Positions 1-64,000 of a stretch of 64,000 nucleotides of DNA are shown here, piece after piece. Where the stretch lies: assembly GCA_947501325.1 (NCBI GenBank), contig CANMVC010000002.1:930001-994000 (forward strand). Direction: 5' to 3'. The stretch's first letter is position 1. Every line of letters starts with the position of its first letter. This DNA comes from an uncultured Sphingomonadaceae bacterium (GTDB lineage Bacteria; Pseudomonadota; Alphaproteobacteria; Sphingomonadales; Sphingomonadaceae). Position numbers and translations under genes: made by a program. The notes under the pieces are model-generated. The model did no database searches. It saw only the letters and a list, made by a program, of their open reading frames with translations, and was not told the DNA's origin.

Positions 1-423
1 CAGGCCAAGTCCTGGGTCGCGGGTGAAACGACCTACAGTCATGAACCGTCCATCGTTGAGCTAACCACCGACGATCCCTACACTGCTGCGTTCGAGATCA
101 ACGGCAAAGTCCGCAAGGAGGATATTGAGTTGAGCAAAAAAATGATGACCGAGTTCATGACCGACGATCCACCTCGACGTCTGCTGGCGCGCATCAGGAA
201 ACTAGACGGGCTGCAGCCGTCGACGCTTTTTGACGGTCAGATGATTCAAATGAAACGGGAAGCACGAAAACATCTCGATCGCTATGCAATAGTTGGTGGG
301 CCAGAATGGCTACAGCATCTGGCTCGGGCGATGGCACCATTGTTTGATTTTCAAATCCGGACTTTTGAACTGGACGAAGAAGAAAGTGCCTGGGAATGGT
401 TGGAAGAAAAAGTGGCCGCCTGA
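1..423 (+). CDS. SpoIIAA-like (STAS/SEC14) protein, 5' end outside window
   Basis: The frame is open from base 1 and closes with TGA at 421-423, so about 140 C-terminal residues are visible and the true start is missing. The visible part matches the general shape of SpoIIAA-like proteins: an acidic beta segment (AAFEINGKVRKEDIE), a helical middle, the stretch YAIVGGPEWLQHLARAM, then a beta strand and an acidic tail. Such proteins are small soluble lipid- or regulator-binding folds of mostly unknown role and often sit in stress islands, which agrees with the GSP17M-like and nitroreductase genes that follow. A TTG at 130 could serve as an internal start, but the upstream codons read as normal protein, so I treat the gene as truncated. 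Family call is moderately sure; function is not known. Confidence 0.7.
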   Translation, partial: QAKSWVAGETTYSHEPSIVELTTDDPYTAAFEINGKVRKEDIELSKKMMTEFMTDDPPRRLLARIRKLDGLQPSTLFDGQMIQMKREARKHLDRYAIVGGPEWLQHLARAMAPLFDFQIRTFELDEEESAWEWLEEKVAA

Positions 424-747
424 GTCCGAAATTACGAACATTTTCAACCTGAAACGCTGTTAGGCGCAGTAGATTTCTGCTTGTGTATGGTTCGGCATTC
501 AGATGAGGAATTAAATAGCGTCAAAGTCCAAAACATCACGTAAGCGGACATTAGAGCTTTGTCGCTTTTGACAGAAAAATTGAATTGATAGGTCCTGCCG
601 GCACTCTAATCGCTTTAAAAAAGACAGAGTCAGCAATGAAGCTGTAACCCCCGACCTGTTTTTGATGTGTTTGTTGGTTCGCAAGCGGATATCAAAGCGC
701 TGATAGAAAGTCCCCCGGAAATATTCAGCAGCAATAGTACCCGCTAT
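424..747. other. Intergenic, no gene seen
   Basis: This 324-base stretch lies between two convergent genes. I see no start with a ribosome binding site, no tRNA and no strong hairpin with a T-run in it. Short AT-rich tracts are present, but nothing I can name. Confidence 0.5.
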
Positions 748-1734
748 TCATTGACCTGTTTCAATTTCAGATATTGCGAGATTGATTTCTTGTAGTCGAT
801 CGCCAGATCGTGACCCCGGCATGCCTTCATTCGATGCCATTTCCAGTTCCCTCTCGTCATAGGCCCAACGCTTGAGAAGCTCGATCTTGATATTATCCGG
901 CAATGATGTTCCCATGAGCTTGTCCGGCGTTTCAAATGTCCCAGCTGGATCGGCCAATGCATGTCCTGGATCAATGTTATGGTCGTTAATTTGTGTACGC
1001 ATTATTTCGAGATAGATACGTCGATCAATATAGGCTTTGATCTCATCTTCACTCGAGAAGACTTTGCCGAACACATAATATTCACGGTCGTTGGCCCGAA
1101 CATAATTTTCGCCGCGGTAGAGCAGCCGCGCGTCATCAAGGGAATTGGTCGCATAATGATCTGCAAGCTTCTGCTGTTCATTTGGTAGGCCGTGGACATG
1201 TACATCATCGCCAGAATGCGCGGTCAATATTCTGGTTGCTCTGTGCTCATCAGCTTCGTCCCAAGTGCGAACCCAAAGCAATAGACCGCCTTTGCGCAGT
1301 TGTGCTTCAATATAGTCAGCGTGACGCTGTCCAAGGACGCGTGCAATAATTTTGCCGATCACGCCTCCGGCCCCGCCACCAATCGCTCCTGCCAGGATCG
1401 CTGCACTGATTGCTCCCCCTGATGCAACGATCGGGATAAACGTTGCCAGGGCACCGACATACAATAGTCCGCCAATGACCCCGCCCTCCGCATCACCCAT
1501 CGATTCAGTGGAAATGTAAGCAGTGGTTGGAACAGCGGTACTATCTTCCAATACCGTCACTGGAGTAAAGGTGTGTCCAAAGTTTTCCCGTATCACTTTA
1601 TTTGAAGCAAGCAGACTGAGATCGGCCCTGTCAAAACCGTGGGTGAGCAAGTCATCGACCGCTGCTTGCAGAGTTTCTTCAGTATGAAAGACACCAACCG
1701 CTTCTCTGACCGTTCGAACTGGTATATCAACCAT
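748..1734 (-). CDS. GSP17M-like general stress protein with glycine-zipper segment
   Basis: The 328-residue product starts at ATG 1734 (MVDIPVRTV), because GGAAGG lies 9 bases upstream. A TTG six codons earlier has no such site. Residues about 12-45 (VGVFHTEETLQAAVDDL, then GFDRADLSLLAS) match the N-terminal domain of general stress protein 17M/YflT. Residues about 80-135 are glycine-, alanine- and isoleucine-rich, typical of a glycine zipper that inserts in or lies on membranes. The C-terminal half is polar and ends in a helix rich in charged residues. The family is stress-induced, of unknown biochemistry. The neighbourhood of nitroreductase, ADH and P-ATPase genes suggests low-oxygen or envelope stress. 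No FNR-type box is visible upstream. Confidence 0.65.
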   Translation of the reverse strand: MVDIPVRTVREAVGVFHTEETLQAAVDDLLTHGFDRADLSLLASNKVIRENFGHTFTPVTVLEDSTAVPTTAYISTESMGDAEGGVIGGLLYVGALATFIPIVASGGAISAAILAGAIGGGAGGVIGKIIARVLGQRHADYIEAQLRKGGLLLWVRTWDEADEHRATRILTAHSGDDVHVHGLPNEQQKLADHYATNSLDDARLLYRGENYVRANDREYYVFGKVFSSEDEIKAYIDRRIYLEIMRTQINDHNIDPGHALADPAGTFETPDKLMGTSLPDNIKIELLKRWAYDERELEMASNEGMPGSRSGDRLQEINLAISEIETGQ

Positions 1735-2130
1735 TGTAGATATTCCTTCCAAAGTTTTCCGCTAGCGTATCAACTGGCCTGCAACCTTGCTGCACAGCGT
1801 TCGAAAGCAGGCTTGTGGCATAAGGTTGAAGCATTTCTGAGCCGCGCCTTGGCCGCCACTATCATTTCAAATGGCCATAATATTGTCTTCTATCTTGTTG
1901 AAGATATCTCTGGCGTTCATTTCACCAAAGAAAGTCAAGGATCCTACAACCATAGCGTTTCATCAATCAGTAAAAGTCCTTAAAAACCTTTGCCACAATG
2001 CCTGCGCTAAATGAGTATCGTGGAGAATACGTAGTTACAATGTAACCGGATTACTGTGTGTTGAATGAGCGTTGGTTTGATGAAGCCATTTACTCCACCA
2101 ATTTAATGACACCAGCACGGAGACCGTGAC
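1735..2130. promoter_or_regulatory. Divergent promoter region with 13-bp palindrome
   Basis: This 396-base gap separates the stress protein (minus strand) from the alanine-rich protein (plus strand). It has no convincing ORF. At 2034-2046 lies GTTACAATGTAAC, a perfect palindrome with a one-base centre, about 85 bases before the plus-strand start, preceded by TACGTAG at 2028-2034. It could be an operator; no named consensus fits. Confidence 0.35.
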
Positions 2131-2718
2131 ATGAAAATCAATATACCCGCCATTGGCACACTGCTTGCTGTCTCTATCGCTGGCTATGGTTGCTCTGAAG
2201 AACCTGAAAACGGCCTAACCGATACAGAAGCCGCAAGTGTGGCCCGGGAGAGCCTCGATAGTGTCGGACAGGATGCTCAAAAAGCAACCGCTGAAGCGCT
2301 GGAATCCGCAAAAATGGCTGTTATAGCTAGCAAGTTGGCAGTCTGTTCTGAGGTCCAAAAGGACAAGGAAGCTGCAGCACAAATGGCGTCAAACGCTGAG
2401 GCTGCGGCTATCAAAGCACAAACAGATATCAAGATTGCCAACGCGGAACTTGGTGAAGCGATAGATGAAAATGCGCTAAAGGCTGAAAAGCTTGCGGAAA
2501 TCGCAGTAACGGAAACGCGCAACGCAGCACAGAAAACGGTCGAATCCGTGGAAACGGGTGTGCAATCCGATTTGGCCGCCGCCAAAGCTGCCGCTCTTGA
2601 TGCGCAGAAGGCCGCTATCAAGGCAGCAACAGCCGCTGCGGATGCAAGCAAAGCTGCAGCGGCCGCTGCGAAGGAATCCTGGCAAAAGGAAATGGCAGAA
2701 ACCAGTCAGGATGGATAG
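2131..2718 (+). CDS. Alanine-rich coiled-coil envelope protein, probable lipoprotein
   Basis: This 195-residue protein begins with a short secretion signal (MKINIPAIGTLLAVSIAGYG followed by Cys-21). The residues before the cysteine (GYG) are a weak lipobox, so lipoprotein status is uncertain. From about residue 35 to the end the chain is an almost pure Ala/Lys/Glu helix with heptad-like spacing (for example AAAKAAALDAQKAAIKAAT), giving a long amphipathic rod in the periplasm. A GGAGA lies about 9 bases before the ATG. I do not recognise a family with a known function; low-complexity alanine rods of this type resemble Lpp-like spacer or stress-induced envelope proteins. The palindrome at 2034-2046 is upstream. 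Confidence 0.55.
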   Translation: MKINIPAIGTLLAVSIAGYGCSEEPENGLTDTEAASVARESLDSVGQDAQKATAEALESAKMAVIASKLAVCSEVQKDKEAAAQMASNAEAAAIKAQTDIKIANAELGEAIDENALKAEKLAEIAVTETRNAAQKTVESVETGVQSDLAAAKAAALDAQKAAIKAATAAADASKAAAAAAKESWQKEMAETSQDG

Positions 2719-2794
2719 GCGATCAGAAAGCTCGGGTTTTGTCCACATGAAGCGAACATCGGGTTTATGGTCAGATTGACCTGTTTCTTGATAA

Positions 2795-3892
2795 TCAGAT
2801 CTCCAACACCGCGTCAACTGGGCGTCGGAGCGACATTGGCATTGTTGGCCCATAACCAAAGCGCATGATGATATTGGGCCGCCGCTTCGGCGTTCCAACC
2901 AAGGCCGCCAGTTCCGGACGCAGTTTTAGGACTTCAACGGGCTGATTTATATACGCCTGCTTCAACCCCAGAGCGGTCGCCTGCAAAGCAAACCTTTGGC
3001 AGGCGCGGCCTGCTTGCACCCAATGTTCCGGATCATCTTTCTCTCCAACAAATACCGCAATGCCAGCAGAACCGTCAATCTGGCGGGCATATTTGTCGTT
3101 CTCCGCATTTTTCTGGAATAGCAGATCAAACATCCGCCGCCCGAGCCAGCTTGGCAAAGCGGGATTACCACTGCTCGCCCCAAACAGACCATCGCGCTTT
3201 CCCATCGCATCATTGGGATTGAAGCGGATCCAATGCTTCAGTTCGTCAACGAATCCCTTGTCCTCCATCTGCAAGCTATTCCCAGCGATCACCAAATCCC
3301 GAATACGGTTCATTTGCATTCTGTCGGTTATCAGGATCGTTGCGACGCCAGGAATCTGCGATGCAGAGGACAGCACAGCCAGATCGGTAGTGCTTACAGA
3401 CCTGCCATCATAGTCTGTTCTGGTCGATTGCCTTTTGGTAATAGCCTCAAACAGGGATGAGCGGTCTTCCCCGCCTGCCACCGTATCGACCACAACTTTT
3501 CCGTTTTCAGCCGAATCAAAGCGAAGCTCGCTCGTGCGATTGGCGGATGTGCATGCAATCATCAGATTTTCGGCAGCGCAGCCAAGGCTCGCGAAAAGAT
3601 GATGATCGTCAGGATCAACTACGCTCGTTCTTCGCGTGAAATCCGGTAGAATCTCGAAACTGCCCCCTCGAACGCGAAACTTCCAAGGCTGTGTATTGTG
3701 CCCATTGGCTGCGAGTGTTGCATAACGGATCAGTTCGCGGTCATTTGGTTGCACAGCAAGCGGCAAGCGCAATTGTTTTGCAACTTCCTCATATTCGTCC
3801 ATTGATCCCGTTTGCTTAACTCCGATTGCGGTTGCAGCAACAACTGCGACAATCACAGCCCCGCCGCCAACCAAAAGAGTGCGCCTGTGCAT
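2795..3892 (-). CDS. Acg-type nitroreductase-family protein with N-terminal export/anchor signal
   Basis: The product is 365 residues. ATG at 3892 is chosen because GGGAG stands 9 bases upstream. The N-terminus (MHRRTLLVGGGAVIVAVVAA) is a twin-arginine-like or single-span signal, so the enzyme is probably exported or anchored. The body shows Acg-family nitroreductase features: NGHNTQPWKFRV near residue 65 (FMN-binding loop), TRRTSVVDPDDHHLFASLGC, and a C-terminal FMN-fold segment with GLKQAYINQPVE. Acg (Rv2032) and its paralogues Rv3127 and Rv3131 belong to the M. tuberculosis DosR regulon; their proposed role is to sequester or use FMN rather than reduce nitro compounds, so substrate is left open. 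It is convergent with the alanine-rich gene and divergent from the alcohol dehydrogenase. Confidence 0.75.
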   Translation of the reverse strand: MHRRTLLVGGGAVIVAVVAATAIGVKQTGSMDEYEEVAKQLRLPLAVQPNDRELIRYATLAANGHNTQPWKFRVRGGSFEILPDFTRRTSVVDPDDHHLFASLGCAAENLMIACTSANRTSELRFDSAENGKVVVDTVAGGEDRSSLFEAITKRQSTRTDYDGRSVSTTDLAVLSSASQIPGVATILITDRMQMNRIRDLVIAGNSLQMEDKGFVDELKHWIRFNPNDAMGKRDGLFGASSGNPALPSWLGRRMFDLLFQKNAENDKYARQIDGSAGIAVFVGEKDDPEHWVQAGRACQRFALQATALGLKQAYINQPVEVLKLRPELAALVGTPKRRPNIIMRFGYGPTMPMSLRRPVDAVLEI

Positions 3893-4139
3893 CCGTTTTT
3901 CTCCCGTCAATTATCGGAAAATTGGTTCGATCAGGAATATGCGTTGGTTCTGAATGCACAAATACGTGTTTTAACGGATTTCCTCCGAACACATGGAGCT
4001 TTATGTTTGGCATCCGCTATTGCGCCCGTAGCAGTCAATATACGTCCCATTCTTATATGGATATTTACGAGTATGAGCGTTGATCATTCCTGCCTATTTC
4101 AATTGCAGTTTGAACGTTGAAACCTTGAGGTTGGTTGTC

Positions 4140-5156
4140 ATGCCAAAAAATCCAGAACACTATCGCGCTATGCAACTGGAAAAACCCGGAGAGCCGCTCC
4201 GGAAAATCGCCCAATCGATTTCGGAACTTCACTCGAATGAGATATTTGTCGAGATACTCGCCTGCGGTGTGTGCAGAACTGATTTGCATATTCTGGACGG
4301 CGAGATTCAGGCTACAACCTATCCCATTGTGCCCGGTCATGAAGTGGTCGGGCGTGTTCTAGCAATCGGCAATGAAGTGAGAGGATTCACCCTTGACGAG
4401 CGGATTGGTATTCCATGGCTAGGCCACAGCTGTGGACATTGCAGCTACTGCAAAGACGGTCGTGAGAATTTATGCGACCATCCTGAATTTACAGGCTGCA
4501 CCCGTGACGGTGGTTATGCGAGCCATATTATCGCCAATGCCCAATATTGCTTTGCTATACCAGAGCGGTTTTCTGACGCCGAAGCCGCGCCATTACTTTG
4601 TGCTGGCCTGATCGGCTGGCGGGCCATGCGGATGACAGGAACAGCACAGAAAATCGGCTTCTACGGTTTTGGGGCATCAGCTCATATTATGGCACAGATT
4701 GCAACCTGGCAGGGGCGCGAAATCTATGCGTTTACACAACCTGGAGACACCGAACGACAGGCCTTTGCCCGGGATTTGGGTTGCGTGTGGGTTGGTGGAT
4801 CCGATGAAGCGGCTCCCCACGAGCTGGATGCAGTAATCATATTTGCCCCTGTAGGATCACTTGTTCCCGCGGCCCTCAAAGCTGTTCGCAAAGGTGGCGC
4901 GGTTGTCTGCGCTGGCATTCATATGAGCGATATTCCTGGCTTTCCCTATGCAGACCTTTGGGGCGAACGAAGCATAGTTTCAGTTGCCAATCTTACCCGT
5001 GAAGATGGGACGGAATTTCTGGCCGCAGCCGACAAGTCGGGGATCATTCCGACGGTCGAGACATACCCTCTTTCACAAGCCAACAAGGTGCTGAAAAGGC
5101 TCCGAGATGGACAGATCGATGGGGCTGCCGTGCTGGTTCCAACGCTTGACGCCTGA
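4140..5156 (+). CDS. Zinc-dependent alcohol dehydrogenase (MDR family)
   Basis: The enzyme has 338 residues from ATG 4140, which has TTGAGG about 10 bases upstream; the extra TTG 60 bases earlier adds residues not typical of the family. Catalytic zinc ligands are seen as Cys-45 (ACGVCRTDLH) and His-67/Glu-68 (PGHEVVG). The structural zinc lobe has Cys-98, 101, 104 and 112 (SCGHCSYCKDGRENLC). The Rossmann loop is partly changed (IGFYGFGASAH instead of GxGGxG). It is closest in form to the NAD(P)-linked AdhP-like cinnamyl/propanol-preferring class. It oxidises or forms alcohols in the cytosol, and in this island a role in redox balance during oxygen shortage is plausible. Exact substrate cannot be read from sequence. 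Confidence 0.85.
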   Translation: MPKNPEHYRAMQLEKPGEPLRKIAQSISELHSNEIFVEILACGVCRTDLHILDGEIQATTYPIVPGHEVVGRVLAIGNEVRGFTLDERIGIPWLGHSCGHCSYCKDGRENLCDHPEFTGCTRDGGYASHIIANAQYCFAIPERFSDAEAAPLLCAGLIGWRAMRMTGTAQKIGFYGFGASAHIMAQIATWQGREIYAFTQPGDTERQAFARDLGCVWVGGSDEAAPHELDAVIIFAPVGSLVPAALKAVRKGGAVVCAGIHMSDIPGFPYADLWGERSIVSVANLTREDGTEFLAAADKSGIIPTVETYPLSQANKVLKRLRDGQIDGAAVLVPTLDA

Positions 5157-5178
5157 ACTTTTCCTGTAAGACGATCAC

Positions 5179-6195
5179 TTAGCTTGCGCTCAAATAGACA
5201 ATGTAGGCGTTAACAAGATACACGGTAAAAAGCGCGATGCTGGTCCATCCGACGGTCTGGAACAAACGCGTCTTGGGTCGATAGAGCAAGCCGGCAATCA
5301 CCACGCCGGTCATCACCATCGCCGCCATGGCCGTCGCGACATGAATTGGTGAAGCGGATTCCAGCAGTGGTGCCTTTAGATATAATCCGTCCTCGACCGC
5401 CAGAATGAGAATATTGAACAAGTTGCTGCCCAGCAAATTGGCGATCGCCATATTTACCGATCCCTGCCGCAACGCAGCCAGCGATACCGTCAGTTCCGGC
5501 AAGGAGGTCGCCGCAGCGACAAATATCGTCCCCATGAAACCGCGCCCAATAGCCATCCGATCCGCAATCTCGGCACCAATGACGGGAAGCAGCGATCCGC
5601 CGATCAATATGGCTATGGCTGCATAGGCAACCGTTTTTTGGGCTTCGCTTAGGGATTGTTCAGGCTGTTCTTTTGCCGTTTCCAATGCCGCACTCTCTCT
5701 GACCTTGGCTTCGTAATTGTAAATGGCTCGGGTCGCGATGATATAAAGACCGATAATCACAAAAGAGGCGACGCCCAAATGCCCGATGGACGGATTAATC
5801 CCAAACCCACCGACCATGATGGTCAACCCGGCAAAGCCGATTAGCATGATCCCGAAGCCAGCGGACAATATATGCGCTTGCCGGGCCTGACGATAGACGG
5901 ATTCCCCGCGAACGGCGAAGTCGAGAACAACCAACATGACAAGATTGAACACACAGCTGCCAAATACAGCGCCAACGGCGATGTCGGGTGCATTTGCCAA
6001 TGTGACAGAAGACACGCCCGCTGCAAGCTCAGGCAAAGATGTAATCGAGGCGAGTAAAATCAATCCGACCCATTCGTCAGAAAGACCCTTTTTGGCCGCG
6101 ATAATCTCCGCATTCCGCGTTAATCGCGGACCTGCTGCGAGTATCAACATCGCACTCAAACCGAACAGGACCCAACAGAAGATCAGGACAATCAT
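5179..6195 (-). CDS. Calcium/sodium antiporter, CaCA family (YrbG-like)
   Basis: The 338-residue protein has about ten hydrophobic spans in two homologous halves. Each half holds an alpha repeat: SITSLPELAAGVSSV near residue 55 and AATSLPELTVSLAALRQGS near residue 230, the latter followed by NLLGSNLFNILILA. These are the Ca2+/cation-binding signatures of the CaCA superfamily. Its ATG overlaps the stop of the upstream P-type ATPase as ATGA (6192-6195), so the two are translated as a coupled pair. Together they suggest a Ca2+ (or other divalent) export unit in the inner membrane. Ion preference is inferred from family. Confidence 0.85.
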   Translation of the reverse strand: MIVLIFCWVLFGLSAMLILAAGPRLTRNAEIIAAKKGLSDEWVGLILLASITSLPELAAGVSSVTLANAPDIAVGAVFGSCVFNLVMLVVLDFAVRGESVYRQARQAHILSAGFGIMLIGFAGLTIMVGGFGINPSIGHLGVASFVIIGLYIIATRAIYNYEAKVRESAALETAKEQPEQSLSEAQKTVAYAAIAILIGGSLLPVIGAEIADRMAIGRGFMGTIFVAAATSLPELTVSLAALRQGSVNMAIANLLGSNLFNILILAVEDGLYLKAPLLESASPIHVATAMAAMVMTGVVIAGLLYRPKTRLFQTVGWTSIALFTVYLVNAYIVYLSAS

Positions 6196-8852
6196 TTCAA
6201 CCGCTCGGTCAATATATCCCTGCGGCTGCTAAGGGAGCCGCCGTAGCGTATCAATTTCCAGATTTCAGATATGATCAATCCGGCAAGGGAAATCAGAAAA
6301 CAGATAGCTAGTTCGTTGGCACTAAGCGGCGAGACATGAAAGAGTTGCTGACCGGTTGGTGTGTAAATAATGACCAGATGCAGGGCAGCACTGATTAGAA
6401 TAGTTGCTATCAAGAATGGATTTCGAAAAGGATTTGATTGAAAAATCGATCGTTTCTCCGACCTTACAGCAATTGCCTGACCCAATTGCAGAAATGTCAG
6501 GACAGTAAACACCATGGTTTGCCAATTATCTTTGTCGTTGACCAATGACCAATATTGCAAGCCCAGGGTTACGGTGGCCATAAAGCCGCCATAAAACAGG
6601 ATATGCCTCCATAGATCCCGATCGAAAACTCCTTGCTCCGGCGGGACCGGCGGTCGATTCATTACATCCGGTTCTGCTCTCTCAGCGGCAAGAGCAATAC
6701 CTGGCAACCCGTCGGTAACGAGGTTGATCCACAATATTTGAAGCGGCAATAGCGGGAGCGGCAAGCCCAGCAGCGGCGCGAAAAATATCGTCAAAATTTC
6801 CGCCAGATTGCATGCAAGGACATAGCGGATAAATTTGCGGATATTGTCATAGACCCGACGGCCCTCACGCACCGCCCATACGATGGATGCAAAATTGTCG
6901 TCGAGCAGAACCAGATCGGATGCATCCCGGGCTACGTCCGTGCCGATCTTGCCCATGGCGACACCGATATTGGCGCGCGACAACGCAGGGGCATCGTTTA
7001 CGCCATCTCCGGTCATTGCAACAAACTGGTTTTGATCTTGCAACGCCTCCACGATGCGGATTTTTTGCGCAGGATCGACGCGTGCGTAGATTTTTGTACC
7101 AAGAACATGCTGGTCAAATTGGTCGTCAGTCAAACGTGCAAGTTCTGTACCGCTCAGGATTTGATCATTGCTGTCAGCAAGGCCGATTTGCATTGCTATC
7201 GCTCTTGCCGTTTGTGGATGATCACCGGTTATCATAACGGTTTCAATGCCAGCGGCTTTACATGCAGCTATCGCCGCTGCGGATTCTGGCCGGGGCGGAT
7301 CCTGCAAACCGGCCAGACCAATTATCTCGGTATTGTGATCGGTTTCGTCGGAAGCGGGCAATTCGTGTGATGAACGCCGCGCAAAGGCAAGCACACGCAT
7401 CGCTTGGTTTGCCATTGCGTCCGCTTTTTCTTGCCATTCCGCCGAACCGGCCAGCACAATTTCCGGCGCGCCTTTGGTGTAAGCGACATATGATCCGTTG
7501 TCTGAGTGCACCGTAGTCATACGCTTACGAGCCGAGCTGAATGCAAATGTGGCAACCCTGGCTTGGCTTTGTTCCAGCTGTTGCTTTTCATAGCCATTTT
7601 CCAACGCATATTCTGAGAGTGCCAGTTCGGTCGGCTCTCCTTGAAGGGTGGTGTTGTTCTTGTCGTCGCGAGCGCCTTCAACTTCGCTACACAAAGCCAT
7701 GGCGGTGAGAAGCTCACCTCTGTTATCCGTCACGATATCGACAACATGCATCTTATTCTGCGTCAGCGTTCCGGTTTTATCAGTGCAGATATAAGTCACC
7801 GAACCCAGTGTCTCGACGGCAGGTAAGCGCCTGATCAGTGCGTTGTGGCGCGCCATCTTCCGGGCACCGACTGCTAGCAGCACGGTCACAACCGCTGGTA
7901 ATGCTTCGGGCATTGCAGCGACCGCAACGCTGGCAGCTGTCATGAACATGATCAATGGCGGATGACCGCGAAGTAACCCCACCGCAAAAATGATGATGCA
8001 CACAAAAAACGCTGCTATGGCCAATTTCCGGCTAAGCCGTGCGAGCCGCCTTTGTAGAGGCGTTAGCACGGTCTTTCCACTTTGCATCAAAGTTGCGATC
8101 TTACCGATTTCGGTTTTTTTACCTGTTGCAACAATCAGACCGCGCGCTTTGCCACGGCCGACTGCCGTTCCGCCAAATGCCATATTTTTTTGATCGCCAA
8201 GAGGTAAACCCCCATCGCTAAGCGTCTCAGAACTCTTCTCGGTACTTAAGGACTCTCCTGTCAGCGCTGCCTCGTCAATCTCAAGGTCCGTAACATCAGT
8301 CAGACGGATATCCGCAGGCACTTGCCCCCCGGCGTCTATTTGCACCAAGTCACCGACAACCAAATCGCTTGCATTAATGTGCCTTGATTTGCCATCGCGG
8401 ATGACAGTCACACGATGTGGCATCAGCTGTTTCAAAGCGTCTATCGCCCGTCGCGCACGCAGTTCATGAAAGACACCAATGGCAGCATTGATTACCAGAA
8501 TGGCGGCAATCATCGCCGCATCACGGGGCTGTCCGGCAATCGCCGCAATCACCGCAGCTACTATCAGAACCATGATCATCGCGTCTTTGAACTGACCTGT
8601 GATCAGGCTTAGGATACCCTGTTTTCGCTGAACCGAGATAACGTTCAGGCCATCATCTGCTAACCTTTTTCTGGCTGCTTCGCTCGTCAATCCGGTGTGC
8701 AAATTGCTGCCGAGTTCACGCGCAGCCACGTCCGTAGAAATTGTCGTCCAAGCAGGTACCGAAGACAGATCAGGAGCATCAGCCGAAAGCGGGCGGCGAC
8801 CGAACAGTCTGCCAATCCGCCAGTTGCGTCCTGGAAGATAGTCGTCAGCCAC
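6192..8852 (-). CDS. P-type cation-transporting ATPase, Ca2+ (P2A/CtpF-like)
   Basis: From GTG 8852 (AAGGA 10 bases upstream) the product is 886 residues, usual for P2 ATPases; a longer frame to 8954 has no ribosome site. The actuator motif TGES is at 198-201, the TM4 ion motif PEALP at 315-319, the phosphorylated Asp-358 in DKTGT, and the hinge MTGDGVNDAPA follows. TM5 has CNLAEILTIFFAP (acidic residue as in SERCA Glu-771) and TM6 has NLVTDGLPG, so Ca2+-type ligands are kept. The N-terminus matches the cation ATPase N domain. M. tuberculosis CtpF, a DosR regulon member, is of this type. It is translationally coupled to the CaCA antiporter. Confidence 0.87.
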   Translation of the reverse strand: MADDYLPGRNWRIGRLFGRRPLSADAPDLSSVPAWTTISTDVAARELGSNLHTGLTSEAARKRLADDGLNVISVQRKQGILSLITGQFKDAMIMVLIVAAVIAAIAGQPRDAAMIAAILVINAAIGVFHELRARRAIDALKQLMPHRVTVIRDGKSRHINASDLVVGDLVQIDAGGQVPADIRLTDVTDLEIDEAALTGESLSTEKSSETLSDGGLPLGDQKNMAFGGTAVGRGKARGLIVATGKKTEIGKIATLMQSGKTVLTPLQRRLARLSRKLAIAAFFVCIIIFAVGLLRGHPPLIMFMTAASVAVAAMPEALPAVVTVLLAVGARKMARHNALIRRLPAVETLGSVTYICTDKTGTLTQNKMHVVDIVTDNRGELLTAMALCSEVEGARDDKNNTTLQGEPTELALSEYALENGYEKQQLEQSQARVATFAFSSARKRMTTVHSDNGSYVAYTKGAPEIVLAGSAEWQEKADAMANQAMRVLAFARRSSHELPASDETDHNTEIIGLAGLQDPPRPESAAAIAACKAAGIETVMITGDHPQTARAIAMQIGLADSNDQILSGTELARLTDDQFDQHVLGTKIYARVDPAQKIRIVEALQDQNQFVAMTGDGVNDAPALSRANIGVAMGKIGTDVARDASDLVLLDDNFASIVWAVREGRRVYDNIRKFIRYVLACNLAEILTIFFAPLLGLPLPLLPLQILWINLVTDGLPGIALAAERAEPDVMNRPPVPPEQGVFDRDLWRHILFYGGFMATVTLGLQYWSLVNDKDNWQTMVFTVLTFLQLGQAIAVRSEKRSIFQSNPFRNPFLIATILISAALHLVIIYTPTGQQLFHVSPLSANELAICFLISLAGLIISEIWKLIRYGGSLSSRRDILTERLK

Positions 8853-8887
8853 CCTGTTTTCCTTTTTAGAGTCGTGCCTTCCGAAAA

Positions 8888-9409
8888 TCAGGCGTCTCGT
8901 TGTTCGACCTCGGCAACCATGACGACATAGTTTTTGCCATAAACTTTCGCACATTTGGGACAGGTAGTATAAAATGCATAGATTTCGTCGGGATCAAGGC
9001 CCTTGTCTTCAAGCTCTTCTTCAAAAGCTTTCATCCATTGTGCCGTTTTGCGATACGGGCCTTCAAAGACTTTCGTTTGATACTCTCCGCTCAACTGCAG
9101 CATTTTCTGATCGGGAACATCCTTGGTAACAGCGAAAAGATGTTCTGCAGACCAAGGGGACAAATCCCGGCTCAATACCATTGCGTGTTCATCGTCATGG
9201 GCATCGGACTGCATAATCGCATCGAATGTCTTGTTGAACACGGAACCCATATTAATCGGTAGGTGCATCAGACTTCTTGTCTTTGCCCGTACAAAGGGCT
9301 TGGTTTCAAAATGGAGCGATTGATCGTCCCAACCTTCCGGTTTGAAACGCGGGCAACATTCTGTCGGATTGTCGCTCTGATCATAAAAGGGCGTTTCGTT
9401 CGTCTGCAT
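8888..9409 (-). CDS. Conserved hypothetical protein with CxxC motif
   Basis: The start at ATG 9409 (MQTNETPFYDQ) has GGAGG only 4 bases upstream; a longer version from 9496 would add a hydrophobic leader but lacks a ribosome site. The 173-residue product is acidic and soluble. Visible features are a CC pair near residue 17 (ECCPRFKPEGWDD) and a late CxxC (YTTCPKCAKVYGKN), together a possible metal or redox centre, and a basic strand (KTRSLMHLPINMG). I recall similar proteins in low-oxygen gene islands of proteobacteria but can name no activity. It ends 35 bases before the GTG of the P-type ATPase and may lead that operon. Confidence 0.6.
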   Translation of the reverse strand: MQTNETPFYDQSDNPTECCPRFKPEGWDDQSLHFETKPFVRAKTRSLMHLPINMGSVFNKTFDAIMQSDAHDDEHAMVLSRDLSPWSAEHLFAVTKDVPDQKMLQLSGEYQTKVFEGPYRKTAQWMKAFEEELEDKGLDPDEIYAFYTTCPKCAKVYGKNYVVMVAEVEQRDA

Positions 9410-9532
9410 AAAGCCTCCAGCAAGCAGGCAAATTATTAGACACAACATCAAGAAAACATACGTAAACACCCTGATATTCCAGCAGCGACCCCACATGTAT
9501 TTTTATTGTTGATTTCATCCTGGGACCAGAAT

Positions 9533-10312
9533 GTGAAACATACCGTTATCTGCGAAACGACAGAATTGGATGAACCCGCACAACCGCCATTTTGTGGTCT
9601 CTCAGTGGAATCTATTGCCAAATCTTACGGAAATCACAAGGTGCTGCATGGCTTATCGCTAAAAGTCGATCGCGGTGAAGTCGTTGGGTTGCTGGGCAGA
9701 GACGGAGCCGGAAAGACTATCACATTCTTCTCCATTCTTGGACTTATCGGCATCGATTCAGGCCGTGTGGTGCTTAACGGTCAAGACGTGACCAAAATGC
9801 CTCTTGATAAGCGCGCAAAACAGGGCATTGGTTATCTGCCTCAGGAAACATCAATCTTCCGTGGCATGACAGTTTCGCAAAACATCCTTGCAGTTCTGGA
9901 GCAATTCGAACCAATGAGGGATACAAGACTGCAGCGTCTTGAGAAGCTGCTGGCACAGTTTCATATCGGTTATGTTCGTGACACACCGGCCAGAGCGTTG
10001 TCCGGAGGCGAAAGGCGGCGCTGTGAAATTGCACGAGCGATGGCTGCGAACCCTGCCATAATGCTGCTTGATGAACCCTTTGCCGGCATTGACCCAATGT
10101 CCATTGCAGACATTCGCAAAATGGTGATCGAGCTGAAGAGCCACAATATTGGTATTTTGATTACGGATCAAAACGTTCACGAGATGGTCGATATCGTGGA
10201 CCGCGCTTATGTCATACATGAAGGGCGCATAGTGTTCGAGGGTAGCAGCGCTGAAATGGTTGCGAATGAGAATGTCAGGCAAGTCTATCTGGGCGCGGAA
10301 TATGAAGTCTGA
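9533..10312 (+). CDS. LptB-like ABC transporter ATPase, orphan paralogue
   Basis: Start is uncertain: GTG 9533 has GGGA 7 bases upstream, while TTG 9506 has none. From 9533 the protein has 259 residues. It follows the LptB pattern: Walker A GRDGAGKT (55-62, canonical LptB has GPNGAGKT), Q-loop YLPQETSIFRGMTV, signature LSGGE (156-160), Walker B LLDE (178-181). The H-switch, ITDHNV in LptB, here reads ITDQNV with Gln-213 in place of the histidine. LptB powers lipopolysaccharide export with LptF/G/C, none of which is adjacent. Placed beside a Crp/Fnr gene inside a stress island, this is probably a specialised paralogue, perhaps slow at ATP hydrolysis. Whether it partners LptFG is inference. Confidence 0.8.
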   Translation: MKHTVICETTELDEPAQPPFCGLSVESIAKSYGNHKVLHGLSLKVDRGEVVGLLGRDGAGKTITFFSILGLIGIDSGRVVLNGQDVTKMPLDKRAKQGIGYLPQETSIFRGMTVSQNILAVLEQFEPMRDTRLQRLEKLLAQFHIGYVRDTPARALSGGERRRCEIARAMAANPAIMLLDEPFAGIDPMSIADIRKMVIELKSHNIGILITDQNVHEMVDIVDRAYVIHEGRIVFEGSSAEMVANENVRQVYLGAEYEV

Positions 10313-10360
10313 ACATTAAGCGCTGCGGGGCTTTGTCGATGCCCAAGCCCTTGTTAGGTA

Positions 10361-10378
10361 ATTTCCACTATGTAGAAT
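10361..10378 (-). promoter_or_regulatory. Candidate operator, 18-base motif copy A
   Basis: On the minus strand this reads ATTCTACATAGTGGAAAT. A second copy upstream of the bactofilin-like gene (30187-30204) reads ATTCTACATAGGGAAAAT, 16 of 18 bases identical. It lies about 90 bases before the Crp/Fnr gene. The CTACATAG core resembles sites of FixJ/NarL-type response regulators; the binding protein is unknown. Confidence 0.4.
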
Positions 10379-10464
10379 CCACGAATGCGATCTCTAACGG
10401 TTTAGGGTTATCCTAGATTTCCGCCGACATTCTTGACATCTTCTATGGCGGGAGGGAGATAATA

Positions 10465-11085
10465 GTGCAGGTCAAAATTCAATCTACATTGTTGCAGCCA
10501 CCTGTGCTTAAGGCATCCGCTCGGCAATCGCTTTTCTGGGAAGGGGACGATTGCAACCATGTCTATCAGGTACATTCCGGTATCGTCCGCGGGGTTAGCT
10601 TATCCCAGCACGGCCAAAGACAAATTGTCGCCTTTTTCTTCGCCGGCGATCAGATTGGTCTGCCGATAACATCTACTTATCGCTATTCCGCGGAGGCGGT
10701 CACCGAAGTTACCTACATTCGCCAAACGCACAATCAATGGCGTTCGGCGCTGATTGAGAGTTGCCAGAGAGATGGAGGCATGCTGCGTTCCATAGGCGCA
10801 GAACAGGATCCAATTTATCGCCGAGGAATGATATTGGGTCGGCAAGGAGCACTGCCACGTGTCGCAGCTTTTCTATGCAGTATTGTTGACCGGCTTCCGG
10901 GCAAGTCAGTTGGCTTCAAACTTCCCATGCCGCAGCTCGATATAGCTGATTATCTCGTTCTTTCTCCGGAAACCGTCTGCCGGTCACTGAAACGGCTGCG
11001 CCAGATGGCAATTATCGACATGCCCACGCATGATGAGTTGATTGTTCATGATCGCTCCGCGCTGGAACTGGCAGCTCACAAATGA
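10465..11085 (+). CDS. Crp/Fnr-family transcription regulator (FixK-like)
   Basis: The 206-residue protein starts at GTG 10465 behind a strong GGGAGGGAG. Residues about 20-110 are the cyclic-nucleotide-like beta roll (WEGDDCNHVYQVHSGIVRG). Residues 145-185 are the winged helix, with recognition helix SPETVCRSLKRLR. Glu-169 and Arg-173 match the FNR/FixK residues that read TTGAT half sites, while the usual serine is Cys-172. The N-terminal cysteine set that carries the FNR iron-sulfur cluster is absent, so oxygen sensing would be indirect, as in FixK. FNR-type boxes at 16469 and 26664 are natural targets. The motif at 10361-10378 sits in its promoter. Confidence 0.85.
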   Translation: MQVKIQSTLLQPPVLKASARQSLFWEGDDCNHVYQVHSGIVRGVSLSQHGQRQIVAFFFAGDQIGLPITSTYRYSAEAVTEVTYIRQTHNQWRSALIESCQRDGGMLRSIGAEQDPIYRRGMILGRQGALPRVAAFLCSIVDRLPGKSVGFKLPMPQLDIADYLVLSPETVCRSLKRLRQMAIIDMPTHDELIVHDRSALELAAHK

Positions 11086-11173
11086 TTGGCGAAATAAAAG
11101 CCAGCTTGCCGCGAGATATCCGAAGGTTTTGGGACGATTGATAGAGTGATCTGATGAACCCAGGGAATGAACG

Positions 11174-12517
11174 ATGAATAAACCGATCCACTGGAACCGA
11201 AAACCCCGCGCTGCTTCAGATGAATTGGTAGCAGCTTTGCGCAAGCATGCTGAAAACATCCCACAGCCAGAAAAATATGATGAGTTCGGTGCGTATTATG
11301 ATCGCTTTGCAGATGCCCAAGTCGTTCTTCTCGGCGAAGCAACCCACGGCACATCAGAATTTTACAATGCCCGCGCAGCGATTACCCGGCGATTGATTGA
11401 AAAACATGGTTTTACGGTAGTCGCCGTAGAGGCAGACTGGCCTGATGCTGCTCGGATAGATGGCTATGTCCGTCATCATGAAGCACGGCCCCGGCGAGGA
11501 GATTCATTCGTTCGATTTCCAACCTGGATGTGGCGCAATCAGGAAACACTGGCTTTCGCTGATTGGCTGCGAAGTTACAACGAGGGTCGGCCAGATATTG
11601 AACAGGCATCCTTCCACGGGCTGGATGTCTATAGTCTTAGCGAATCCATCGCGTCCGTGCTGGACTATCTGGATGCAGTGGATCCGGAAGAGGCGGCGCG
11701 AGCACGCTGGCGCTATGGCTGCTTAACGCCATGGCAGGATCACCCGACGGAATATGGCAAGGCTGTCATCCACGGACAACAGCATCCTTGCGAAGATGCT
11801 GCGGTCGAACAGATTCATCAACTCTTCTTCAAGCGTTTCAAATATCTCCAAGATGATGGCGAAAAATGGTTCGATGCCTCGCAAAATGCCAAGATTGTTG
11901 CAGCAGCTGAACGTTACTATAGAGCCATATATCAGGGCGGAGCCGCATCCTGGAACCTGCGCGACCGCCACATGTTTGAAACGTTGCAGGCCATTATTGC
12001 CCATCGCGGCGTTGGCACCAAAGCCGTTGTCTGGGCCCATAATTCGCACATAGGCGATGCTTCTGCCACCGCCATGGGCTGGCGCGGTGAATTCAACATT
12101 GGCCAGCTCAGCCGTATAGCCTACGGCGATGACGCCGTATTGATCGGCTTTGGGACGGATAATGGCACCGTTGCTGCAGCCAGCGACTGGGGTGCGGATA
12201 TGCAGGTCAAAAGGGTGCGCCCTGCCCGATCCGACAGTTACGAGCATGCCTTTCGTCTGACCGGCTATGCCAGGTCGCTGACCGACTGGCGTGGGCGGCA
12301 TAATCAGAAATTCGCTCATATTTTGAGGGAGCCGCTACTCGAAAGGGCCATTGGCGTTGTTTACCGCCCCGAAACCGAACTGCTTAGCCACTATTTTGAA
12401 GCCATTCTAGCCGATCAATTCGACGCCTATGTCTGGTTTGAAACCACCAAAGCGGTTTCTCCACTCGGTCACGAAAAACCTCATGGAGCGCCAGAAACCT
12501 ATCCGTTCGGCTTGTAG
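11174..12517 (+). CDS. Erythromycin esterase-family protein
   Basis: This 447-residue soluble protein carries the family signature LLGEATHGTSEFYNARAAIT near residue 50, VVAVEADWPDA near residue 82, and GTKAVVWAHNSHIGDA near 275, supplying the Glu/His residues of the esterase site. True macrolide resistance esterases form a small branch; most members, this one included, are of unknown substrate. In M. tuberculosis Rv2030c (DosR regulon) the same domain is fused to a phosphoribosyltransferase, and here a phosphoribosyltransferase lies two genes downstream. GGGAATGA precedes the ATG. It starts a tight run with the hydrolase at 12528. I would not call it a resistance gene. Confidence 0.85.
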   Translation: MNKPIHWNRKPRAASDELVAALRKHAENIPQPEKYDEFGAYYDRFADAQVVLLGEATHGTSEFYNARAAITRRLIEKHGFTVVAVEADWPDAARIDGYVRHHEARPRRGDSFVRFPTWMWRNQETLAFADWLRSYNEGRPDIEQASFHGLDVYSLSESIASVLDYLDAVDPEEAARARWRYGCLTPWQDHPTEYGKAVIHGQQHPCEDAAVEQIHQLFFKRFKYLQDDGEKWFDASQNAKIVAAAERYYRAIYQGGAASWNLRDRHMFETLQAIIAHRGVGTKAVVWAHNSHIGDASATAMGWRGEFNIGQLSRIAYGDDAVLIGFGTDNGTVAAASDWGADMQVKRVRPARSDSYEHAFRLTGYARSLTDWRGRHNQKFAHILREPLLERAIGVVYRPETELLSHYFEAILADQFDAYVWFETTKAVSPLGHEKPHGAPETYPFGL

Positions 12518-12527
12518 GACATATCAT

Positions 12528-13178
12528 ATGACCCAGCAAATTCTCACAGAAATCCCGCCCACCGAAGTGGAAATCGCGCCAGTAGGGTTACAGGCGATTC
12601 TGACCGTTCCCGAAAACGCGACCGGCATGATCATATTCGCTCATGGTAGCGGCAGCGGACGACTTAGTCCGCGCAACAATTATGTTGCTTCGGCGCTTCG
12701 TGAAGATGGCTTTGCGACGCTTCTGCTTGATTTGCTTACACCGGAAGAGGAGATGGACCGCGCCAATGTGTTCGACATCGGTTTACTTGCCTCGCGGCTT
12801 TCCATGGCTGCCCGGTGGGTTAGAAACCAAACGGCTTTTTCAACGATTCCGATTGGCTATTTCGGAGCGAGCACCGGAGCAGGTGCTGCTCTGGTTGCCG
12901 CTGCACGAGATGAACCGGATGTTGACGCCGTCGTTTCGCGCGGCGGCCGCCCTGATCTCGCCGGACAATGGCTCAGCAAAGTTCGCGCGCCCACTTTGCT
13001 GATTGTGGGAAGCCTCGACGGACAAGTTATAGGCCTCAACAAACAGGCGTTAGATGCCCTTAATGCGCCGAAACGCATGACCGTTGTCCAGGGAGCAGGC
13101 CATCTCTTCGAGGAACCAGGAACGCTGGAGGAGGTCATAGTCCACGCTAGCGCGTGGTTCAGCACATATTTCGATTGA
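12528..13178 (+). CDS. Dienelactone hydrolase-like alpha/beta hydrolase
   Basis: The 216-residue protein starts at ATG 12528 (MTQQILTEIPP), 10 bases after the esterase stop, with AGGA upstream. Visible alpha/beta-hydrolase features: FAHGSGSGRLSPRNN (oxyanion region, near residue 35), nucleophile elbow GYFGASTGAGAAL near residue 110, acidic residue in VGSLDGQV, and catalytic histidine in VQGAGHLFEEPG near residue 195. In Rv0571c of the M. tuberculosis DosR regulon this domain is fused to a phosphoribosyltransferase; here that partner is the next gene. The substrate is unknown. It is cytosolic with no signal peptide. Confidence 0.83.
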   Translation: MTQQILTEIPPTEVEIAPVGLQAILTVPENATGMIIFAHGSGSGRLSPRNNYVASALREDGFATLLLDLLTPEEEMDRANVFDIGLLASRLSMAARWVRNQTAFSTIPIGYFGASTGAGAALVAAARDEPDVDAVVSRGGRPDLAGQWLSKVRAPTLLIVGSLDGQVIGLNKQALDALNAPKRMTVVQGAGHLFEEPGTLEEVIVHASAWFSTYFD

Positions 13179-13196
13179 TGACGCGAAAGGAGCAAA

Positions 13197-13853
13197 ATGG
13201 ATCAGATAACAATGCCTTTTAAAGACCGGCGTGACGCTGGACGGCAACTTGCTGCCAGACTGGTCGACAAGGCTGCTGAGAACCCGCTCATATTGGCGTT
13301 GCCTCGCGGCGGAGTGCCTATAGGCTATGAAGTTGCCAAGGCGCTCGGCGCGCAAATGGATTTACTCATGGTCCGAAAGATCGGCGCGCCGGGTTGGCCG
13401 GAATATGCCATCGGCGCGGTCATTGACGGTGCCGACCCGCATCTGGTGCTCAACGAAGAAGTGGTTCGCCAGATCGCTCCCAGCCCCAACTACATAAGGG
13501 CCGAAATGCTGCGACAATTGAAAGAGATTGAACGAAGACGGCTCATTTATCTTGATGAGCGACGTCCGGTCAGCGTAACCGACCGAACGGTAATTATCGT
13601 TGATGATGGCATCGCAACTGGCAGTACAGTGAAGGCTGCATTGCAGGGCGTACACAAGAACAATCCGAAAAAGATCATTCTCGCGGTCCCCGTCGCCGCC
13701 CGTTCAACTCTGGTTGAACTGGAGGATCAGTGCGACGAAATCATCAGTCTTTATACTCCCTCAGTCTTTGGCGCTGTGGGTAATTTCTACGACAATTTTA
13801 ACCAGACCGAGGACAGTGAAGTCATAGCATTAATGGAGGGCAGTCTATGCTGA
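13197..13853 (+). CDS. Phosphoribosyltransferase-family protein
   Basis: The 218-residue product follows AAGGAG at good spacing, 18 bases after the hydrolase gene. The PRPP loop is clear: VIIVDDGIATGSTV near residue 125. An N-terminal LALPRGGVPIGYEVAKAL and VRKIGAPGWPEYAIGAV complete the type I PRTase fold of the kind found fused to DLH or erythromycin esterase domains in actinobacteria. The base or other acceptor it uses is not known, and it has no hood domain typical of a named purine or pyrimidine enzyme. A PRPP synthetase paralogue lies in the same island at 28051, so the pair may make and use a PRPP pool under stress. Confidence 0.85.
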   Translation: MDQITMPFKDRRDAGRQLAARLVDKAAENPLILALPRGGVPIGYEVAKALGAQMDLLMVRKIGAPGWPEYAIGAVIDGADPHLVLNEEVVRQIAPSPNYIRAEMLRQLKEIERRRLIYLDERRPVSVTDRTVIIVDDGIATGSTVKAALQGVHKNNPKKIILAVPVAARSTLVELEDQCDEIISLYTPSVFGAVGNFYDNFNQTEDSEVIALMEGSLC

Positions 13854-13910
13854 TCAATGTCTGTGCTCTGCCAACACCCCAGAAAATTTTCATTCTTACA
13901 GGAGCTTATC

Positions 13911-14357
13911 ATGAATGACGAGCAACGCGACCAGATTCTCTCGATCATTGAAAATGTCAACGACATGACGATTGCCACAATTCGAGAAGACGGCTTCCCG
14001 CAGGCGACAACGGTTAGTTTTGTCAGTGATGGCCTGAAAATATATTTCGGCACATCAACAGCCTCCCAGAAAGCCAAGAATATTGAGAAAGATGAGAAGG
14101 TTTCGATCACCCTGGATTGCCCATATGACAATTGGAATGACATACGCAGCCTCTCGGCGGCCGGACGCGCAGTCGCGGTGAACGACCAGGAGGAAATTAA
14201 CAAAGTCTGGACCCTCATGCACAAAAAATTCCCGCAGGCAGCGGATTTTGAAGTGTCTGGTGAGGTTGCTGTTGCTGTCTTTCGTATCGATCCGGTGATC
14301 TTTTCCCTTCTCGATTATAGCAGGGGTTTTGGTCACACTGAGCTTATCGATGCTTGA
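13911..14357 (+). CDS. Pyridoxamine 5'-phosphate oxidase-family flavin-binding protein
   Basis: ATG 13911 (MNDEQRDQIL) has AGGAG 8 bases before it; an upstream start at 13857 has none. The 148-residue protein has the split-barrel pattern: NVNDMTIATIREDGFPQATTV near residue 12, IYFGTSTASQKAKNI near 45, and a closing barrel strand. Such proteins bind FMN, F420 or haem; the general-stress branch is common near nitroreductases. PPOX-like proteins also occur in the DosR regulon. It is 57 bases downstream of the phosphoribosyltransferase and may end that operon. It is convergent with the ATP-grasp gene, with only about 60 bases between stops and no clear terminator. Confidence 0.75.
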   Translation: MNDEQRDQILSIIENVNDMTIATIREDGFPQATTVSFVSDGLKIYFGTSTASQKAKNIEKDEKVSITLDCPYDNWNDIRSLSAAGRAVAVNDQEEINKVWTLMHKKFPQAADFEVSGEVAVAVFRIDPVIFSLLDYSRGFGHTELIDA

Positions 14358-14417
14358 TTATTTTAAAACCCGCATTGAGCCTTGTTAGTAACGATATATG
14401 GACGTAGCCGGCAAATA

Positions 14418-15929
14418 TCAGGTCAGAACCGGTATATCTTCAACAATGGTGTTCAATACGTCGGTGGCCGTTTGCTCAGCCGCTTTGAGAGACATTGCCA
14501 ATACAAAAAAAGTGACGTTTTGCTGCACTCCATCTGTGGGTTCGAGGAACACGATGCCCTCCCCTTTTTCTTTTGTGTAAAGCCATGATCCGAGCTTCGG
14601 CAGCAAAACATCGAAATTCGGTATATTTTGGTCCGGAAAAGCCCGCTGTACAATGAACAGCGGCATCTCACTATCCAGAGCCATCAAACGCCGAGCCACG
14701 ATCATCGGTATCGACACACCTCCCCAGCGCCCATTGCATTCGATCCAGTGCAACTCAGCATTATCAAGATTTTGTCCTGTCAAAAGGGCATCCAGACTCA
14801 GACGTCCGACATATCCCAAGCGTCGAAAATAGGTGCTGATCACCAATGCTTCATGGCAAAACCGCACTTCAAGTTCGGTCGGCAAAACAAGCTGCGTTGC
14901 GCCGGCAAACGCTTGCTCCTCTCCAGATAATATTTGCCCAAATACTCCTTCAATAATTGGCGATTCCCGACCCCATTCAGGAACCCAGACCTGCGCTGAT
15001 GGACTCGCGAGAGCACCGGTTTCCCAAACCCCGACAAGCAAGGGATAGTGATCATACCAACCCATCACATGCAAACGTTCGAGAAAATGGTTGCGCAGTT
15101 CGGCAAGCGAAATTGATAGAATAAATTCACTCTCCAACACCATGTTACCCATAGATCCGGCGCTTGCTGGCAGCTTTATCACCAGCCTTTCATAACGTTT
15201 TGCCAATTTGCGCAGAATTGCAGCCGCTGTGACGGGACCATAGATCGAATAGGTTGGCGGCACGGCATCTTTGCCGAGAAGGGCCCGCACCTGATCCACA
15301 AACCACAGTTTGTCATTCACGCGCCGTGACAATTGCGGCAGCGGTGCACAAATCTGCACCGGGCAGCCTGACCGCCGCGCAATTTCGGCTCCGAGCAACC
15401 AATCATAACCGCTGGACAGATAGGGACAGATATTCAGTGTTCCGGCATTGGATGCCGCCGCAACAAGCTTTGCCATTGCGGCTTCGCTTTCGAGGCACGC
15501 CGCCGCGAGGGTTCGTCTCAACCGGTCATCACCGCGGGTGACGTGCAATATTGTAGGAGTTTTCGATCCGAACAACGCGCCGAGATATTGCTCGAATGAT
15601 CTATTCCTCGATCGGGATATCAGACAAAAGTCGCCGGGTCGTGCCAGACCCAATATCCGGTATTCGTGACTTGCTCTTCGTTCGACGGGCATCAGATCGA
15701 TACCTTGGTGGTCTTCGAGAAAAAGTGTCGGGCCCTCACAATATCCTGGTTGAACATTGTACCCGAAAATCGAGGGGTCATTCAATCGTGGAAAATTTGT
15801 CAGCTGCTTTTTCGTTAGGCTCTCGATCCGCTCTTCTGTCTCGGGACTTATATCAGCATCAAATGCCGGTCTGATCGGCCAAGGTGCAAGCGGCTTGGCT
15901 GATTTATCCAGAGAAAATAGTTTATTCAT
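14418..15929 (-). CDS. ATP-grasp protein with pre-ATP-grasp domain, peptide-ligase-like
   Basis: This 503-residue protein has an N-terminal alpha/beta region (to about 210) that looks like a pre-ATP-grasp domain, including GLARPGDFCLISRSRNRSF. A central ATP-grasp fold follows, with the lysine strand RLVIKLPASAGSMGNMVL and the metal/nucleotide strand HWIECNGRWGGVSIP. The closest family I can suggest is the PGM1-related peptide ligases, which join amino acids or guanidino acids by acyl phosphate chemistry. No other biosynthetic gene is adjacent except the class II amidotransferase 560 bases away. Its ATG overlaps the hemerythrin stop by 8 bases, so the two are translationally coupled behind the FNR-type box at 16469. 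Product unknown. Confidence 0.6.
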   Translation of the reverse strand: MNKLFSLDKSAKPLAPWPIRPAFDADISPETEERIESLTKKQLTNFPRLNDPSIFGYNVQPGYCEGPTLFLEDHQGIDLMPVERRASHEYRILGLARPGDFCLISRSRNRSFEQYLGALFGSKTPTILHVTRGDDRLRRTLAAACLESEAAMAKLVAAASNAGTLNICPYLSSGYDWLLGAEIARRSGCPVQICAPLPQLSRRVNDKLWFVDQVRALLGKDAVPPTYSIYGPVTAAAILRKLAKRYERLVIKLPASAGSMGNMVLESEFILSISLAELRNHFLERLHVMGWYDHYPLLVGVWETGALASPSAQVWVPEWGRESPIIEGVFGQILSGEEQAFAGATQLVLPTELEVRFCHEALVISTYFRRLGYVGRLSLDALLTGQNLDNAELHWIECNGRWGGVSIPMIVARRLMALDSEMPLFIVQRAFPDQNIPNFDVLLPKLGSWLYTKEKGEGIVFLEPTDGVQQNVTFFVLAMSLKAAEQTATDVLNTIVEDIPVLT

Positions 15930-16419
15930 TTCCAGCAGATTTCCGCCGGGAAAAACTGGTCCAGCTTGGCGCCCTCTCGCGCCAGCGATTCAGGTTTCGC
16001 AAAAGCGCTTTTTTCTGGGATTCATCAAGACCGCCCATCGCGCCGAACAGTTCTCCGCATTCGGAGACATGCTTCTCCATCTCGTCAATCTGTTCAAGCA
16101 GTTGATCTCTTGTATCCAGGCCCTCTATTTCGTGACCAGCAAGTTGCTTTATGGCTTTCAGTGTTTCCGCACCCTGCGCATGTTCGGCATACATGCCGTC
16201 GACCTCTTCATCCGAAAGAAACGCCTTGAGCGCAGGATAAAAATCTTCTTCTTCAAAGGCTATATGAGCTCCTGCGGCCTGATCCAGCTTATCGGCAGCA
16301 GCTTTCAACGCCTCGAGATCACCGGACAAAATCAATGACCGCAATTCATAAAGCCCTCTGCCTAGCACAGCATGATCGCTGCGAAATGCTTCAAACAGTT
16401 GCTGATTGATCTCGGTCAT
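15922..16419 (-). CDS. Hemerythrin-like (HHE) domain protein
   Basis: From ATG 16419 (MTEINQQLFE, GGAAAG upstream) the protein has 165 residues. Iron ligands of a four-helix HHE domain are visible: His-16 (DHAVLGRG), His-52 with Glu-56 (AHIAFEEEDFYPAL), His-80 (EHAQGAE) and His-117 with Glu-120 (HVSEC). Hemerythrins bind O2, NO or iron, or protect iron-sulfur enzymes. Just upstream is a 9/10 FNR-type box (16469-16482) with a TAAGAT hexamer at 16442-16447, giving a predicted start of transcription near 16434 and a leader of about 15 bases. So low-oxygen activation by a Crp/Fnr protein is likely. It leads the operon with the ATP-grasp gene. Confidence 0.85.
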   Translation of the reverse strand: MTEINQQLFEAFRSDHAVLGRGLYELRSLILSGDLEALKAAADKLDQAAGAHIAFEEEDFYPALKAFLSDEEVDGMYAEHAQGAETLKAIKQLAGHEIEGLDTRDQLLEQIDEMEKHVSECGELFGAMGGLDESQKKALLRNLNRWRERAPSWTSFSRRKSAGNE

Positions 16420-16468
16420 GTTCTGCGTCTTTCCAGGCGCTATCTTAACCGCTAACGCCCGAGGAAAG

Positions 16469-16482
16469 TTGATGCTGATCAT
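16469..16482 (-). promoter_or_regulatory. FNR/FixK-type box, 9 of 10 consensus bases
   Basis: The plus strand reads TTGATGCTGATCAT, one mismatch from TTGAT-N4-ATCAA. Its centre at 16475.5 is 28.5 bases from the edge of a TAAGAT -10 hexamer on the minus strand, a class II activator layout for the hemerythrin gene. The box ends 3 bases before the ATG of the divergent glutamine amidotransferase and could block that gene. Confidence 0.7.
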
Positions 16483-16485
16483 CTA

Positions 16486-17346
16486 ATGTGCAGATTATAC
16501 GGATTTTTTGCGACCGAACCCACAAAAGTGGAATGTACGCTGGTGCACGCGCAAAATGCCCTGATTGCACAAAGTCGATCGGACCTTTCCGGCAATGATC
16601 ATTCCCACGGCTGGGGCGTGGCAACCTTTGACGAGGCTGGCCCCGAAATACAGCGCCAGGCATGGGCAGCCTATCATGGCGAACATTTTGCCCGCGCTGC
16701 TGCTAAGGCCTATTCGCGGTTGGTTATAGCCCATGTCCGCCGGGCCACCGTCGGCGGTGCGGCGATGGAAAACACCCACCCGTTCAGTGATGGCCATTGG
16801 GTTTTTGCACATAATGGAACAGTGCCAAATTTCGACAAGATTAGACCGATTCTGATCGACCAGATGAGCGACAGACACCGGAAAGCCATAGAAGGACAGA
16901 CCGATAGCGAGCATGTCTTTCGCTATTTTCTGAGTATGCAGGATAGCGGTATCATCGATCCGCAATCTGACTTGCAAGGCGCGATTGAAATACTCGTTCA
17001 TGATATCTCCATGCTGGCCGAACGCCATGCTCCTCAAAAAAAGCTTGGTTTGAACATGATGCTAACGGACGGTCGGCAGCTCGCCGGATCCCGTATCAAT
17101 CGCAGTTTATATTATGTTGATCGAAAGGGTGTCTATGATTGCGAGATCTGCGGATTTCCTCATATCCATCACGATCCAAGGCACGAATATCGTGCAACAG
17201 TAATTGCTTCGGAGCCCGTAACCCATGAGCAGTGGATCGAGATACCCAATCATTCAATATGGGCGATGAATCACACCTGCGGCCTAGCGATAGAAAATAT
17301 TGGACAACCTGCCAAAACCGACGTGGTGTTAAACAACCATAACTAA
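16486..17346 (+). CDS. Class II glutamine amidotransferase (YafJ/EgtC-like)
   Basis: The 286-residue protein begins MCRLYGFFA, so the nucleophile is Cys-2 once the initiator Met is removed; this fixes the start at 16486. Other Ntn-hydrolase features are NDHSHGWGVATF near residue 37, VIAHVRRATVGG near 80 and NTHPFSDGHWVFAHNGTV near 96, which supply the glutamine site. The family releases ammonia from glutamine or hydrolyses gamma-glutamyl amides; standalone members have unknown targets. No ribosome site stands at the right distance, and an FNR-type box ends 3 bases upstream, so the gene may be leaderless and repressed when the box is filled. The divergent ATP-grasp gene could use ammonia or a gamma-glutamyl substrate, which is speculation. 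Confidence 0.85.
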   Translation: MCRLYGFFATEPTKVECTLVHAQNALIAQSRSDLSGNDHSHGWGVATFDEAGPEIQRQAWAAYHGEHFARAAAKAYSRLVIAHVRRATVGGAAMENTHPFSDGHWVFAHNGTVPNFDKIRPILIDQMSDRHRKAIEGQTDSEHVFRYFLSMQDSGIIDPQSDLQGAIEILVHDISMLAERHAPQKKLGLNMMLTDGRQLAGSRINRSLYYVDRKGVYDCEICGFPHIHHDPRHEYRATVIASEPVTHEQWIEIPNHSIWAMNHTCGLAIENIGQPAKTDVVLNNHN

Positions 17347-17347
17347 G

Positions 17348-17367
17348 GATTCTAGCAAACTAGAATC
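17348..17367. terminator. Hairpin between convergent genes
   Basis: GATTCTAG, loop CAAA, CTAGAATC: a perfect 8-bp stem placed 1 base after the amidotransferase stop and covering the stop of the MgtC-like gene. No long T-run follows on either strand, so termination strength is doubtful. Confidence 0.45.
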
Positions 17368-18646
17368 GGATATCAAAAACCAAAAAAAAGATCAGGCAAG
17401 TGATGGCGAGAAACCCGCTGCTTGCTGAAAGAGCTATTATCGCTGCTTTTCCGCTTTTCCAGCCAGCGGTAAAAACTGTCACGGCCGTTTTGAAGGCCAT
17501 ATTGGCAAATACAGTGACAGCAAGAACAAAGCCCGCAAGATTTTTTGATATTGCTCCCTCAGATAACCTACCGAGCGTAACAATCGCCGCATCGACATCC
17601 AAAGACCCAATGATGAGCGTCAATATCGCGATCCCGCTGCTGCCATATCTCGCTTCTGCCCACCGCGCGGCCAACAGCATCACAGCAATCGTCAGCGCGA
17701 ACAGAAAGGCAGGCAAGAGATGGATAGGATTGCCTGTTTCAACGGCTTCATCCGTTCTGGCGGCCCCACTTTTGCGTAGCAGAAGCAAACCAAAGACCGC
17801 GGCAATTATAACTGCAGGCATCAAGATCATGGCTAGTGGAACGAACGCAAAGCGGGCAAGAATGAAGCACAGCAACAAAACCCGGACGTACATCACTGCC
17901 GATGCCAAAGCGATCCCGGCGGACAGGCTGCGCCGGCTGCTGTCCTCCGACCGCATTCTTTGCGCCAGCGAAGCCGTTACTGCGGTTGAACTATAGGCAC
18001 CGCCGATTACGGCCGTCACGACAGTACCGTGGGCGGCACCGAATATCCTGTTGGCAACATATCCGAGGAAGGAAAGACCGGTAATCAAGATCACAATTAG
18101 CCAGAGTTCCCTGGGATTCCAGGCATCATAAGGTCCATAAGGTTGGTCTGGAAGAAAGGGTAAAATTGCGGCGGCAATTATTGCAAAACGAGCCAGAGCC
18201 TTGACATCTGTAGGTCCCAATTTTCTCAATAGGCCGTGCAGTTCCGTGCGCATTGCAAGCAATGCTGTGACAATAGCCGCACCGGCCATTGCCAAAGCCG
18301 GATAACCGCTCCCCGCCAGCAGGCCCAGGCTCAAGGTTAGCAGTGATGTCACAAAGCTGGTGATGCTATATCCGTCAGGATCGTGGATCGACCTGGCGTA
18401 GCTGACTCCCAGCATGGCAACAATTCCCAACAGCAATATCGCCGCAATTGACAATCCGATAACCTGTGCAATCAGGGCAACCAAACCACCGAGACCACCA
18501 AGCAGAGCAAAAGTACGAAATCCGGCTACCCGCGAACCTTCCAGTTCGCCGCGTAAAGACCAGCCGCGCTCAATCCCGATCAACAAGCCTGCCAGCAACG
18601 CAATTGCGAGATTGCGATATATTTCTAAGCCCAGAATTTCTCCCAT
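17360..18646 (-). CDS. MgtC/SapB-DUF4010 family membrane protein
   Basis: The 428-residue inner-membrane protein starts at ATG 18646 (two TTG codons just before it are alternatives; no start has a strong ribosome site). The N-terminal MgtC-like half shows LAIALLAGLLIGIERGW and VAGFRTFALLGGLGGLVALI. The second half is the DUF4010 unit with AHGTVVTAVIGGAYSSTAVTASLA and SLDVDAAIVTLG. About twelve spans are visible. MgtC-like proteins help survival at low magnesium or acid pH, but the role of the long DUF4010 form is not known. It lies 42 bases after the acyl carrier protein gene and is probably the last gene of the formate/acetate/pyruvate operon. Confidence 0.75.
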   Translation of the reverse strand: MGEILGLEIYRNLAIALLAGLLIGIERGWSLRGELEGSRVAGFRTFALLGGLGGLVALIAQVIGLSIAAILLLGIVAMLGVSYARSIHDPDGYSITSFVTSLLTLSLGLLAGSGYPALAMAGAAIVTALLAMRTELHGLLRKLGPTDVKALARFAIIAAAILPFLPDQPYGPYDAWNPRELWLIVILITGLSFLGYVANRIFGAAHGTVVTAVIGGAYSSTAVTASLAQRMRSEDSSRRSLSAGIALASAVMYVRVLLLCFILARFAFVPLAMILMPAVIIAAVFGLLLLRKSGAARTDEAVETGNPIHLLPAFLFALTIAVMLLAARWAEARYGSSGIAILTLIIGSLDVDAAIVTLGRLSEGAISKNLAGFVLAVTVFANMAFKTAVTVFTAGWKSGKAAIIALSASSGFLAITCLIFFLVFDIRF

Positions 18647-18688
18647 CAACAAACTGCCAATCGAGATGGCAGGACAAAAAGCAATTGG

Positions 18689-18937
18689 TTATTCTGAGAT
18701 TTTTTCAAGCAAATATTCCAGTGCGTCATTCATAGTCAGCAAACGCGGCGCATCACTATCAGGAATATCAATATTCAGCCGAAGATGAAGCGCTGCGAGC
18801 AGGTTGTATATGTCCATGGAATCAAGATCAAATTTCTCCTGGATATTGTCACTATCCTGAATCTTCAAACCTTCGATTTCCGGAGCGATGCCGGTCAGCT
18901 CCTCGACGAATATCGCTTTTAGGTCTTCGCGGGTCAT
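18689..18937 (-). CDS. Stand-alone acyl carrier protein
   Basis: This 82-residue protein has the ACP helix pattern and the attachment motif FDLDSMDIYNLL with Ser-40 for 4'-phosphopantetheine. Its ATG overlaps the stop of the E2 gene as ATGA (18934-18937), so it is coupled to a 2-oxo-acid dehydrogenase subunit rather than to fatty acid synthesis genes. No ketosynthase or AcpS is near. It could carry an acyl group made by the E2 or serve lipoate supply, which is made on ACP. The role is inferred from the operon only. Confidence 0.8.
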   Translation of the reverse strand: MTREDLKAIFVEELTGIAPEIEGLKIQDSDNIQEKFDLDSMDIYNLLAALHLRLNIDIPDSDAPRLLTMNDALEYLLEKISE

Positions 18938-20091
18938 AAAGCCTCCGGTGATGCAATTTGGTCAGCAATAGCGTTCAAGAAAAGTCCGCCACGATGACCG
19001 TCACTGGCCCGGTGATCGGCAGCCAGCGTCATATGGAGCACGGGGCGCGGCAAGACTTCATCTTCAATCACCCAAGGCCGCCGGGACACTTTACCAAATC
19101 CGATTATCGCGACTTGCGGCGGATAGATAATCGGAAATACGCCCTCAACGCCTCGGTCTCCCAGGCTGTTTACCGTGATCGTCGAACTTGTCAGTTCTGA
19201 TGCCCGAAAACTGCCGCGCCTCACCCGGCCTACCAGGTCCCGCATCTGCGTCATCAATTCCGAAAGCGAGAGTGCATCGGCATTTTGAATGGCCGGTGCT
19301 ACCAGACCGCCGCCACGAATGGTGATTGCCACCCCGGCATTGACTGTTTTGCTGGGAATAAAGCCATCGGCTTCATATACCCCATTGAACTCGGGAAACT
19401 CATGGACCGCAGTAGCAACAGCCTTGACCAGAAGCGCTCCGAATAAAATACGCTCAGGCGGTGAGCGGTCGGCATTATAGTCATCAAGCCAGAACTGAGC
19501 AGCAGACACATCCATCCGATGGTTCAGATAATAATGCGGGATTTCCCTTTTTGAGCGTGACATAGCGGTGGCAATGGCATGCCGCATTGCCTCCGGATCA
19601 ATACCGCGCGTGGGCGGTTGAATTCCCGCTTCCTGCAAATCGGCAAGCCGTATGGCGCCATCCGGCCCGGAACCCTGAACGGCCGCGAGATCAATCCCCT
19701 GCTCCTTTGCAAACTGGCGAGCGGCTGGCGATGCCCGCTCAGGCGAACCTTCATCAACGCTTTGCGGTTTCAAAACAGGTCCGGGTTGCACGGGAGGAGT
19801 GGCATCCGCTTTTTCGACCGTGGTTTCGGGAACAGCGGCTTCGACCGCAGCTTCCCCTTCAACCAAAATGGTAGCCAATGGTGCGCCAACCGGCACCCTC
19901 TTCCCCTCTTCCACCAGGATATCTGTAATCTCACCATCTTCGAAAATCTCGATCTCGATGGCCCCTTTGTCGGTCTCAACCACCGCGATGATATCGCCGC
20001 GCTTCACCGCGTCCCCTGCCGCCTTCAGCCATTCCACAAGCACAGCGGATTCCATATCGGCACCCAGCGATGGCATGGCGAACACTCCCAT
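18934..20091 (-). CDS. 2-oxo-acid dehydrogenase E2, dihydrolipoamide acetyltransferase
   Basis: The 385-residue subunit has one lipoyl domain (residues 1-75, Lys-42 in ETDKGAIEIE) and a proline-rich linker. A peripheral subunit-binding domain follows (ASPAARQFAKEQGIDLAAVQ, near 115-150), then the catalytic core from about 165 ending in LAADHRASDGHRGG, which holds the His/Asp active-site pair. With the E1 genes upstream it forms a pyruvate dehydrogenase-like complex making acetyl-CoA. No E3 gene is in the operon; lipoamide dehydrogenase must come from elsewhere. ATG 20091 follows the E1 beta stop by 3 bases and the gene overlaps the ACP gene. Confidence 0.88.
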   Translation of the reverse strand: MGVFAMPSLGADMESAVLVEWLKAAGDAVKRGDIIAVVETDKGAIEIEIFEDGEITDILVEEGKRVPVGAPLATILVEGEAAVEAAVPETTVEKADATPPVQPGPVLKPQSVDEGSPERASPAARQFAKEQGIDLAAVQGSGPDGAIRLADLQEAGIQPPTRGIDPEAMRHAIATAMSRSKREIPHYYLNHRMDVSAAQFWLDDYNADRSPPERILFGALLVKAVATAVHEFPEFNGVYEADGFIPSKTVNAGVAITIRGGGLVAPAIQNADALSLSELMTQMRDLVGRVRRGSFRASELTSSTITVNSLGDRGVEGVFPIIYPPQVAIIGFGKVSRRPWVIEDEVLPRPVLHMTLAADHRASDGHRGGLFLNAIADQIASPEAL

Positions 20092-20094
20092 TAT

Positions 20095-21075
20095 TCAGGT
20101 TCCAGCCAGCTTGCGGGCCGCCTCCACAATCCCATCAACCTGAGGCAATGCCGCTTCTTCAAGATGCTTGGCATAGGGAATCGGCACTTCTGCACTGCAC
20201 AGCCTTGTTGGCGGCGCATCCAGCGTCCAGAAAGTCTGCTCCATTATCCGCGCCATGATCTCGGCCGAAAGGCTGCCGGATCGCCAGCCTTCATCGACAA
20301 TCAAGGCCCGGCGAGTTTTCGCTACGGAAGTCATGATGGTTGAATCGTCAAGCGGCCGAAGAACACGCAGATCTATTACTTCAGCGGAAACGCCGGCAGC
20401 CGACAATTTTTCGGCTGCTTCCAGACATTTCCACAACGATCCGCCGTAGGTGATCAAACTGATATCGTTTCCGCTGCGCTCCACCTTCGCATGATCTATA
20501 TCGATAGCGCCCAGGTCTTCTGGAACATCGCCTTCGCGGTTATAAAGCAGCGCATTTTCAAAAATCAGCACAGGATCGGGATCTTCAAGCGCTCGCGGCA
20601 GCATGGCCCGGGCATCAGCTACAGTTGCAGGAGCCAGAATGCGTAGGCCCGGAATATGCGCAAACCAGCCTTCAAGACTATGCGAATGCTGTGCCGCCAG
20701 CTGTCGTCCTGCCCCCGTTGCCATGCGGATCACGAGCGACACATGAAACTGCCCACCTGACATGTGGCGGAGCGTGGCTGCACTATTCATGATCTGGTCC
20801 AGCGCAAGAAGCGCGAAGTTGCAGGTCATAATTTCGACAATAGGCCGCATCCCACCTAGCGCTGCACCTATGCCCGCACCGGAAAAGCCGGATTCACTGA
20901 GCGGCGTGTCCCGCACGCGTTCCGGCCCGAATTCGTCGAGCATTCCTTTGCTCACCGCATAGCACCCGCCATAGTGGCCAACATCCTCCCCCATGAGAAA
21001 CACCCGGTCATCAGCGGACATTGCCGCCCATATCGCCTCGCGCATAGCTTCGCGGTAGGTCATACGGTTGCTCAT
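20095..21075 (-). CDS. Pyruvate dehydrogenase-type E1 beta subunit
   Basis: The 326-residue subunit starts at ATG 21075 ([20 protein letters not shown]), overlapping the E1 alpha stop as ATGA; a longer frame upstream would run into E1 alpha. Typical E1 beta features are [20 protein letters not shown] near residue 24, the TPP contact region [19 protein letters not shown], and the C-terminal domain [11 protein letters not shown]. It pairs with E1 alpha to decarboxylate pyruvate (or acetoin) with thiamine diphosphate. The acetoin or branched-chain alternative cannot be excluded, but the acetyl-CoA synthetase neighbour favours a C2 product. Confidence 0.88.
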
Positions 21076-22058
21076 AGCCTGGCTTCCGCGCCGACATTGT
21101 TCAACAAGGTCTCGACCGGCTCCCACGAGCCCGCTTCGGCAAATTCAACGGCGGCCGCAACTTCGCTTGCGACTTCGGTTTCGATTTCATCTACATCACC
21201 CTGATTTAACTCACCGGCTTCCATTGCCCATGTCTGAAAGCGCTTTATGGGACCCGCCTCGGTCCACTGGCGTACTTCTTCCTTATCGCGATAAAGCTCG
21301 GCATCGAACATCGAATGGGCGCGGAACCGATAGGTTTGGCATTCCAGAAAATAGGGCCCGCTTCCTGCACGTACAAAATCAACCGCCCGCCGAGCCGCCA
21401 CTTCCACATCCACAATATTCATCCCGTCAACTGTCTCTGACTCGATATTGTAGGAGGCCGCCTTGGCATGGATGTCCGTTTCCGACTCAGAAATATCCAG
21501 CGCTGTTCCCATCGCATAAAGGTTGTTTTCACAAACGAACAATACCGGCAGCTTCCAAAGCGCCGCCAGATTGAGACTTTCGTGAAATTCGCCTTCCGCA
21601 GCCGCGCCTTCCCCAAAAAAGCAGACGGTAACATTGCTCCGAGCCTGCATCTGGTCGGCGAGTGCCAAACCAACTGCAAGCGGCAGTCCGCCGCCGACAA
21701 TCGCATTCCCACCATAAAAGCGGGTTGGTGCATGAAACAGATGCATTGACCCGCCGCGACCCCGGCTGCACCCCTCCTGCTTGCCATACATTTCCGCCAT
21801 AATTTCACCGGCAGGCACACCGCGTAGCAGTGCATGACCATGCTCGCGATAGGTGGCGACAACCGCATCTTCATCCTGCAGCACCTGCATGATCCCCGCT
21901 GCCACAGCCTCCTCACCGATATAGAGATGAAGAAAACCGCGAATTTTCTCTTTGGTATAAAGCTCGGCGCATTTCTCCTCGAAACGCCGTACGCGGAGCA
22001 TCTGCTTCAGCAGGGTCCGGCAATGTTTTCGATCAAGGCGCAGCTTGCTTAGAGTCAT
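21072..22058 (-). CDS. Pyruvate dehydrogenase-type E1 alpha subunit
   Basis: This 328-residue subunit carries the thiamine diphosphate motif [20 protein letters not shown] (GDG is GEG here) ending with ENN at the usual distance. Upstream are [20 protein letters not shown] and [12 protein letters not shown], and [12 protein letters not shown] forms the phosphorylation-loop region of the family. It forms a heterotetramer with E1 beta. The ATG at 22058 overlaps the stop of acetyl-CoA synthetase (ATGA 22055-22058). A sphingomonad would be expected to have a housekeeping pdhAB elsewhere, so this copy is probably a condition-specific set for oxygen-limited growth. Confidence 0.88.
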
Positions 22059-23842
22059 GATGAGGCCTTTTCCAGAGTGGATAGATCACCTTCGGGTAGA
22101 CCCAGCTCCCGTGCCTTCAAAAGACGGCGCATGATTTTCCCTGACTTGGTGCGCGGCAAATCATCAACGAACACGATTTGGCGGGGTGCGATAGCCGAAC
22201 CCAGACGTTTTCGGGCATGGCCGAGCAAAGACTTCTGCAGCGCATCATCCGCCTCGTGACCGGGGTTGAGCAGAACATAGGCCTTTACGATTTCACCCGC
22301 ACGCGGATCGGGAACACCGATGACACCAGCCTCTGCAACGGCCGGATGCTCGATCAGCGCACTTTCCACTTCAAACGGACCAATCAGATGACCCGCCGAT
22401 TTGATCACGTCATCAGCACGGCCGACAAACCAGAAATAGCCATCTTCGTCCCGCATCGCGAGATCTCCGGAGAAATACCAACCGTCCTTGAAACAGGCCT
22501 GATACCGGGCGTCTTCATTGAGATATCCCCGGAACATCGACGGCCAACCCGCTTTTAGCGCCAGATGGCCCGGTGTCATTGCGGCGGTGACAAATTTCAT
22601 CTCATCGCCATTCTCATCGATGATTGCTGCCTCAATTCCGGGCAATGGTTTCCCCATCGAACCCGGCTTTACGTCCATCCCTGCATAGTTTGAGATCATG
22701 ATGCCGCCCGTTTCAGTCTGCCACCAATTGTCATGAAATGGCTTGCCAAAAACACGGGCGCTCCAGACAACCGCCTCGGGATTGAGCGGTTCACCGACAC
22801 TGGCCATGAACCGGAGCGCCGACAAATCCCGCGCTCGCGGCAAGTCGTCGCCGGCCATCATCAGCAGGCGAATTGCGGTTGGTGCGGTGTACCAGACGTT
22901 GACTTTCTCGGCCTCAAGAAAATCATACCAGCTTTCGGCATCAAACTCTCCGGCATCGACCAACATTGTGACACCATTGGTCAATGGAGCGACAATGCCG
23001 TAAGACATGCCCGTTACCCACCCGGGATCAGCGGTGCACCAGTAAATATCGCCTTCCCTCAGATCAAGTGCGAGGCGCCCCGTGGCCTTATGGGCAATAA
23101 CGGCAGCATGAGCATGAAGCGCGCCTTTGGGTTTACCGGTTGTCCCGCTGGTGAAATGCAGAAGTGCGTTATCATCCAGCTTTGTGGCGGCAATCTCAAA
23201 ATCTGCCTTGGTCTTGGCAAGCAGCGCCGCCATATCCAGAGTATCCGCCGGAGCATGGTCATCAGCATCCACCAGCAGCACATGGCGAAGCGAAGGCAGG
23301 TCTGCGCGGGCCGATGCCACTTTGCGTATATAGTTGCTTTGAGTCGTGATCAGCACGGACGCTTCGCCAATTTCCATCCGCGCACGCACAGGTTCGGGAC
23401 CGAATACCGAGAATAGGGGGCAAAATGTCGCGCCCGCTTTCAAGCTTCCCAAAGCCGCAAAATATAGCTCAGGAATGCGGCCAAGCAGGGAGAAAACCGT
23501 TTCACTAGGCTTAACACCCAAGTCCTGTAGCATTCTTGCAAAGCGGTCCGTTTCGAACTTAAGATCGGTATAAGTGAAATCCCGCCTCACCCCATCCCGG
23601 GCTATCCAGCGCAATGCCAATCTGCCGCCCCTGCCCTCCGCAACATGGCGGTCGACCGCTTCATGGGCGATATTGAGCATGCCGGGTTCCGGTCCGCCCA
23701 TGGTGCCACTGATTTCCTCCCAGGCAAACTCAGCAGCCGCCTTTTCATAATCAGGCATATTGGCAGTGGCACACTGAGCTTCCGGTTTATGGATTAAATC
23801 AACTGTCACGGCCTGCTCCCTGTCCAAGACATCATCTTGCAT
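22055..23842 (-). CDS. Acetate--CoA ligase (acetyl-CoA synthetase, short form)
   Basis: The start at ATG 23842 ([10 protein letters not shown]) has AAGGAG 9 bases upstream; this gives 595 residues, an 11-base overlap with the formate dehydrogenase gene. Adenylate-forming motifs are present: [15 protein letters not shown] near residue 225, the [10 protein letters not shown] core near 370, [16 protein letters not shown] near 450 and the C-terminal [12 protein letters not shown], whose Lys is the usual acetylation-controlled residue. It converts acetate, ATP and CoA to acetyl-CoA. In the operon it would recapture acetate while the PDH-like genes handle pyruvate. The form is shorter than the 650-residue AcsA, like the archaeal/Bacillus type. 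Confidence 0.85.
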
Positions 23843-26519
23843 CAGCTGGCACTCCTTCATCTTGATCGCGATCGATACGAACAGCCGTCAGTTTGTATTC
23901 CGGTGCTCCAACCATCCGATCACGATGCGGGCTGGTTACGCGGTTCACATGGCGTGCGGGATCATGAAAACTGGTGAAAGCACGACCTGGCTGTATTCGT
24001 TCACTGATATGGACCGGAAGCCGCGTGCTTCCATAGCGACTGCTCAAACTAACGGTTTCGCCCTCTGACACACCGAGGCACGACGCGTCTTCCGGCGCGA
24101 TATCGAGCGTATCTGTAGGCCGGAGTTGCAAGATGCTGGACCGGCGTGTCATTGTTCCGACATTGAACTGAAAGAGTTTCCGACCCGTACTGAGCATGAT
24201 CGGATAATCCGGATTGGTCTTCTCCGGCGAGGCGCGAAAATGCAAGGGCCGCAAGCGCGCTTTTGGGCCGTGTGGGAAGCGCTTTTCGTGCAAAATCGCG
24301 GTCCCTGGATGACTTTCGTCTGGGCATGGCCATTGTAATCCCTGCTCGTCCAGCCGCTGATAGCTAATGCCGGCAGCGGCAGACCAGACTTGACGGATTT
24401 CGTCCCAAATCTCGTCGGGTGAGGAATAAGAAAAAGCCTCTCCATGGCCCATCCGATCGGCAAGATCACAGATGATTGCCCAGTCGGCGCGCGCGGTTCC
24501 TGGCGGCTCTATAACCTTGTGCACCCGTTGGATGCGGCGCTCGGCATTCATGAACGTGCCGTCTTTCTCAAAACTCGATGCCGCGGGTAGGAGAAGATGT
24601 CCGAAGCTTTTGACCGTTTCAGTTTCAAACAAATCGATAGCAATGACATGGTCAATCTTTGCCAGCGCCTTGGCAACTTCACTCTTGTTCGCAAGCGTCG
24701 CGGCTATATCATAACCAATCACGACCAATGCCTTCAACTCGCCTGCCGCTGCCGCATCGATCATTTGCATCAGATGCAGGCCTCGTCCCTGTGGCAGTTT
24801 CGCGTTCCATGCTTTCTCAAAAGCCTCGCGGGCCTCGTTGACCGGCTGAGCCCCCGCCAAAATCCCGGGGTCGCATCCCATATGGGCTGTGCCCTGAACG
24901 TTATTCTGACCGCGCAGTGGATTGATACCGCAACCAGGACGCCCGATATTGCCGGTGATCAGCGCAAGGTTCACCAAGCCCATTACAGCTTCGGTGCCCT
25001 GAATATGCTCGGTAACGCCTAAGCCATGAGCACAATATGCTGGACCATTGTCTGCATAAATCCTTGCCGCCGCCCGAATATCATCCGCAGACAGCTCGCA
25101 AACCTCAGCGGCGCGCTCGGGCGTCCATTCAAGAACATTTTCTGCATAAGCGTCAAAGTCATCGACACGCCCGTCAATGAAAGTCTTGTCGTGCCGGTCT
25201 TCGACGATGATGACATGGGCAATGGCATTTTGGAGTGCAATGTCGGTACCCGGTTTCAGCGCAAGGTGAACGGTTGCTATGTCTGCAAGCTCTGTCCGGC
25301 GCGGATCAATAACAATCAGTTTGCTCCCGCCGCGCAATACCTGTTGCCGTATCCGTGCACCAATTACCGGATGACATTCCAGCGGATTGGCGCCCGCAAC
25401 GAGAATTGTCGAAGCCTGCTCAATATCATCGAAACTGTTGGTCGCTGCGCCAGCCCCCAATATCGCTTTCATCGCTGCGGCCGTCGGTGTGTGGCAGACC
25501 CGGGCGCAGCAATCGATATTATTGGTACCAACAACCATGCGCGCAAATTTCTGCGCAAGATAACTATCCTCATTGGTGGACCGGGAAGAAGCGAGCACAC
25601 CGATTGCATCTGGCCCATATTCGTCGATGACCGACTGCAACATCTTGGCAGAGGCATCCAGTGCGTGATCCCAACTGATTGCCTTCCAGCCCTCATCATC
25701 GCGCATTCTGGGTTGCACAATCCTGTCTTCGCTGTGCGTAAAACCGAAGCCATAACGTCCCTTGGCACATGCATGCCCCTTATTGACTACAGCATTGTCA
25801 AAGGGTCTGGATGCCACAATATGGCCGGACGAAACGCCCATTTCGATTTCACATCCAACCCCGCAATATGCGCAGGTTGTGCGTTGCCAGATTTCCGGTT
25901 GCAGAGCCGTAGCATCAGTCAGTGCAGCGGTTGGACAGGTATCGACACAGGCACCGCAGGCAATGCATCCGCCCTCCGATAACAGCTCTCCACGCTTAGG
26001 CACAATATGACTCTGTTCACCGCGCGCAACTTCGTGCCAGACACTTTCGCCCTGAACGTTGTCACAAATGCTTACACAGCGCAGGCAATCAATGCACTGG
26101 TTGATATCTACACGAATTTGCGGCATTGAAAGATCAAGAGCTTTTGGTGCAGTTACTTCCCCTGCTGGCGGAACATCGTATCTACGCATCAGCTGGTGAA
26201 GCAGCTTGTCCGGGAACCAATCAAAACTTTCTCTTGAAACACGCGCTGCATACCATGACAGTTCCGTTTTCCGATATTTCTCCAGTTCTGAATTTTGGGT
26301 TACAATCCAGTTCCCTTCAGCAACCGGGGTTTGGCAGGCTGTAACCAGCCTATCTCTGCCCTGAATTTCGACAAGGCACATGCGACATGTTCCGTTGGAA
26401 CTGAAACGATGGTCATGACAGATCGCAGGAATATCAATGCCTACGCTCTGAGCCGCTTCCAGAATGCTTGTACCGCCTTTTACGGATACCGCCTCTCCAT
26501 CAATTTTGCATCGTACCAC
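23832..26519 (-). CDS. Molybdopterin formate dehydrogenase alpha subunit (Cys type)
   Basis: The 895-residue protein starts with GTG 26519 (GGAG 9 bases upstream). A [2Fe-2S] ferredoxin domain has Cys-34, 45, 48 and 62. Two [4Fe-4S] ferredoxin sets follow (Cys-142/145/148/152 and 185/188/191/195), then the catalytic module with its own cluster (Cys-216/219/223/251) and the active site RVCHTPT, with Cys-342 and His-343 in place of selenocysteine. The His-Cys3 cluster common in NuoG/FdsA proteins between residues 80 and 130 is missing. No FdsB/FdsG, NuoE/F or FdhD gene is adjacent, so its electron partner is unknown. A formate channel gene lies 390 bases upstream. The palindrome at 26574-26591 is its likely control site. 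Confidence 0.87.
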
Positions 26520-26573
26520 GAGCGCGCTCCAATTGTACGATATCTAATGGACCGGATTTTTAGAGTAGCAGCA

Positions 26574-26591
26574 TTCCGTAATGTTACGGAA
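26574..26591. promoter_or_regulatory. Perfect 18-base palindrome upstream of fdhA operon
   Basis: TTCCGTAATGTTACGGAA has two perfect 8-base arms with a TG centre and lies 55-72 bases before the formate dehydrogenase start. It is distinct from the FNR-type box 73 bases further upstream. It looks like a dimer operator, but I can match it to no named regulator. Confidence 0.5.
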
Positions 26592-26663
26592 GGCAAACCG
26601 GTTCTGTCAGCACAGGCAACTTGGTGGAAACGGAACGACCCAAGTTGAAAAAATGTTGGATTC

Positions 26664-26677
26664 TTGATCGTGATCAA
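26664..26677 (+). promoter_or_regulatory. Perfect FNR/FixK box
   Basis: TTGATCGTGATCAA matches TTGAT-N4-ATCAA in all ten bases. The centre is 26670.5. On the plus strand CATAAA at 26699-26704 stands at the class II distance (28.5 bases to the hexamer edge, identical to the 16469 box). On the minus strand toward formate dehydrogenase, the expected -10 position reads GGGTCG, which is poor. Confidence 0.85.
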
Positions 26678-26710
26678 GTTGGCACTTTTTCAAACTGTCA
26701 TAAATCGAAC

Positions 26711-26873
26711 TGCAAGTTGATGAGTCGTTTGAAATCTTGGGGTTTGCACGAAAGTGTGACTCTATACATCTTCAATGCGACGATGATCCATCTTGCTGAA
26801 GCCTGCGGTGCTCTCTGACACGTATTTGTTGAAAGACAAAAACGAGAAAGAAACACCGCAGGCCGATTTTTTT
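26711..26873 (+). ncRNA. Candidate FNR-controlled small RNA (or 32-codon leader peptide)
   Basis: A transcript starting about 26711-26713, as set by the FNR box and CATAAA hexamer, would run about 160 bases to a hairpin plus T7 ending at 26873, in a gap with no annotated gene on this strand. The downstream gene is convergent, so the RNA serves no following ORF. A 32-codon frame (ATG at 26720, stop at 26818 just inside the terminator stem) has only a weak ribosome site; it may be a small protein instead. The layout recalls FnrS of enterobacteria in regulation, not in sequence. Confidence 0.45.
26801..26873 (+). terminator. Rho-independent-like terminator
   Basis: GCCTGCGGTG (26801-26810) pairs perfectly with CACCGCAGGC (26854-26863). 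The 43-base loop can form an inner TTTGT/ACAAA hairpin. Seven T follow at 26867-26873. The T-run is on the plus strand only, so it ends plus-strand transcription before the convergent formate channel gene. Confidence 0.6.
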
Positions 26874-26908
26874 GTAGTTTAGTCCAACAACATTTTTGGG
26901 CAGTGAAT

Positions 26909-27709
26909 TTAGAGTTCTTGTCTTGGGCTTTCATTCCCGTAGGCTAGGCGATAGGCAATAGCTACGCCGCCGGCTCCGCCAACAATATTCCCCAAAGTCA
27001 CAGCCGCAAGATTTTGAAAAAAATCCGGAAAGTCTACAACAGAACCGGCCAACATAGCTTGAGGGAAAAAGTACATATTGGCTACCGAGTGCTCCAATCC
27101 AAGCAGAACGAAACAGGATATGGGCCATATAATGGCTTGAATTTTCCCAGCGATTGATCGCGCCGCGATAGATAGCCAAACCGCCAAACAAACCAGCATA
27201 TTACAAGTAATGCCGCGAACGAAAGCTTCCAACATACTGAGATTTATTTTTGATTCCGCAATGCTGGAAGCCGTGATGCCCATCGGCCCATGTAATAATC
27301 CAGACTGCCAAATCAGAATTGCGATCAGGACTGCACCGATGAAATTGCCGACATAGACAATAGTCCAGTTGCGCAACAATTGGGCCGGTGTAACCAGTTT
27401 GTCGACAGCTGCAATTACAAGAAGCGCATTTCCCGTAAAGAGTTCAGCCCCTCCGACGATGACCAAAATCAGACCAAGAGAAAATACGATTCCTCCTAAG
27501 AAGCGGGCTGGGCCATAGGACATGTCTGTTCCCGTCATCACCATCGTAAAAGCCGCTGCGCCCAAAGCGATAAATGCACCCGCCAGTAGCGAAAGAACCA
27601 ACAGTTGAATAATGGAGAGTCGTGTTTTAGCCACTCCCAAAAGTTTTGCCAGTGAGTATATCTCAGACGGTTTATAAGCGTCGATTCCCGTGGGATTGCT
27701 TTTTGTCAC
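26909..27709 (-). CDS. Formate/nitrite transporter (FocA-like channel)
   Basis: GTG 27709 (VTKSNPTGIDAY) has GGAGG 4 bases upstream; the frame extends to 27796 but without a ribosome site. The 266-residue protein has six hydrophobic spans, the FNT segment GITCNMLVCLAVWLSIAARS, and the pore histidine in GLEHSVANMYFFPQA, as His-209 of FocA. The GGAELFTGNALLV segment is also typical. It moves formate across the inner membrane. Beside a formate dehydrogenase operon it most likely supplies or exports formate; nitrite is the alternative substrate. No FNR-type box lies directly before its start. Confidence 0.85.
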   Translation of the reverse strand: MTKSNPTGIDAYKPSEIYSLAKLLGVAKTRLSIIQLLVLSLLAGAFIALGAAAFTMVMTGTDMSYGPARFLGGIVFSLGLILVIVGGAELFTGNALLVIAAVDKLVTPAQLLRNWTIVYVGNFIGAVLIAILIWQSGLLHGPMGITASSIAESKINLSMLEAFVRGITCNMLVCLAVWLSIAARSIAGKIQAIIWPISCFVLLGLEHSVANMYFFPQAMLAGSVVDFPDFFQNLAAVTLGNIVGGAGGVAIAYRLAYGNESPRQEL

Positions 27710-28050
27710 CGTGCCTCCATCCCTTCTTTCGATCTCATCCGCCTGACCAGCGGAGCAGTGAAAATATCGTGATAACTGCCTTGCGACAATGTGCATGGCA
27801 TTCCCAAGCCTCGCTCCTAGGGATTCTACTTACAGAAATCAGAACCCAGCCAAACTAGAAGGGTCAGATCAGTCGAACTGCATTGAGAGCGATATGAAGC
27901 ATGCAATGATCATAGAGTGCAAAAGGAACATCGGTACCAAACTGCTAATGTGCCTGACTCAATTTGGAATTCATTCTATCGATCATGTGTGCACCGAAGA
28001 GGGGACAGATAAACGCCACCCCAACTCGTTGCTGGTTGGGGACCATTGCC
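27710..28050. promoter_or_regulatory. Divergent promoter region, weak copy of 18-base motif
   Basis: This 341-base gap lies between the formate channel and the PRPP synthetase. At 27823-27840 ATTCTACTTACAGAAATC shares 12 of 18 bases with the motif at 10361 and 30187. An ATG at 27985 is in frame with the PRPP synthetase but lacks a ribosome site. No other gene is seen. Confidence 0.3.
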
Positions 28051-29037
28051 TTGCAACAGCATGAAGAGCCCCTGCTTTTCTGTTTAAACCAGAGCTATTC
28101 GCTGGGAAAGGCTGTTGCGGGAAAACTGGGTTGGCCGCTAAGCGCCCATGAAGAAATCGAGTTCGAATATGGGGAGCATAAAAGTCGACCATTGGTTGAG
28201 GTCGGTGGCCGAGACATTTATGTACTTCACCATCTTGATGGAAAACCGGAACAATCCGCCAATGATAAAATTGTACACCTGCTATTCTTCATTGGCGCTT
28301 TAAAGCAGGCGGGAGCGAGAAATGTTTCTGCTATCGTGCCCTACCTTCCCTATTCTCGTAAGGAACGACGGACCAAGCCCCGCGATCCTGTAAACTCTCG
28401 CTATTTGGCGGCTCTTTTTGAAGCATTGGCCACGGATACACTCATAACGGTGGAAATTCACAATATTGCAGCCTTTGAAAACGCATTTCATCATTGCCGC
28501 GCGGAAAACCTGACGGTAGCCGGACTGATGGCCGATCATATCGCTCCCATCATTGGGAATGAACCCGTCACCGTTGTTTCTCCCGATGCGGGTGGCGCCA
28601 AAAGGGCGGAACTTTTTCGGACCGTTCTGGAAAAGAAAATCGGTCGACCGGTCATGAATGCCATGCTGGAAAAATACCGCAGCGCTGGTGTGATATCAGG
28701 ATCACTCTTCGCCGGAGACGTTAACGGTCATTGTGCCGTCATCATAGATGACATGATCAGCAGCGGCGGAACGATCCTGAGAGCGACACGGGCCTGCCGC
28801 GATCACGGTGCAAAACGTGTTATTGCGGCGGCGGCACATGGCCTGTTTACCAATGGTGCTGATGCGCTTTTTGCCAAGGGTGGGCCCGATATTGTCCTGA
28901 CCACGGACAGTGTTGACATCAGTTCGACGGAGCATTTCGATCGCCTGCAGGTTGTCTCGATCGCAGATCTGCTTGCAGACACCATCAAGAGCCTGAGCAA
29001 TGGCGATCCGCTATATGATTTGCTGCCCTATAATTAG
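28051..29037 (+). CDS. Ribose-phosphate pyrophosphokinase paralogue
   Basis: The start is uncertain: TTG 28051 has GGGGA about 9 bases upstream and gives 328 residues beginning near the usual family start (LLFCLNQSYSLGKAVAG). ATG 27985 would add 22 residues. The flexible catalytic loop reads PYLPYSRKERRTKPRD (PYxRQDRK in housekeeping enzymes), and the PRPP site is CAVIIDDMISSGGTI near residue 230. It makes PRPP from ribose 5-phosphate and ATP. The altered loop and island context mark it as a second, specialised copy, probably feeding the phosphoribosyltransferase at 13197. Its last 4 bases overlap the convergent kinase-like gene. Confidence 0.82.
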   Translation: MQQHEEPLLFCLNQSYSLGKAVAGKLGWPLSAHEEIEFEYGEHKSRPLVEVGGRDIYVLHHLDGKPEQSANDKIVHLLFFIGALKQAGARNVSAIVPYLPYSRKERRTKPRDPVNSRYLAALFEALATDTLITVEIHNIAAFENAFHHCRAENLTVAGLMADHIAPIIGNEPVTVVSPDAGGAKRAELFRTVLEKKIGRPVMNAMLEKYRSAGVISGSLFAGDVNGHCAVIIDDMISSGGTILRATRACRDHGAKRVIAAAAHGLFTNGADALFAKGGPDIVLTTDSVDISSTEHFDRLQVVSIADLLADTIKSLSNGDPLYDLLPYN

Positions 29038-30080
29038 CGACAGATATGGTTCGCCGCTATCAGCAAACTATCAACAGCACGTGTTTGCCATTTTCTGATA
29101 TCCGTATATCCGTGCCGCAAATGCTCAATAGCCAGCCGTGCACGCATGCATCCTCGCATACCGGCATAAAAGTCGATGAGTTCCAGCTTCGGTGTATGAT
29201 CAAGTTCCTTTGATATTCCTTCAAGCAGCTGCGGGAATATCCATGGCGCACCTAGTCTTTCACATTCCATACCCAGATCAACAATCTCCTCAAAAGGATC
29301 GTGCCAACGCAGCTGGTCGCTGAATTCAAGACGGTCAATCAATCTTACTGGTGGCCCAAGATAGACATGTTCGGGGCGCAAGTCACCATGACAATCCCGG
29401 ATCCACTCCTGCTTAGACCGAGCAACGAGAAGCGCACTTTTTTCCTTTAGAAAGGATCGCAGCGCGGCCAAGACAGTCTCAACCCGATCGATTGGCAGTT
29501 CAAATTCTGGCGTTCGCAATGACATTTCGTTCCTGTCCATGCGCAATGACCAACGCGCTATCACGTCAGTATTGGATATGCTGACAGTTTCTGTCTCCCG
29601 GTAGAAAGCACCGAGGACACTGGCAATATCTGCAATGTGCCGAGCGCTTACATTTCCAGCAGATATCGCATGATCGAGCAGCTTATCATCATCCAGCCGA
29701 CGCATCACAACAAGCCATTCGACCGGTTCTCCCTCTCCATCAATCTGGAGCTTCCCGTTTTTGTCCCGTGTGACAGGCGAAACGCCAAGATATATATCCG
29801 GAGAAAGCACCCTGTTCAACGCTAGCTCTCGCTCGCAGTTTTCCTGCCTTTGAGCAAGTTCCAGATTATTGAGCACGTCCAGCTTGATCGGCTTTTTCAT
29901 CTTGTAAACTCTGTCACCGATCAAGAATACCAGAGACATATGACTTTCAATCACGTCCACAGAGAGATGTGGTTGACCATAGCTTCGCGGATCGCACAGG
30001 AATTTGAAGATTGCAGGATCAATCGCAACCTCCTTGTCATGGCTGTGGTCATAAGGATCTGCAGTTTTAGCGCCGCTCAT
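29034..30080 (-). CDS. COG2187 aminoglycoside-phosphotransferase-like kinase
   Basis: This 348-residue protein starts with a family-typical IESHMSLVFLIGDRVYKMKK segment near residue 45 (nucleotide-binding lobe), and later shows the catalytic loop IRDCHGDLRPEHVYLG and the metal aspartate region RLIDRLEFSDQLRW. COG2187 proteins have a protein-kinase-like fold with unknown acceptor. The M. tuberculosis relative Rv2004c (DosR regulon) is about 500 residues because it carries a second P-loop kinase domain, which is missing here. It overlaps the PRPP synthetase stop by 4 bases in convergent arrangement. Not a resistance gene as far as can be seen. Confidence 0.8.
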   Translation of the reverse strand: MSGAKTADPYDHSHDKEVAIDPAIFKFLCDPRSYGQPHLSVDVIESHMSLVFLIGDRVYKMKKPIKLDVLNNLELAQRQENCERELALNRVLSPDIYLGVSPVTRDKNGKLQIDGEGEPVEWLVVMRRLDDDKLLDHAISAGNVSARHIADIASVLGAFYRETETVSISNTDVIARWSLRMDRNEMSLRTPEFELPIDRVETVLAALRSFLKEKSALLVARSKQEWIRDCHGDLRPEHVYLGPPVRLIDRLEFSDQLRWHDPFEEIVDLGMECERLGAPWIFPQLLEGISKELDHTPKLELIDFYAGMRGCMRARLAIEHLRHGYTDIRKWQTRAVDSLLIAANHICR

Positions 30081-30159
30081 AGGCCATTTCTTACTATTGA
30101 ATGTGCATCAGCCTTCGGTCGAAAATCTTTCAAAAATCGCAATATGACATAGCTGTGAT

Positions 30160-30176
30160 CGCCAACCCGCTTGGCG
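30160..30176. repeat. Small inverted repeat
   Basis: CGCCAA, loop CCCGC, TTGGCG in the divergent promoter region of the kinase-like and bactofilin-like genes. It is a possible operator or short hairpin; there is no T-run. Confidence 0.35.
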
Positions 30177-30186
30177 GGAATGCGTA

Positions 30187-30204
30187 ATTCTACATAGGGA
30201 AAAT
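30187..30204 (+). promoter_or_regulatory. Candidate operator, 18-base motif copy B
   Basis: ATTCTACATAGGGAAAAT, 16 of 18 bases identical to the motif before the Crp/Fnr gene (10361-10378, other strand). It ends 64 bases before the ATG of the bactofilin-like gene. Same-island recurrence of an 18-mer argues for a shared regulator. Confidence 0.45.
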
Positions 30205-30268
30205 ATCTAATGGGTCGCTACAGGCCGAGATAATAGAATTAAGTATCTATCGATAAAGGAACATTCCG

Positions 30269-31444
30269 ATGACAATCAAACACGGTCCAGTCTGGAAAGT
30301 CATCATCGCGATAGCATTTGTGCTGCTCGTAATGTTTGTTACAACCCGAGTTGCTTCGCAGATTTCGGAAAAATCGGGTGAAATTGTCAACGTTCAGGGC
30401 AGTTTTTCCGATATGTCATTTTTCTCTGGCGATGAGGTAAATCTCAAAGTCAATTCGACCGATGATGTTTTCGCGGCCGGGGGTGCCGTATCGGCGAATG
30501 ACAGCTCGGCAGACCACCTCATTCTAGCAGGTGGCGAGATCACAGCGACTGATGTTGATGTTCGAGACATATTTGCAGCCGGCGGTAAAATCACCCTGGC
30601 CAGTGGGGAAATTGCCGATGATGTCATCGCCGCTGGCGGTGATATTGTCGTCCGGCCCACATTCCAGATCGGTGGATCAGCCGTCTTTACAGGTGGCGAT
30701 GTAAAGATCGAAGCACCGGTTGCGGCTGACCTTAGAGCAGCGGCTGGCAAAGTCTATCTGAACTCAACAGTGGCCGGTAACGCAAGGCTGATGGGCGATT
30801 TCGTCGAAATTGGTCCAAAAAGCCGCATCGGCGGAGACTTACTTTACCGAACCGAAAACCTGAAAATTGCGCCGGGTGCGGTTATCACCGGCAAAAAGAT
30901 TATTCTGCCAGACGAAGAATATGCTGAACTAGAGCGATGGGGTAAAGGCGGAGCGGCATTATTTGCTGTATTCTCCATTGCTCTTCTTCTCGGGTTTGCA
31001 GTCCTCGTAATCATTGTCACCGTCACTGTCCCCAGTTTAATGAATGCGGCCTCCACAATGATACGTTCAAAGCCGTTGCGTACAATGGGCATAGGATTGC
31101 TGATTACAATCGCTATCCCGATTGCGGTAATTGTGTTGTTCGCAACCGTCATTGGGGTTCCTTTGGCGTTACTGATTGGCGCGATCTTTTTTGCTGTCGC
31201 ACCGGTTGCTATTGCCGCGACATCCTATTTTCTCGGCATGAGCGGACGCGAGATCATCACCAAAAAAACCGATCAACCGCCAACCATGATCGAACGCCTA
31301 CTCTGGCCAGCGTTGGGGGCGATCCTCATTCTACTTTTAGGCATGATCCCATATGTCGGATTGCTGGTTTGGCTATTGGCTTTAATTGTGGGCGTCGGTG
31401 CGGTCATTCCTCGCGGCGGGAAAGCGCTGGCTCAGAACGCGTGA
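30269..31444 (+). CDS. Polymer-forming (bactofilin-like) membrane protein
   Basis: The 391-residue protein has an N-terminal membrane span (VWKVIIAIAFVLLVMFVTT). From about 40 to 210 it is a right-handed beta-helix built of short turns such as DDVFAAGGAVSAN, DHLILAGGEITAT and DDVIAAGGDIVVRP, the pattern of polymer-forming cytoskeletal proteins. About five C-terminal spans follow, ending in GAVIPRGGKALAQNA. Such fused forms may scaffold complexes on the periplasmic face. AAAGGAAC is near the ATG. The 18-base motif at 30187 is in the promoter. No partner gene is obvious. Confidence 0.7.
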   Translation: MTIKHGPVWKVIIAIAFVLLVMFVTTRVASQISEKSGEIVNVQGSFSDMSFFSGDEVNLKVNSTDDVFAAGGAVSANDSSADHLILAGGEITATDVDVRDIFAAGGKITLASGEIADDVIAAGGDIVVRPTFQIGGSAVFTGGDVKIEAPVAADLRAAAGKVYLNSTVAGNARLMGDFVEIGPKSRIGGDLLYRTENLKIAPGAVITGKKIILPDEEYAELERWGKGGAALFAVFSIALLLGFAVLVIIVTVTVPSLMNAASTMIRSKPLRTMGIGLLITIAIPIAVIVLFATVIGVPLALLIGAIFFAVAPVAIAATSYFLGMSGREIITKKTDQPPTMIERLLWPALGAILILLLGMIPYVGLLVWLLALIVGVGAVIPRGGKALAQNA

Positions 31445-31573
31445 AACTCGGCAAAGCAGAACATCTTTCAAATTTATAGGGAAATATTTTCCGGCAGTAA
31501 CCGAACACTCGGCCTTATGATTTTCGGATGCAAATCCAATGCGTATCGCTTCAAAAAGGAACAAAGCGGCGAG

Positions 31574-32494
31574 TTAAAGTCCGTCAAAATCGATAAATAC
31601 CGCGGCGTGATCACTGGCTTGCGGCCTGTGCTTGCCAACACCAGCGAGCCGCTGGCCCCGAAAGCGCGAAGTTTCCTTACCCAGCCCCATACGTTCCACA
31701 ACCGGTGCAGCATTTGGCCACTGCTCGGCAAGCGCCGGTGATGCCAACAGCGCGTCTGGGCTATGGTATAATCCAGAATGCGGATCAAAATAGGTCCATC
31801 GTTCCTTCTCTGGCAAACGTTGCATTAGGTCGATTGAAAAGTCCGTTTCGAGAGGTGCAATGGCGCGCGGACGACCGGCAATTGGAACATTGGGTTCATT
31901 CAGATCGCCTAGGACAAGCCAAAGGTTTTGCGTGGGATCCACAAAATAACTTTCGATTAGCCAGCGGGTTGCTAGCGCTTCTAGTCTGCGTGTGGTCCAA
32001 GCCGCGGTTGGGATGGGATACGTGGATTTAAAGTGGCAGACAAAAAGTGCAAGCGATCCAATCATAACCATCAGGCAGTCGCGCCGGAACACGGGAAAGT
32101 CTGGATCCACGCCAGGAGGCGGATCGATTCCCACTTCTGTCAAAGTAAGCGCAGCATGGCTTCGGATCACATCTATGGGGCGGCGAGAAAGCAAAGCAAC
32201 ATCAAGGCCGCGACCGTCATTTCCCGGCAAACATACAAGGTGTGGATAGGGTGCCGTTCCCGCCGGCAAAAGATAGTTCTCGTGAAAATATTCAAGCGTT
32301 GCGAGATCGAACACCTCTTGCAATGCAACCACATCGGCATCGATTGCTCTCAATAGTTCAGCGGTCAAACGACGATCGATCGGATCCAGATTTTCCTCCT
32401 CAGGATCATCGGAGTCCCATGCACCATGGAGGTACTTACGGCCATCAATACTCTGGAGCCTGAGGTTTTGAACATTTAGTGTCGCAACGCGCAT
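31574..32494 (-). CDS. Endonuclease/exonuclease/phosphatase family protein
   Basis: This 306-residue protein shows the DNase I-like metal site in order: MRVATLNVQNLR at the N-terminus, VVALQEVFD near residue 56 (metal Glu), VCHFKS near 155, VLGDLNEPN near 195 and the C-terminal QASDHAAVFIDF (catalytic Asp-His). There is no signal peptide. The family includes nucleases and inositol or lipid phosphatases, and the sequence does not decide between them. It stands alone on the minus strand, convergent with the bactofilin-like gene. Confidence 0.82.
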   Translation of the reverse strand: MRVATLNVQNLRLQSIDGRKYLHGAWDSDDPEEENLDPIDRRLTAELLRAIDADVVALQEVFDLATLEYFHENYLLPAGTAPYPHLVCLPGNDGRGLDVALLSRRPIDVIRSHAALTLTEVGIDPPPGVDPDFPVFRRDCLMVMIGSLALFVCHFKSTYPIPTAAWTTRRLEALATRWLIESYFVDPTQNLWLVLGDLNEPNVPIAGRPRAIAPLETDFSIDLMQRLPEKERWTYFDPHSGLYHSPDALLASPALAEQWPNAAPVVERMGLGKETSRFRGQRLAGVGKHRPQASDHAAVFIDFDGL

Positions 32495-32596
32495 GATCGT
32501 GAAAAGATTCCATAGTCCAATAGCTTTAGGAAGAACTCAATCTCCGTTTTAAAATAGACCCGACGCATGATAAAAATGTCTTGATGAAGAACATTC

Positions 32597-33673
32597 TTAT
32601 TCGCCAACGGCCTTGGCAACGAGAAGTTGCTCCTGCAGATTTTCAGAGGTTATGTAACCAGAAAACCGACCACTTGACTCTGTAACAGCCACCGCGGGAG
32701 TGCCAGTTGCCAGAAGACGGACAACTTCATCCATTGGCTGCCAACGCAAGACAGACGGTATTTCGCGATGCATAGCCTCGCCGACCATCGTCTGGGCACC
32801 GGACGTATGCAGCGCCTTAATGATATCATTGCGTGTCAGCATTCCTTCAAGGCGACCATCGGGACCGATCACTGGAAACTCGGTTTGGCTGGACCGGATC
32901 AATGCGTCTGTGGCATCCGATATGGGAGCCGCTCGCTTCAATGCGACAAAAGCCGTGATCATTGATTCTCCCGCAGGGAGCCCGGACGTAACGGCGCGCA
33001 AACGAACCAAGCCTGCTTCGGCGCCGGCTGCGACAAACACGAATACCGCAATGAGAACGAGTATGATATGTCCTATAATAATCGCATATAATCCGAACAG
33101 GATCGCAATAGCCTGTCCGACATGAGCCGCTATTCTGGTCCCTTGCAAATAACCGAGCCGTGAAGCAAGAGCCGCCCGCAACACACGTCCGCCGTCCAGT
33201 GGAAAAGCCGGAATCAGGTTAAAGAAAAATAGCACGAGATTGACATAGGCCAGTTGGCCCAAAAGATCCCGGCCCGAAGTTCCTTCAAGAACCTTAAGCG
33301 GATCTGGCAGACCGCCTAAAAGCAAGATTAGTATGATGGCAATGACAAGCGTCACCGCAGGTCCGGCGATTGCAATCAGTATCTCTTCGCGTGGCCGCTC
33401 AGGGATCCGCTCTAGCCGGGAAATTCCACCGATTGGCAAGAGAATTACCTCTGGGGTAAATATGCCAAAGCTTCTTGCGGCCAATATATGACCAAACTCA
33501 TGAAGTAGAACACACAGGAAGAGCAGGATTAAAAAAGCCACCGTGAACAATGCGGCTCCAAAGCCGCTTTGAATCCATAGCATGATACCGATGCCGACCA
33601 AGAAAAACAGGAAGGTCATGTGCAAACGGATCTTTGTGCCCATTATCTGACCAATCATAATAGACCAATGCAA
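32597..33673 (-). CDS. Site-2 (M50) intramembrane protease with two CBS domains
   Basis: TTG 33673 (LHWSIMIGQIMG) is chosen because AAGGAA stands 7 bases upstream; the product is then 358 residues. Zinc ligands are HEFGH near residue 60 and the Asp of NLIPAFPLDGGR near 145, with six hydrophobic spans around them. Residues about 235-350 form two CBS domains (SSQTEFPVIGPDGRLEGML and TPAVAVTESSGRFSGYI) that usually bind adenosine nucleotides. It cleaves membrane-bound regulators. Rv2625c in the DosR regulon has the same architecture. No anti-sigma factor substrate is adjacent. Confidence 0.87.
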   Translation of the reverse strand: MHWSIMIGQIMGTKIRLHMTFLFFLVGIGIMLWIQSGFGAALFTVAFLILLFLCVLLHEFGHILAARSFGIFTPEVILLPIGGISRLERIPERPREEILIAIAGPAVTLVIAIILILLLGGLPDPLKVLEGTSGRDLLGQLAYVNLVLFFFNLIPAFPLDGGRVLRAALASRLGYLQGTRIAAHVGQAIAILFGLYAIIIGHIILVLIAVFVFVAAGAEAGLVRLRAVTSGLPAGESMITAFVALKRAAPISDATDALIRSSQTEFPVIGPDGRLEGMLTRNDIIKALHTSGAQTMVGEAMHREIPSVLRWQPMDEVVRLLATGTPAVAVTESSGRFSGYITSENLQEQLLVAKAVGE

Positions 33674-33772
33674 AGTCGTTCCTTCCCTTCCGTTTTGCCT
33701 TGGGTTTGCTCGACCCAGAGTAAAGCCTAGCATCTCATGAATCGCGAGCCCTTAGGTATTTCTCCCTATGTT

Positions 33773-33797
33773 CCGACCACAATCGCGAAGTGGTCGG
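33773..33797. repeat. Perfect 8-bp inverted repeat
   Basis: CCGACCAC, loop AATCGCGAA, GTGGTCGG, between the M50 protease and the HhH gene. The loop contains the palindrome TCGCGA. No T-run follows, so an operator or RNA structure is as likely as a terminator. Confidence 0.4.
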
Positions 33798-33942
33798 TTG
33801 TGTTAGGAACTTGGCATAAGCATGTGCTAATTACGCTGCATTCATTTCGTTTATGGATAAGTAAGTACGCGTATGGCATTTCCAGAATGTTGATTATAAT
33901 TTTCGAAATTCAAAAAAATGAATAATCCGGAAATCAAAAATT

Positions 33943-34806
33943 ATGACAGCCACCAAACCTTCCCCGGCACAAGCGCACCGGTACGAGGCCAATATTTCTG
34001 TGGCATCAGCTTTGCGAGAAGCAGCTCAATTGTTAAAGGCACAAGATGCCAGCCCCTTCCGCATCATGGCTTACTTCAAGGCGGCGGCAACCATTGAAGG
34101 CCTTGGTAGCGATATTTTTGACATTGCTGCGGGCGGAATCACTGCACTGGATGCAATACCCAATATTGGCGTTGGGATTGGTGCCGCCATACTGGAACTA
34201 TTATCTACAGGCCGATGGTCACAGCTGGATCGGTTGCGCGGCGGACTAGAGCCTGAAGCAGCTTTCCAGAGCCTTCCTGGTGTTGGACCAAGGCTTGCCC
34301 ATGATATTCACGAACATCTTGATGTCGAAACGTTGGAAGAGCTTGAAGTTGCCGTTTATGATGGTCGGCTGGCCAAGGTACCGGGTATCGGCCCACAGCG
34401 GCTTGCGATCATTCGCAATGCGCTATCCGGCATTTTCTCAAGAAGAGGTCTGAGCGAGGTCCGCCGACTTGCACTACCCTCCCCACCCGTTAGTCTCTTG
34501 TTGGACGTTGACCGCGAATATCGGTCAAAGGCAGAGACCGGCAAGCTTCGCCAAATTGCACCCAAGCGGTTCAATCCCAACAGCAAGGCATGGTTACCCA
34601 TCCTACATACAGAGAGGGACAACTGGCAATTCACCGCTCTCTATTCCAATACTGCGCGAGCGCATAATTTGGGCAGAACCAAAGATTGGGTCATCATATC
34701 GTTCAGCACCGATCACCAATCTGAGGGGCAATGCACTGTGGTCACCGAGACTTCAGGACTGAAGAAAGGGCAGCGTGTCGTACGTGGCAGGGAAAACGAA
34801 TGCTAA
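33943..34806 (+). CDS. Helix-hairpin-helix protein with PolX-like N-terminal region
   Basis: The 287-residue protein opens with an 8-kDa-domain-like helical region (VASALREAAQLLKAQDASPF, then RIMAYFKAAATIEGL) of the DNA polymerase beta/PolX type. HhH turns IPNIGVGIGAAILELL, LPGVGPRLAHDIHEHL and VPGIGPQRLAIIRNAL follow, all non-sequence-specific DNA contacts. The polymerase palm is absent; the last 100 residues are unrecognised, with beta strands (WQFTALYSNTARAHNLGRTKDW) and a basic end. It probably binds DNA ends or gaps. The family is often found near stress or ligase genes, but no repair gene is adjacent here. Confidence 0.72.
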   Translation: MTATKPSPAQAHRYEANISVASALREAAQLLKAQDASPFRIMAYFKAAATIEGLGSDIFDIAAGGITALDAIPNIGVGIGAAILELLSTGRWSQLDRLRGGLEPEAAFQSLPGVGPRLAHDIHEHLDVETLEELEVAVYDGRLAKVPGIGPQRLAIIRNALSGIFSRRGLSEVRRLALPSPPVSLLLDVDREYRSKAETGKLRQIAPKRFNPNSKAWLPILHTERDNWQFTALYSNTARAHNLGRTKDWVIISFSTDHQSEGQCTVVTETSGLKKGQRVVRGRENEC

Positions 34807-35080
34807 TTCAAACAAGAAGGTCGCAGAACAAGGGCAGAGCAAGCAGCCGGCAAAAATATTGTATTATTACTTAGAGACTTAGCAAAAACGCTGGCGCAGA
34901 GTTTATCTGTGCGGTTCACATAATTGAGGTTTTGCGACCTGGCTTCAGTTACGTGATTACTTTCAATTAAGTAGGTGAATCTTCTCAGGACAAGCCCCGC
35001 ACATATTGCGTTTGCAGACTACATAACAACCTTGGACACGCAATTTTTGTTCTGTCCGATGCCGGGATAACGAACACATC

Positions 35081-35344
35081 ATGGTGCTAAGGAAGAAAAA
35101 CTTAAATAATGGGCCGATACTGACGTCAAGAGAGTCGGATATCTTGGAACTTTGCGCTCAAGGCCTCTCTACGGAAGAGGTTGCGCAACGATTGGATATC
35201 GCCCCACGAACTGTTGCCCGCCATGTCGAAAATATCAGATTGAAACTGCGTGCAAGAAACAAGCCCCATATGGTGGTCTGTGCCGTGATGGCTGGGTTGC
35301 TTGACATTGATGTTTCGGACAGCAACCAGGATTCTCTTTTTTGA
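35081..35344 (+). CDS. Stand-alone LuxR-type HTH protein
   Basis: Only 87 residues, all of it the DNA-binding domain: LTSRESDILELCAQGLSTEEV followed by AQRLDIAPRTVARHVENI, the GerE helix-turn-helix with its conserved Glu, Gly and Val residues. No receiver or sensor domain is present and no truncated upstream frame is visible, so it is a single-domain regulator. The ATG has no strong ribosome site. It lies 274 bases after the HhH gene in an otherwise empty stretch. NarL/FixJ-type HTH proteins bind CTACATAG-like half sites, so it is a candidate for the 18-base motif, by inference only. Confidence 0.75.
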   Translation: MVLRKKNLNNGPILTSRESDILELCAQGLSTEEVAQRLDIAPRTVARHVENIRLKLRARNKPHMVVCAVMAGLLDIDVSDSNQDSLF

Positions 35345-35378
35345 CTTTTTAGTATCTATGGATTCAAACGACTATGTC

Positions 35379-36122
35379 TCAAGAGTAAGTAGAGAGTGCG
35401 TTGCCGACAAAATAGGCCAATGCTGCTGCGATACCCCCGATGAAGAATGTTTCCAATCCAGAGCGCCACCAAGAGGCGGTTGCCCAAAGGCTTTTCATTG
35501 CTCCAATTAAGAAGAACACAATGCCGGTTATTACCGTGGCCACCATGAACGGATTTGGGGTTTCTGTCAGATAGGGTAACAAAGGCACTGATCCGCAAAG
35601 CAGGAACGCCACGAATGTAGCAAACCCTGCTTTGCCCGGACGAGGCTTTGTAACCGGCATCCCATATTCTTCAACAAGCATGAAATCGATCCACCTTTGT
35701 TGATCGGAGGTTATAGACTGAACACCACTCTCCAGGGCATCTCCACTTAATCCTTTCTTTTCAAGTATTTGCCTGACCTCCTCTCTTTCCCCATCGGGAT
35801 CTGCCGCAACATGCCGTTGCTCCACAAGCCGCAGCCGATCAATATTGTCGGTCACGGTTTTCGTACCGCTATAATTGCTTGCCGCCATCGAAAATCCGTC
35901 AGCTAAAAGGTTGGCTAATCCCAGGATCAGTATGACACCTGAAGATAAAGAGGCTCCAACGACCCCTGCAACGATTGCAAATGTGGTGATTGCTCCGTCT
36001 ATTCCGCCATAGACGAAGTCCGACAGATATGATGCGCGTCTTTTGTCATTCAAACGGGCAGCAATGGCGGCAGGGTCATGGCTATGTTCGAGCTCAGCGA
36101 ATTGCTTGTGACCATTCGTCAT
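35379..36122 (-). CDS. VIT1/CCC1-family iron/manganese transporter
   Basis: This 247-residue membrane protein shows the family start YLSDFVYGGIDGAITTFAIV, then a second span with GLANLLADGFSMAASNY and a cytosolic loop with many Glu residues (DPDGEREEVRQILEKKGL) that takes the place of the metal-binding domain. Three more spans close it. VIT proteins move Fe2+ or Mn2+ out of the cytosol. It is divergent from the TSUP gene. Iron handling fits an island with hemerythrin and iron-sulfur enzymes. Confidence 0.82.
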   Translation of the reverse strand: MTNGHKQFAELEHSHDPAAIAARLNDKRRASYLSDFVYGGIDGAITTFAIVAGVVGASLSSGVILILGLANLLADGFSMAASNYSGTKTVTDNIDRLRLVEQRHVAADPDGEREEVRQILEKKGLSGDALESGVQSITSDQQRWIDFMLVEEYGMPVTKPRPGKAGFATFVAFLLCGSVPLLPYLTETPNPFMVATVITGIVFFLIGAMKSLWATASWWRSGLETFFIGGIAAALAYFVGNALSTYS

Positions 36123-36263
36123 ATCAACTTCCTTTTAGCTGTGGATCAGATTCTGCTTTACCATTTGCACTTGCATCCGTCAGTTTATCCTAAGGGGATT
36201 TGCCTAAGGGACGGCAAGTTGGCGACTGATAGAAGACACTGTTTAACAAAGAAAAGAGTTGAT

Positions 36264-37034
36264 ATGGTGGAAGCATTCAATGCCGACCTCCTCTACTTGC
36301 TGCCATTTGTTGCAATCGGATTTTGCGCACAAGCAATTGACGGAGCGCTCGGCATGGCGTTCGGGGTGATCGTCAATATAATATTGGTTGGATTCTTGGG
36401 CATTGCACCTGCAACAGCTTCAACTCAGGTCCATATTGTAAAATGCTTCACGACAGCGGCATCAGGCGCCAGTCATTTTTATCTGGGCAATTTTGATAAG
36501 CAGCTCTTTTTCCGATTATTGATACCGGGCGCCATCGGCGGGATCGCGGGAGCATTTTTGCTGAGTTATGTTCCCAGCAAGATTATCGCGCCGTTTGTTC
36601 TCGTCTATCTGTCGGCAATTGGACTATGGATACTTGTCCGCGGCCTTATTTCTTCTCCCAAAATTCGGCCACCAAAATATGTCTCTTCCATCGGGGCGAC
36701 GGGTGGTTTTCTGGATTCTATTGGAGGCGGTGGCTGGGGACCGGTCGCTACATCCAATCTGCTGGTACAGGGCGCGGAACCCCGAACAGTCATCGGAACC
36801 GTCAATAGCGCCGAGTTTTTCCTGACCATTTTGATATCGGCAACGTTTATCGTCAATCTGGGCTTTGGCGATATTCTGGGACCCACCATCGGCCTGATGA
36901 TCGGGGGTGTTTTTGCTGCACCATTTGGTGCGATTGTGGCAAAATATTTGCCGAAGCGATTGATGTTCATTCTAGTGGGTATTGTGCTGACCCTGACAAG
37001 TATCCTCGCGATATATAAATCGGTATCAGATTAA
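36264..37034 (+). CDS. Sulfite exporter TauE/SafE (TSUP) family protein
   Basis: ATG 36264 (MVEAFNADLLYLL) gives 256 residues; the longer frame upstream runs antisense into the VIT gene. About eight spans and two TSUP repeats are seen: GFCAQAIDGALGMAFGVI near residue 18 and GATGGFLDSIGGGGWGPVATSNL near 150. It exports sulfur-containing or organic anions; sulfite, taurine products and others are all possible. AAAAGAG is upstream. It shares a 141-base promoter region with the VIT gene. Confidence 0.82.
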   Translation: MVEAFNADLLYLLPFVAIGFCAQAIDGALGMAFGVIVNIILVGFLGIAPATASTQVHIVKCFTTAASGASHFYLGNFDKQLFFRLLIPGAIGGIAGAFLLSYVPSKIIAPFVLVYLSAIGLWILVRGLISSPKIRPPKYVSSIGATGGFLDSIGGGGWGPVATSNLLVQGAEPRTVIGTVNSAEFFLTILISATFIVNLGFGDILGPTIGLMIGGVFAAPFGAIVAKYLPKRLMFILVGIVLTLTSILAIYKSVSD

Positions 37035-37442
37035 ACTGAATTTTGCTTGCGCCGTAAAAAATCGACTTTGGAAACTCGGCCTCGGGAATTCAAGGAAACT
37101 GCCGATACCCACCTGGTTCTGGAAGACGGAGAAATGGAAGATGCATAGGTGTATGCCGAAAGCATTGGACTCTAACAATCGCCTCGGGCGCAAAAGTGGA
37201 CGTCAGGATTTAGGGGTTAAGCGCCCGCCCCTTCAACATAAGAGTAATTGTCAACCGTTCGTCACAGTCAGCTTTGCGCCCCAATGTCAGACATTCCGAT
37301 GGAGTCCGCATTATCCCGAAAGCAGATGTCGAGAATCTACCGAGACAAATTGTATTGTGGATAGGAAAGAAACTTCTAACGCCCCGTTGCGGACTTACCA
37401 ATATTTCTAGACGACTAAATTAGGTATCAAGTCTTTCAGATT
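37035..37442. other. Intergenic, edge of accessory region, no gene seen
   Basis: This 408-base stretch follows the TSUP gene. Short frames (for example at 37141-37410) have no family-like content and no ribosome site. It looks like decayed coding or junction sequence at the border of the accessory block. No tRNA or direct-repeat partner of the 41.4-kb repeats was seen here. Confidence 0.4.
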
Positions 37443-38411
37443 CTAATCGCGCAGATTGGCCAAAATTGTGTCGAAACTACTCATAACATATTCGCACGGA
37501 TATGATGCCATAGGGGCGATATAGGAATATTTTTGCAGTGCTTTCTTATCGAAGTCGAAATCCAATTTCAGAGAACGAAAGAAACTTTCATCCATATAGA
37601 GTTCGGCAAATTCATGTTCACCTGATTTAGCAGCCTGTTGAGCTGTTGCCTCAATAGCTTGTAGTTGGGCAAAGGGAAGTCCCAAACTGTTCAGCGATAT
37701 GTGATTGTGAGATGTCGAAATATGGGCAAGTTCTTCTCCATAAAATTCATTTTGCCCCTGCGTAACAACAGCATAGATCGGCAAATCGAGAGTATCGAAG
37801 TATGCATTAGCCAATTCTGGCATAATTCTCACAATTTTTTCGGGTTCGTAAGTGTAGTTGGTCGCCCTATCAAACTGCCCCACACTCCAATTGGTTTTCA
37901 GAAGAAGGCTATCTGCGAACGAAACGAACGACACATCTTTGTGACTATCGGCAACACTATCGATGCGATCTCTAAGGACTGCCAGCTTTTCCGAAGTAAC
38001 TTTCCCACTGCGCAGCAACTGTTTGACACCAATCACGTCAACCAACGCAAACACTGAAAATACCTTCATATGAAGATTTTCAAGCCATTCGCTGCTTACG
38101 AAAATGCGTGGCTTTTCATCATATTGCCACATCTCAGTACATGTAACGAAGTATTTTCGGGGTAGACTTACTCGAACCTCATGATGTCGATCATAGATAT
38201 TGGGGTACCATGATAACTCTACGCTTTCTTGATCCACGGACCTAGCGCAAGCGTATGATACATAACCGATATTCTCCCACTCACCGCCACTTATTCCCTT
38301 GAGCATGGCTGCCGAATACTCAGCCATCCAAGAAACATCCATCATGTAAATATCACGATCTAGTGGGATATTTTCCATCGGATGAATTTCTATATCGTCA
38401 TGGTCGAACAT
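37443..38411 (-). CDS. Unrecognised protein, possible nucleotide-cyclase-like fold
   Basis: The 322-residue protein is AT-rich compared with its neighbours and I do not recognise its family. It is soluble and acidic. In the middle, MKVFSVFALVDVIGVKQLL followed about 40 residues later by VSFVSFADSLLLKTNW has the shape (hydrophobic strand-Asp-Ile-Gly-Val-Lys, then Phe-Ser/Ala-Asp-Ser/Thr) seen in class III cyclase/GGDEF-like cores, where two aspartates bind metal. The rest is unlike any cyclase I know. A downstream Met (residue 12) is an alternative start; neither has a clear ribosome site. It sits beside a recombinase cassette, so acquired cargo is likely. Confidence 0.5.
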   Translation of the reverse strand: MFDHDDIEIHPMENIPLDRDIYMMDVSWMAEYSAAMLKGISGGEWENIGYVSYACARSVDQESVELSWYPNIYDRHHEVRVSLPRKYFVTCTEMWQYDEKPRIFVSSEWLENLHMKVFSVFALVDVIGVKQLLRSGKVTSEKLAVLRDRIDSVADSHKDVSFVSFADSLLLKTNWSVGQFDRATNYTYEPEKIVRIMPELANAYFDTLDLPIYAVVTQGQNEFYGEELAHISTSHNHISLNSLGLPFAQLQAIEATAQQAAKSGEHEFAELYMDESFFRSLKLDFDFDKKALQKYSYIAPMASYPCEYVMSSFDTILANLRD

Positions 38412-38609
38412 CTAAAATAAAGCCCCAATATTACGGATAACGTTGATGTTCATAGCATAACCTATCCCCGACGACCTCTAAACCATATCTGGCATGTCTG
38501 CCTTTGCGCCCTCAGCGGTCCGAACCAGACAGTCCGACATCGGCCCAATTTCAGACCCAGGGCAAAGTGACTGCTACTGAGCGGGAAGCTGATGGTTGGC
38601 AAACTGCCG

Positions 38610-38828
38610 CTAGGAATCTTGTATCAAATCGATCGCATCAATGTGAATATTGATTTCATCGAGGATCGAACGCAGATCAACAATCAAATCGCCAATATTT
38701 TGATTGCCGATCTTGGCGGCCTGCCCCTTGACAGCGATTTCATGGGCATCTTCTAACCGTGCAGTGATAAGCGCAAACAATCCAGTTCGTACCTTTATCG
38801 GATCAATTTCATCGTCTGCATTTGACAT
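38610..38828 (-). CDS. Small acidic protein in recombinase cassette
   Basis: From ATG 38828 (MSNADDEIDPIKVRTGLFAL) this is 72 residues with a GGGTTGGG upstream. It is acidic and helical, with no motif. The same frame can extend to 38888 without a ribosome site. It is divergent from the DUF3489 gene. Small proteins of this type are common next to DUF3489-DUF2924 recombinase cassettes in sphingomonads; role unknown. Confidence 0.5.
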   Translation of the reverse strand: MSNADDEIDPIKVRTGLFALITARLEDAHEIAVKGQAAKIGNQNIGDLIVDLRSILDEINIHIDAIDLIQDS

Positions 38829-39032
38829 GCCCAACCCATGCTCGACTTGGCATGGAAGTCCATATGCAGCTTTTACAAATATGCACATAAACCACTGGAC
38901 TTCGGAGTTTGTTCGAGCATTACTGTTGGTGTCGCAAAGATCAAATGCGACAAGCCGCCCGCGCCATTGAGCGATCAGCGGCTCGGGTCAGTGGAAACGC
39001 TGGAATGTCCAGCGCCAAGCTGGAGACCCTCA

Positions 39033-39281
39033 ATGTCATCAACCAAATTAGAACCGCAGACTAAATCTGCAAAAGTCATTACGTTGCTGTCGCGAACCAA
39101 GGGAGCAACCCTTGCTGAGATATGCAAAGCAACAAACTGGAAACAGCACAGCGTTCGCGCTTTCCTTACAGGCCTGCGAAAGAAAGGCTTTGTTCTAGCT
39201 CGTGAGCAGCGCGGCGATGATGGAACGGTCTATCGCATCACGCGCAGCCCAAGCGATAAAAGTGGAAAAGGCGCAGCATGA
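39033..39281 (+). CDS. DUF3489 protein
   Basis: ATG 39033 (MSSTKLEPQTKS) has GGAG 7 bases upstream; 82 residues. KSAKVITLLSRTKGATLAEIC followed by WKQHSVRAFLTGLRKKGF is a winged-helix-like DNA-binding domain typical of DUF3489. The next gene overlaps its stop (ATGA at 39278-39281). The family nearly always stands upstream of DUF2924 and a serine recombinase, so it probably regulates or assists recombination. Confidence 0.85.
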   Translation: MSSTKLEPQTKSAKVITLLSRTKGATLAEICKATNWKQHSVRAFLTGLRKKGFVLAREQRGDDGTVYRITRSPSDKSGKGAA

Positions 39282-39736
39282 CTGTCCTCGACATAAGGTT
39301 AGCGGAACTCATGACCATGCCTCCTGCACAGTTGCGGTCTGCTTGGCGCGATACGTTCAAGTCGCCTGCGCCTGATATCTGTCCCGACTTGCTTCGGCGC
39401 GGGATCGCTAACCGGCTGCAGGAACGTATGCATGGAAGCCTCCCCGGTGCCACCAAACGCGAGATCGAACGACTGCGCAAACGAGTGGAACGAACCGGTA
39501 AGGTCGGCCATATGCACGCCATCTCGCTCAAGACTGGAACACGGCTGGTCAGATCATGGAATGGCAAAAGCTACCATGTGCTTGTTTGTGATGATGGCTT
39601 TGAGTTTGAAGGTCGCCACTACTCCAGTCTAAGTCACATTGCTGGCGAGATAACCGGCGCGCATTGGTCCGGCCCTCGTTTCTTCGGATTGAAAAAGCGA
39701 AGTGGATACAAACCGAAGGTGCCCGCGAATGGTTGA
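39278..39736 (+). CDS. DUF2924 protein
   Basis: This 152-residue basic protein has the DUF2924 layout: LMTMPPAQLRSAWRDTFKSP, a second region LLRRGIANRLQERMHG, then GTRLVRSWNGKSYHVLVCDD and YSSLSHIAGEITGAHWSGPRF toward the end. The last part resembles the DNA-contact module also used in some phage proteins. It is translationally coupled on both sides. Function is unknown; gene order ties it to the recombinase. Confidence 0.87.
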   Translation: MTVLDIRLAELMTMPPAQLRSAWRDTFKSPAPDICPDLLRRGIANRLQERMHGSLPGATKREIERLRKRVERTGKVGHMHAISLKTGTRLVRSWNGKSYHVLVCDDGFEFEGRHYSSLSHIAGEITGAHWSGPRFFGLKKRSGYKPKVPANG

Positions 39737-41345
39737 ACGCGCGAAACGAAAGCGATGCGCGATCTACACCCGTAAATCGACAGAGGATGGCCTGGAGCAG
39801 GACTTTAATAGTTTGGATGCACAGCGAGAAGCCTGCGCGGCCTATATATTGAGCCAAGCCAGTGAAGGCTGGGAAGCAGTTTCAGAACTTTATGACGATG
39901 GCGGGTGGTCTGGCGGCAATATGCAGCGCCCTGCCCTTGTCCAACTGCTCGAAGATGTCAAAGTCGGTAAGGTCGATATCATCGTAGTTTATAAAGTAGA
40001 TCGCCTCACCCGTGCGTTGGCCGACTTCGCAAAGATAGTTGAGATACTAGACGAAAATGAGGCCAGCTTCGTCAGCGTAACGCAATCGTTTAACACCACG
40101 ACCAGCATGGGAAGGCTCACACTCAACGTCCTTCTTTCCTTCGCCCAATTTGAACGCGAAGTTACAGGTGAACGTATACGAGACAAAGTTGCTGCTTCGA
40201 AAAAGAAGGGCATGTGGATGGGCGGTGGTGTTCCCTTTGGATATAATATCGAAGAGCGACAGCTTCTGATCAATGAGACTGAAGCCGAGACCGTGCGGTA
40301 CGTATTTGAACAGTATTCACGGCTGAAATCGGTCCCGCAGGTGGTTGATGAGCTGGCCGCAAAAGACATCCGGACCAGAACCCGCGTCTACAAGTCCGGA
40401 CGCATCGCCGGCGGCATCCACTTCAAAACAGGAACTTTGACCCATCTGCTCCAAAACCCGGTCTATGTTGGGAAGGTCCGACATAAAGACGAAATCTATG
40501 ACGGTGTGCATCAGCCGATCATTTCGGATGAGCTGTTTGAGCGCGTTCAATCGAGCTTCTCTGAGAACAGGCGTGACAACGCACTAGGCAGGAAGAGCCG
40601 CAACCCCAGTCTGCTAACAGGCATCATAACCGATCCGGATGGCAAACCAATGACTCCAGCCCATGCGAAGAAGGATTCGAAGCGCTATCGCTACTATGTC
40701 ACGCGACAAATGCCTGGCGATCAATCCGACAAATGGCGAATGCCTGCCGGTGAGATAGAACGACTGGTGATCAACGCGGTATCAAAGAAACTCAAATCCA
40801 CAGTATCGGATGAGCAGGGATCTGCTGCGGTGTTATCGGAGGCAATCAGCAAACGAAATGCCATTGCAAGCTCATTGCTCGAAATGAACATTCTCGAACA
40901 ACGCCAAGTACTGGCCGATTTTAACACGCGAGTGTCAATTGAAGAAAGCGCAATCAGTTTAGAATTTACACCTCCAGAACAGGATCAAACAGTTTCAATT
41001 TCTATTAAGACGAAGCTCGTTAGCAAAGGTCGAGATTTGAAGTTGGCTATCGCTGCAGGCGAAGGATTGGCAAAACGTGATCCTGATCCCGTGTTGCTTC
41101 GATTGATTGCCCATGCTTTCGCTGCGCAGGATCAAATGGTCCGCGGCATCCCCTCGCCTATGCTATCCGAATATAGCAAACGGCACCTACAACAACTTAC
41201 CCGTCTCAGCTATTTGGCTCCGGATATCATTACCGCCATTGTCGATGGAACGCAGCCTGTTGATCTAACTGGTCGAAAGGTATTGCGCTTGGGAAGTCTA
41301 CCGCTTTGCTGGACTGCCCAGCGCGCAATGCTTGGGTTCAAATAG
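39729..41345 (+). CDS. Large serine recombinase
   Basis: The start is ATG 39729 (MVERAKRKRCAIYTRKSTED), overlapping DUF2924 by 8 bases; 538 residues. The resolvase domain (about 8-155) has nucleophile Ser-17 in YTRKSTEDG and arginine contacts in VYKVDRLTRALADFAK, then LLSFAQFEREVTGERIRD. The recombinase domain (about 175-290) follows with PFGYNIEE and THLLQNPVYVGKVRH. The usual zinc-ribbon cysteines are absent, as in related alphaproteobacterial members. It could move the cassette by attP x attB recombination. The duplication and tRNA-Phe relic begin just after its stop. Confidence 0.9.
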   Translation: MVERAKRKRCAIYTRKSTEDGLEQDFNSLDAQREACAAYILSQASEGWEAVSELYDDGGWSGGNMQRPALVQLLEDVKVGKVDIIVVYKVDRLTRALADFAKIVEILDENEASFVSVTQSFNTTTSMGRLTLNVLLSFAQFEREVTGERIRDKVAASKKKGMWMGGGVPFGYNIEERQLLINETEAETVRYVFEQYSRLKSVPQVVDELAAKDIRTRTRVYKSGRIAGGIHFKTGTLTHLLQNPVYVGKVRHKDEIYDGVHQPIISDELFERVQSSFSENRRDNALGRKSRNPSLLTGIITDPDGKPMTPAHAKKDSKRYRYYVTRQMPGDQSDKWRMPAGEIERLVINAVSKKLKSTVSDEQGSAAVLSEAISKRNAIASSLLEMNILEQRQVLADFNTRVSIEESAISLEFTPPEQDQTVSISIKTKLVSKGRDLKLAIAAGEGLAKRDPDPVLLRLIAHAFAAQDQMVRGIPSPMLSEYSKRHLQQLTRLSYLAPDIITAIVDGTQPVDLTGRKVLRLGSLPLCWTAQRAMLGFK

Positions 41346-41964
41346 CCCCAAAAACCGCCTAATTCTAAAAGTGCATCTGGTGCCAGCGTTTCGGCCCATC
41401 GAGATCATTAGCCATTTCAGCCGCATATAGCCGCAGACAAATGGTCTCTGGTAGCAAGTGACCGGCGTCAACGTCAGCTAACTCGCGGAAATACAGGCAC
41501 TAAATCAGCACATTTCGCTGATATCTGGAGACACCGAAATCTAAGAAAAAAAGTGGTGCACGTAGTCTAATGCGAACCATCGACACGGGCCCCATAAGCC
41601 TCTGAATTCTTTAACTTTTATAAATGTCGTGGCAGCAGAGATCAAAACAAGCAAAAATTGTCCGGGCGGGCAAGCAATCGAAATCCGGAATCCCGATTAT
41701 TTCGAATCGCTTCGCACATCTGACTTTTCGATACCCGGCTGATCCCCTGGTATTATCTTTCCCGGCATCCAATAATTAACATGCATCTGGTGCCAGCGTT
41801 TCGGGCCATAGAGATAAATCGGTATTTGCCCCCCATATGGCTGCCGCCAAATGGTCTCTGCCAGCAGAATCGAAAGCGTACCATCGCCTGAAAGCGCGCA
41901 ATTCAGCCACTTATTTCGAGTATCGTATTCGCCCTAAGTACTTGTTATATAAGAGAAAAAGTAG
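41346..41964. repeat. Gene-free region holding a diverged tandem duplication
   Basis: Bases 41372-41405 and 41782-41815 match at 32 of 34 positions (GCATCTGGTGCCAGCGTTTC core). A second block, CAAATGGTCTCTG, recurs in both. The relic of tRNA-Phe 3' end at 41554 and the true one at 41965 stand at the same distance from these blocks (182 and 183 bases). So about 225 bases (41372-41597) duplicate 41782-42008 with strong decay in the middle. No gene is seen. Confidence 0.7.
41554..41591 (-). pseudogene. Decayed copy of tRNA-Phe 3' end
   Basis: Compared base by base with the 3' part of the intact tRNA-Phe (from the CCA at 41965), about 27 of 35 positions agree, including the CCA complement TGG and the T-loop GCGAACCATCGACAC. 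The 5' half of the tRNA is absent. It is a relic of duplication or of integration at the tRNA. Confidence 0.65.
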
Positions 41965-42040
41965 TGGTGCCCGAAGGCGGATTCGAACCACCGACACAGC
42001 GATTTTCAGTCGCTTGCTCTACCAACTGAGCTATTCGGGC
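41965..42040 (-). tRNA. tRNA-Phe (GAA), CCA encoded
   Basis: On the minus strand the gene starts GCCCGAATAGCTCAG at 42040, has D-loop TTGGTAGAGC, anticodon loop CTGAAAA (anticodon GAA), T-arm GGTTCGAATCC and acceptor end TTCGGGCA followed by encoded CCA (41965-41967). The 7-bp acceptor stem pairs fully. It stands between the accessory block and YacG. Confidence 0.97.
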
Positions 42041-42139
42041 AACGGGCGGGAATGTTGTTCCCACCGAATTGGAAGCGTCGCTATAGGCGGGGCTTGCATG
42101 GGTTGTCCACCCTAAAAATAGCGGTTTTATAACGCTGCT

Positions 42140-42343
42140 TTAGGACTCCTCGTCGCGGCCGGATTCTCGGGTGAAATGATCGGCCAATTGGTCCGGCGAA
42201 ACCGCCGGGCCCGGGACTTTATAGCCCTCCCCTAACCATTGCAGCAGATCGCGGTCTTTGCAGCCTGCGCTGCAGAAAGGCGCGAACTTCTCCGACTTGG
42301 GCTTGCGGCAGACCGGGCATTTCTGGGCGCGCGTGCCGGGCAA
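42140..42343 (-). CDS. yacG: DNA gyrase inhibitor/zinc-binding protein YacG
   Basis: The 67-residue protein has the YacG zinc site CPVCRKPK near residue 9 and FCSAGCKDRDLLQWLGEGY near 23, giving four cysteines, then an acidic tail. YacG binds GyrB and inhibits gyrase in E. coli. The only start is TTG 42343; the reading frame closes with TGA a few codons upstream. The stop and ribosome site of the preceding symporter gene merge (TAAGG), so translation probably restarts after that gene. Confidence 0.85.
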   Translation of the reverse strand: MPGTRAQKCPVCRKPKSEKFAPFCSAGCKDRDLLQWLGEGYKVPGPAVSPDQLADHFTRESGRDEES

Positions 42344-42347
42344 GACC

Positions 42348-43781
42348 TTAGCCCTGACTGATCAGGTTAGGGAAAACCGCGAAAACAAAAATCATCGCGA
42401 CGGCCAATGGCGCCAACCAAGCGATCAGGAAACGCCAAAATCCAAACATCGCGCCTTCCAGACCGGTTTCTGCTTGCACCAACTTCTTGTCAGCGCGCCA
42501 GCCAATGAAGACTGCGGTTAAAAATGCCGTCACCGGAAGCAATATCTTCGAGACCACGTCATCGATGGCATCAAAAATATTCTTTTCCTCAAAAAGCGGA
42601 ATGAAGCCTAGAGGGCGTACGTCGCTCCAGACATTGAGCGACAAAGCACAAGCAACACCGATCAGAAATATGACGCCGCCCACTAACAAAGCGGAAAATT
42701 TACGGCCCCATTCAAACCGCCGCATCGCCCAGGCTACCACGCCTTCCAGCAGGGATATCGAGCTAGTCAAAGCGGCGAAAAAGATAAGCACAAAGAATAA
42801 CAGTCCAACCAGCGAACCGGCTGGCATCGTGTGGAACGCGATAGGCAGCGACTGGAACACCAAAGTCGGTCCCGCCGCAACATCCAGACCAACTGCAAAG
42901 ACAATCGGGAAAATCATCAGACCGGCGAGAAGAGCTACGCCGGTATCGGCAAATGCGATCATGCCGGCTGTGGGAGCAAGATTGGTTTCTCGCGACACAT
43001 AGCCACCATAGGTGATCAGCGCTGCTGACGCCACACTCATCGAAAAGAGTGCCTGTCCCAAGGCATCGTTGACGACCGCCGGTGACAATTTTGAGAAATC
43101 AGGTGTAAACAGGAAAGCTACAGCCTTGGCAAATTCCCCGGTAAATGCGCCATAAAGTGTGATCAGCACAAGAAGCACGAAAAAGGTCGGCATAAGATAG
43201 GTCGCCGCTTTCTCGATCCCGTCGGTGACACCGCGCGCGACAATCCAGATCGTGATAATCATGAACGCGGTGTGCATGCTGAGCAGCATCGGAATATTGG
43301 CAAACAGGTCGGTCATACGGCCTGGAATGGTTTCCGGGTTTTCGCCGGCCAACGCACCTGCAAACGGATCACCGGAGAATATAGCGCCCGCAAAATCAGC
43401 GCTCATTACGCCGACATAATAAAGTACCCAGCCAGCAACGACGCTATAAAAGGTGAGGATCAGAAAGGCGTTGAGAATGCCAATACCGCCAAAAATTCCC
43501 CAATTTTTACTGACGTTGGAATCTTCGGCGACCTTGACGACACTATGAAACGCGTCGCTTCGGCCATGTCGGCCAATCAGGATTTCTGACAATACCATCG
43601 GAAGACCGATCAGGATAATGCAACCGATATAGACGAGAACAAACGCGCCGCCGCCATTTTCGCCGGCCAGCGTGGGAAAGCGCCAGATATTGCCAAGACC
43701 CACTGCTGCGCCGACGGCTGCTAAAATAAAAGCTGTCCGCGATGACCAACCTTCTCCGGTTGGTGCTGCTGGTCCTGCCAT
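42348..43781 (-). CDS. Sodium-dependent transporter, NSS (SNF) family
   Basis: The 477-residue protein has about 12 spans and the NSS first-helix signature AAVGAAVGLGNIWRFPTLAG, with GGGAFVLVYIG in TM2 and SMSVASAALITYGGY in TM6, where substrate and Na+ bind. The family imports amino acids or related amines with sodium. Substrate cannot be read from sequence. It is followed within 5 bases by yacG, an unusual partner. Confidence 0.88.
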   Translation of the reverse strand: MAGPAAPTGEGWSSRTAFILAAVGAAVGLGNIWRFPTLAGENGGGAFVLVYIGCIILIGLPMVLSEILIGRHGRSDAFHSVVKVAEDSNVSKNWGIFGGIGILNAFLILTFYSVVAGWVLYYVGVMSADFAGAIFSGDPFAGALAGENPETIPGRMTDLFANIPMLLSMHTAFMIITIWIVARGVTDGIEKAATYLMPTFFVLLVLITLYGAFTGEFAKAVAFLFTPDFSKLSPAVVNDALGQALFSMSVASAALITYGGYVSRETNLAPTAGMIAFADTGVALLAGLMIFPIVFAVGLDVAAGPTLVFQSLPIAFHTMPAGSLVGLLFFVLIFFAALTSSISLLEGVVAWAMRRFEWGRKFSALLVGGVIFLIGVACALSLNVWSDVRPLGFIPLFEEKNIFDAIDDVVSKILLPVTAFLTAVFIGWRADKKLVQAETGLEGAMFGFWRFLIAWLAPLAVAMIFVFAVFPNLISQG

Positions 43782-43838
43782 ATCTGAAATCCCCTGTATC
43801 CTTTTTGCGCCTTATAGGCGGCTTCGTTACGTTCTTTC

Positions 43839-44219
43839 TTAGCTTCTTGCTAACATTGGGCCAAGTGGTTTTCCGGCAAAGATATGAACGTGAAGGTGTG
43901 GCACCTCCTGATGACCGTCCTGACCGATATTTGCGAGCAGGCGATAGCCTGGTTCAACCATCCCGGCTGCGCGCGCAACATGGCCGACACCACGCACGAA
44001 ACCAGCAATTTCCGCTTCGCTGGCCGCCGATGAAAAATCATCCCAACTGACATATTTGCCCTTGGGGATGACGAGTATATGATGGGGCGCCTGTGGATTG
44101 ATATCATGAAAAGCGAGAACATAGTCATTTTCATAGACCGTCTTGTTGGGGATTTCCCCGCGCAAGATTTTGGCAAAAATATTGTCATCATCATAAGGCT
44201 GGGTTGCATCAATCGCCAT
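43839..44219 (-). CDS. Histidine triad (HIT) family nucleotide hydrolase
   Basis: The 126-residue protein has the triad in VPHLHVHIFAGKPLGPML near the C-terminus and the HINT-type N-terminal IFAKILRGEIPNKTVYEND. It hydrolyses AMP-linked amides such as AMP-lysine in this family. It begins 3 bases after the hisE stop and shares its operon, as in many alphaproteobacteria. Confidence 0.92.
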   Translation of the reverse strand: MAIDATQPYDDDNIFAKILRGEIPNKTVYENDYVLAFHDINPQAPHHILVIPKGKYVSWDDFSSAASEAEIAGFVRGVGHVARAAGMVEPGYRLLANIGQDGHQEVPHLHVHIFAGKPLGPMLARS

Positions 44220-44222
44220 TGA

Positions 44223-44540
44223 TCAGTCCTTTCTTGCAGCTTTTTCGGTTATGCCCGACAGGCCTTCGCGGCGCGCCAATTCAGCCAGCACGTCATCCAT
44301 CGACAGATCCATATCTGCCAGCAAGACCATCAGATGAAACACAACATCGGCCGCCTCGCCTGTCATCTTCGCTTTGTCATCCTGCACCGCTGCTATGACC
44401 GCTTCGACAGCTTCCTCGCCAAGCTTCTCGGCCATTTTGGCGCGGCCTTTGGCGCGCAGGCTGGCGACGTAGCTGTCCTTGGGATCAGCGCCGCGGCGCT
44501 CGCGGATGGTGGCTTCCAGCTTTTGCAGAATGTCGTTCAT
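44223..44540 (-). CDS. hisE: Phosphoribosyl-ATP diphosphatase HisE
   Basis: The 105-residue enzyme has the MazG-like helix motif KLGEEAVEAVIAAVQDD, then EAADVVFHLMVLLADMD, whose Glu/Asp residues bind Mg2+. It removes pyrophosphate from phosphoribosyl-ATP in histidine synthesis. Separate HisE (no HisI fusion) is normal in this group. It is 849 bases downstream of hisF on the same strand, with the PEP-CTERM gene between. Confidence 0.93.
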   Translation of the reverse strand: MNDILQKLEATIRERRGADPKDSYVASLRAKGRAKMAEKLGEEAVEAVIAAVQDDKAKMTGEAADVVFHLMVLLADMDLSMDDVLAELARREGLSGITEKAARKD

Positions 44541-44612
44541 ATTTTCCCGTTTGCGCGAGCAATGGGACGGGCGTCAAGCCCTAGAGCGGCTATGGGTGAT
44601 ATTAGCCATTAG

Positions 44613-44646
44613 AAAGGGCCGTCTAATCCCCCGATGACGGCCCTTT
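44613..44646 (-). terminator. Terminator of PEP-CTERM gene
   Basis: AAAGGGCCGTC and GACGGCCCTTT form a perfect 11-bp stem with a 12-base loop, 46 bases after the PEP-CTERM stop. On the minus strand the T residues at the stem end run into TTTCTAA. hisE would then need its own promoter in the next 70 bases. Confidence 0.65.
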
Positions 44647-44692
44647 CACGGCGCAGCTAGACCAAAGGTCTGCGCGCCAATGGTGACGAACT

Positions 44693-45016
44693 TTACAACT
44701 TGTCGCGCTTGGCGCGTTTGCTGCTCGCCGCAAAGCGCCCGGCAACCAGACCAGCCACGCCCAAGGCCAGCATAATTATGTTGGACGGCTCCGGGATCGG
44801 CGTGCCTCCCGAAGACGAGCTGCCAGAGGATGAACCCGCCGCTTCCGCGCTACTTGAACCAATGGACGTACTGGTCGTTGTTTCGCGATAGCTGGACGAG
44901 CTCCATCCGGCACGCAAATCGTTGTTAAAGACATAGCCTGTCGCTTGCGCAGGAGCAGCAATACCGATGCCGATCGTTACGCCGCCAGATAATATCGCTA
45001 GCTGTAGTAAGTTCAT
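44693..45016 (-). CDS. PEP-CTERM sorted secreted protein
   Basis: ATG 45016 (MNLLQLAILSGG) has AAGG 7 bases upstream; 107 residues. A signal peptide ends near AAPAQA. A serine-rich low-complexity middle (SSAEAAGSSSGSSSSGG) is followed by IPEPSNIIMLALGVAGLVAG and a basic tail (SSKRAKRDKL): the PEP-CTERM signal for exosortase, with the PEP triad, span and positive end. No exosortase or EPS gene is in the window. The mature part is short and has no known fold. It sits within the his genes and is not related to them. Confidence 0.85.
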   Translation of the reverse strand: MNLLQLAILSGGVTIGIGIAAPAQATGYVFNNDLRAGWSSSSYRETTTSTSIGSSSAEAAGSSSGSSSSGGTPIPEPSNIIMLALGVAGLVAGRFAASSKRAKRDKL

Positions 45017-45388
45017 GTCATGCCTTAGGGGATAGCCCAAAAATCATTTGAATAATCACATAGCAAAGCAATTTTCCTGCCAGAATTGCGTTTCTCGCCT
45101 TCGCAGCCGACCGTGATGGTTAACATATTTTCGTTATTATTAGGGATGTAAGTTTAACCGACATTAACCATAAAATAACATGTCTCATATCGGGACAGGA
45201 CGCTTCCGCTTTTCTCCCATGCAATGCGCCAAATTCTGGGATGGCGGGCTATGGCCGAAACCAACATAAAGCTTTTGGAAAAGATTAAGAAATAGTTAAC
45301 AGAAAGGAACATAATACCTTTTTAATACAGCTTTCTAACTGGAATTTCTGTTAAATTGCCTTAATCAGGATGCAGTTAAGACAGAGTC
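45017..45388. promoter_or_regulatory. AT-rich region with CtrA-type box
   Basis: This 372-base gap holds no gene. At 45285-45300 TTAA-N7-TTAAC is a perfect full CtrA motif. ATGGTTAA (45116-45123) and TTAACCAT (45164-45171) form an inverted repeat near the PEP-CTERM start. A TTAA-N6-TTAAC at about 45153 has wrong spacing for CtrA. The PEP-CTERM promoter is probably here. Confidence 0.4.
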
Positions 45389-46156
45389 TTAGCTATTGTG
45401 GCGCGCAGGTAATCCGGCCAAGCGGAGCGCGTCATGCGCCTCGGCGATGCTGTGCTGACCAAAGTGAAAAATTGAAGCAGCGAGCACCGCATTGGCGCCG
45501 CCCTTCGTCACACCTTCAACCAGATGACCGAGATTACCAACCCCACCACTGGCTACCACCGGAATGGATACGGCATCAGCGATGGCCCGGGTCAACGCGA
45601 GGTCATAGCCGTCGCGTGTGCCGTCCCGGTCCATGGATGTAACGAGAAGCTCCCCTGCCCCCAGCTCGGCCATGCGCGCGGCATGTTCCAAAGCATCAAT
45701 ACCTGTCGGTGTCCGCCCGCCATGTGTGAAAATTTCCCAGCCCCCTTCCCGAACCTGCCGCGCGTCGATCGACGCCACCATACACTGGCTACCAAAGCGT
45801 CCGGCAATATCGCTGATCACTTCAGGGCGCGAGACGGCTGCGCTGTTTACCGCAACCTTGTCGGCGCCAGCCATCAGCAGCGCACGGGCGTCGTCCGCTG
45901 TTCGCACGCCGCCGCCAACGGTCACCGGCATGAAACAGACTTCCGCTGTCCGCCGTACAACATCGATAATCGTATCGCGCTTTTCATGACTCGCCCCGAT
46001 GTCGAGGAAACACAGCTCATCCGCGCCAGCCGCATCATAAGCCCGCGCCTGCTCCACCGGGTCGCCGGCATCTTGCAGATCGACAAAATTGACGCCTTTT
46101 ACCACGCGGCCATCGGCGACGTCGAGACAGGGTATGACGCGAACACGGACGGTCAA
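45389..46156 (-). CDS. hisF: Imidazole glycerol phosphate synthase cyclase subunit HisF
   Basis: The 255-residue barrel starts [21 protein letters not shown] and has the catalytic Asp in both halves (IPCLDV near residue 9-11 and [15 protein letters not shown] near 172), with [11 protein letters not shown] at the phosphate site. It works with HisH to make imidazole glycerol phosphate and AICAR. All landmarks of the family are in place and the length is usual. Confidence 0.95.
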
Positions 46157-46164
46157 AGGCCGTT

Positions 46165-46245
46165 CTCCTGCGCAGGCAGGAGTCCATCTCCTACTATATC
46201 GGCTTGACGCGCGTTCGAGAGATGGGCCCCTGCCTCCGCAGGGGC
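46165..46245. repeat. Two intergenic hairpins between hisA and hisF
   Basis: CTCCTGC-GCAG-GCAGGAG (46165-46182) and GCCCCTGC-CTCC-GCAGGGGC (46226-46245) are perfect 7- and 8-bp stems with related sequence. They look like sphingomonad intergenic palindromic repeat units, and could weaken transcription into hisF. Confidence 0.6.
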
Positions 46246-46258
46246 ACTGATTAAGATA

Positions 46259-46987
46259 TCAACCACGGTTGGCCATCGCAATCGCTGTGGCCAGATCAAG
46301 CCGCCCGTCATAAAGCGCCCGCCCTGTAATCACACCTTCAATCCCATCCTGGGTAAATTGGCTGAGCATATGAATATCATCCAGTCCCTTTACGCCACCG
46401 CTGGCAATCACCGGAATATTAACTGATCGCGCCAAATCGACCGTCGCTTCAATATTGCATCCGGTCAGCATGCCGTCACGTCCGACATCCGTGAACAGCA
46501 GCGACGCCACACCGGCATCCTCAAAGCGCATCGCCATATCCCTGACGCTCACTTCCGACACATCGGCCCAGCCTTCGGTGGCCACCATGCCGTCACGCGC
46601 ATCCACTGCAACGACAATGCCGCCTTCATATTCTTTCGCCATATCGCGAACAAATTCAGGGTCTTTCAGCGCTGCGGTGCCGATGACCAGCCGCGCTACG
46701 CCCAATTCGAACCAGCGTTCGACCGTCTCCCGGTTTCTGATCCCTCCACCCAGCTGGACATAGCCCGGGAAGCTGGCGACGATCGCTTCAACCGCTTCGG
46801 CATTCCGCGGAGACCCGGCAAAAGCGCCGTCCAGATCAACAACGTGGATATGCTCGGCCCCAGCAGCAGCAAAGAGTCCTGCCTGCTCGGCCGGATTGTC
46901 GCCATAGACCGTGGCGCGGTCCATATCGCCTTCGGCAAGACGCACCACCTCGCCGGATTTCAGATCAATGGCAGGAAATACGATCAT
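46259..46987 (-). CDS. hisA: ProFAR isomerase HisA
   Basis: ATG 46987 (MIVFPAIDLKSGEVVRL) gives 242 residues; the frame extends upstream without a ribosome site. The first catalytic Asp is in PAIDLKSG, the second in LLFTDVGRDGMLTG near residue 170, and GGGIRN and ASGGVKG bind phosphate groups. It isomerises phosphoribosylformimino-AICAR-P. It lies between hisH and hisF in one direction, with repeats in both gaps. Confidence 0.95.
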   Translation of the reverse strand: MIVFPAIDLKSGEVVRLAEGDMDRATVYGDNPAEQAGLFAAAGAEHIHVVDLDGAFAGSPRNAEAVEAIVASFPGYVQLGGGIRNRETVERWFELGVARLVIGTAALKDPEFVRDMAKEYEGGIVVAVDARDGMVATEGWADVSEVSVRDMAMRFEDAGVASLLFTDVGRDGMLTGCNIEATVDLARSVNIPVIASGGVKGLDDIHMLSQFTQDGIEGVITGRALYDGRLDLATAIAMANRG

Positions 46988-46996
46988 ATTGAGTCT

Positions 46997-47072
46997 CCGT
47001 TCGTCCTGAGCCTGTGGAGGCACACCGTAAGTAAGGCCGATAGGCGCAATTCGACAGGCTCGGCGCGGACGG
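46997..47072. repeat. Intergenic imperfect palindrome (REP-like)
   Basis: CCGTTCGTCCTGAGCCTGT (46997-47015) pairs with ACAGGCTCGGCGCGGACGG (47054-47072) at 15 of 19 positions. The sequence style (TCCTGAGCCTGT with GACAGGCTCGG) is that of REP elements frequent in sphingomonad genomes. It separates hisH from hisA. Confidence 0.6.
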
Positions 47073-47087
47073 GTTCGTCTGAGAAGT

Positions 47088-47708
47088 TTAAGGCTTCCAT
47101 TTCAAAAACCTCTCCAAAAATTGAAGTCCATAGGCCTGGCTTTTTTCCGGATGAAATTGCACGCCAACTATATTGTCGCGGCCAACGGCAGAAACCAGAG
47201 GCATCCCATGATGGGTGGTCGCGAAAATATCGTCCGTATTCGCCGCATCGAAATGATAGCCGTGCAGATAATAGGCCTCCCCGGCTTCGAGCAGATCATG
47301 GCCTGCGGTCGGCGTGACATCATTCCAGCCCATATGCGGGATTTTGATATCCGGCGATGGCGCTGCAATTGCCTGAACCGTGCCGCCAATCCAGCCAAGC
47401 CCCCGATGCTCACCAAATTCTATGCCTTTGTCCGCGAGCAATTGCATGCCGACACAAATGCCAAGAAACGGCACGGCATTCTGTCGCACCCGTTGCTCCA
47501 TTGCTGCAATCATGCCGTCAATGCCTGCCAACGCATCACGGCAAGCACCAAAGGCGCCGACACCGGGCAATACGATACGATCTGCCGCCGCAACCACATC
47601 CGGGTCGGCGGTCACGACCACTCCGGCGGCACCGGTCGCGATCAGCGCATTATGCACGCTGTGTAAATTACCCGCGCCATAGTCGATCAGCGCAATGGTT
47701 TCAGCCAC
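47088..47708 (-). CDS. hisH: Imidazole glycerol phosphate synthase glutaminase HisH
   Basis: GTG 47708 ([18 protein letters not shown]) overlaps the hisB stop by 8 bases and gives 206 residues; the longer frame is antisense-free but overlaps hisB coding. The nucleophile cysteine is in [11 protein letters not shown] and the His/Glu pair in [13 protein letters not shown] near the C-terminus. It feeds ammonia to HisF. Confidence 0.94.
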
Positions 47709-48306
47709 CAAGCTGGCCTTTGGTGGAAGGAATTGCGTCGCCCTTGCGCGGGTCGCGCTCAACTGCCTGCCGCATAGCGCGGGCAAAGCCTTTAAAGATA
47801 CTCTCGGCAATATGGTGGTTATTCTCGCCATAAAGCAGCTCGATATGCAGCGTTATTCCCGCTGCATCGGCGACGCTATGGAACCAGTGCTTGAACAGCT
47901 CCGTATCCATCTCGCCGAGACGTTCCTGCGAAAATGCCGCCTTCCAGACCAGCCAAGGCCGCCCGGAAATATCCAGTGCAATGCGCGTCAGCGTCTCGTC
48001 CATTGGCGAGTAGGTTCCGCCATAGCGCACGATTCCGGCCTTATCGCCCAGTGCCTGATGAATCGCCTGACCCACAGCAATGGCGCTGTCTTCAGTGGTG
48101 TGATGCTGGTCGACATGGAGATCGCCTTTGATCTTCAGCGTCAGGTCGATCAGCGAGTGCCGCGAAAATTGCTCGATCATATGGTCGAGAAAACCAATGC
48201 CCGTTGACACGTCATATTGCCCGGTTCCATCGAGATTCAACTCGACGAAAATCTCGGTTTCTTTGGTGTTTCGCTCTATTTTCGCTGTCCGCGTCACTAT
48301 GTTCAT
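47701..48306 (-). CDS. hisB: Imidazoleglycerol-phosphate dehydratase HisB
   Basis: The 201-residue single-domain enzyme has the two metal motifs [17 protein letters not shown] and [19 protein letters not shown]. The second-half copies are [13 protein letters not shown] and [19 protein letters not shown]. It lacks the phosphatase domain of E. coli HisB, as expected here. It is the first gene of the hisB-hisH pair; no clear terminator precedes it. Confidence 0.95.
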
Positions 48307-48432
48307 GGATCATGCCTATAAAGGCTGGATTTTATCAGGCAAGAATTTCGCTCAGAAACAAGAAATATCACACTTGTGGAAAATTGTTCAAATGCCCTTG
48401 ACCCTGCACCTCGTTCGCGCCACCAAGTACAT

Positions 48433-48918
48433 ATGAACGATAGCTCGCCCGATAGCCTGATTCCATACGACGAAATAGTGCAGGAAGCCCTGCGCGCTGT
48501 CGTCGGTCGTGTTTTGGGTGAAGTCGAGGCTAACGGCCTGCCCGGCGAGCACCATTTCTATATCACCTTCAAAACCCGCGCTCCGGGCGTTGATATACCC
48601 GATCATTTGATGGTGAAATTCCCGGACGAGATGACGATTGTGCTGCAGAACCGCTATTGGGATCTGTCGGTCAGTGAAGACCGGTTTGAAGTCGGCCTGA
48701 GCTTCAACCAGATTAGTTCCATGCTCCATATTCCCTTTGCTGCGATCACATCTTTTGTCGATCCAGCCGTCGATTTCGCCTTGCAATTTCAAGTGGATGA
48801 GATTGAAGGCGATCTGGACGCGCACGAACCGGCACAGAATGATGGCGATCAAATCACACCTGAATTGGTTGATGATGGTTCCAACGTTGTCACGGTAGAC
48901 TTCGGCAAGAAGAAGTAG
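48433..48918 (+). CDS. sspB: ClpXP adaptor SspB (alphaproteobacterial type)
   Basis: ATG 48433 (MNDSSPDSLIPYDEIV) gives 161 residues. GEHHFYITFKTRAPGVDIP and IVLQNRYWDLSVSEDRFEVGLSFN match the SspB-alpha fold that binds the ssrA tag. The C-terminal part is acidic and ends in VTVDFGKKK, the module that docks to ClpX. It delivers tagged proteins to ClpXP. It is divergent from hisB. Confidence 0.88.
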   Translation: MNDSSPDSLIPYDEIVQEALRAVVGRVLGEVEANGLPGEHHFYITFKTRAPGVDIPDHLMVKFPDEMTIVLQNRYWDLSVSEDRFEVGLSFNQISSMLHIPFAAITSFVDPAVDFALQFQVDEIEGDLDAHEPAQNDGDQITPELVDDGSNVVTVDFGKKK

Positions 48919-48958
48919 AAATTCTGTCGTTTCAATATCCCCTAAAATTTGGCGCGAC

Positions 48959-48989
48959 ACCCAGATCCTGAAACAAGTTCGGGATGACG
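48959..48989. repeat. REP-like intergenic repeat
   Basis: The stretch CCCAGATCCTGAAACAAGTT followed by CGGGATGACG has CCTGAA and TTCGGG arms. This is the style of a repeat often seen between sphingomonad genes. It lies between sspB and fumC. Confidence 0.5.
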
Positions 48990-49019
48990 ATTTGAGCCGT
49001 TGGTGTTAGAAACTAGACC

Positions 49020-50402
49020 ATGACCAAAACCCGCACAGAAACCGACGGCATCGGCGCGATTGAAGTTCCACAGGACGCCTATTGGGGTGCGCAGACACAG
49101 CGCAGTATCGAAAATTTTCCCTTTCCTCGGCATGAGCGCATGCCGATCCGGCTGATACACGCCCTGGCTACCGTCAAACAGGCGGCAGCGCGCGTGAATG
49201 GGATTCACGGTCTCGATCCCGAAATTGCGGGCGCCATCATCAATGCGGCAGAAGAGGTTCGCTCTGGCGCGTTCGATACCCAATTTCCGCTGACGATCTG
49301 GCAGACGGGATCCGGCACCCAAACCAACATGAACGTCAACGAAGTGATTGCCGGCATTGCGAATGAAAGCCTGGCCGGCAAACGGGGCGGAAAAGAGCCG
49401 GTTCATCCGAACGATCATGTCAATCGCGGCCAGTCATCCAATGACAGCTTTCCCACTGCCATGCATGTAGCAGCGACTCTGGCTCTGGAAGTGGAGCTAT
49501 TCCCGGCACTCGAACAACTGCATGATGCGCTCGCGAAAAAGGCGCAAGACTGGAAAGCGATCATCAAAATCGGCCGCACGCACTTGCAAGACGCAACCCC
49601 ACTGACGCTTGGACAGGAATTTTCCGGCTACGCCGCGCAATTGGTCGCAGCGCGTGATCGTATCGAATCTGTGTTACCGCGCCTGTATCAACTGGCCCAA
49701 GGGGGAACGGCCGTTGGAACCGGTCTCAATGCGCCGGAGAATTTCGGGGACCATATGGCCCGTGAGATTGCCAAAATTACCGGGTTCAAATTCGCCTCCG
49801 CACCCAACAAGTTCGCCGAACTCGCCGCTCATGATACGATGGTCGAGCTGTCCGGCGCGCTGAACGCCCTTGCCGTTTCACTCACCAAAATCGCCAATGA
49901 TATTCGCCTGCTGGGCTCTGGCCCGCGCTCTGGTCTGGGTGAGCTTAGCCTGCCCGCCAATGAACCGGGAAGCTCGATCATGCCGGGAAAAGTCAATCCG
50001 ACCCAGTGCGAGATGCTCACCATGGTCGCTGCTCAAATGATCGGTAATCATCAAGCCGTAACGGTCGGCGGGATGCAAGGTCATCTGGAACTCAACGTCT
50101 TCAAGCCGATGATCGCAGCCAATATCCTGCGTTCGATTGAAATAGCGTCTATTGGAATGTCGAGCTTTGCCACACGCTGTGTCGACGGGCTTCAGGCCAA
50201 TGAAGGCCGCATTGCGGAGCTGGTTGATAATTCACTCATGCTTGTGACCGCACTTGCCCCCGTCATCGGATATGACAAAGCCTCCCAAATTGCCAAACAT
50301 GCCCACAAGACAAAGATGACATTGCGGGCAGCTGCTCTGGATTTGGGGCTGGTTGACGCAGAGACTTATGACAGCCATGTTAAACCAGAAAAAATGGTAT
50401 AG
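49020..50402 (+). CDS. fumC: Class II fumarate hydratase FumC
   Basis: The 460-residue enzyme starts at ATG 49020. It has [17 protein letters not shown] near residue 98, [20 protein letters not shown] near 130, [16 protein letters not shown] near 186 and the signature [16 protein letters not shown] near 318 with the catalytic serine. It interconverts fumarate and malate in the TCA cycle and needs no iron-sulfur cluster. Length and motifs are fully standard. Confidence 0.95.
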
Positions 50403-50444
50403 ATTATATTAGGTTACTAAAAATCAGGGCTATGGTGGGGAAAT

Positions 50445-51326
50445 ATGGACAATCCAATAAATGAATCTTTAAACGCGGTGGACATCTTGGTCCGGCAACT
50501 AACAAGCATGTCGGAACAGGCCATTGCTTTGCTCCCCAGCCTTGTGATCGCTCTGGTCGTTCTCATCCTCACCTGGATCATCGCCCGCTTTGCCTCCGGA
50601 ATTGCAGACAAGTTAACTGACCGGACCAATATGCGCGCATCGCTGCAGGAGCTGGTCGAAACCATGGTCCGCCTCGCGATCTGGATTGTCGGCCTGATGG
50701 CTACGCTGACTATTTTGCTACCCGGCCTGACGCCAGCCAGCATGATCGCTGGCCTTGGCTTTGGTGCCGTAGCCATCGGCTTTGCGTTTCAGGATATTTT
50801 CGAAAATTTCATGGCCGGTATCCTGATCATGATCCGAGAGAAAATGCGGATTGGCGACTATATTGAATGCGAAGGTGTCGAGGGCATTGTCGAAAGCATA
50901 GCGCTGCGCGAAACCCACGTCCGCCGCAATAATATGGAACTCACCATCATTCCCAACTCCATCCTGTTCAAAAACCCGGTCAAAATTCTGACCGACCAGG
51001 AGAAACGTCGCCACGAGATCACGGCCGGCGTATCCTATGACACCGATCTCGAAGTCGCGCGAGATGTTATCCGGAAAGCGGTCGAGTCAGCGGATCAAGT
51101 GGATAGGGAAGAACAGATTGATGTCTTTGCCTGCGAATTTAACTCCAGCTCGGTAGACTTTAAAGTCCGCTGGTGGTCGGGCTCCAAACCGCGCGCCATG
51201 CATGAAAGCCGCGACAATGTCATAAGAGCGATTAAACGCGCCCTGGACGAAGCTGGTATCGAAATTCCATTCCCATATGTTACACATACTTTCAAGGAGC
51301 CGGTCCCGCTCGCTGGAAAGGAATAG
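50445..51326 (+). CDS. Small-conductance mechanosensitive channel MscS family
   Basis: The 293-residue protein has three N-terminal spans, the TM3 pore segment ASMIAGLGFGAVAIGFAFQDIFENFMAG and the beta domain IGDYIECEGVEGIVESIALRET, then IPNSILFKNPVKILT. It opens under membrane tension to release solutes. It shares an operon with the small protein 3 bases downstream. Confidence 0.92.
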   Translation: MDNPINESLNAVDILVRQLTSMSEQAIALLPSLVIALVVLILTWIIARFASGIADKLTDRTNMRASLQELVETMVRLAIWIVGLMATLTILLPGLTPASMIAGLGFGAVAIGFAFQDIFENFMAGILIMIREKMRIGDYIECEGVEGIVESIALRETHVRRNNMELTIIPNSILFKNPVKILTDQEKRRHEITAGVSYDTDLEVARDVIRKAVESADQVDREEQIDVFACEFNSSSVDFKVRWWSGSKPRAMHESRDNVIRAIKRALDEAGIEIPFPYVTHTFKEPVPLAGKE

Positions 51327-51329
51327 CCC

Positions 51330-51605
51330 ATGTCACTCATTCGTAATTTTGCCACGGCCCTTGTCGGCAATGAGGCACGCAAGCGCGGCAAAGGCAATGG
51401 ATTGTTGGGCTTTGGCGTCGGCATGCTGGCGGCACGGATTGCCACGCGATCCCTGCCCGGCGCATTGTTGGTCGGTGGCGCCATGGTGGCCAAAGCTCTT
51501 TATGACCGGTCGAAAGAACAGCAAGCCAAGCTCCCCGCCTCGGATCAGGTTATCGATATTGTAGGAACACCGGCGCCTGTCGATCAGGCAAAAGACAAGA
51601 CTTAA
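51330..51605 (+). CDS. Small hypothetical membrane-associated protein
   Basis: This 91-residue protein begins 3 bases after the MscS stop. It has a glycine-rich hydrophobic stretch (LLGFGVGMLAARIATRSLPG then ALLVGGAMVAKALYD) and a polar tail. The family is unknown to me, but coupling to the channel gene suggests the two are co-made. Confidence 0.6.
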   Translation: MSLIRNFATALVGNEARKRGKGNGLLGFGVGMLAARIATRSLPGALLVGGAMVAKALYDRSKEQQAKLPASDQVIDIVGTPAPVDQAKDKT

Positions 51606-51636
51606 GGTCTGCCCGGTTTTCTGGATCTAGCTCCCT

Positions 51637-51912
51637 TTAACAACTTACTATAATCCTCTGAAAATATTCAGGCGTAGTTGATCTTGACATTCGCCTTACG
51701 TTGACGCCGCCGACTGGACCGCAATCTGCTGCCGACAGCTGCCCCGCCGACACACCGGTGTAGCGAATAAACTCATCGGAACAGGTAACCGCCGTTACAT
51801 TGTCATCGCCAAACACGCCATCACTGCCGTCGAAGTCCAGGGATACTGCGGCGTTCGCTGTGCCGCAGACATCCAGAGCCAACGCAGGCGCGCAAGCCAA
51901 ACCAAACTTCAT
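51637..51912 (-). CDS. Small secreted protein, possibly truncated
   Basis: ATG 51912 has GGGGAGA 6 bases upstream. The 91-residue product has a short signal-like start (MKFGLACAPALALDVCGTANA) and a mature part AAVSLDFDGSDGVFGDDNVT as in surface or PEP-CTERM proteins, but ends without a sorting signal in a basic stretch unlike the rest. A frameshift near residue 75 may have cut a longer protein. Function unknown. Confidence 0.4.
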   Translation of the reverse strand: MKFGLACAPALALDVCGTANAAVSLDFDGSDGVFGDDNVTAVTCSDEFIRYTGVSAGQLSAADCGPVGGVNVRRMSRSTTPEYFQRIIVSC

Positions 51913-52072
51913 TACAATCTCCCCGTAACGGGTAAAAAGACTGCCCCACCGCTATGTTTTCAATAAATCAACGCAATCCAACAACACCCATGTGCAATTT
52001 CATCGTCTCACTTGATCGTTCTTATTTGCCCGCGCTGACAATGGAACGCGGAAAACCGCCCTCGGCTTACAA

Positions 52073-52648
52073 TCATGTCGCGCCCTGCCATTCCTTCACA
52101 GCTTCTATCGGAAAGGTCAGCATCAGCACATTAAGTGTCAGGTTATCGCGGATCATGTAAAGCGTGAATAATTCGAATATGACCGCAATTGCCACCGTCC
52201 ACTTGACAGGTATCCGACGCGCCATAAAGAAACCCAAGGTCATCCAGCCAATATCTGCCATGGAATTAATGATGCTATCCCCGGCATATCCAAAGGCAAA
52301 GGTCGCCTCACGATAGCGGTTAATGATGACTGGCGAGTTTTCCAGAACTTCCCAGAATCCTTCGATAAACACCGCCAAACACAAGGCCAGACCCAGCCGC
52401 GCTGTATCTTGCCGTTTCCCAAATAGCCAATAGCCAAAACCATAGAATAGAAAGCCATGAATGATATGGCTGAAAGTATACCAGTCCGCGAGATGCTGAC
52501 TATTTTCCGCAGATTGAACGGCGCCATGCCACAGCTTGACTGTCCCGCATTCGCAAATAGGCGGTCGGTCCATCCCGAACAGGATCGCCAGCGTAAGTAT
52601 TGCCAAACCGGCCGCAGCCAGAACATAGCCACGTGATATGATCATCAT
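52073..52648 (-). CDS. DUF2585 (UPF0314) membrane protein
   Basis: The 191-residue protein has about five spans. Landmarks are [21 protein letters not shown] near residue 32, [18 protein letters not shown], and [20 protein letters not shown] followed by GDSIINS, the conserved region of the alphaproteobacterial family. Function is not known. It is divergent from the OmpW gene with a palindrome between. Confidence 0.85.
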
Positions 52649-52726
52649 CAGCCCCCTCGTTGAATCGAAAACACAGCATTATCAGGGACTGATTGTAAGA
52701 TTGATTAACGAAAGCGGAGGCAGGTT

Positions 52727-52755
52727 TATATCGATAGATGAAATCTATTGATATA
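52727..52755. promoter_or_regulatory. 29-base palindrome in divergent promoter
   Basis: TATATCGATAGAT and ATCTATTGATATA are 12-of-13 inverted arms around GAA. It stands 79 bases before the DUF2585 start and 111 before the OmpW start, well placed for an operator of either gene. Confidence 0.5.
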
Positions 52756-52865
52756 GCCATATTCTTTAAAATTTTACTTTGATGCGCTTCGTTTAAGCAA
52801 GCTCTCAGAACGCGTTGGAAAAAATAACAGCGGGTATTTTATCTTATTCCTGAGGAGTTGGTTTA

Positions 52866-53543
52866 ATGAAAAATAGATTGTTCAAAAGTGTTTCTGCAGT
52901 CGTCTTAATGTGCGCAGTTCCTTCCATCGCTTATGCCGAAGCCGGCAGTTTCCAGGCAAAACTGCTGGGCACGCTGGTCGCGCCGGATGCGAGCATTACC
53001 GAGGTGAAAGTCGACAATATCGGCTTGCCTGCGAATAGTCAGACCAAAGCGAATGACAATTTGGTTCCCACAGTCGCGATCGAATATTTTGTCACCAATA
53101 ATCTATCGCTGGAGACCATTGCTGGCATCACCCAGCATGATGTCGATGGCACGGGTGGCATTGATGGAGCGGAGACTGTATCCGACGCAAAGATCATTCC
53201 CGCGACGCTGACCGTAAAATATCATTTTGGTGATTCCAACGGTTTCAAACCCTATATCGGCGCGGGGCCGAGCTACTTCATTTTCATCGATGAACAGCCA
53301 GGAACAGCACTACGCGGCTTTGGCGCAGAGCGCTTGCAGTTGAACGATAAATTCGGCGTTGCACTACAGGCTGGCTTTGATCTCGCATTGAATGACAAAG
53401 GGCTTGGGTTAAGCGTTGATGCCAAACGCTATTTCCTTCGCACTGATGCAAGTTGGAGCGACGCGAGCGGCGCCGAATTGCTGCGCACCCGTCACGAAAT
53501 CGATCCATGGGTGATCAGTGCCGGGCTGGCCTATCGGTTTTGA
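52866..53543 (+). CDS. OmpW-family outer membrane protein
   Basis: The 225-residue protein has a signal peptide (to about AYA, residue 24) and an eight-stranded barrel with NLSLETIAGITQHDV, TLTVKYHFGDSNGFKPYIGAG and the C-terminal ISAGLAYRF ending in Phe, the outer membrane assembly signal. OmpW forms a narrow hydrophobic channel and is often controlled by oxygen or iron. The substrate is unknown. Confidence 0.87.
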   Translation: MKNRLFKSVSAVVLMCAVPSIAYAEAGSFQAKLLGTLVAPDASITEVKVDNIGLPANSQTKANDNLVPTVAIEYFVTNNLSLETIAGITQHDVDGTGGIDGAETVSDAKIIPATLTVKYHFGDSNGFKPYIGAGPSYFIFIDEQPGTALRGFGAERLQLNDKFGVALQAGFDLALNDKGLGLSVDAKRYFLRTDASWSDASGAELLRTRHEIDPWVISAGLAYRF

Positions 53544-53705
53544 TACCCGCCAGGGCGCTCAGCCATATCACCGCGATCCTTCACAATCGCTACAGGCATA
53601 ACAGCCACGCCCATATATCCGTGTTCAAATGGGCGTGGCAGTGATACTTTAGATCGCGACCTATCCCCGGAATCCCGGAGAAGTATGATTGAATGATTGC
53701 TATTC

Positions 53706-53873
53706 TTACGAGGAGGATTGGGTAGGCCCCTCTTCTCGCTCGGGTACATAAGGCTCGGAGGATGAGTCGATATCTTCGTCCTGAACCGTATCGGTGCAGG
53801 CACTTAATGGCATCAACGCGACACAGGCTAAAACAAAAAGGGAGGGTGCTACTGGCTTATTTTTGAGGGTCAT
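53706..53873 (-). CDS. Small lipoprotein (55 residues)
   Basis: The minus-strand frame begins ATG 53873 with AGGA 9 bases upstream. It reads MTLKNKPVAPSLFVLACVAL then MPLSAC, a clean lipobox (L-S-A-C), and ends in an acidic tail (EDIDSSSEPYVPEREEGP). It is too short for most gene calls, but the signal and ribosome site support it. Role unknown. Confidence 0.6.
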   Translation of the reverse strand: MTLKNKPVAPSLFVLACVALMPLSACTDTVQDEDIDSSSEPYVPEREEGPTQSSS

Positions 53874-54170
53874 GGGGGCTTGTCCTTCATTTGGTCTGCC
53901 CCGCTAGAGGACCTTTTCCTACAAGCTGATCACAAAAATTCGAAGGTTTTGCGCCGTGACGAGCCTCTCGGGCGTTTATTATCCGCGCTGGCTGGCGCAA
54001 TCTCGTGCTTCAGAGACCCGTGAAAAATGATTGTTAAAATATAGACAGAATGATTGACAAATAATCTGTTGTCAGCGGAATTTTCGGATAATATGAATGA
54101 TTAACACCGAAGTTCTCCCCCCAAGGGACATGGTCGCAGACGGCTTTCCCGGTTTTAAGGTAACCGATAG

Positions 54171-55268
54171 ATGACATTTCGTAGTTCATGGTTGCTAGGA
54201 CTGTTTTTCGCACTGGCAGCTTGTGGTGATGCGGATGAACAAGGCGGACGCGGCGGCACGCCCACTGTTGTTGGCGGTACCGTAACGCAGGCGGAATTTG
54301 TCAGCGAGATTGAAGCTGTCGGCACAGCATTTGCCAATGAGCAAACCGTCATTACCTCGCCAGTGACCGAACGGATTGAGCGCATCGGCTTCGTCGATGG
54401 CGCTATTGTGAGACGCGGCGCGGTTATCGCGCAATTGTCGCGCGGCGAGGAATCGGCTGATCTTAACTCCGTCGAGGCGCGGGCGCGGGAAGCCAACAAG
54501 CAATTGGAGCGCCTGACATCGCTGCAAGAACGGGGCTTTGCAACCAATGCGGCGGTGGACGAGCAAACTGCTCTGCGGGATGGCGCCAGAGCTGATGCTA
54601 ACGCGATACGCTCTCGCATATCCGACAGGGTTATTCGCGCGCCATTTGACGGTGTGCTGAGCTTACGCACTGTATCTCCGGGCACAGTTGTGACTTCAGG
54701 CAGTCCGATTGCCACCATCAGCGATATTTCTTCCATCAAGCTCGACTTTACGGTGCCGGAAAATTTCCTCACGGCGCTGGAAAAGGGACAGGTCATCGAG
54801 GCACGCTCCGCCGCCTATCCCGACCAGAGCTTTTTTGGGACGATCAACAATATAAATCCGCTGATCGACCCGCTTTCGCGCAGCCTGACTGTCCGGGCAA
54901 TATTGCCCAACCAGGCAAGAAAATTGCGCCCGGGCATGCTTATGAGCGTCCGCATTGTTTCAGACACCCGCACCGGTCTGGCCATTCCCGAAACGGCCTT
55001 GCTCGCCCAAGGAGATCAGAGTTTCGTTTTCCGGGTTGATAAAGACGGGATCGCGCGACGCACCGCTATCGAGGTTGGTTTGCGTTCGAAGGGACTGGTG
55101 GAAGTTACCAGCGGCATCGCTCTGGGGGACAGGATTGTCGCGGACGGAACCGTCAAGGTCCGTGACGATGCACCGGTAAATGCAATTTTGCCTGGTGAGA
55201 AAGTAGCGAAAAAGGGCGACAAAAAGACGACGAAGACCGCCGGCGGTAAAGCGGCGAACGGCTCGTGA
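54171..55268 (+). CDS. RND efflux periplasmic adaptor (MFP)
   Basis: The 365-residue protein is a lipoprotein (LFFALAACGDADEQ). The biotinyl-lipoyl region ERIGFVDGAIVRRGAVIAQL and the helical hairpin EESADLNSVEARAREANKQL lie in the first half; VIRAPFDGVLSLRTVSPGTV re-enters the lipoyl domain, and the beta-barrel and membrane-proximal domains follow. It links the inner-membrane pump to the outer-membrane channel; no TolC-type gene is adjacent. The pump gene overlaps its stop (GTGA). Confidence 0.9.
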   Translation: MTFRSSWLLGLFFALAACGDADEQGGRGGTPTVVGGTVTQAEFVSEIEAVGTAFANEQTVITSPVTERIERIGFVDGAIVRRGAVIAQLSRGEESADLNSVEARAREANKQLERLTSLQERGFATNAAVDEQTALRDGARADANAIRSRISDRVIRAPFDGVLSLRTVSPGTVVTSGSPIATISDISSIKLDFTVPENFLTALEKGQVIEARSAAYPDQSFFGTINNINPLIDPLSRSLTVRAILPNQARKLRPGMLMSVRIVSDTRTGLAIPETALLAQGDQSFVFRVDKDGIARRTAIEVGLRSKGLVEVTSGIALGDRIVADGTVKVRDDAPVNAILPGEKVAKKGDKKTTKTAGGKAANGS

Positions 55269-58200
55269 TTATTTCCGACGTCTCGGTCAAGCGTCCGGTT
55301 TTTGCCGTCGTTCTCAGTCTGCTGCTTGTGCTCGCCGGCATTGTGGCCTTTCTCGATTTGCCCGTGCGGCAATATCCGGCGATTGAACCGCCCATTGTGT
55401 CGGTGGATGTCAACTATCCTGGCGCCGCCGCCAATGTCGTCGAATCGCGTATCACCCAGATATTGGAAGACCGGATTGCGGGCGTAGAGGGTATTGAAAT
55501 GATCCGTTCCTCATCACGCGATGGGCGCTCGGACATTACGATTGAATTTTCACCGGATCGGGATGTCGATGCCGCGGCCAATGACGTTCGGGATCGGGTA
55601 TCGGGCGCACTGGATAATTTGCCGGAAGAATCCGATCCGCCGGAAATCAACAAGGTGGATGCCGATGCCCGCCCGTTCATGTGGCTCAACCTCACAGGAG
55701 AAGGCCGGGAATCCTTGTGGTTGGCTGATTATGCAGATCGGGTCTTGGTGGACCGGTTTTCCTCCATTGATGGTGTGGCCAGAGTGCAGCCCAGTGGCGC
55801 GTCGCGTCCGGCGATCCGTATCTGGCTGGATCGCGAGAAAATGGCCGCATCTGGAATATCGCCCAATGATATCGAAGAGGCGCTACGGCGGGAAAATGTC
55901 GAGCTGCCCGCGGGACGGGTGGAATCATCGGACCTCAATCTCACCGTCAGGGTCGCGCGTGCTTACGGCAATGTGAACGATTTCCGAGCCCTCGTCATCC
56001 GGCGCACCGACGACGGGGCGTTGCTTCGTCTGGGCGATATGGCTCGTGTCGAGCTGGGTCCGGAAAATGTCTATGCCCATTTCCGGTCAAACGGCTTGCC
56101 CGGTGTCGGCATGGGCATCATCCGCCAGTCTGGCGCAAATGAACTGCAAGTCGCCAACGATATCAAAGATCGCATCGCAGAGATCACACCGCTGCTCCCG
56201 CCCGGAGTTGAACTGGCGGTCAGTTATGACAGCAGTGTCTTCATCGCCAAAGCGATTGACAATGTCTGGCAAACACTCGCTTTTGCCGCGATTCTGGTCA
56301 TCTCCGTAATCTATCTGTTTCTGGGGTCGATCCGCGCCACCATCATTCCAGCCGTCACCGTACCGATTTCGATCATCGGGACATTTTTCGTGCTCTGGTT
56401 GCTGGGCCTGTCGATCAACTTGCTAACGTTGCTCGCGCTCGTCATGGCTATCGGCCTTGTTGTCGATGACGCGATCGTGGTACTTGAGAATATCTATTCC
56501 CGCATCGAAAAAGGCGAGAGCCGCTTAATCTCAGCCTTTGAGGGCGCGCGACAAGTCGGTTTCGCGGTCATCGCAACAACTGCGGTGGTAATTGCGGTGT
56601 TTGTGCCGGTCATGTTCCTGCCTGGCGAAACCGGTCTTTTGTTCCGCGAATTGGCGATCACCATGATAGTCGCTGTTTCGATATCCACCTTTGTCGCGCT
56701 CACGCTGATTCCGGTCATGTGTTCGAAAATACTCAAAAAAGGCGGCGGCGAAACGAAATTGAGCCGGTATGTCGACAACAAGTTCCAGCAAACCAGCGTG
56801 GGTTATGAAAGCTTGCTGTCGCGCTGGATAAAGAAGCCCTTTATTTTGGGCGGTGTGGCTTTCGGATTGGCTGCGCTCTTTGCCGGGATCGGCCTGCAGA
56901 CGCTGAAAAGTGAGGTTGCCCCTCCCGAAGATACCGGATTCATGTTTGGCAGAGCCACCATCTCCGAGGGCGCCGGCTGGGAGCGGCTTGTGAAGGTGAT
57001 GTTTGACCTCGAAGAGCTGGCGCTGCCGCTGATCGAGGAAGAAGGGCCGCTGCGCCGGGTGTTGTTCCGTGCGCCAGCCTCCTTCGGACCATCGAGTGAT
57101 TTTTCGTCGGGCAGGATGATCATGTTCCTGAAGCCCTGGGATGAGCGCGACATGACGACTGCTGAGACGGTAACCGCGGTCAACGGCCTGTTCCGAGATT
57201 ATCCAGCGGCGCGGGTTTTTGTATCAGGCGGCTCGACCATCGGTGGACGCGGAGGAGAAGCGATCCGGTTTGTGATCGCTGGTGATACCTATGAAGAGCT
57301 GACACGGGCCCGCGATGCTTTATTCGTTGCTGCAGATTCCTATCCCGGCATTGCCACGTTGGAATCAGACTATAAGGAAACCCGGCCGCAGTTGGTGGTC
57401 AACGTCAACACGTTGCAAGCCGCTGACCTTGGTGTGTCGGTCGAAGAAATTGGCCGGACCCTGGAAACCATGATGGGCTCGCGCAATGCGGGAACCTTTG
57501 TGGATCGCGGCGAAGAATATGACGTGGTTCTGCAAGCCGAACCGGAAGACCGAGTGACGGCAGAGGATCTTGCCAATGTCTACGTCCGCGCACGCGACGA
57601 TAATCTGGTGCCACTGTCAGGCCTGGTCACATTGTCGAGCCGTGCGGAAGCTGGCGAACTAAACCGGTTCAACAAACTGCGCGCCATCACGCTCGAGGGC
57701 ACTGTCGCAGACGGCTATTCGCTGGGCGAAGCGCTGACCTTTCTGGAGGATGAAGCCGCCTCTCTTCCCGAGGTCGTTTCGATCGGATATGAGGGCCAAA
57801 GCCGGGCCCTTCGGCAAACCGGCGGGTCAATCTGGCTGGTTCTCGGCTTTACGGTCATTCTGGTTTATCTGGTACTCGCAGCACAGTTTGAGAGTTTCAT
57901 CAGTCCGCTAATCATCATTCTGGGCGTGCCATTGGCTGTCAGCGGCGGTCTGCTGGGCCTAACCGTCATGGGCGGGACGCTGAATTTGTACAGCCAAATC
58001 GGCCTCGTCATGCTCGTCGGGCTGGCCGCCAAAAACGGGATATTGATCGTCGAATTTGCCAACCAGCTCCGCGATGAAGGGATGGAATTTGCCGAAGCGA
58101 TATTGGAATCGGCCAAACGCCGATTCCGTCCGGTGTTGATGACATCCATAGCTACTATTGCCGGCGCGCTGCCGTTGATGTTTGCAACGGGTGCGGGCGG

Positions 58201-58387
58201 CGCGAGCCGGGAAGCCATTGGCATTGTGATTGTATGGGGCGTCGGCCTGTCCACCATATTAACGCTGATTATCATACCATCATTCTACTATCTGTTAGCG
58301 CGCGGAACAGGAAGCCCGCTCGCGGTTACGCGTCGGCTCAAGAGTTTGCGTCAAGGCAAACAGGTCCCCGCTGGCATGGAAGCATAA
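55265..58387 (+). CDS. RND multidrug-type efflux pump permease (HAE1)
   Basis: The 1040-residue pump starts with GTG 55265 overlapping the adaptor stop. Twelve spans and two large periplasmic loops are present. The proton relay is VVDDAIVVLENIYSR (two Asp, near residue 405) and GLAAKNGILIVEFANQLRDEG (Lys, near residue 925). Large loops carry the usual RND repeats (VNYPGAAANVVESRI near the N-terminus). Substrates cannot be read from sequence; drug, dye or solvent export are possible. Confidence 0.92.
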   Translation: MIISDVSVKRPVFAVVLSLLLVLAGIVAFLDLPVRQYPAIEPPIVSVDVNYPGAAANVVESRITQILEDRIAGVEGIEMIRSSSRDGRSDITIEFSPDRDVDAAANDVRDRVSGALDNLPEESDPPEINKVDADARPFMWLNLTGEGRESLWLADYADRVLVDRFSSIDGVARVQPSGASRPAIRIWLDREKMAASGISPNDIEEALRRENVELPAGRVESSDLNLTVRVARAYGNVNDFRALVIRRTDDGALLRLGDMARVELGPENVYAHFRSNGLPGVGMGIIRQSGANELQVANDIKDRIAEITPLLPPGVELAVSYDSSVFIAKAIDNVWQTLAFAAILVISVIYLFLGSIRATIIPAVTVPISIIGTFFVLWLLGLSINLLTLLALVMAIGLVVDDAIVVLENIYSRIEKGESRLISAFEGARQVGFAVIATTAVVIAVFVPVMFLPGETGLLFRELAITMIVAVSISTFVALTLIPVMCSKILKKGGGETKLSRYVDNKFQQTSVGYESLLSRWIKKPFILGGVAFGLAALFAGIGLQTLKSEVAPPEDTGFMFGRATISEGAGWERLVKVMFDLEELALPLIEEEGPLRRVLFRAPASFGPSSDFSSGRMIMFLKPWDERDMTTAETVTAVNGLFRDYPAARVFVSGGSTIGGRGGEAIRFVIAGDTYEELTRARDALFVAADSYPGIATLESDYKETRPQLVVNVNTLQAADLGVSVEEIGRTLETMMGSRNAGTFVDRGEEYDVVLQAEPEDRVTAEDLANVYVRARDDNLVPLSGLVTLSSRAEAGELNRFNKLRAITLEGTVADGYSLGEALTFLEDEAASLPEVVSIGYEGQSRALRQTGGSIWLVLGFTVILVYLVLAAQFESFISPLIIILGVPLAVSGGLLGLTVMGGTLNLYSQIGLVMLVGLAAKNGILIVEFANQLRDEGMEFAEAILESAKRRFRPVLMTSIATIAGALPLMFATGAGGASREAIGIVIVWGVGLSTILTLIIIPSFYYLLARGTGSPLAVTRRLKSLRQGKQVPAGMEA

Positions 58388-58622
58388 AACCAAAAAATGG
58401 GGTTGCTCGCACCAACCTCCGCGATCCTGACAGACTGGATAATCCCATCGACACTGCGCTAGACTTACAGCCATTTGTCCGCTTTTAACTCATTCGGACA
58501 AAAGCCTATTTTCCAATCCCTATCCTTTGTGATACGCAATAGGCTTGCCCGATATTCGCGCTTGGTCTTTAATCCGTGCCGTATCATCTCGTCACAGAAG
58601 CATTATCCTGCAGGAGAAATAA

Positions 58623-60659
58623 ATGTCTGTCGTAACCACCGAAAAACATGACAATATTTTGGTTATCGTCTCGAACAACCCACCGGTTAACGCGCTTGGC
58701 GCGGCTGTTCGTCAGGGACTTGTCGATGGCATCGAAGAGGCTCTGTCTGACGATACGGTTGAGGCGGTGGTCATCCGCTGCGATGGGCGTACCTTCTTTG
58801 CCGGCGCAGATATTACTGAATTTGGCAAACCGATGCAGGGCCCCGATCTGGGTGAGGCCATTGACCGGTTGGAGGCCAGCAGCAAGCCGGTTGTTGCCGC
58901 GATCCACGGGACGGCGCTTGGCGGCGGCTGTGAAGTTGCCTTGGCCTGCCATTACCGGGTTGCAGTGCCATCGGCTAAAATGGGCTTGCCCGAAGTGAAG
59001 CTGGGCCTCATTCCCGGTGCCGCCGGAACCCAGCGCCTGCCGCGCGTTGTTGGCGCAGAGGCGGCATTGCCGATGGTGGTGATTGGCAATCCGATCTCCG
59101 CGAAAAAGGCGCACTCCATTGGCCTGGTCGACAAGCTGGTTGGTGAGGATAGTCTCGCCGAGGATGCGATAGCCTTTGCGCGCGAACAAATCGGCAAGGA
59201 GCCACCACGCTCGTCCGAAGGCACAGCCAATGAAGATGGCATCAAAAACCCGGCCATATTTGACGAGTTCCGTCAGAAAAACGGCCGCAAAATCCGTGGC
59301 TTTGATGCGCCCGAAGCCGGCATTCAGGCGGTGAAAGCCGCAGGCGAACTATCCTATGCAGACGGCGTCGCGAAAGAACGGGAATTGTTCACAAAGCTGA
59401 TGACCGGTACCCAGTCGGCCGCCATGCGCCACTATTTCTTCGCCGAACGCGCGGCGAACAAGATTGACGGCATTGATCCCAAAATCGAGCTGATCCCGAT
59501 CAAGAAAGTCGGCATTTTGGGGGCCGGCACCATGGGCGGCGGCATCGGCATGAACTTTCTGTCGGCTGGCATTCCGGTGACCATTGTCGAACTGAAAGAA
59601 GAAGCGCTGGACCGCGGCGTCAATGTGATCCGCAAAAATTACGAGAATACCGCCAAGCGCGGCCGGATGACCGAAGAGCAGGTTGAAGGCGCGATGAGCA
59701 TTTTGACGCCCAGCCTGTCCTATGACGATCTGGCCGACTGCGATCTGGTGATCGAGGCGGTATTTGAAAATATGGATGTCAAAAAGGAAGTCTTTGCCAA
59801 GCTCGACGGCATCGTGAAACAGGGCGCGATCCTTGCCAGTAACACCAGCTATCTGAATATTGACGAGATTGCAGCAGTCACCAAGCGGCCGGAATATGTG
59901 CTCGGCCTGCACTTTTTCTCCCCGGCCAATGTCATGAAATTGCTCGAAATCGTGCGCGGTGAGAAGACCGCCGATGACGTGCTGATGACGGCGATGAAAC
60001 TGTCGAAGAAGATCGGCAAGGTCGCAGCCGTCTCTGGCGTTTGCCCCGGCTTTATCGGCAACCGGATGCTCAGCCCGCGTCAGGAGCAAGCCAATCAGAT
60101 GATCATGGAAGGCGCCAATTATTGGGAAGTCGATGACGTCTTGCTGGAATTCGGTTTCCCGATGGGGCCGTTCCAAATGTCCGATCTGGCCGGTGTCGAT
60201 ATCGGATGGCATCGTGATCCCGAACGCATCGAGACATTGCGCGATGCTTTATGCGCTGTTGGTCGCTGGGGACAGAAAGTCGGCAAGGGCTTTTATGATT
60301 ATGATGAAGCGCGGCAACGCACGCCCTCTGATGAAGTGAAACAGATTATCGCTGAATTTGCCGCCAAAGCGGGCAAGGAGCAGCGCGACATTTCGAAAGA
60401 TGAAATTCGCGAGCGGCTTCTCTATCCGATGGTCAACGAAGGGGCAAAAATCCTCGAAGAAGGCATGGCACAGCGCGCGAGCGATATCGATGTCGTCTGG
60501 ATCAACGGCTATGGCTGGCCGCTTTATACCGGCGGTCCGATGTTCTGGGCCGACACCGTCGGGCTCGACAATATTGTCGCCGGCCTGAAAAAACACAATC
60601 TACCGGTCGCAGACCTGCTGCAGGAAAAGGCAGCTTCAGGCGGCACGTTCAACGGATAG
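58623..60659 (+). CDS. Bifunctional enoyl-CoA hydratase/3-hydroxyacyl-CoA dehydrogenase (FadJ/FadB-like)
   Basis: The 678-residue protein joins a crotonase domain (to about residue 190: [49 protein letters not shown] with catalytic Glu residues) to an NAD-binding dehydrogenase (about 295-470: [20 protein letters not shown]) and two C-terminal helical HAD domains ([33 protein letters not shown]). It carries out two steps of fatty acid beta-oxidation. CAGGAG precedes the ATG. The next gene is an acyl-CoA synthetase and a thiolase follows on the opposite strand, forming an oxidation cluster. Confidence 0.92.
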
Positions 60660-60689
60660 GTTCGCGAACATCAATTAGGAGAGAAAAAT

Positions 60690-62432
60690 TTGTCAGCTGA
60701 AGCAATAGATCCACTGGAAAAGTGGACACCGCCTGCTGGATGGCCCGTACGATCACGCAAAGATGTGGACGCATTATTATGCGCGCCGGGGCAGCCGTTT
60801 GAAATGGAAATGGTCGATATCGATGGCGTATCGACCCGTGTCTGGAAAAATGCTCTGCCCACGCTCGCCGCAATGGCGGAACATGCGCGCGGTCATGGCG
60901 ACAGCGAATTTCTGATATTTGCCGACGAGCGTGTCACCTATGCCAACTGGTATCGCGCCGTGGCGGCTCTGGCGGTGGAGCTTCAGAATATCGGTGTATC
61001 GAAGGGCGACCGGGTTTCTCTCGCGATGCGCAATTTGCCGGAATGGCCGGTGATCTTCTTCGCAGCGGCCTCTATCGGCGCGATCGTCGTGCCGCTCAAC
61101 GCGTGGTGGACGGATCAGGAGCTGGTTTTTGGCCTCGCAAATTCCGGCACCAGCGTGTTGTTATGTGATGCCGAGCGATGGGACCGGATTTCTCCGCACT
61201 GGGGGGATTTGCCTGACTTGCACCATGTCATTGTGGCGCGCAGTTCAGGCGCCATGGCAGAACCCGCCCGCGCGCTGGAAGATAGTATCGGGAAGCCCAA
61301 TGATTATGGGAGCCTTCCGGATCAGGACTTGCCGGCGGTCGAGCTGGCGCCTGATGATCCGGCGACGATTTTTTACACCAGCGGCACGACCGGCCAGCCC
61401 AAGGGCGCGCTGGGGTCCCATCGCAATCTGACCACCAATGCTATTTCGGTCGGTTATTCAGGCGCTGCGGCAGCCTTGCGCCGGGGCCATGAGGTTCCGG
61501 AACCGACCGTTCGGGTTGGCCTTACCGTTGTACCGATGTTCCATTGTACCGCTTGCTCCGCGATCATGATGCCGACCGTTCAAGGGGGGCATAAGATGGT
61601 CTTCCTGCACAAGTGGGATACCGTCAAGGCGATGGAGATTATCGAACGGGAAAAGGTCAATGCAACCGGCGGTGTGCCGTTTATTGCCTGGCAGTTGATC
61701 GAACATCCCGAGCGGGATCGATATGATCTGAGTTCCATAGATGCGATCAGCTATGGTGGCGCGCCTTCTGCGCCCGAATTGGCCCGCAAAATCTACGAAG
61801 TCTTTGGCGCGCTTCCCGGCAATGGCTGGGGCATGACCGAAACCATGGCGACGGTGACATCGCATAGCGCCGAGGATTATCTCAATCGCCCGACAAGCTG
61901 CGGCCCGCCCGTCGCTGCGGCAGACCTGAAAGTCATGAGCGAGGATGGCGCCCACGAAATGCCGATCGGCGAAGTGGGCGAGCTTTGGGCACGCGGCCCG
62001 ATGGTGGTGAAGGGCTATTGGAACCGGCCAGACGCAACCGCCGAAACCTTCGTCGATGGCTGGGTCCGCACCGGCGATCTGGCGCGACTGGATGACGAGG
62101 GTTTCTGCTATGTTGTTGACCGCGCGAAAGACATGATCATCCGCGGCGGGGAGAATATCTATTCGTCCGAGGTTGAGAATGTCCTCTATGATCATCCTGC
62201 GGTGATGGATGCTGCTCTAGTGGGTATCGAGCACAAGACATTGGGCGAGGAACCGGCGGCAATTGTGCATCTGGTTCAGGGGCAAACGGCCACGGAAGCG
62301 GAATTGCAGGAGTGGGTGCGGGCCCGTCTCGCAAATTTCAAAGTGCCGGTCAAAGTCCTGTTCAGCACCGACAGCCTGCCGCGTAATGCCAATGGCAAGA
62401 TACTGAAACGCGATCTGAAATCGCTTTTCTAG
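60690..62432 (+). CDS. Acyl-CoA synthetase (class I adenylate-forming)
   Basis: The start is TTG 60690, with AGGAGAG 6 bases upstream; 580 residues. FYTSGTTGQPKGALG near residue 230, NGWGMTETMATVTSHS near 380, GWVRTGDLARLDDEGF near 460 and the C-terminal RNANGKILKRDL (catalytic Lys) are all present. It activates a fatty or aromatic acid to its CoA ester. The chain length is unknown. It follows the FadJ-like gene by 30 bases, so the two share a transcript. Confidence 0.9.
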   Translation: MSAEAIDPLEKWTPPAGWPVRSRKDVDALLCAPGQPFEMEMVDIDGVSTRVWKNALPTLAAMAEHARGHGDSEFLIFADERVTYANWYRAVAALAVELQNIGVSKGDRVSLAMRNLPEWPVIFFAAASIGAIVVPLNAWWTDQELVFGLANSGTSVLLCDAERWDRISPHWGDLPDLHHVIVARSSGAMAEPARALEDSIGKPNDYGSLPDQDLPAVELAPDDPATIFYTSGTTGQPKGALGSHRNLTTNAISVGYSGAAAALRRGHEVPEPTVRVGLTVVPMFHCTACSAIMMPTVQGGHKMVFLHKWDTVKAMEIIEREKVNATGGVPFIAWQLIEHPERDRYDLSSIDAISYGGAPSAPELARKIYEVFGALPGNGWGMTETMATVTSHSAEDYLNRPTSCGPPVAAADLKVMSEDGAHEMPIGEVGELWARGPMVVKGYWNRPDATAETFVDGWVRTGDLARLDDEGFCYVVDRAKDMIIRGGENIYSSEVENVLYDHPAVMDAALVGIEHKTLGEEPAAIVHLVQGQTATEAELQEWVRARLANFKVPVKVLFSTDSLPRNANGKILKRDLKSLF

Positions 62433-62435
62433 CGT

Positions 62436-63365
62436 TTAGCTTTTTTGGGGCGTCAGACGGATCAGGCCTTCCTGCACAGCTGACGCCACCAGTTTGCCAT
62501 CCTGCGTATAGAGAGCGCCGCGGTTGAGGCCGCGCGTGTGGCCGGTCCAATCGCTGTCCATCACATAGCAGATCCATTGATCCATTCTAAAGTCATCATG
62601 GAACCACATCGCATGATCAAGACTGGTCGAGAATAGGCCCGGCGTGGTCCAGTGCAGGCCATGAGGTATCATTGACGTGGAGAGCAATCCCATGTCGGAC
62701 GCAAAGGCCAAAGTGGCGCGATGGATCAACGGATCATCCGGCAGCGGGGCTACGGTCTTGAACCATTGATACTGGCGCGCGTCCGGGCTTTTGCCTTCGG
62801 GGCGAAAGCTGCGCACATCAAAGGGTCGCGGCATGCTCATCCGTTCGATATGCTTGTCCGATACCTGCGGGTTACGGGCAATTTGCTCCATCGCGCTCAT
62901 GCACTGTTCGGGCGGCATGACATCCGGCATGGATATCTGATGTTGCAGCCCGTCAGCCGCCTTTTGGAAGGAGGCCGTCAGGTTGAATATAACCTTGTCA
63001 TTCTGCCGAACGACGACCCTGCGATTGGAAATGCTGCGGCCGTCAAAGTCACGATGCACCCGAAAATGCAGCGGCTTTGTTTCATCTCCGGCGCGCAGAA
63101 AATAGGAATGGAGCGAGTGAATATTCTTCTCGGCATCGACCGTACGATCCGCTGCGACAATGGCTTGCGCAATCACCTGACCACCAAAAATCCGCTCCCG
63201 CGCCGATGAATTGAGCGCAGGAAAGACAAATTCGTCTTCACCGTCTGCCGTAAGATTAAAGGTGCGGAGCAATCCGGCTATCAGCTTCTCCGCAGACACG
63301 GAGGCGCGATTGGCCAAAGCTTCCGAAAGCCGGCGTTCGACTTGTTCGTCCGTTAGTTGATCCAA
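62436..63365 (-). CDS. Acyl-CoA thioesterase II (TesB-like)
   Basis: The 309-residue double hot-dog protein has RIFGGQVIAQAIVAAD near residue 54, LHSYFLRAGDETKPLHFRVH and the second domain with LDHAMWFHDDFRMDQWICYVM, GLNRGALYTQDGKLVAS; Asp/Gln/Thr positions typical of TesB are in place. It hydrolyses medium- to long-chain acyl-CoA. It is convergent with the acyl-CoA synthetase, 3 bases between stops. Confidence 0.9.
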   Translation of the reverse strand: MDQLTDEQVERRLSEALANRASVSAEKLIAGLLRTFNLTADGEDEFVFPALNSSARERIFGGQVIAQAIVAADRTVDAEKNIHSLHSYFLRAGDETKPLHFRVHRDFDGRSISNRRVVVRQNDKVIFNLTASFQKAADGLQHQISMPDVMPPEQCMSAMEQIARNPQVSDKHIERMSMPRPFDVRSFRPEGKSPDARQYQWFKTVAPLPDDPLIHRATLAFASDMGLLSTSMIPHGLHWTTPGLFSTSLDHAMWFHDDFRMDQWICYVMDSDWTGHTRGLNRGALYTQDGKLVASAVQEGLIRLTPQKS

Positions 63366-63406
63366 AACTGCTTCTATTCCTTAAATATGCGTGTTGTCTC
63401 GAAAGT

Positions 63407-64000
63407 TCAGGGGTAGATTTCGAACAGGCCTGCTCCGCCCTGCCCGCCACCGATACACATGGTGACGACGCCCCATTTGGCACCACGACGGCGGCCTTCC
63501 TGCAACAAATGCCCGGCACAGCGCGCTCCGGTCATGCCAAAGGGGTGGCCAATCGAAATGGAGCCGCCGTTGACGTTATATTTTTCCGGATCAATGCCCA
63601 GTCGATCGCGGCTGTACAGGCACTGGCTCGCAAAGGCTTCGTTGAGTTCCCAGATATCGATATCATCGACCGTCAGGCCTTGCCGTTCGAGCAGCTTTGG
63701 CACCGCGAAGACCGGACCAATGCCCATTTCATCCGGTTCACATCCGGCGACGGCCCAGGACACAAAACGGCCCAGCGGTTCCAGCCCGCGTCGTTCGGCC
63801 TCTTTGGCTTCCATCAATAGAACCGCAGCGGCACCATCGGACAACTGACTGGCATTGCCGGCAGTGATATATTTGCCTTCGCCCATAACCGGCTGCAATT
63901 TCGCAAGACCTTCCAGGGTCGTGGTCGGGCGATTGCACTCGTCGCGATCAACGGTGTAGTCGACAATGCTCTCTTCCTTGGTTTCCTTGTCGACGACTTT
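63407..64000 (-). CDS. Acetyl-CoA acyltransferase (thiolase), 5' part outside window
   Basis: About 197 C-terminal residues are visible, open to base 64000. NGGSISIGHPFGMTGARCAG holds the catalytic His (GHP), MCIGGGQGGAGLFEIY the catalytic Cys near the end, and TAGNASQLSDGAAAVLLM and ELNEAFASQCLY are standard. The N-terminal nucleophile Cys is outside. It ends a beta-oxidation cycle. The gene lies 42 bases upstream of the thioesterase in the same direction. Confidence 0.92.
   Translation of the reverse strand, partial: KVVDKETKEESIVDYTVDRDECNRPTTTLEGLAKLQPVMGEGKYITAGNASQLSDGAAAVLLMEAKEAERRGLEPLGRFVSWAVAGCEPDEMGIGPVFAVPKLLERQGLTVDDIDIWELNEAFASQCLYSRDRLGIDPEKYNVNGGSISIGHPFGMTGARCAGHLLQEGRRRGAKWGVVTMCIGGGQGGAGLFEIYP

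Follow-up and report, generated by a model that had tools for sequence, protein, structure and literature searches.

It is reasonably probable, in our judgement, that the block at positions 1-37034 of the window (the whole stretch of 64,000 nucleotides analysed here, from an uncultured Sphingomonadaceae bacterium) represents a module for low-oxygen maintenance that moves horizontally among the Alphaproteobacteria and is set here in a variable region that ends at a serine recombinase and a tRNA-Phe gene.

In this sphingomonad, roughly 30 genes for stress response and metabolism make up the block, and the families listed in the first-pass annotation are all found in it, mostly by profile search (strands are given as + or -). 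A general-stress-like membrane protein with a weak YflT match (748-1752, -; Pfam, 20.9 bits, below cut-off) is followed by an Ala-rich protein, by eye a probable lipoprotein (2131-2718, +), which has no Pfam or NCBIfam family and has a 50% relative in genome G237, in synteny close to Acg, Ca-ATPase and HHH8 genes. The FMN oxidoreductase at 2795-3910 (-) exceeds the curated cut-off of NCBIfam NF047509 (308 bits against 199), which places it in the Acg family, and matches PDB 2YMV; by eye, it carries a twin-arginine-like leader. Then come a Zn-dependent alcohol dehydrogenase (4080-5156, +; profile), also present in G125, G399 and two plasmids, a Na+/Ca2+ exchanger (5179-6195, -; PF01699), a type II P-type ATPase of the Ca2+ type (6192-8954, -), whose best NCBIfam matches are PMR1/SERCA-type and fall under the equivalog cut-offs, a PF20603 protein (8888-9496, -; profile) and an LptB-like ABC ATPase (9506-10312, +; TIGR04406, 325.8 bits, cut-off 240). 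The Crp/Fnr regulator at 10465-11085 (+) is FixK-like, as judged from its homologues and from NF050806 (FixK; 116.5 bits against a cut-off of 300), and no Fe-S cysteine triplet was seen in its N-terminal part. To the left of the window there are genes for a histidine kinase and for two response regulators of the LuxR type.

Downstream of the regulator are an erythromycin-esterase/succinoglycan-type hydrolase, hereafter EreA (11174-12517, +; PF05139, 434 bits; PDB 2QGM, 2RAD/3B55), a marginally matched DLH-type alpha/beta hydrolase (12429-13178, +; 26.7 bits against 21), whose called start overlaps EreA, so that the real start is probably further in, a phosphoribosyltransferase or PRTase (13197-13853, +; PF00156, 65 bits) and a PPOX/FMN-binding protein (13857-14357, +; PF01243). 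The hallmark of the module is a PreATP-grasp/ATP-grasp peptide-ligase-like enzyme (14418-15929, -; PF18604; PDB 8YND, E 2e-7; PGM1 3WVQ, E 0.003), which is followed by a hemerythrin (15922-16482, -; PF01814) and a class II glutamine amidotransferase (16486-17346, +; PF13230). The last of these was considered as EgtC, the ergothioneine enzyme, and misses the equivalog cut-off (TIGR03442, 124 bits against 218.65), so we call it EgtC-like. This ATP-grasp/EgtC-like enzyme pair, adjoining hemerythrin in sphingomonads, is new here.

Further to the right, an MgtC/DUF4010 membrane protein (17360-18652, -; profile) precedes genes for pyruvate-dehydrogenase-type E2, E1beta and E1alpha and an acetate-CoA ligase (18934-23860, -; profile), the formate dehydrogenase alpha subunit fdhA (23832-26519, -; TIGR01591, 751.9 bits, cut-off 666) and the formate/nitrite transporter FocA (26909-27796, -; PF01226). 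A second, divergent PRPP synthetase (27964-29037, +; profile) has close relatives, besides the window's own genome (G000), only in G125 and G151 among a panel of 167 genomes, and beyond that panel in G399 and G470. The kinase-like protein at 29034-30080 (-), without a Pfam or NCBIfam match, is recognized by its relatives and belongs to what we take to be COG2187; one relative (28%), encoded on a Leisingera plasmid, bears the annotation bifunctional aminoglycoside phosphotransferase/ATP-binding protein. The block further encodes, by eye, a polymer-forming-like membrane protein of no family (30269-31444, +), with a partial second copy at 1306 kb of contig G000:C1, and, by profile, an Exo_endo_phos family protein (31574-32494, -), an M50 (site-2) protease with CBS (32597-33733, -), an HHH_8/HHH_5 protein that is probably DNA-binding, judged from these domains (33943-34806, +), a VIT1 family transporter (35379-36122, -) and a TauE/SafE permease (36078-37034, +).

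We counted 31 window families and scored their clustering within 20 kb against 47 control stretches, all from Sphingomonadales. In these raw counts, which ignore kinship and in which the control genera differ from those of the named loci, G399 holds 14 of the 31 families, G125 10, G481 and G470 9 each and G237 6, L. methylohalidivorans 8, L. caerulea 7, and Sulfitobacter and pTK1 6 each, whereas 43 of the controls hold none and 4 hold one; the L. aquaemixtae plasmid, over its first 50 kb, has 5. One other genus thus has 14 of the window families and three further genera have 9-10, whereas no control has more than one. The block is accordingly to be read as a recurrent mobile module and not as a chance list, which supports the term module of the first-pass annotation. 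EreA neighbourhoods tell the same: at least two further module families accompany 21 of the 80 named and 11 of the 28 sphingomonad loci, and none of the 47 controls. The gene families that travel together, as sub-operons in shuffled arrangement, in several genera and on plasmids, are EreA-DLH-PRTase; ATP-grasp, hemerythrin and the EgtC-like amidotransferase; PDH and acetate:CoA ligase; PRPP synthetase and the COG2187 kinase; and Ca2+ ATPase and the Na/Ca exchanger. At most 60 kb separates the members of 12 of 34 within-genome family pairs, against 1.2 expected. The co-occurrence check proposed at the outset came out unevenly at genome level: EreA with the Ca2+ ATPase and M50-CBS with the Ca2+ ATPase were positive and COG2187 with M50-CBS weakly so, whereas all four Acg pairs were at chance in 166 genomes. 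A distinction can now be drawn between EreA/PRT, Ca2+ ATPase, M50-CBS and COG2187, which keep each other's company, and Acg, which does not join them.

The claim of mobility is well supported, by patchy presence, congeners without the block, copies on plasmids of Rhodobacterales, a tRNA/recombinase junction and a partial second copy. The ATP-grasp gene was found in 5 of 328 genomes of the family (the window's included), from five genera, and in none of six congeners. Beyond 37034 the block continues to genes for DUF3489, DUF2924 and a large serine recombinase (38838-41345, +; profile) and to tRNA-Phe (41965-42040, -), at about 42 kb, to the right of which synteny with the congeners is conserved. 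The recombinase is retained at the junction in four of the six congeners and is a remnant in two; to its left the congeners differ and carry different cargo, and their DNA there (3.6-40 kb each) yielded a 40% formate dehydrogenase, weak matches to the ABC ATPase and a single partial match (34%) to the alcohol dehydrogenase, the rest of the block not being found in it. The partial second copy, on G000:C1 of the same genome, is again close to a recombinase, one of the family found at the junction. Absence from close relatives and a tRNA/integrase junction are thus found, as in an integrative island, whereas two ends with att repeats are not: in 164 kb we detected neither a left border nor an att repeat, and the 15-20 bases at either end of tRNA-Phe do not recur there. 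Much of the block is also carried by plasmids of the marine bacteria Leisingera and Sulfitobacter, with USPs; by our reading, about half of the 57 annotated genes of a 59.8-kb Leisingera plasmid can be assigned to the module.

The different cargo of the tRNA-Phe site in congeners would suit a stress-gene hotspot, that is, a recombination-prone region collecting independently useful accessory genes without common regulation or joint function, an explanation that we regard as less probable. Gene order and orientation vary among the blocks, as a hotspot would have it, and module genes also occur singly: no other module family lies in the fetched flank of 41 of the 80 named EreA loci (only 54 of which are at least 18 kb long) and of 13 of the 28 sphingomonad loci. 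However, the same families recur across sites, genera, orders and plasmids, the sub-operons are conserved, and among 72,556 plasmids the ATP-grasp gene and the EgtC-like gene (at least 49% identity) occur on one identical set of 12.

The link to FNR-type boxes proposed at the outset holds for EreA loci as a class and weakly for the window itself. Positions 1-37034 contain one exact TTGAY-N4-RTCAA box, TTGATCGTGATCAA (26664-26677), upstream of the fdhA-acs-E1a-E1b-E2 run, and a near box, TTGATGCTGATCAT (16469-16482), at the hemerythrin/amidotransferase junction, which is identical in G399 and similar in G481; this near box extends over the called start of the hemerythrin, whose true start, by eye, is likely later. 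With up to one mismatch to TTGAT-N4-ATCAA, the window has 5 sites against a mean of 3.48 in shuffled sequences, not above chance. Around EreA homologues, the 23 exact boxes in 549,771 bases correspond to about 8 times the density of nine whole genomes (147 boxes in about 28.3 Mb); 16 boxes stand upstream of the 176 module genes examined and none upstream of 666 control genes, and the top palindrome found de novo at EreA loci is TTGAT (4 against 0). Those stretches of the G125 and G237 blocks that were scanned contain no box, a point in favour of the hotspot. Among ten plasmid stretches scanned, that of Sulfitobacter has 5 boxes (0.21 in shuffles), those of L. aquaemixtae, L. methylohalidivorans and pTK1 one each, and six none, five of these six being EreA stretches.

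Taken together, the module is most likely FNR/FixK-linked, horizontally moving and concerned with low-oxygen maintenance, as far as sequence can tell, and it probably helps cells to sit out low oxygen. Falling oxygen would let the host Fnr and the FixK-like regulator of the module turn it on. Hemerythrin and the flavoproteins (Acg, PPOX) may then deal with residual oxygen or reactive species, while acetate, pyruvate and formate would yield acetyl-CoA and NADH; PRPP synthetase and PRTase could salvage nucleobases, the Ca2+ ATPase, the exchanger and the MgtC and VIT1 proteins could keep the ion balance, and the M50-CBS protease and the EreA/DLH hydrolases could maintain envelope or protein. The ATP-grasp/EgtC-like pair might make or trim a small peptide, and is a concrete lead to a candidate new metabolite. 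More tentatively, the module could be a self-contained low-oxygen dormancy regulon, a proteobacterial counterpart of DosR that crosses alphaproteobacterial orders on plasmids and islands and has at its centre a pathway of two enzymes, the ATP-grasp peptide ligase and the EgtC-like protein, that supplies quiescent cells with a new peptide metabolite related to redox state or oxygen.

That the core is instead a C1/acetate metabolic island, serving formate, acetate and pyruvate use with the stress genes as passengers, we consider improbable. In the window fdhA, acs and PDH do form one run, with focA adjoining, and the best-conserved parts include acs and the E1 subunits (61-77%; E2, 47-56%), but in the DNA fetched around the G125, G399 and G470 blocks (80-100 kb) neither fdhA nor focA turned up, and on plasmids acs-PDH stands amid USP, MBL and P-ATPase genes, in Leisingera also amid Hsp20 and CBS genes.

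The resemblance to the DosR regulon of Mycobacterium tuberculosis, also put forward in the first-pass annotation, holds only family by family. DosR regulon blocks are controlled by DevR boxes, and PPOX proteins are among the members; Rv1997 is a Ca2+ P-ATPase, Rv2004c a COG2187 kinase, Rv2625c contains CBS domains and Rv0571c a DLH domain. No match to GGGACTNNAGTCCC, which we take to be the DevR box motif, occurs in the window at up to two mismatches, in agreement with the first-pass annotation. According to published descriptions, the regulon occupies nine blocks of the genome and includes Rv1997, Rv2004c, Rv0571c (phosphoribosyltransferase), Rv2030c, Rv2032 (nitroreductase) and Rv2625c (metalloprotease) (PMC5309233), Rv2030c joining a PRT to an erythromycin esterase (PMC4410610). 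The window, in contrast, holds one cluster, which carries a FixK-like regulator in place of DosS/T-DosR control. Acg (NF047509, 2YMV) and PRT/EreA (PF05139, PF00156, 3B55 relatives) belong to families common to both, the window EreA being of the family of the C-terminal part of Rv2030c, a match by family and not protein to protein; M50-CBS, P-ATPase, PPOX and, through relatives only, COG2187 are present in the window and would be shared too if the Rv proteins are of the families named above. The DosR hallmarks USP, Hsp20/HspX and PfkB had no match among 40 window ORFs scanned. That the block is a true DosR homologue, received from actinobacteria as a unit by descent or transfer, is therefore very improbable, in spite of these resemblances between families and of a PRT-EreA fusion, as in Rv2030c, on a Rhodococcus opacus plasmid, given the different regulator, the lack of DevR box, USP, Hsp20 and PfkB matches and the unlinked Acg.

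Four other known systems resemble the block. The lxa locus of Burkholderia cenocepacia (50 genes, BCAM0275-BCAM0323), compared by description, is likewise a clustered low-oxygen persistence set; its overlap with DosR in USPs, alpha-crystallin and phosphofructokinase is already in print, and it has six USPs (PMC6127331), whereas no USP, and no cluster of USPs, Hsp20 and PfkB, was found in the 40 window ORFs. Such genes are annotated on pTK1 and the L. aquaemixtae plasmid, the latter with five USPs, Hsp20 and PfkB, as in lxa. The in silico targets described for OsdR of Streptomyces coelicolor are similar, with USPs, Zn alcohol dehydrogenase, nitroreductase, pyruvate phosphate dikinase, PPOX and a cotranscribed hemerythrin, but OsdR is a two-component response regulator with another box, and its description names no ATP-grasp/EgtC, acs-PDH or mobile setting (PMC5069765). 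In Sphingopyxis granuli TFA, also a sphingomonad, the experimentally derived Fnr consensus of the Fnr/FixK regulon is the same box, TTGAc/t-N4-g/aTCAA; genes for respiration, uspA, nrdZ and ubiT are among the boxed targets. Its anaerobically induced stress genes, however, are described as not Fnr-regulated, which speaks against our reading, and the words erythromycin, nitroreductase and phosphoribosyl are absent from the main text (PMC7713065). Among the Rhodobacterales, Dinoroseobacter shibae has plasmid genes required for anaerobic growth, and its regulator DnrE serves plasmid genes specifically (PMC5398030), but Dinoroseobacter is not represented among the 12 plasmids that carry the ATP-grasp gene.

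If our reading is right, Alphaproteobacteria can acquire hypoxia persistence by one transfer. Several families of the block recur in the dormancy regulon of tuberculosis, although the regulator is of another type, and the 59.8-kb Leisingera plasmid could serve as a curable, non-pathogen system for the joint action of DosR-type genes. In line with a role at low oxygen, an SCP2 protein and two U32 peptidases, presumably the UbiT/U/V set of oxygen-independent ubiquinone synthesis, are encoded on one of the module plasmids.

The block (1-37034, running on to ~42 kb of the window) is most likely a mobile, FNR/FixK-linked low-oxygen stress cluster, and a new one, though such clusters are already known: passages of earlier papers describe the stress families common to DosR and lxa (PMC6127331) and the overlap of the OsdR and DevR regulons (PMC5069765), and suggest spread of DosR genes by transfer (PMC5309233), and searches of an open-licence library yielded no paper on this module or gene combination. 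In the window genome (3.58 Mb, 99.98% complete) the block has a GC content of 47-57%, and the 2-kb steps to its right have 52-58%, with a single one at 50%. Pfam (40 ORFs) and NCBIfam (20 proteins) bore out most families named in the first-pass annotation, namely Acg, the Ca2+ P-ATPase, EreA (11174-12517, plus strand), DLH, PRTase, PPOX, hemerythrin, M50-CBS, PRPP synthetase, formate dehydrogenase and FocA; for the COG2187 kinase relatives were found, but no profile of either database matched. Three important parts of the block had gone unmentioned: at 14418-15929 a PreATP-grasp enzyme, at 16486-17346 an amidotransferase resembling EgtC, and at 18934-23860 a run of PDH and acetate:CoA ligase genes. 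Peptide ligases of the ATP-grasp type come closest to the ATP-grasp protein (8YND, E 2e-7; PGM1 3WVQ, E 0.003), and EgtC to its amidotransferase partner, which scores under the cut-off for that family. No USP, Hsp20 or PfkB match occurs among the 40 window ORFs searched with Pfam, and the RNA-family search of the window returned tRNA and no other family. The block also holds an LptB-like ATPase (9506-10312) above the TIGR04406 cut-off, possibly a second LptB, with 52-55% relatives inside the blocks of G125 and G470, two other genomes with the ATP-grasp gene.

That gene is found in 5 of 328 family genomes, including the window genome, in five genera and in none of the six congeners, and the block is present in all four other carriers as shuffled sub-operons. 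When window families were counted per 20 kb with 31 of 35 probe proteins (three recombinase-cassette genes and a promiscuous ABC ATPase excluded; for the Leisingera aquaemixtae plasmid, over its first 50 kb), G399 had 14, G125 10, and G481 and G470 9 each; the G237 block, which lacks ATP-grasp, had 6, and among 47 control stretches 43 had none and four had one. The ATP-grasp, hemerythrin and EgtC-like genes (14418-17346) remain adjacent in the window and in the four other carriers.

The module also travels on plasmids. ATP-grasp occurs on 12 of 72,556 plasmid records, eleven from Leisingera and one from Sulfitobacter, and the EgtC-like gene (at least 49% identity) on the identical 12. The 59.8-kb repABC plasmid of L. 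aquaemixtae carries acs, PDH, ppsA, pfkB, Zn-ADH, a P-ATPase, five USPs, an APH/ATP-binding protein, RbbA, sulfite oxidase, MBL, ATP-grasp, GATase, Crp/Fnr, CBS, Hsp20 and a Na/Ca antiporter. Further members are VIT1, M50-CBS and FocA on a mobilizable plasmid of L. methylohalidivorans, and genes for SCP2 and U32 peptidases on an L. caerulea plasmid; the latter genes we take to be UbiT/U/V, the oxygen-independent ubiquinone set. The conjugative Sphingobium plasmid pTK1 combines EreA-DLH-PRTase with USP, Hsp20, PfkB, CBS, PpsA, P-ATPases and globins. EreA plasmids of Novosphingobium, Methylovirgula, Komagataeibacter, Rhizobium and Paraburkholderia hold little or part of the module within 41 kb, and on a Rhodococcus opacus plasmid the PRTase is fused to EreA, the architecture reported for Rv2030c in a passage of PMC4410610. 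Two of the Leisingera module plasmids have a pair of HipA-family toxin genes ahead of the P-ATPase (L171 25288-26849; L259 1943-3504), a possible link to persistence.

At the window site, DNA of each of the six congeners can be aligned with parts of the window to the right of tRNA-Phe. To its left, a serine recombinase is kept in four of them (G514, G454, G538, G364) and a remnant in two (G486, G414), beyond which the congeners diverge (3.6-40 kb compared per genome). Window 29.9-31.4 kb has an incomplete second copy in the same genome, with 82% and 74% DNA identity, ~5 kb from another DUF3489-DUF2924-recombinase cassette; copy and cassette are on contig C1 at about 1306-1314 kb (L083 6067-7773 and 12310-14276). 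Neither att repeats, searched from the tRNA-Phe ends, nor a left border of the block was found in 164 kb. Between recombinase and tRNA-Phe stands a 96-nt direct repeat, 77% alike (41361-41456 and 41771-41866).

Linkage was examined by tblastn around 28 of the 30 EreA places outside the window genome (G181 and G196, on short contigs, omitted; L028 and L030 short; G268 supplying two loci) and in 47 controls, 27 same-contig and 20 recombinase-anchored, the control stretches being positioned manually at round-number coordinates of those contigs rather than drawn at random. PRTase and DLH each lie near EreA at 15 of 28 loci, PEP synthase at 6, MBL at 5, and USP and Crp/Fnr at 4 each, versus 0/47 controls in every case. 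ABC ATPase (8/28 vs 8/47), acetate-CoA ligase (2/28 vs 2/47) and P-ATPase (2/28 vs 1/47) do not discriminate. At least two module families besides EreA, DLH and PRTase accompany 11/28 EreA loci and 0/47 controls, some probes having come from pTK1, Leisingera and Sulfitobacter plasmids picked for carrying EreA or ATP-grasp; one cluster count relied on simple ORF calling and for that reason falls below the tblastn ones. Among the best 80 of 559 confirmed matches from one scan of named genomes, 21 loci have at least two further families, 41 have none, and 14 have at least three, including Stakelama, Altererythrobacter, Croceicoccus, Parvibaculum and three Pseudomonas; at least three named loci (L178, L181, L187) appear to come from genomes already represented in the 28-locus set, so both counts overlap. 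On a Rhizobium plasmid (L025 19335-21329) a single protein joins an EreA domain to what is annotated as protein-L-isoaspartate O-methyltransferase; several sphingomonads probably have the same fusion (ORFs of 662-821 aa), which hints at a role in protein repair.

Across 167 genomes of the order, EreA is found in 30, Acg in 26, COG2187 in 19, Ca-ATPase in 16 (E<=1e-130), M50-CBS in 9 and the control family DUF2924 in 52. The proposed co-occurrence held in part (window genome left out, n=166; one-sided Fisher tests): EreA-CaATPase (7 observed vs 2.6 expected, p=0.006), M50CBS-CaATPase (4 vs 0.7, p=0.0025) and, weakly, COG2187-M50CBS (3 vs 0.9, p=0.04) exceed chance, EreA-COG2187 gave 6 vs 3.1 (p=0.07), EreA-M50CBS 2 vs 1.4 and COG2187-CaATPase 3 vs 1.6, all Fisher and binomial values ignoring phylogeny and multiple testing over 10 family pairs. 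The Acg pairs (EreA 3 vs 4.4, COG2187 4 vs 2.7, M50CBS 0 vs 1.2, CaATPase 2 vs 2.3) and all five DUF2924 pairs were at chance. Within genomes, 12 of 34 pairs lie at most 60 kb apart vs 1.2 expected for an assumed 3.3-Mb genome, G125 and G155 contributing three linked pairs each. The PRPP synthetase query matches the housekeeping enzyme in 167/167, with close relatives in the panel, besides the window genome, in G125 and G151 only. Descent of the block from DosR as one unit was rejected: the window has no DevR box at up to 2 mismatches, and in the panel Acg is unlinked to the rest.

The FNR-type boxes claimed for the block proved dense around EreA loci, but the window itself has one exact box, upstream of fdhA. 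With TTGAY-N4-RTCAA, identical to the Sphingopyxis granuli TFA consensus for Fnr given in a passage of PMC7713065, exact boxes number 4.18 per 100 kb in EreA neighbourhoods and 2.08 in block stretches, against 0.19 in same-contig (n=27) and 0 in recombinase-anchored controls. Nine whole genomes hold 147 in ~28.3 Mb, or 0.52 per 100 kb (reversed-pattern control 0.08), and since this baseline exceeds the same-contig controls we give the enrichment as ~8-fold, not 22-fold. The named loci (best 80 of 559) have 36 boxes in 1,434,308 bases (2.51 per 100 kb), with a single Pseudomonas locus accounting for 8 and the set having no matching controls. Upstream of genes, 16 exact boxes were counted for 176 module genes vs 0 for 666 control genes; TTGAT is the top 5-mer palindrome with a 4-base gap in module upstream regions (4 vs 0), followed by GCGCT and TTGAC (3 vs 0 each). 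In the window a near box separates the hemerythrin gene from that of the amidotransferase, and its conservation extends to G399 and G481. No exact box is present in those parts of the G125 and G237 blocks that were scanned. Ten plasmid stretches gave five boxes in Sulfitobacter, one in each of three and none in six. The one-mismatch count for the window alone was at chance and was rejected as weak support. The block's Crp-family protein is FixK-like by NCBIfam; its close homologues have ETxCR in the recognition helix (placed by eye) vs E..SR of Fnr, whose recognition residues E, S and R are given in a passage of PMC7713065.

Judged from families, linkage and boxes, the module would serve maintenance under low oxygen. 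On the same contig, 20-60 kb to the left (L008 and L009, 870001-910000), there is a photosynthesis gene cluster, with a Mg-chelatase ChlI domain by Pfam and the remaining bch/crt genes assigned by eye, so that aerobic anoxygenic phototrophy seems likely for the host.
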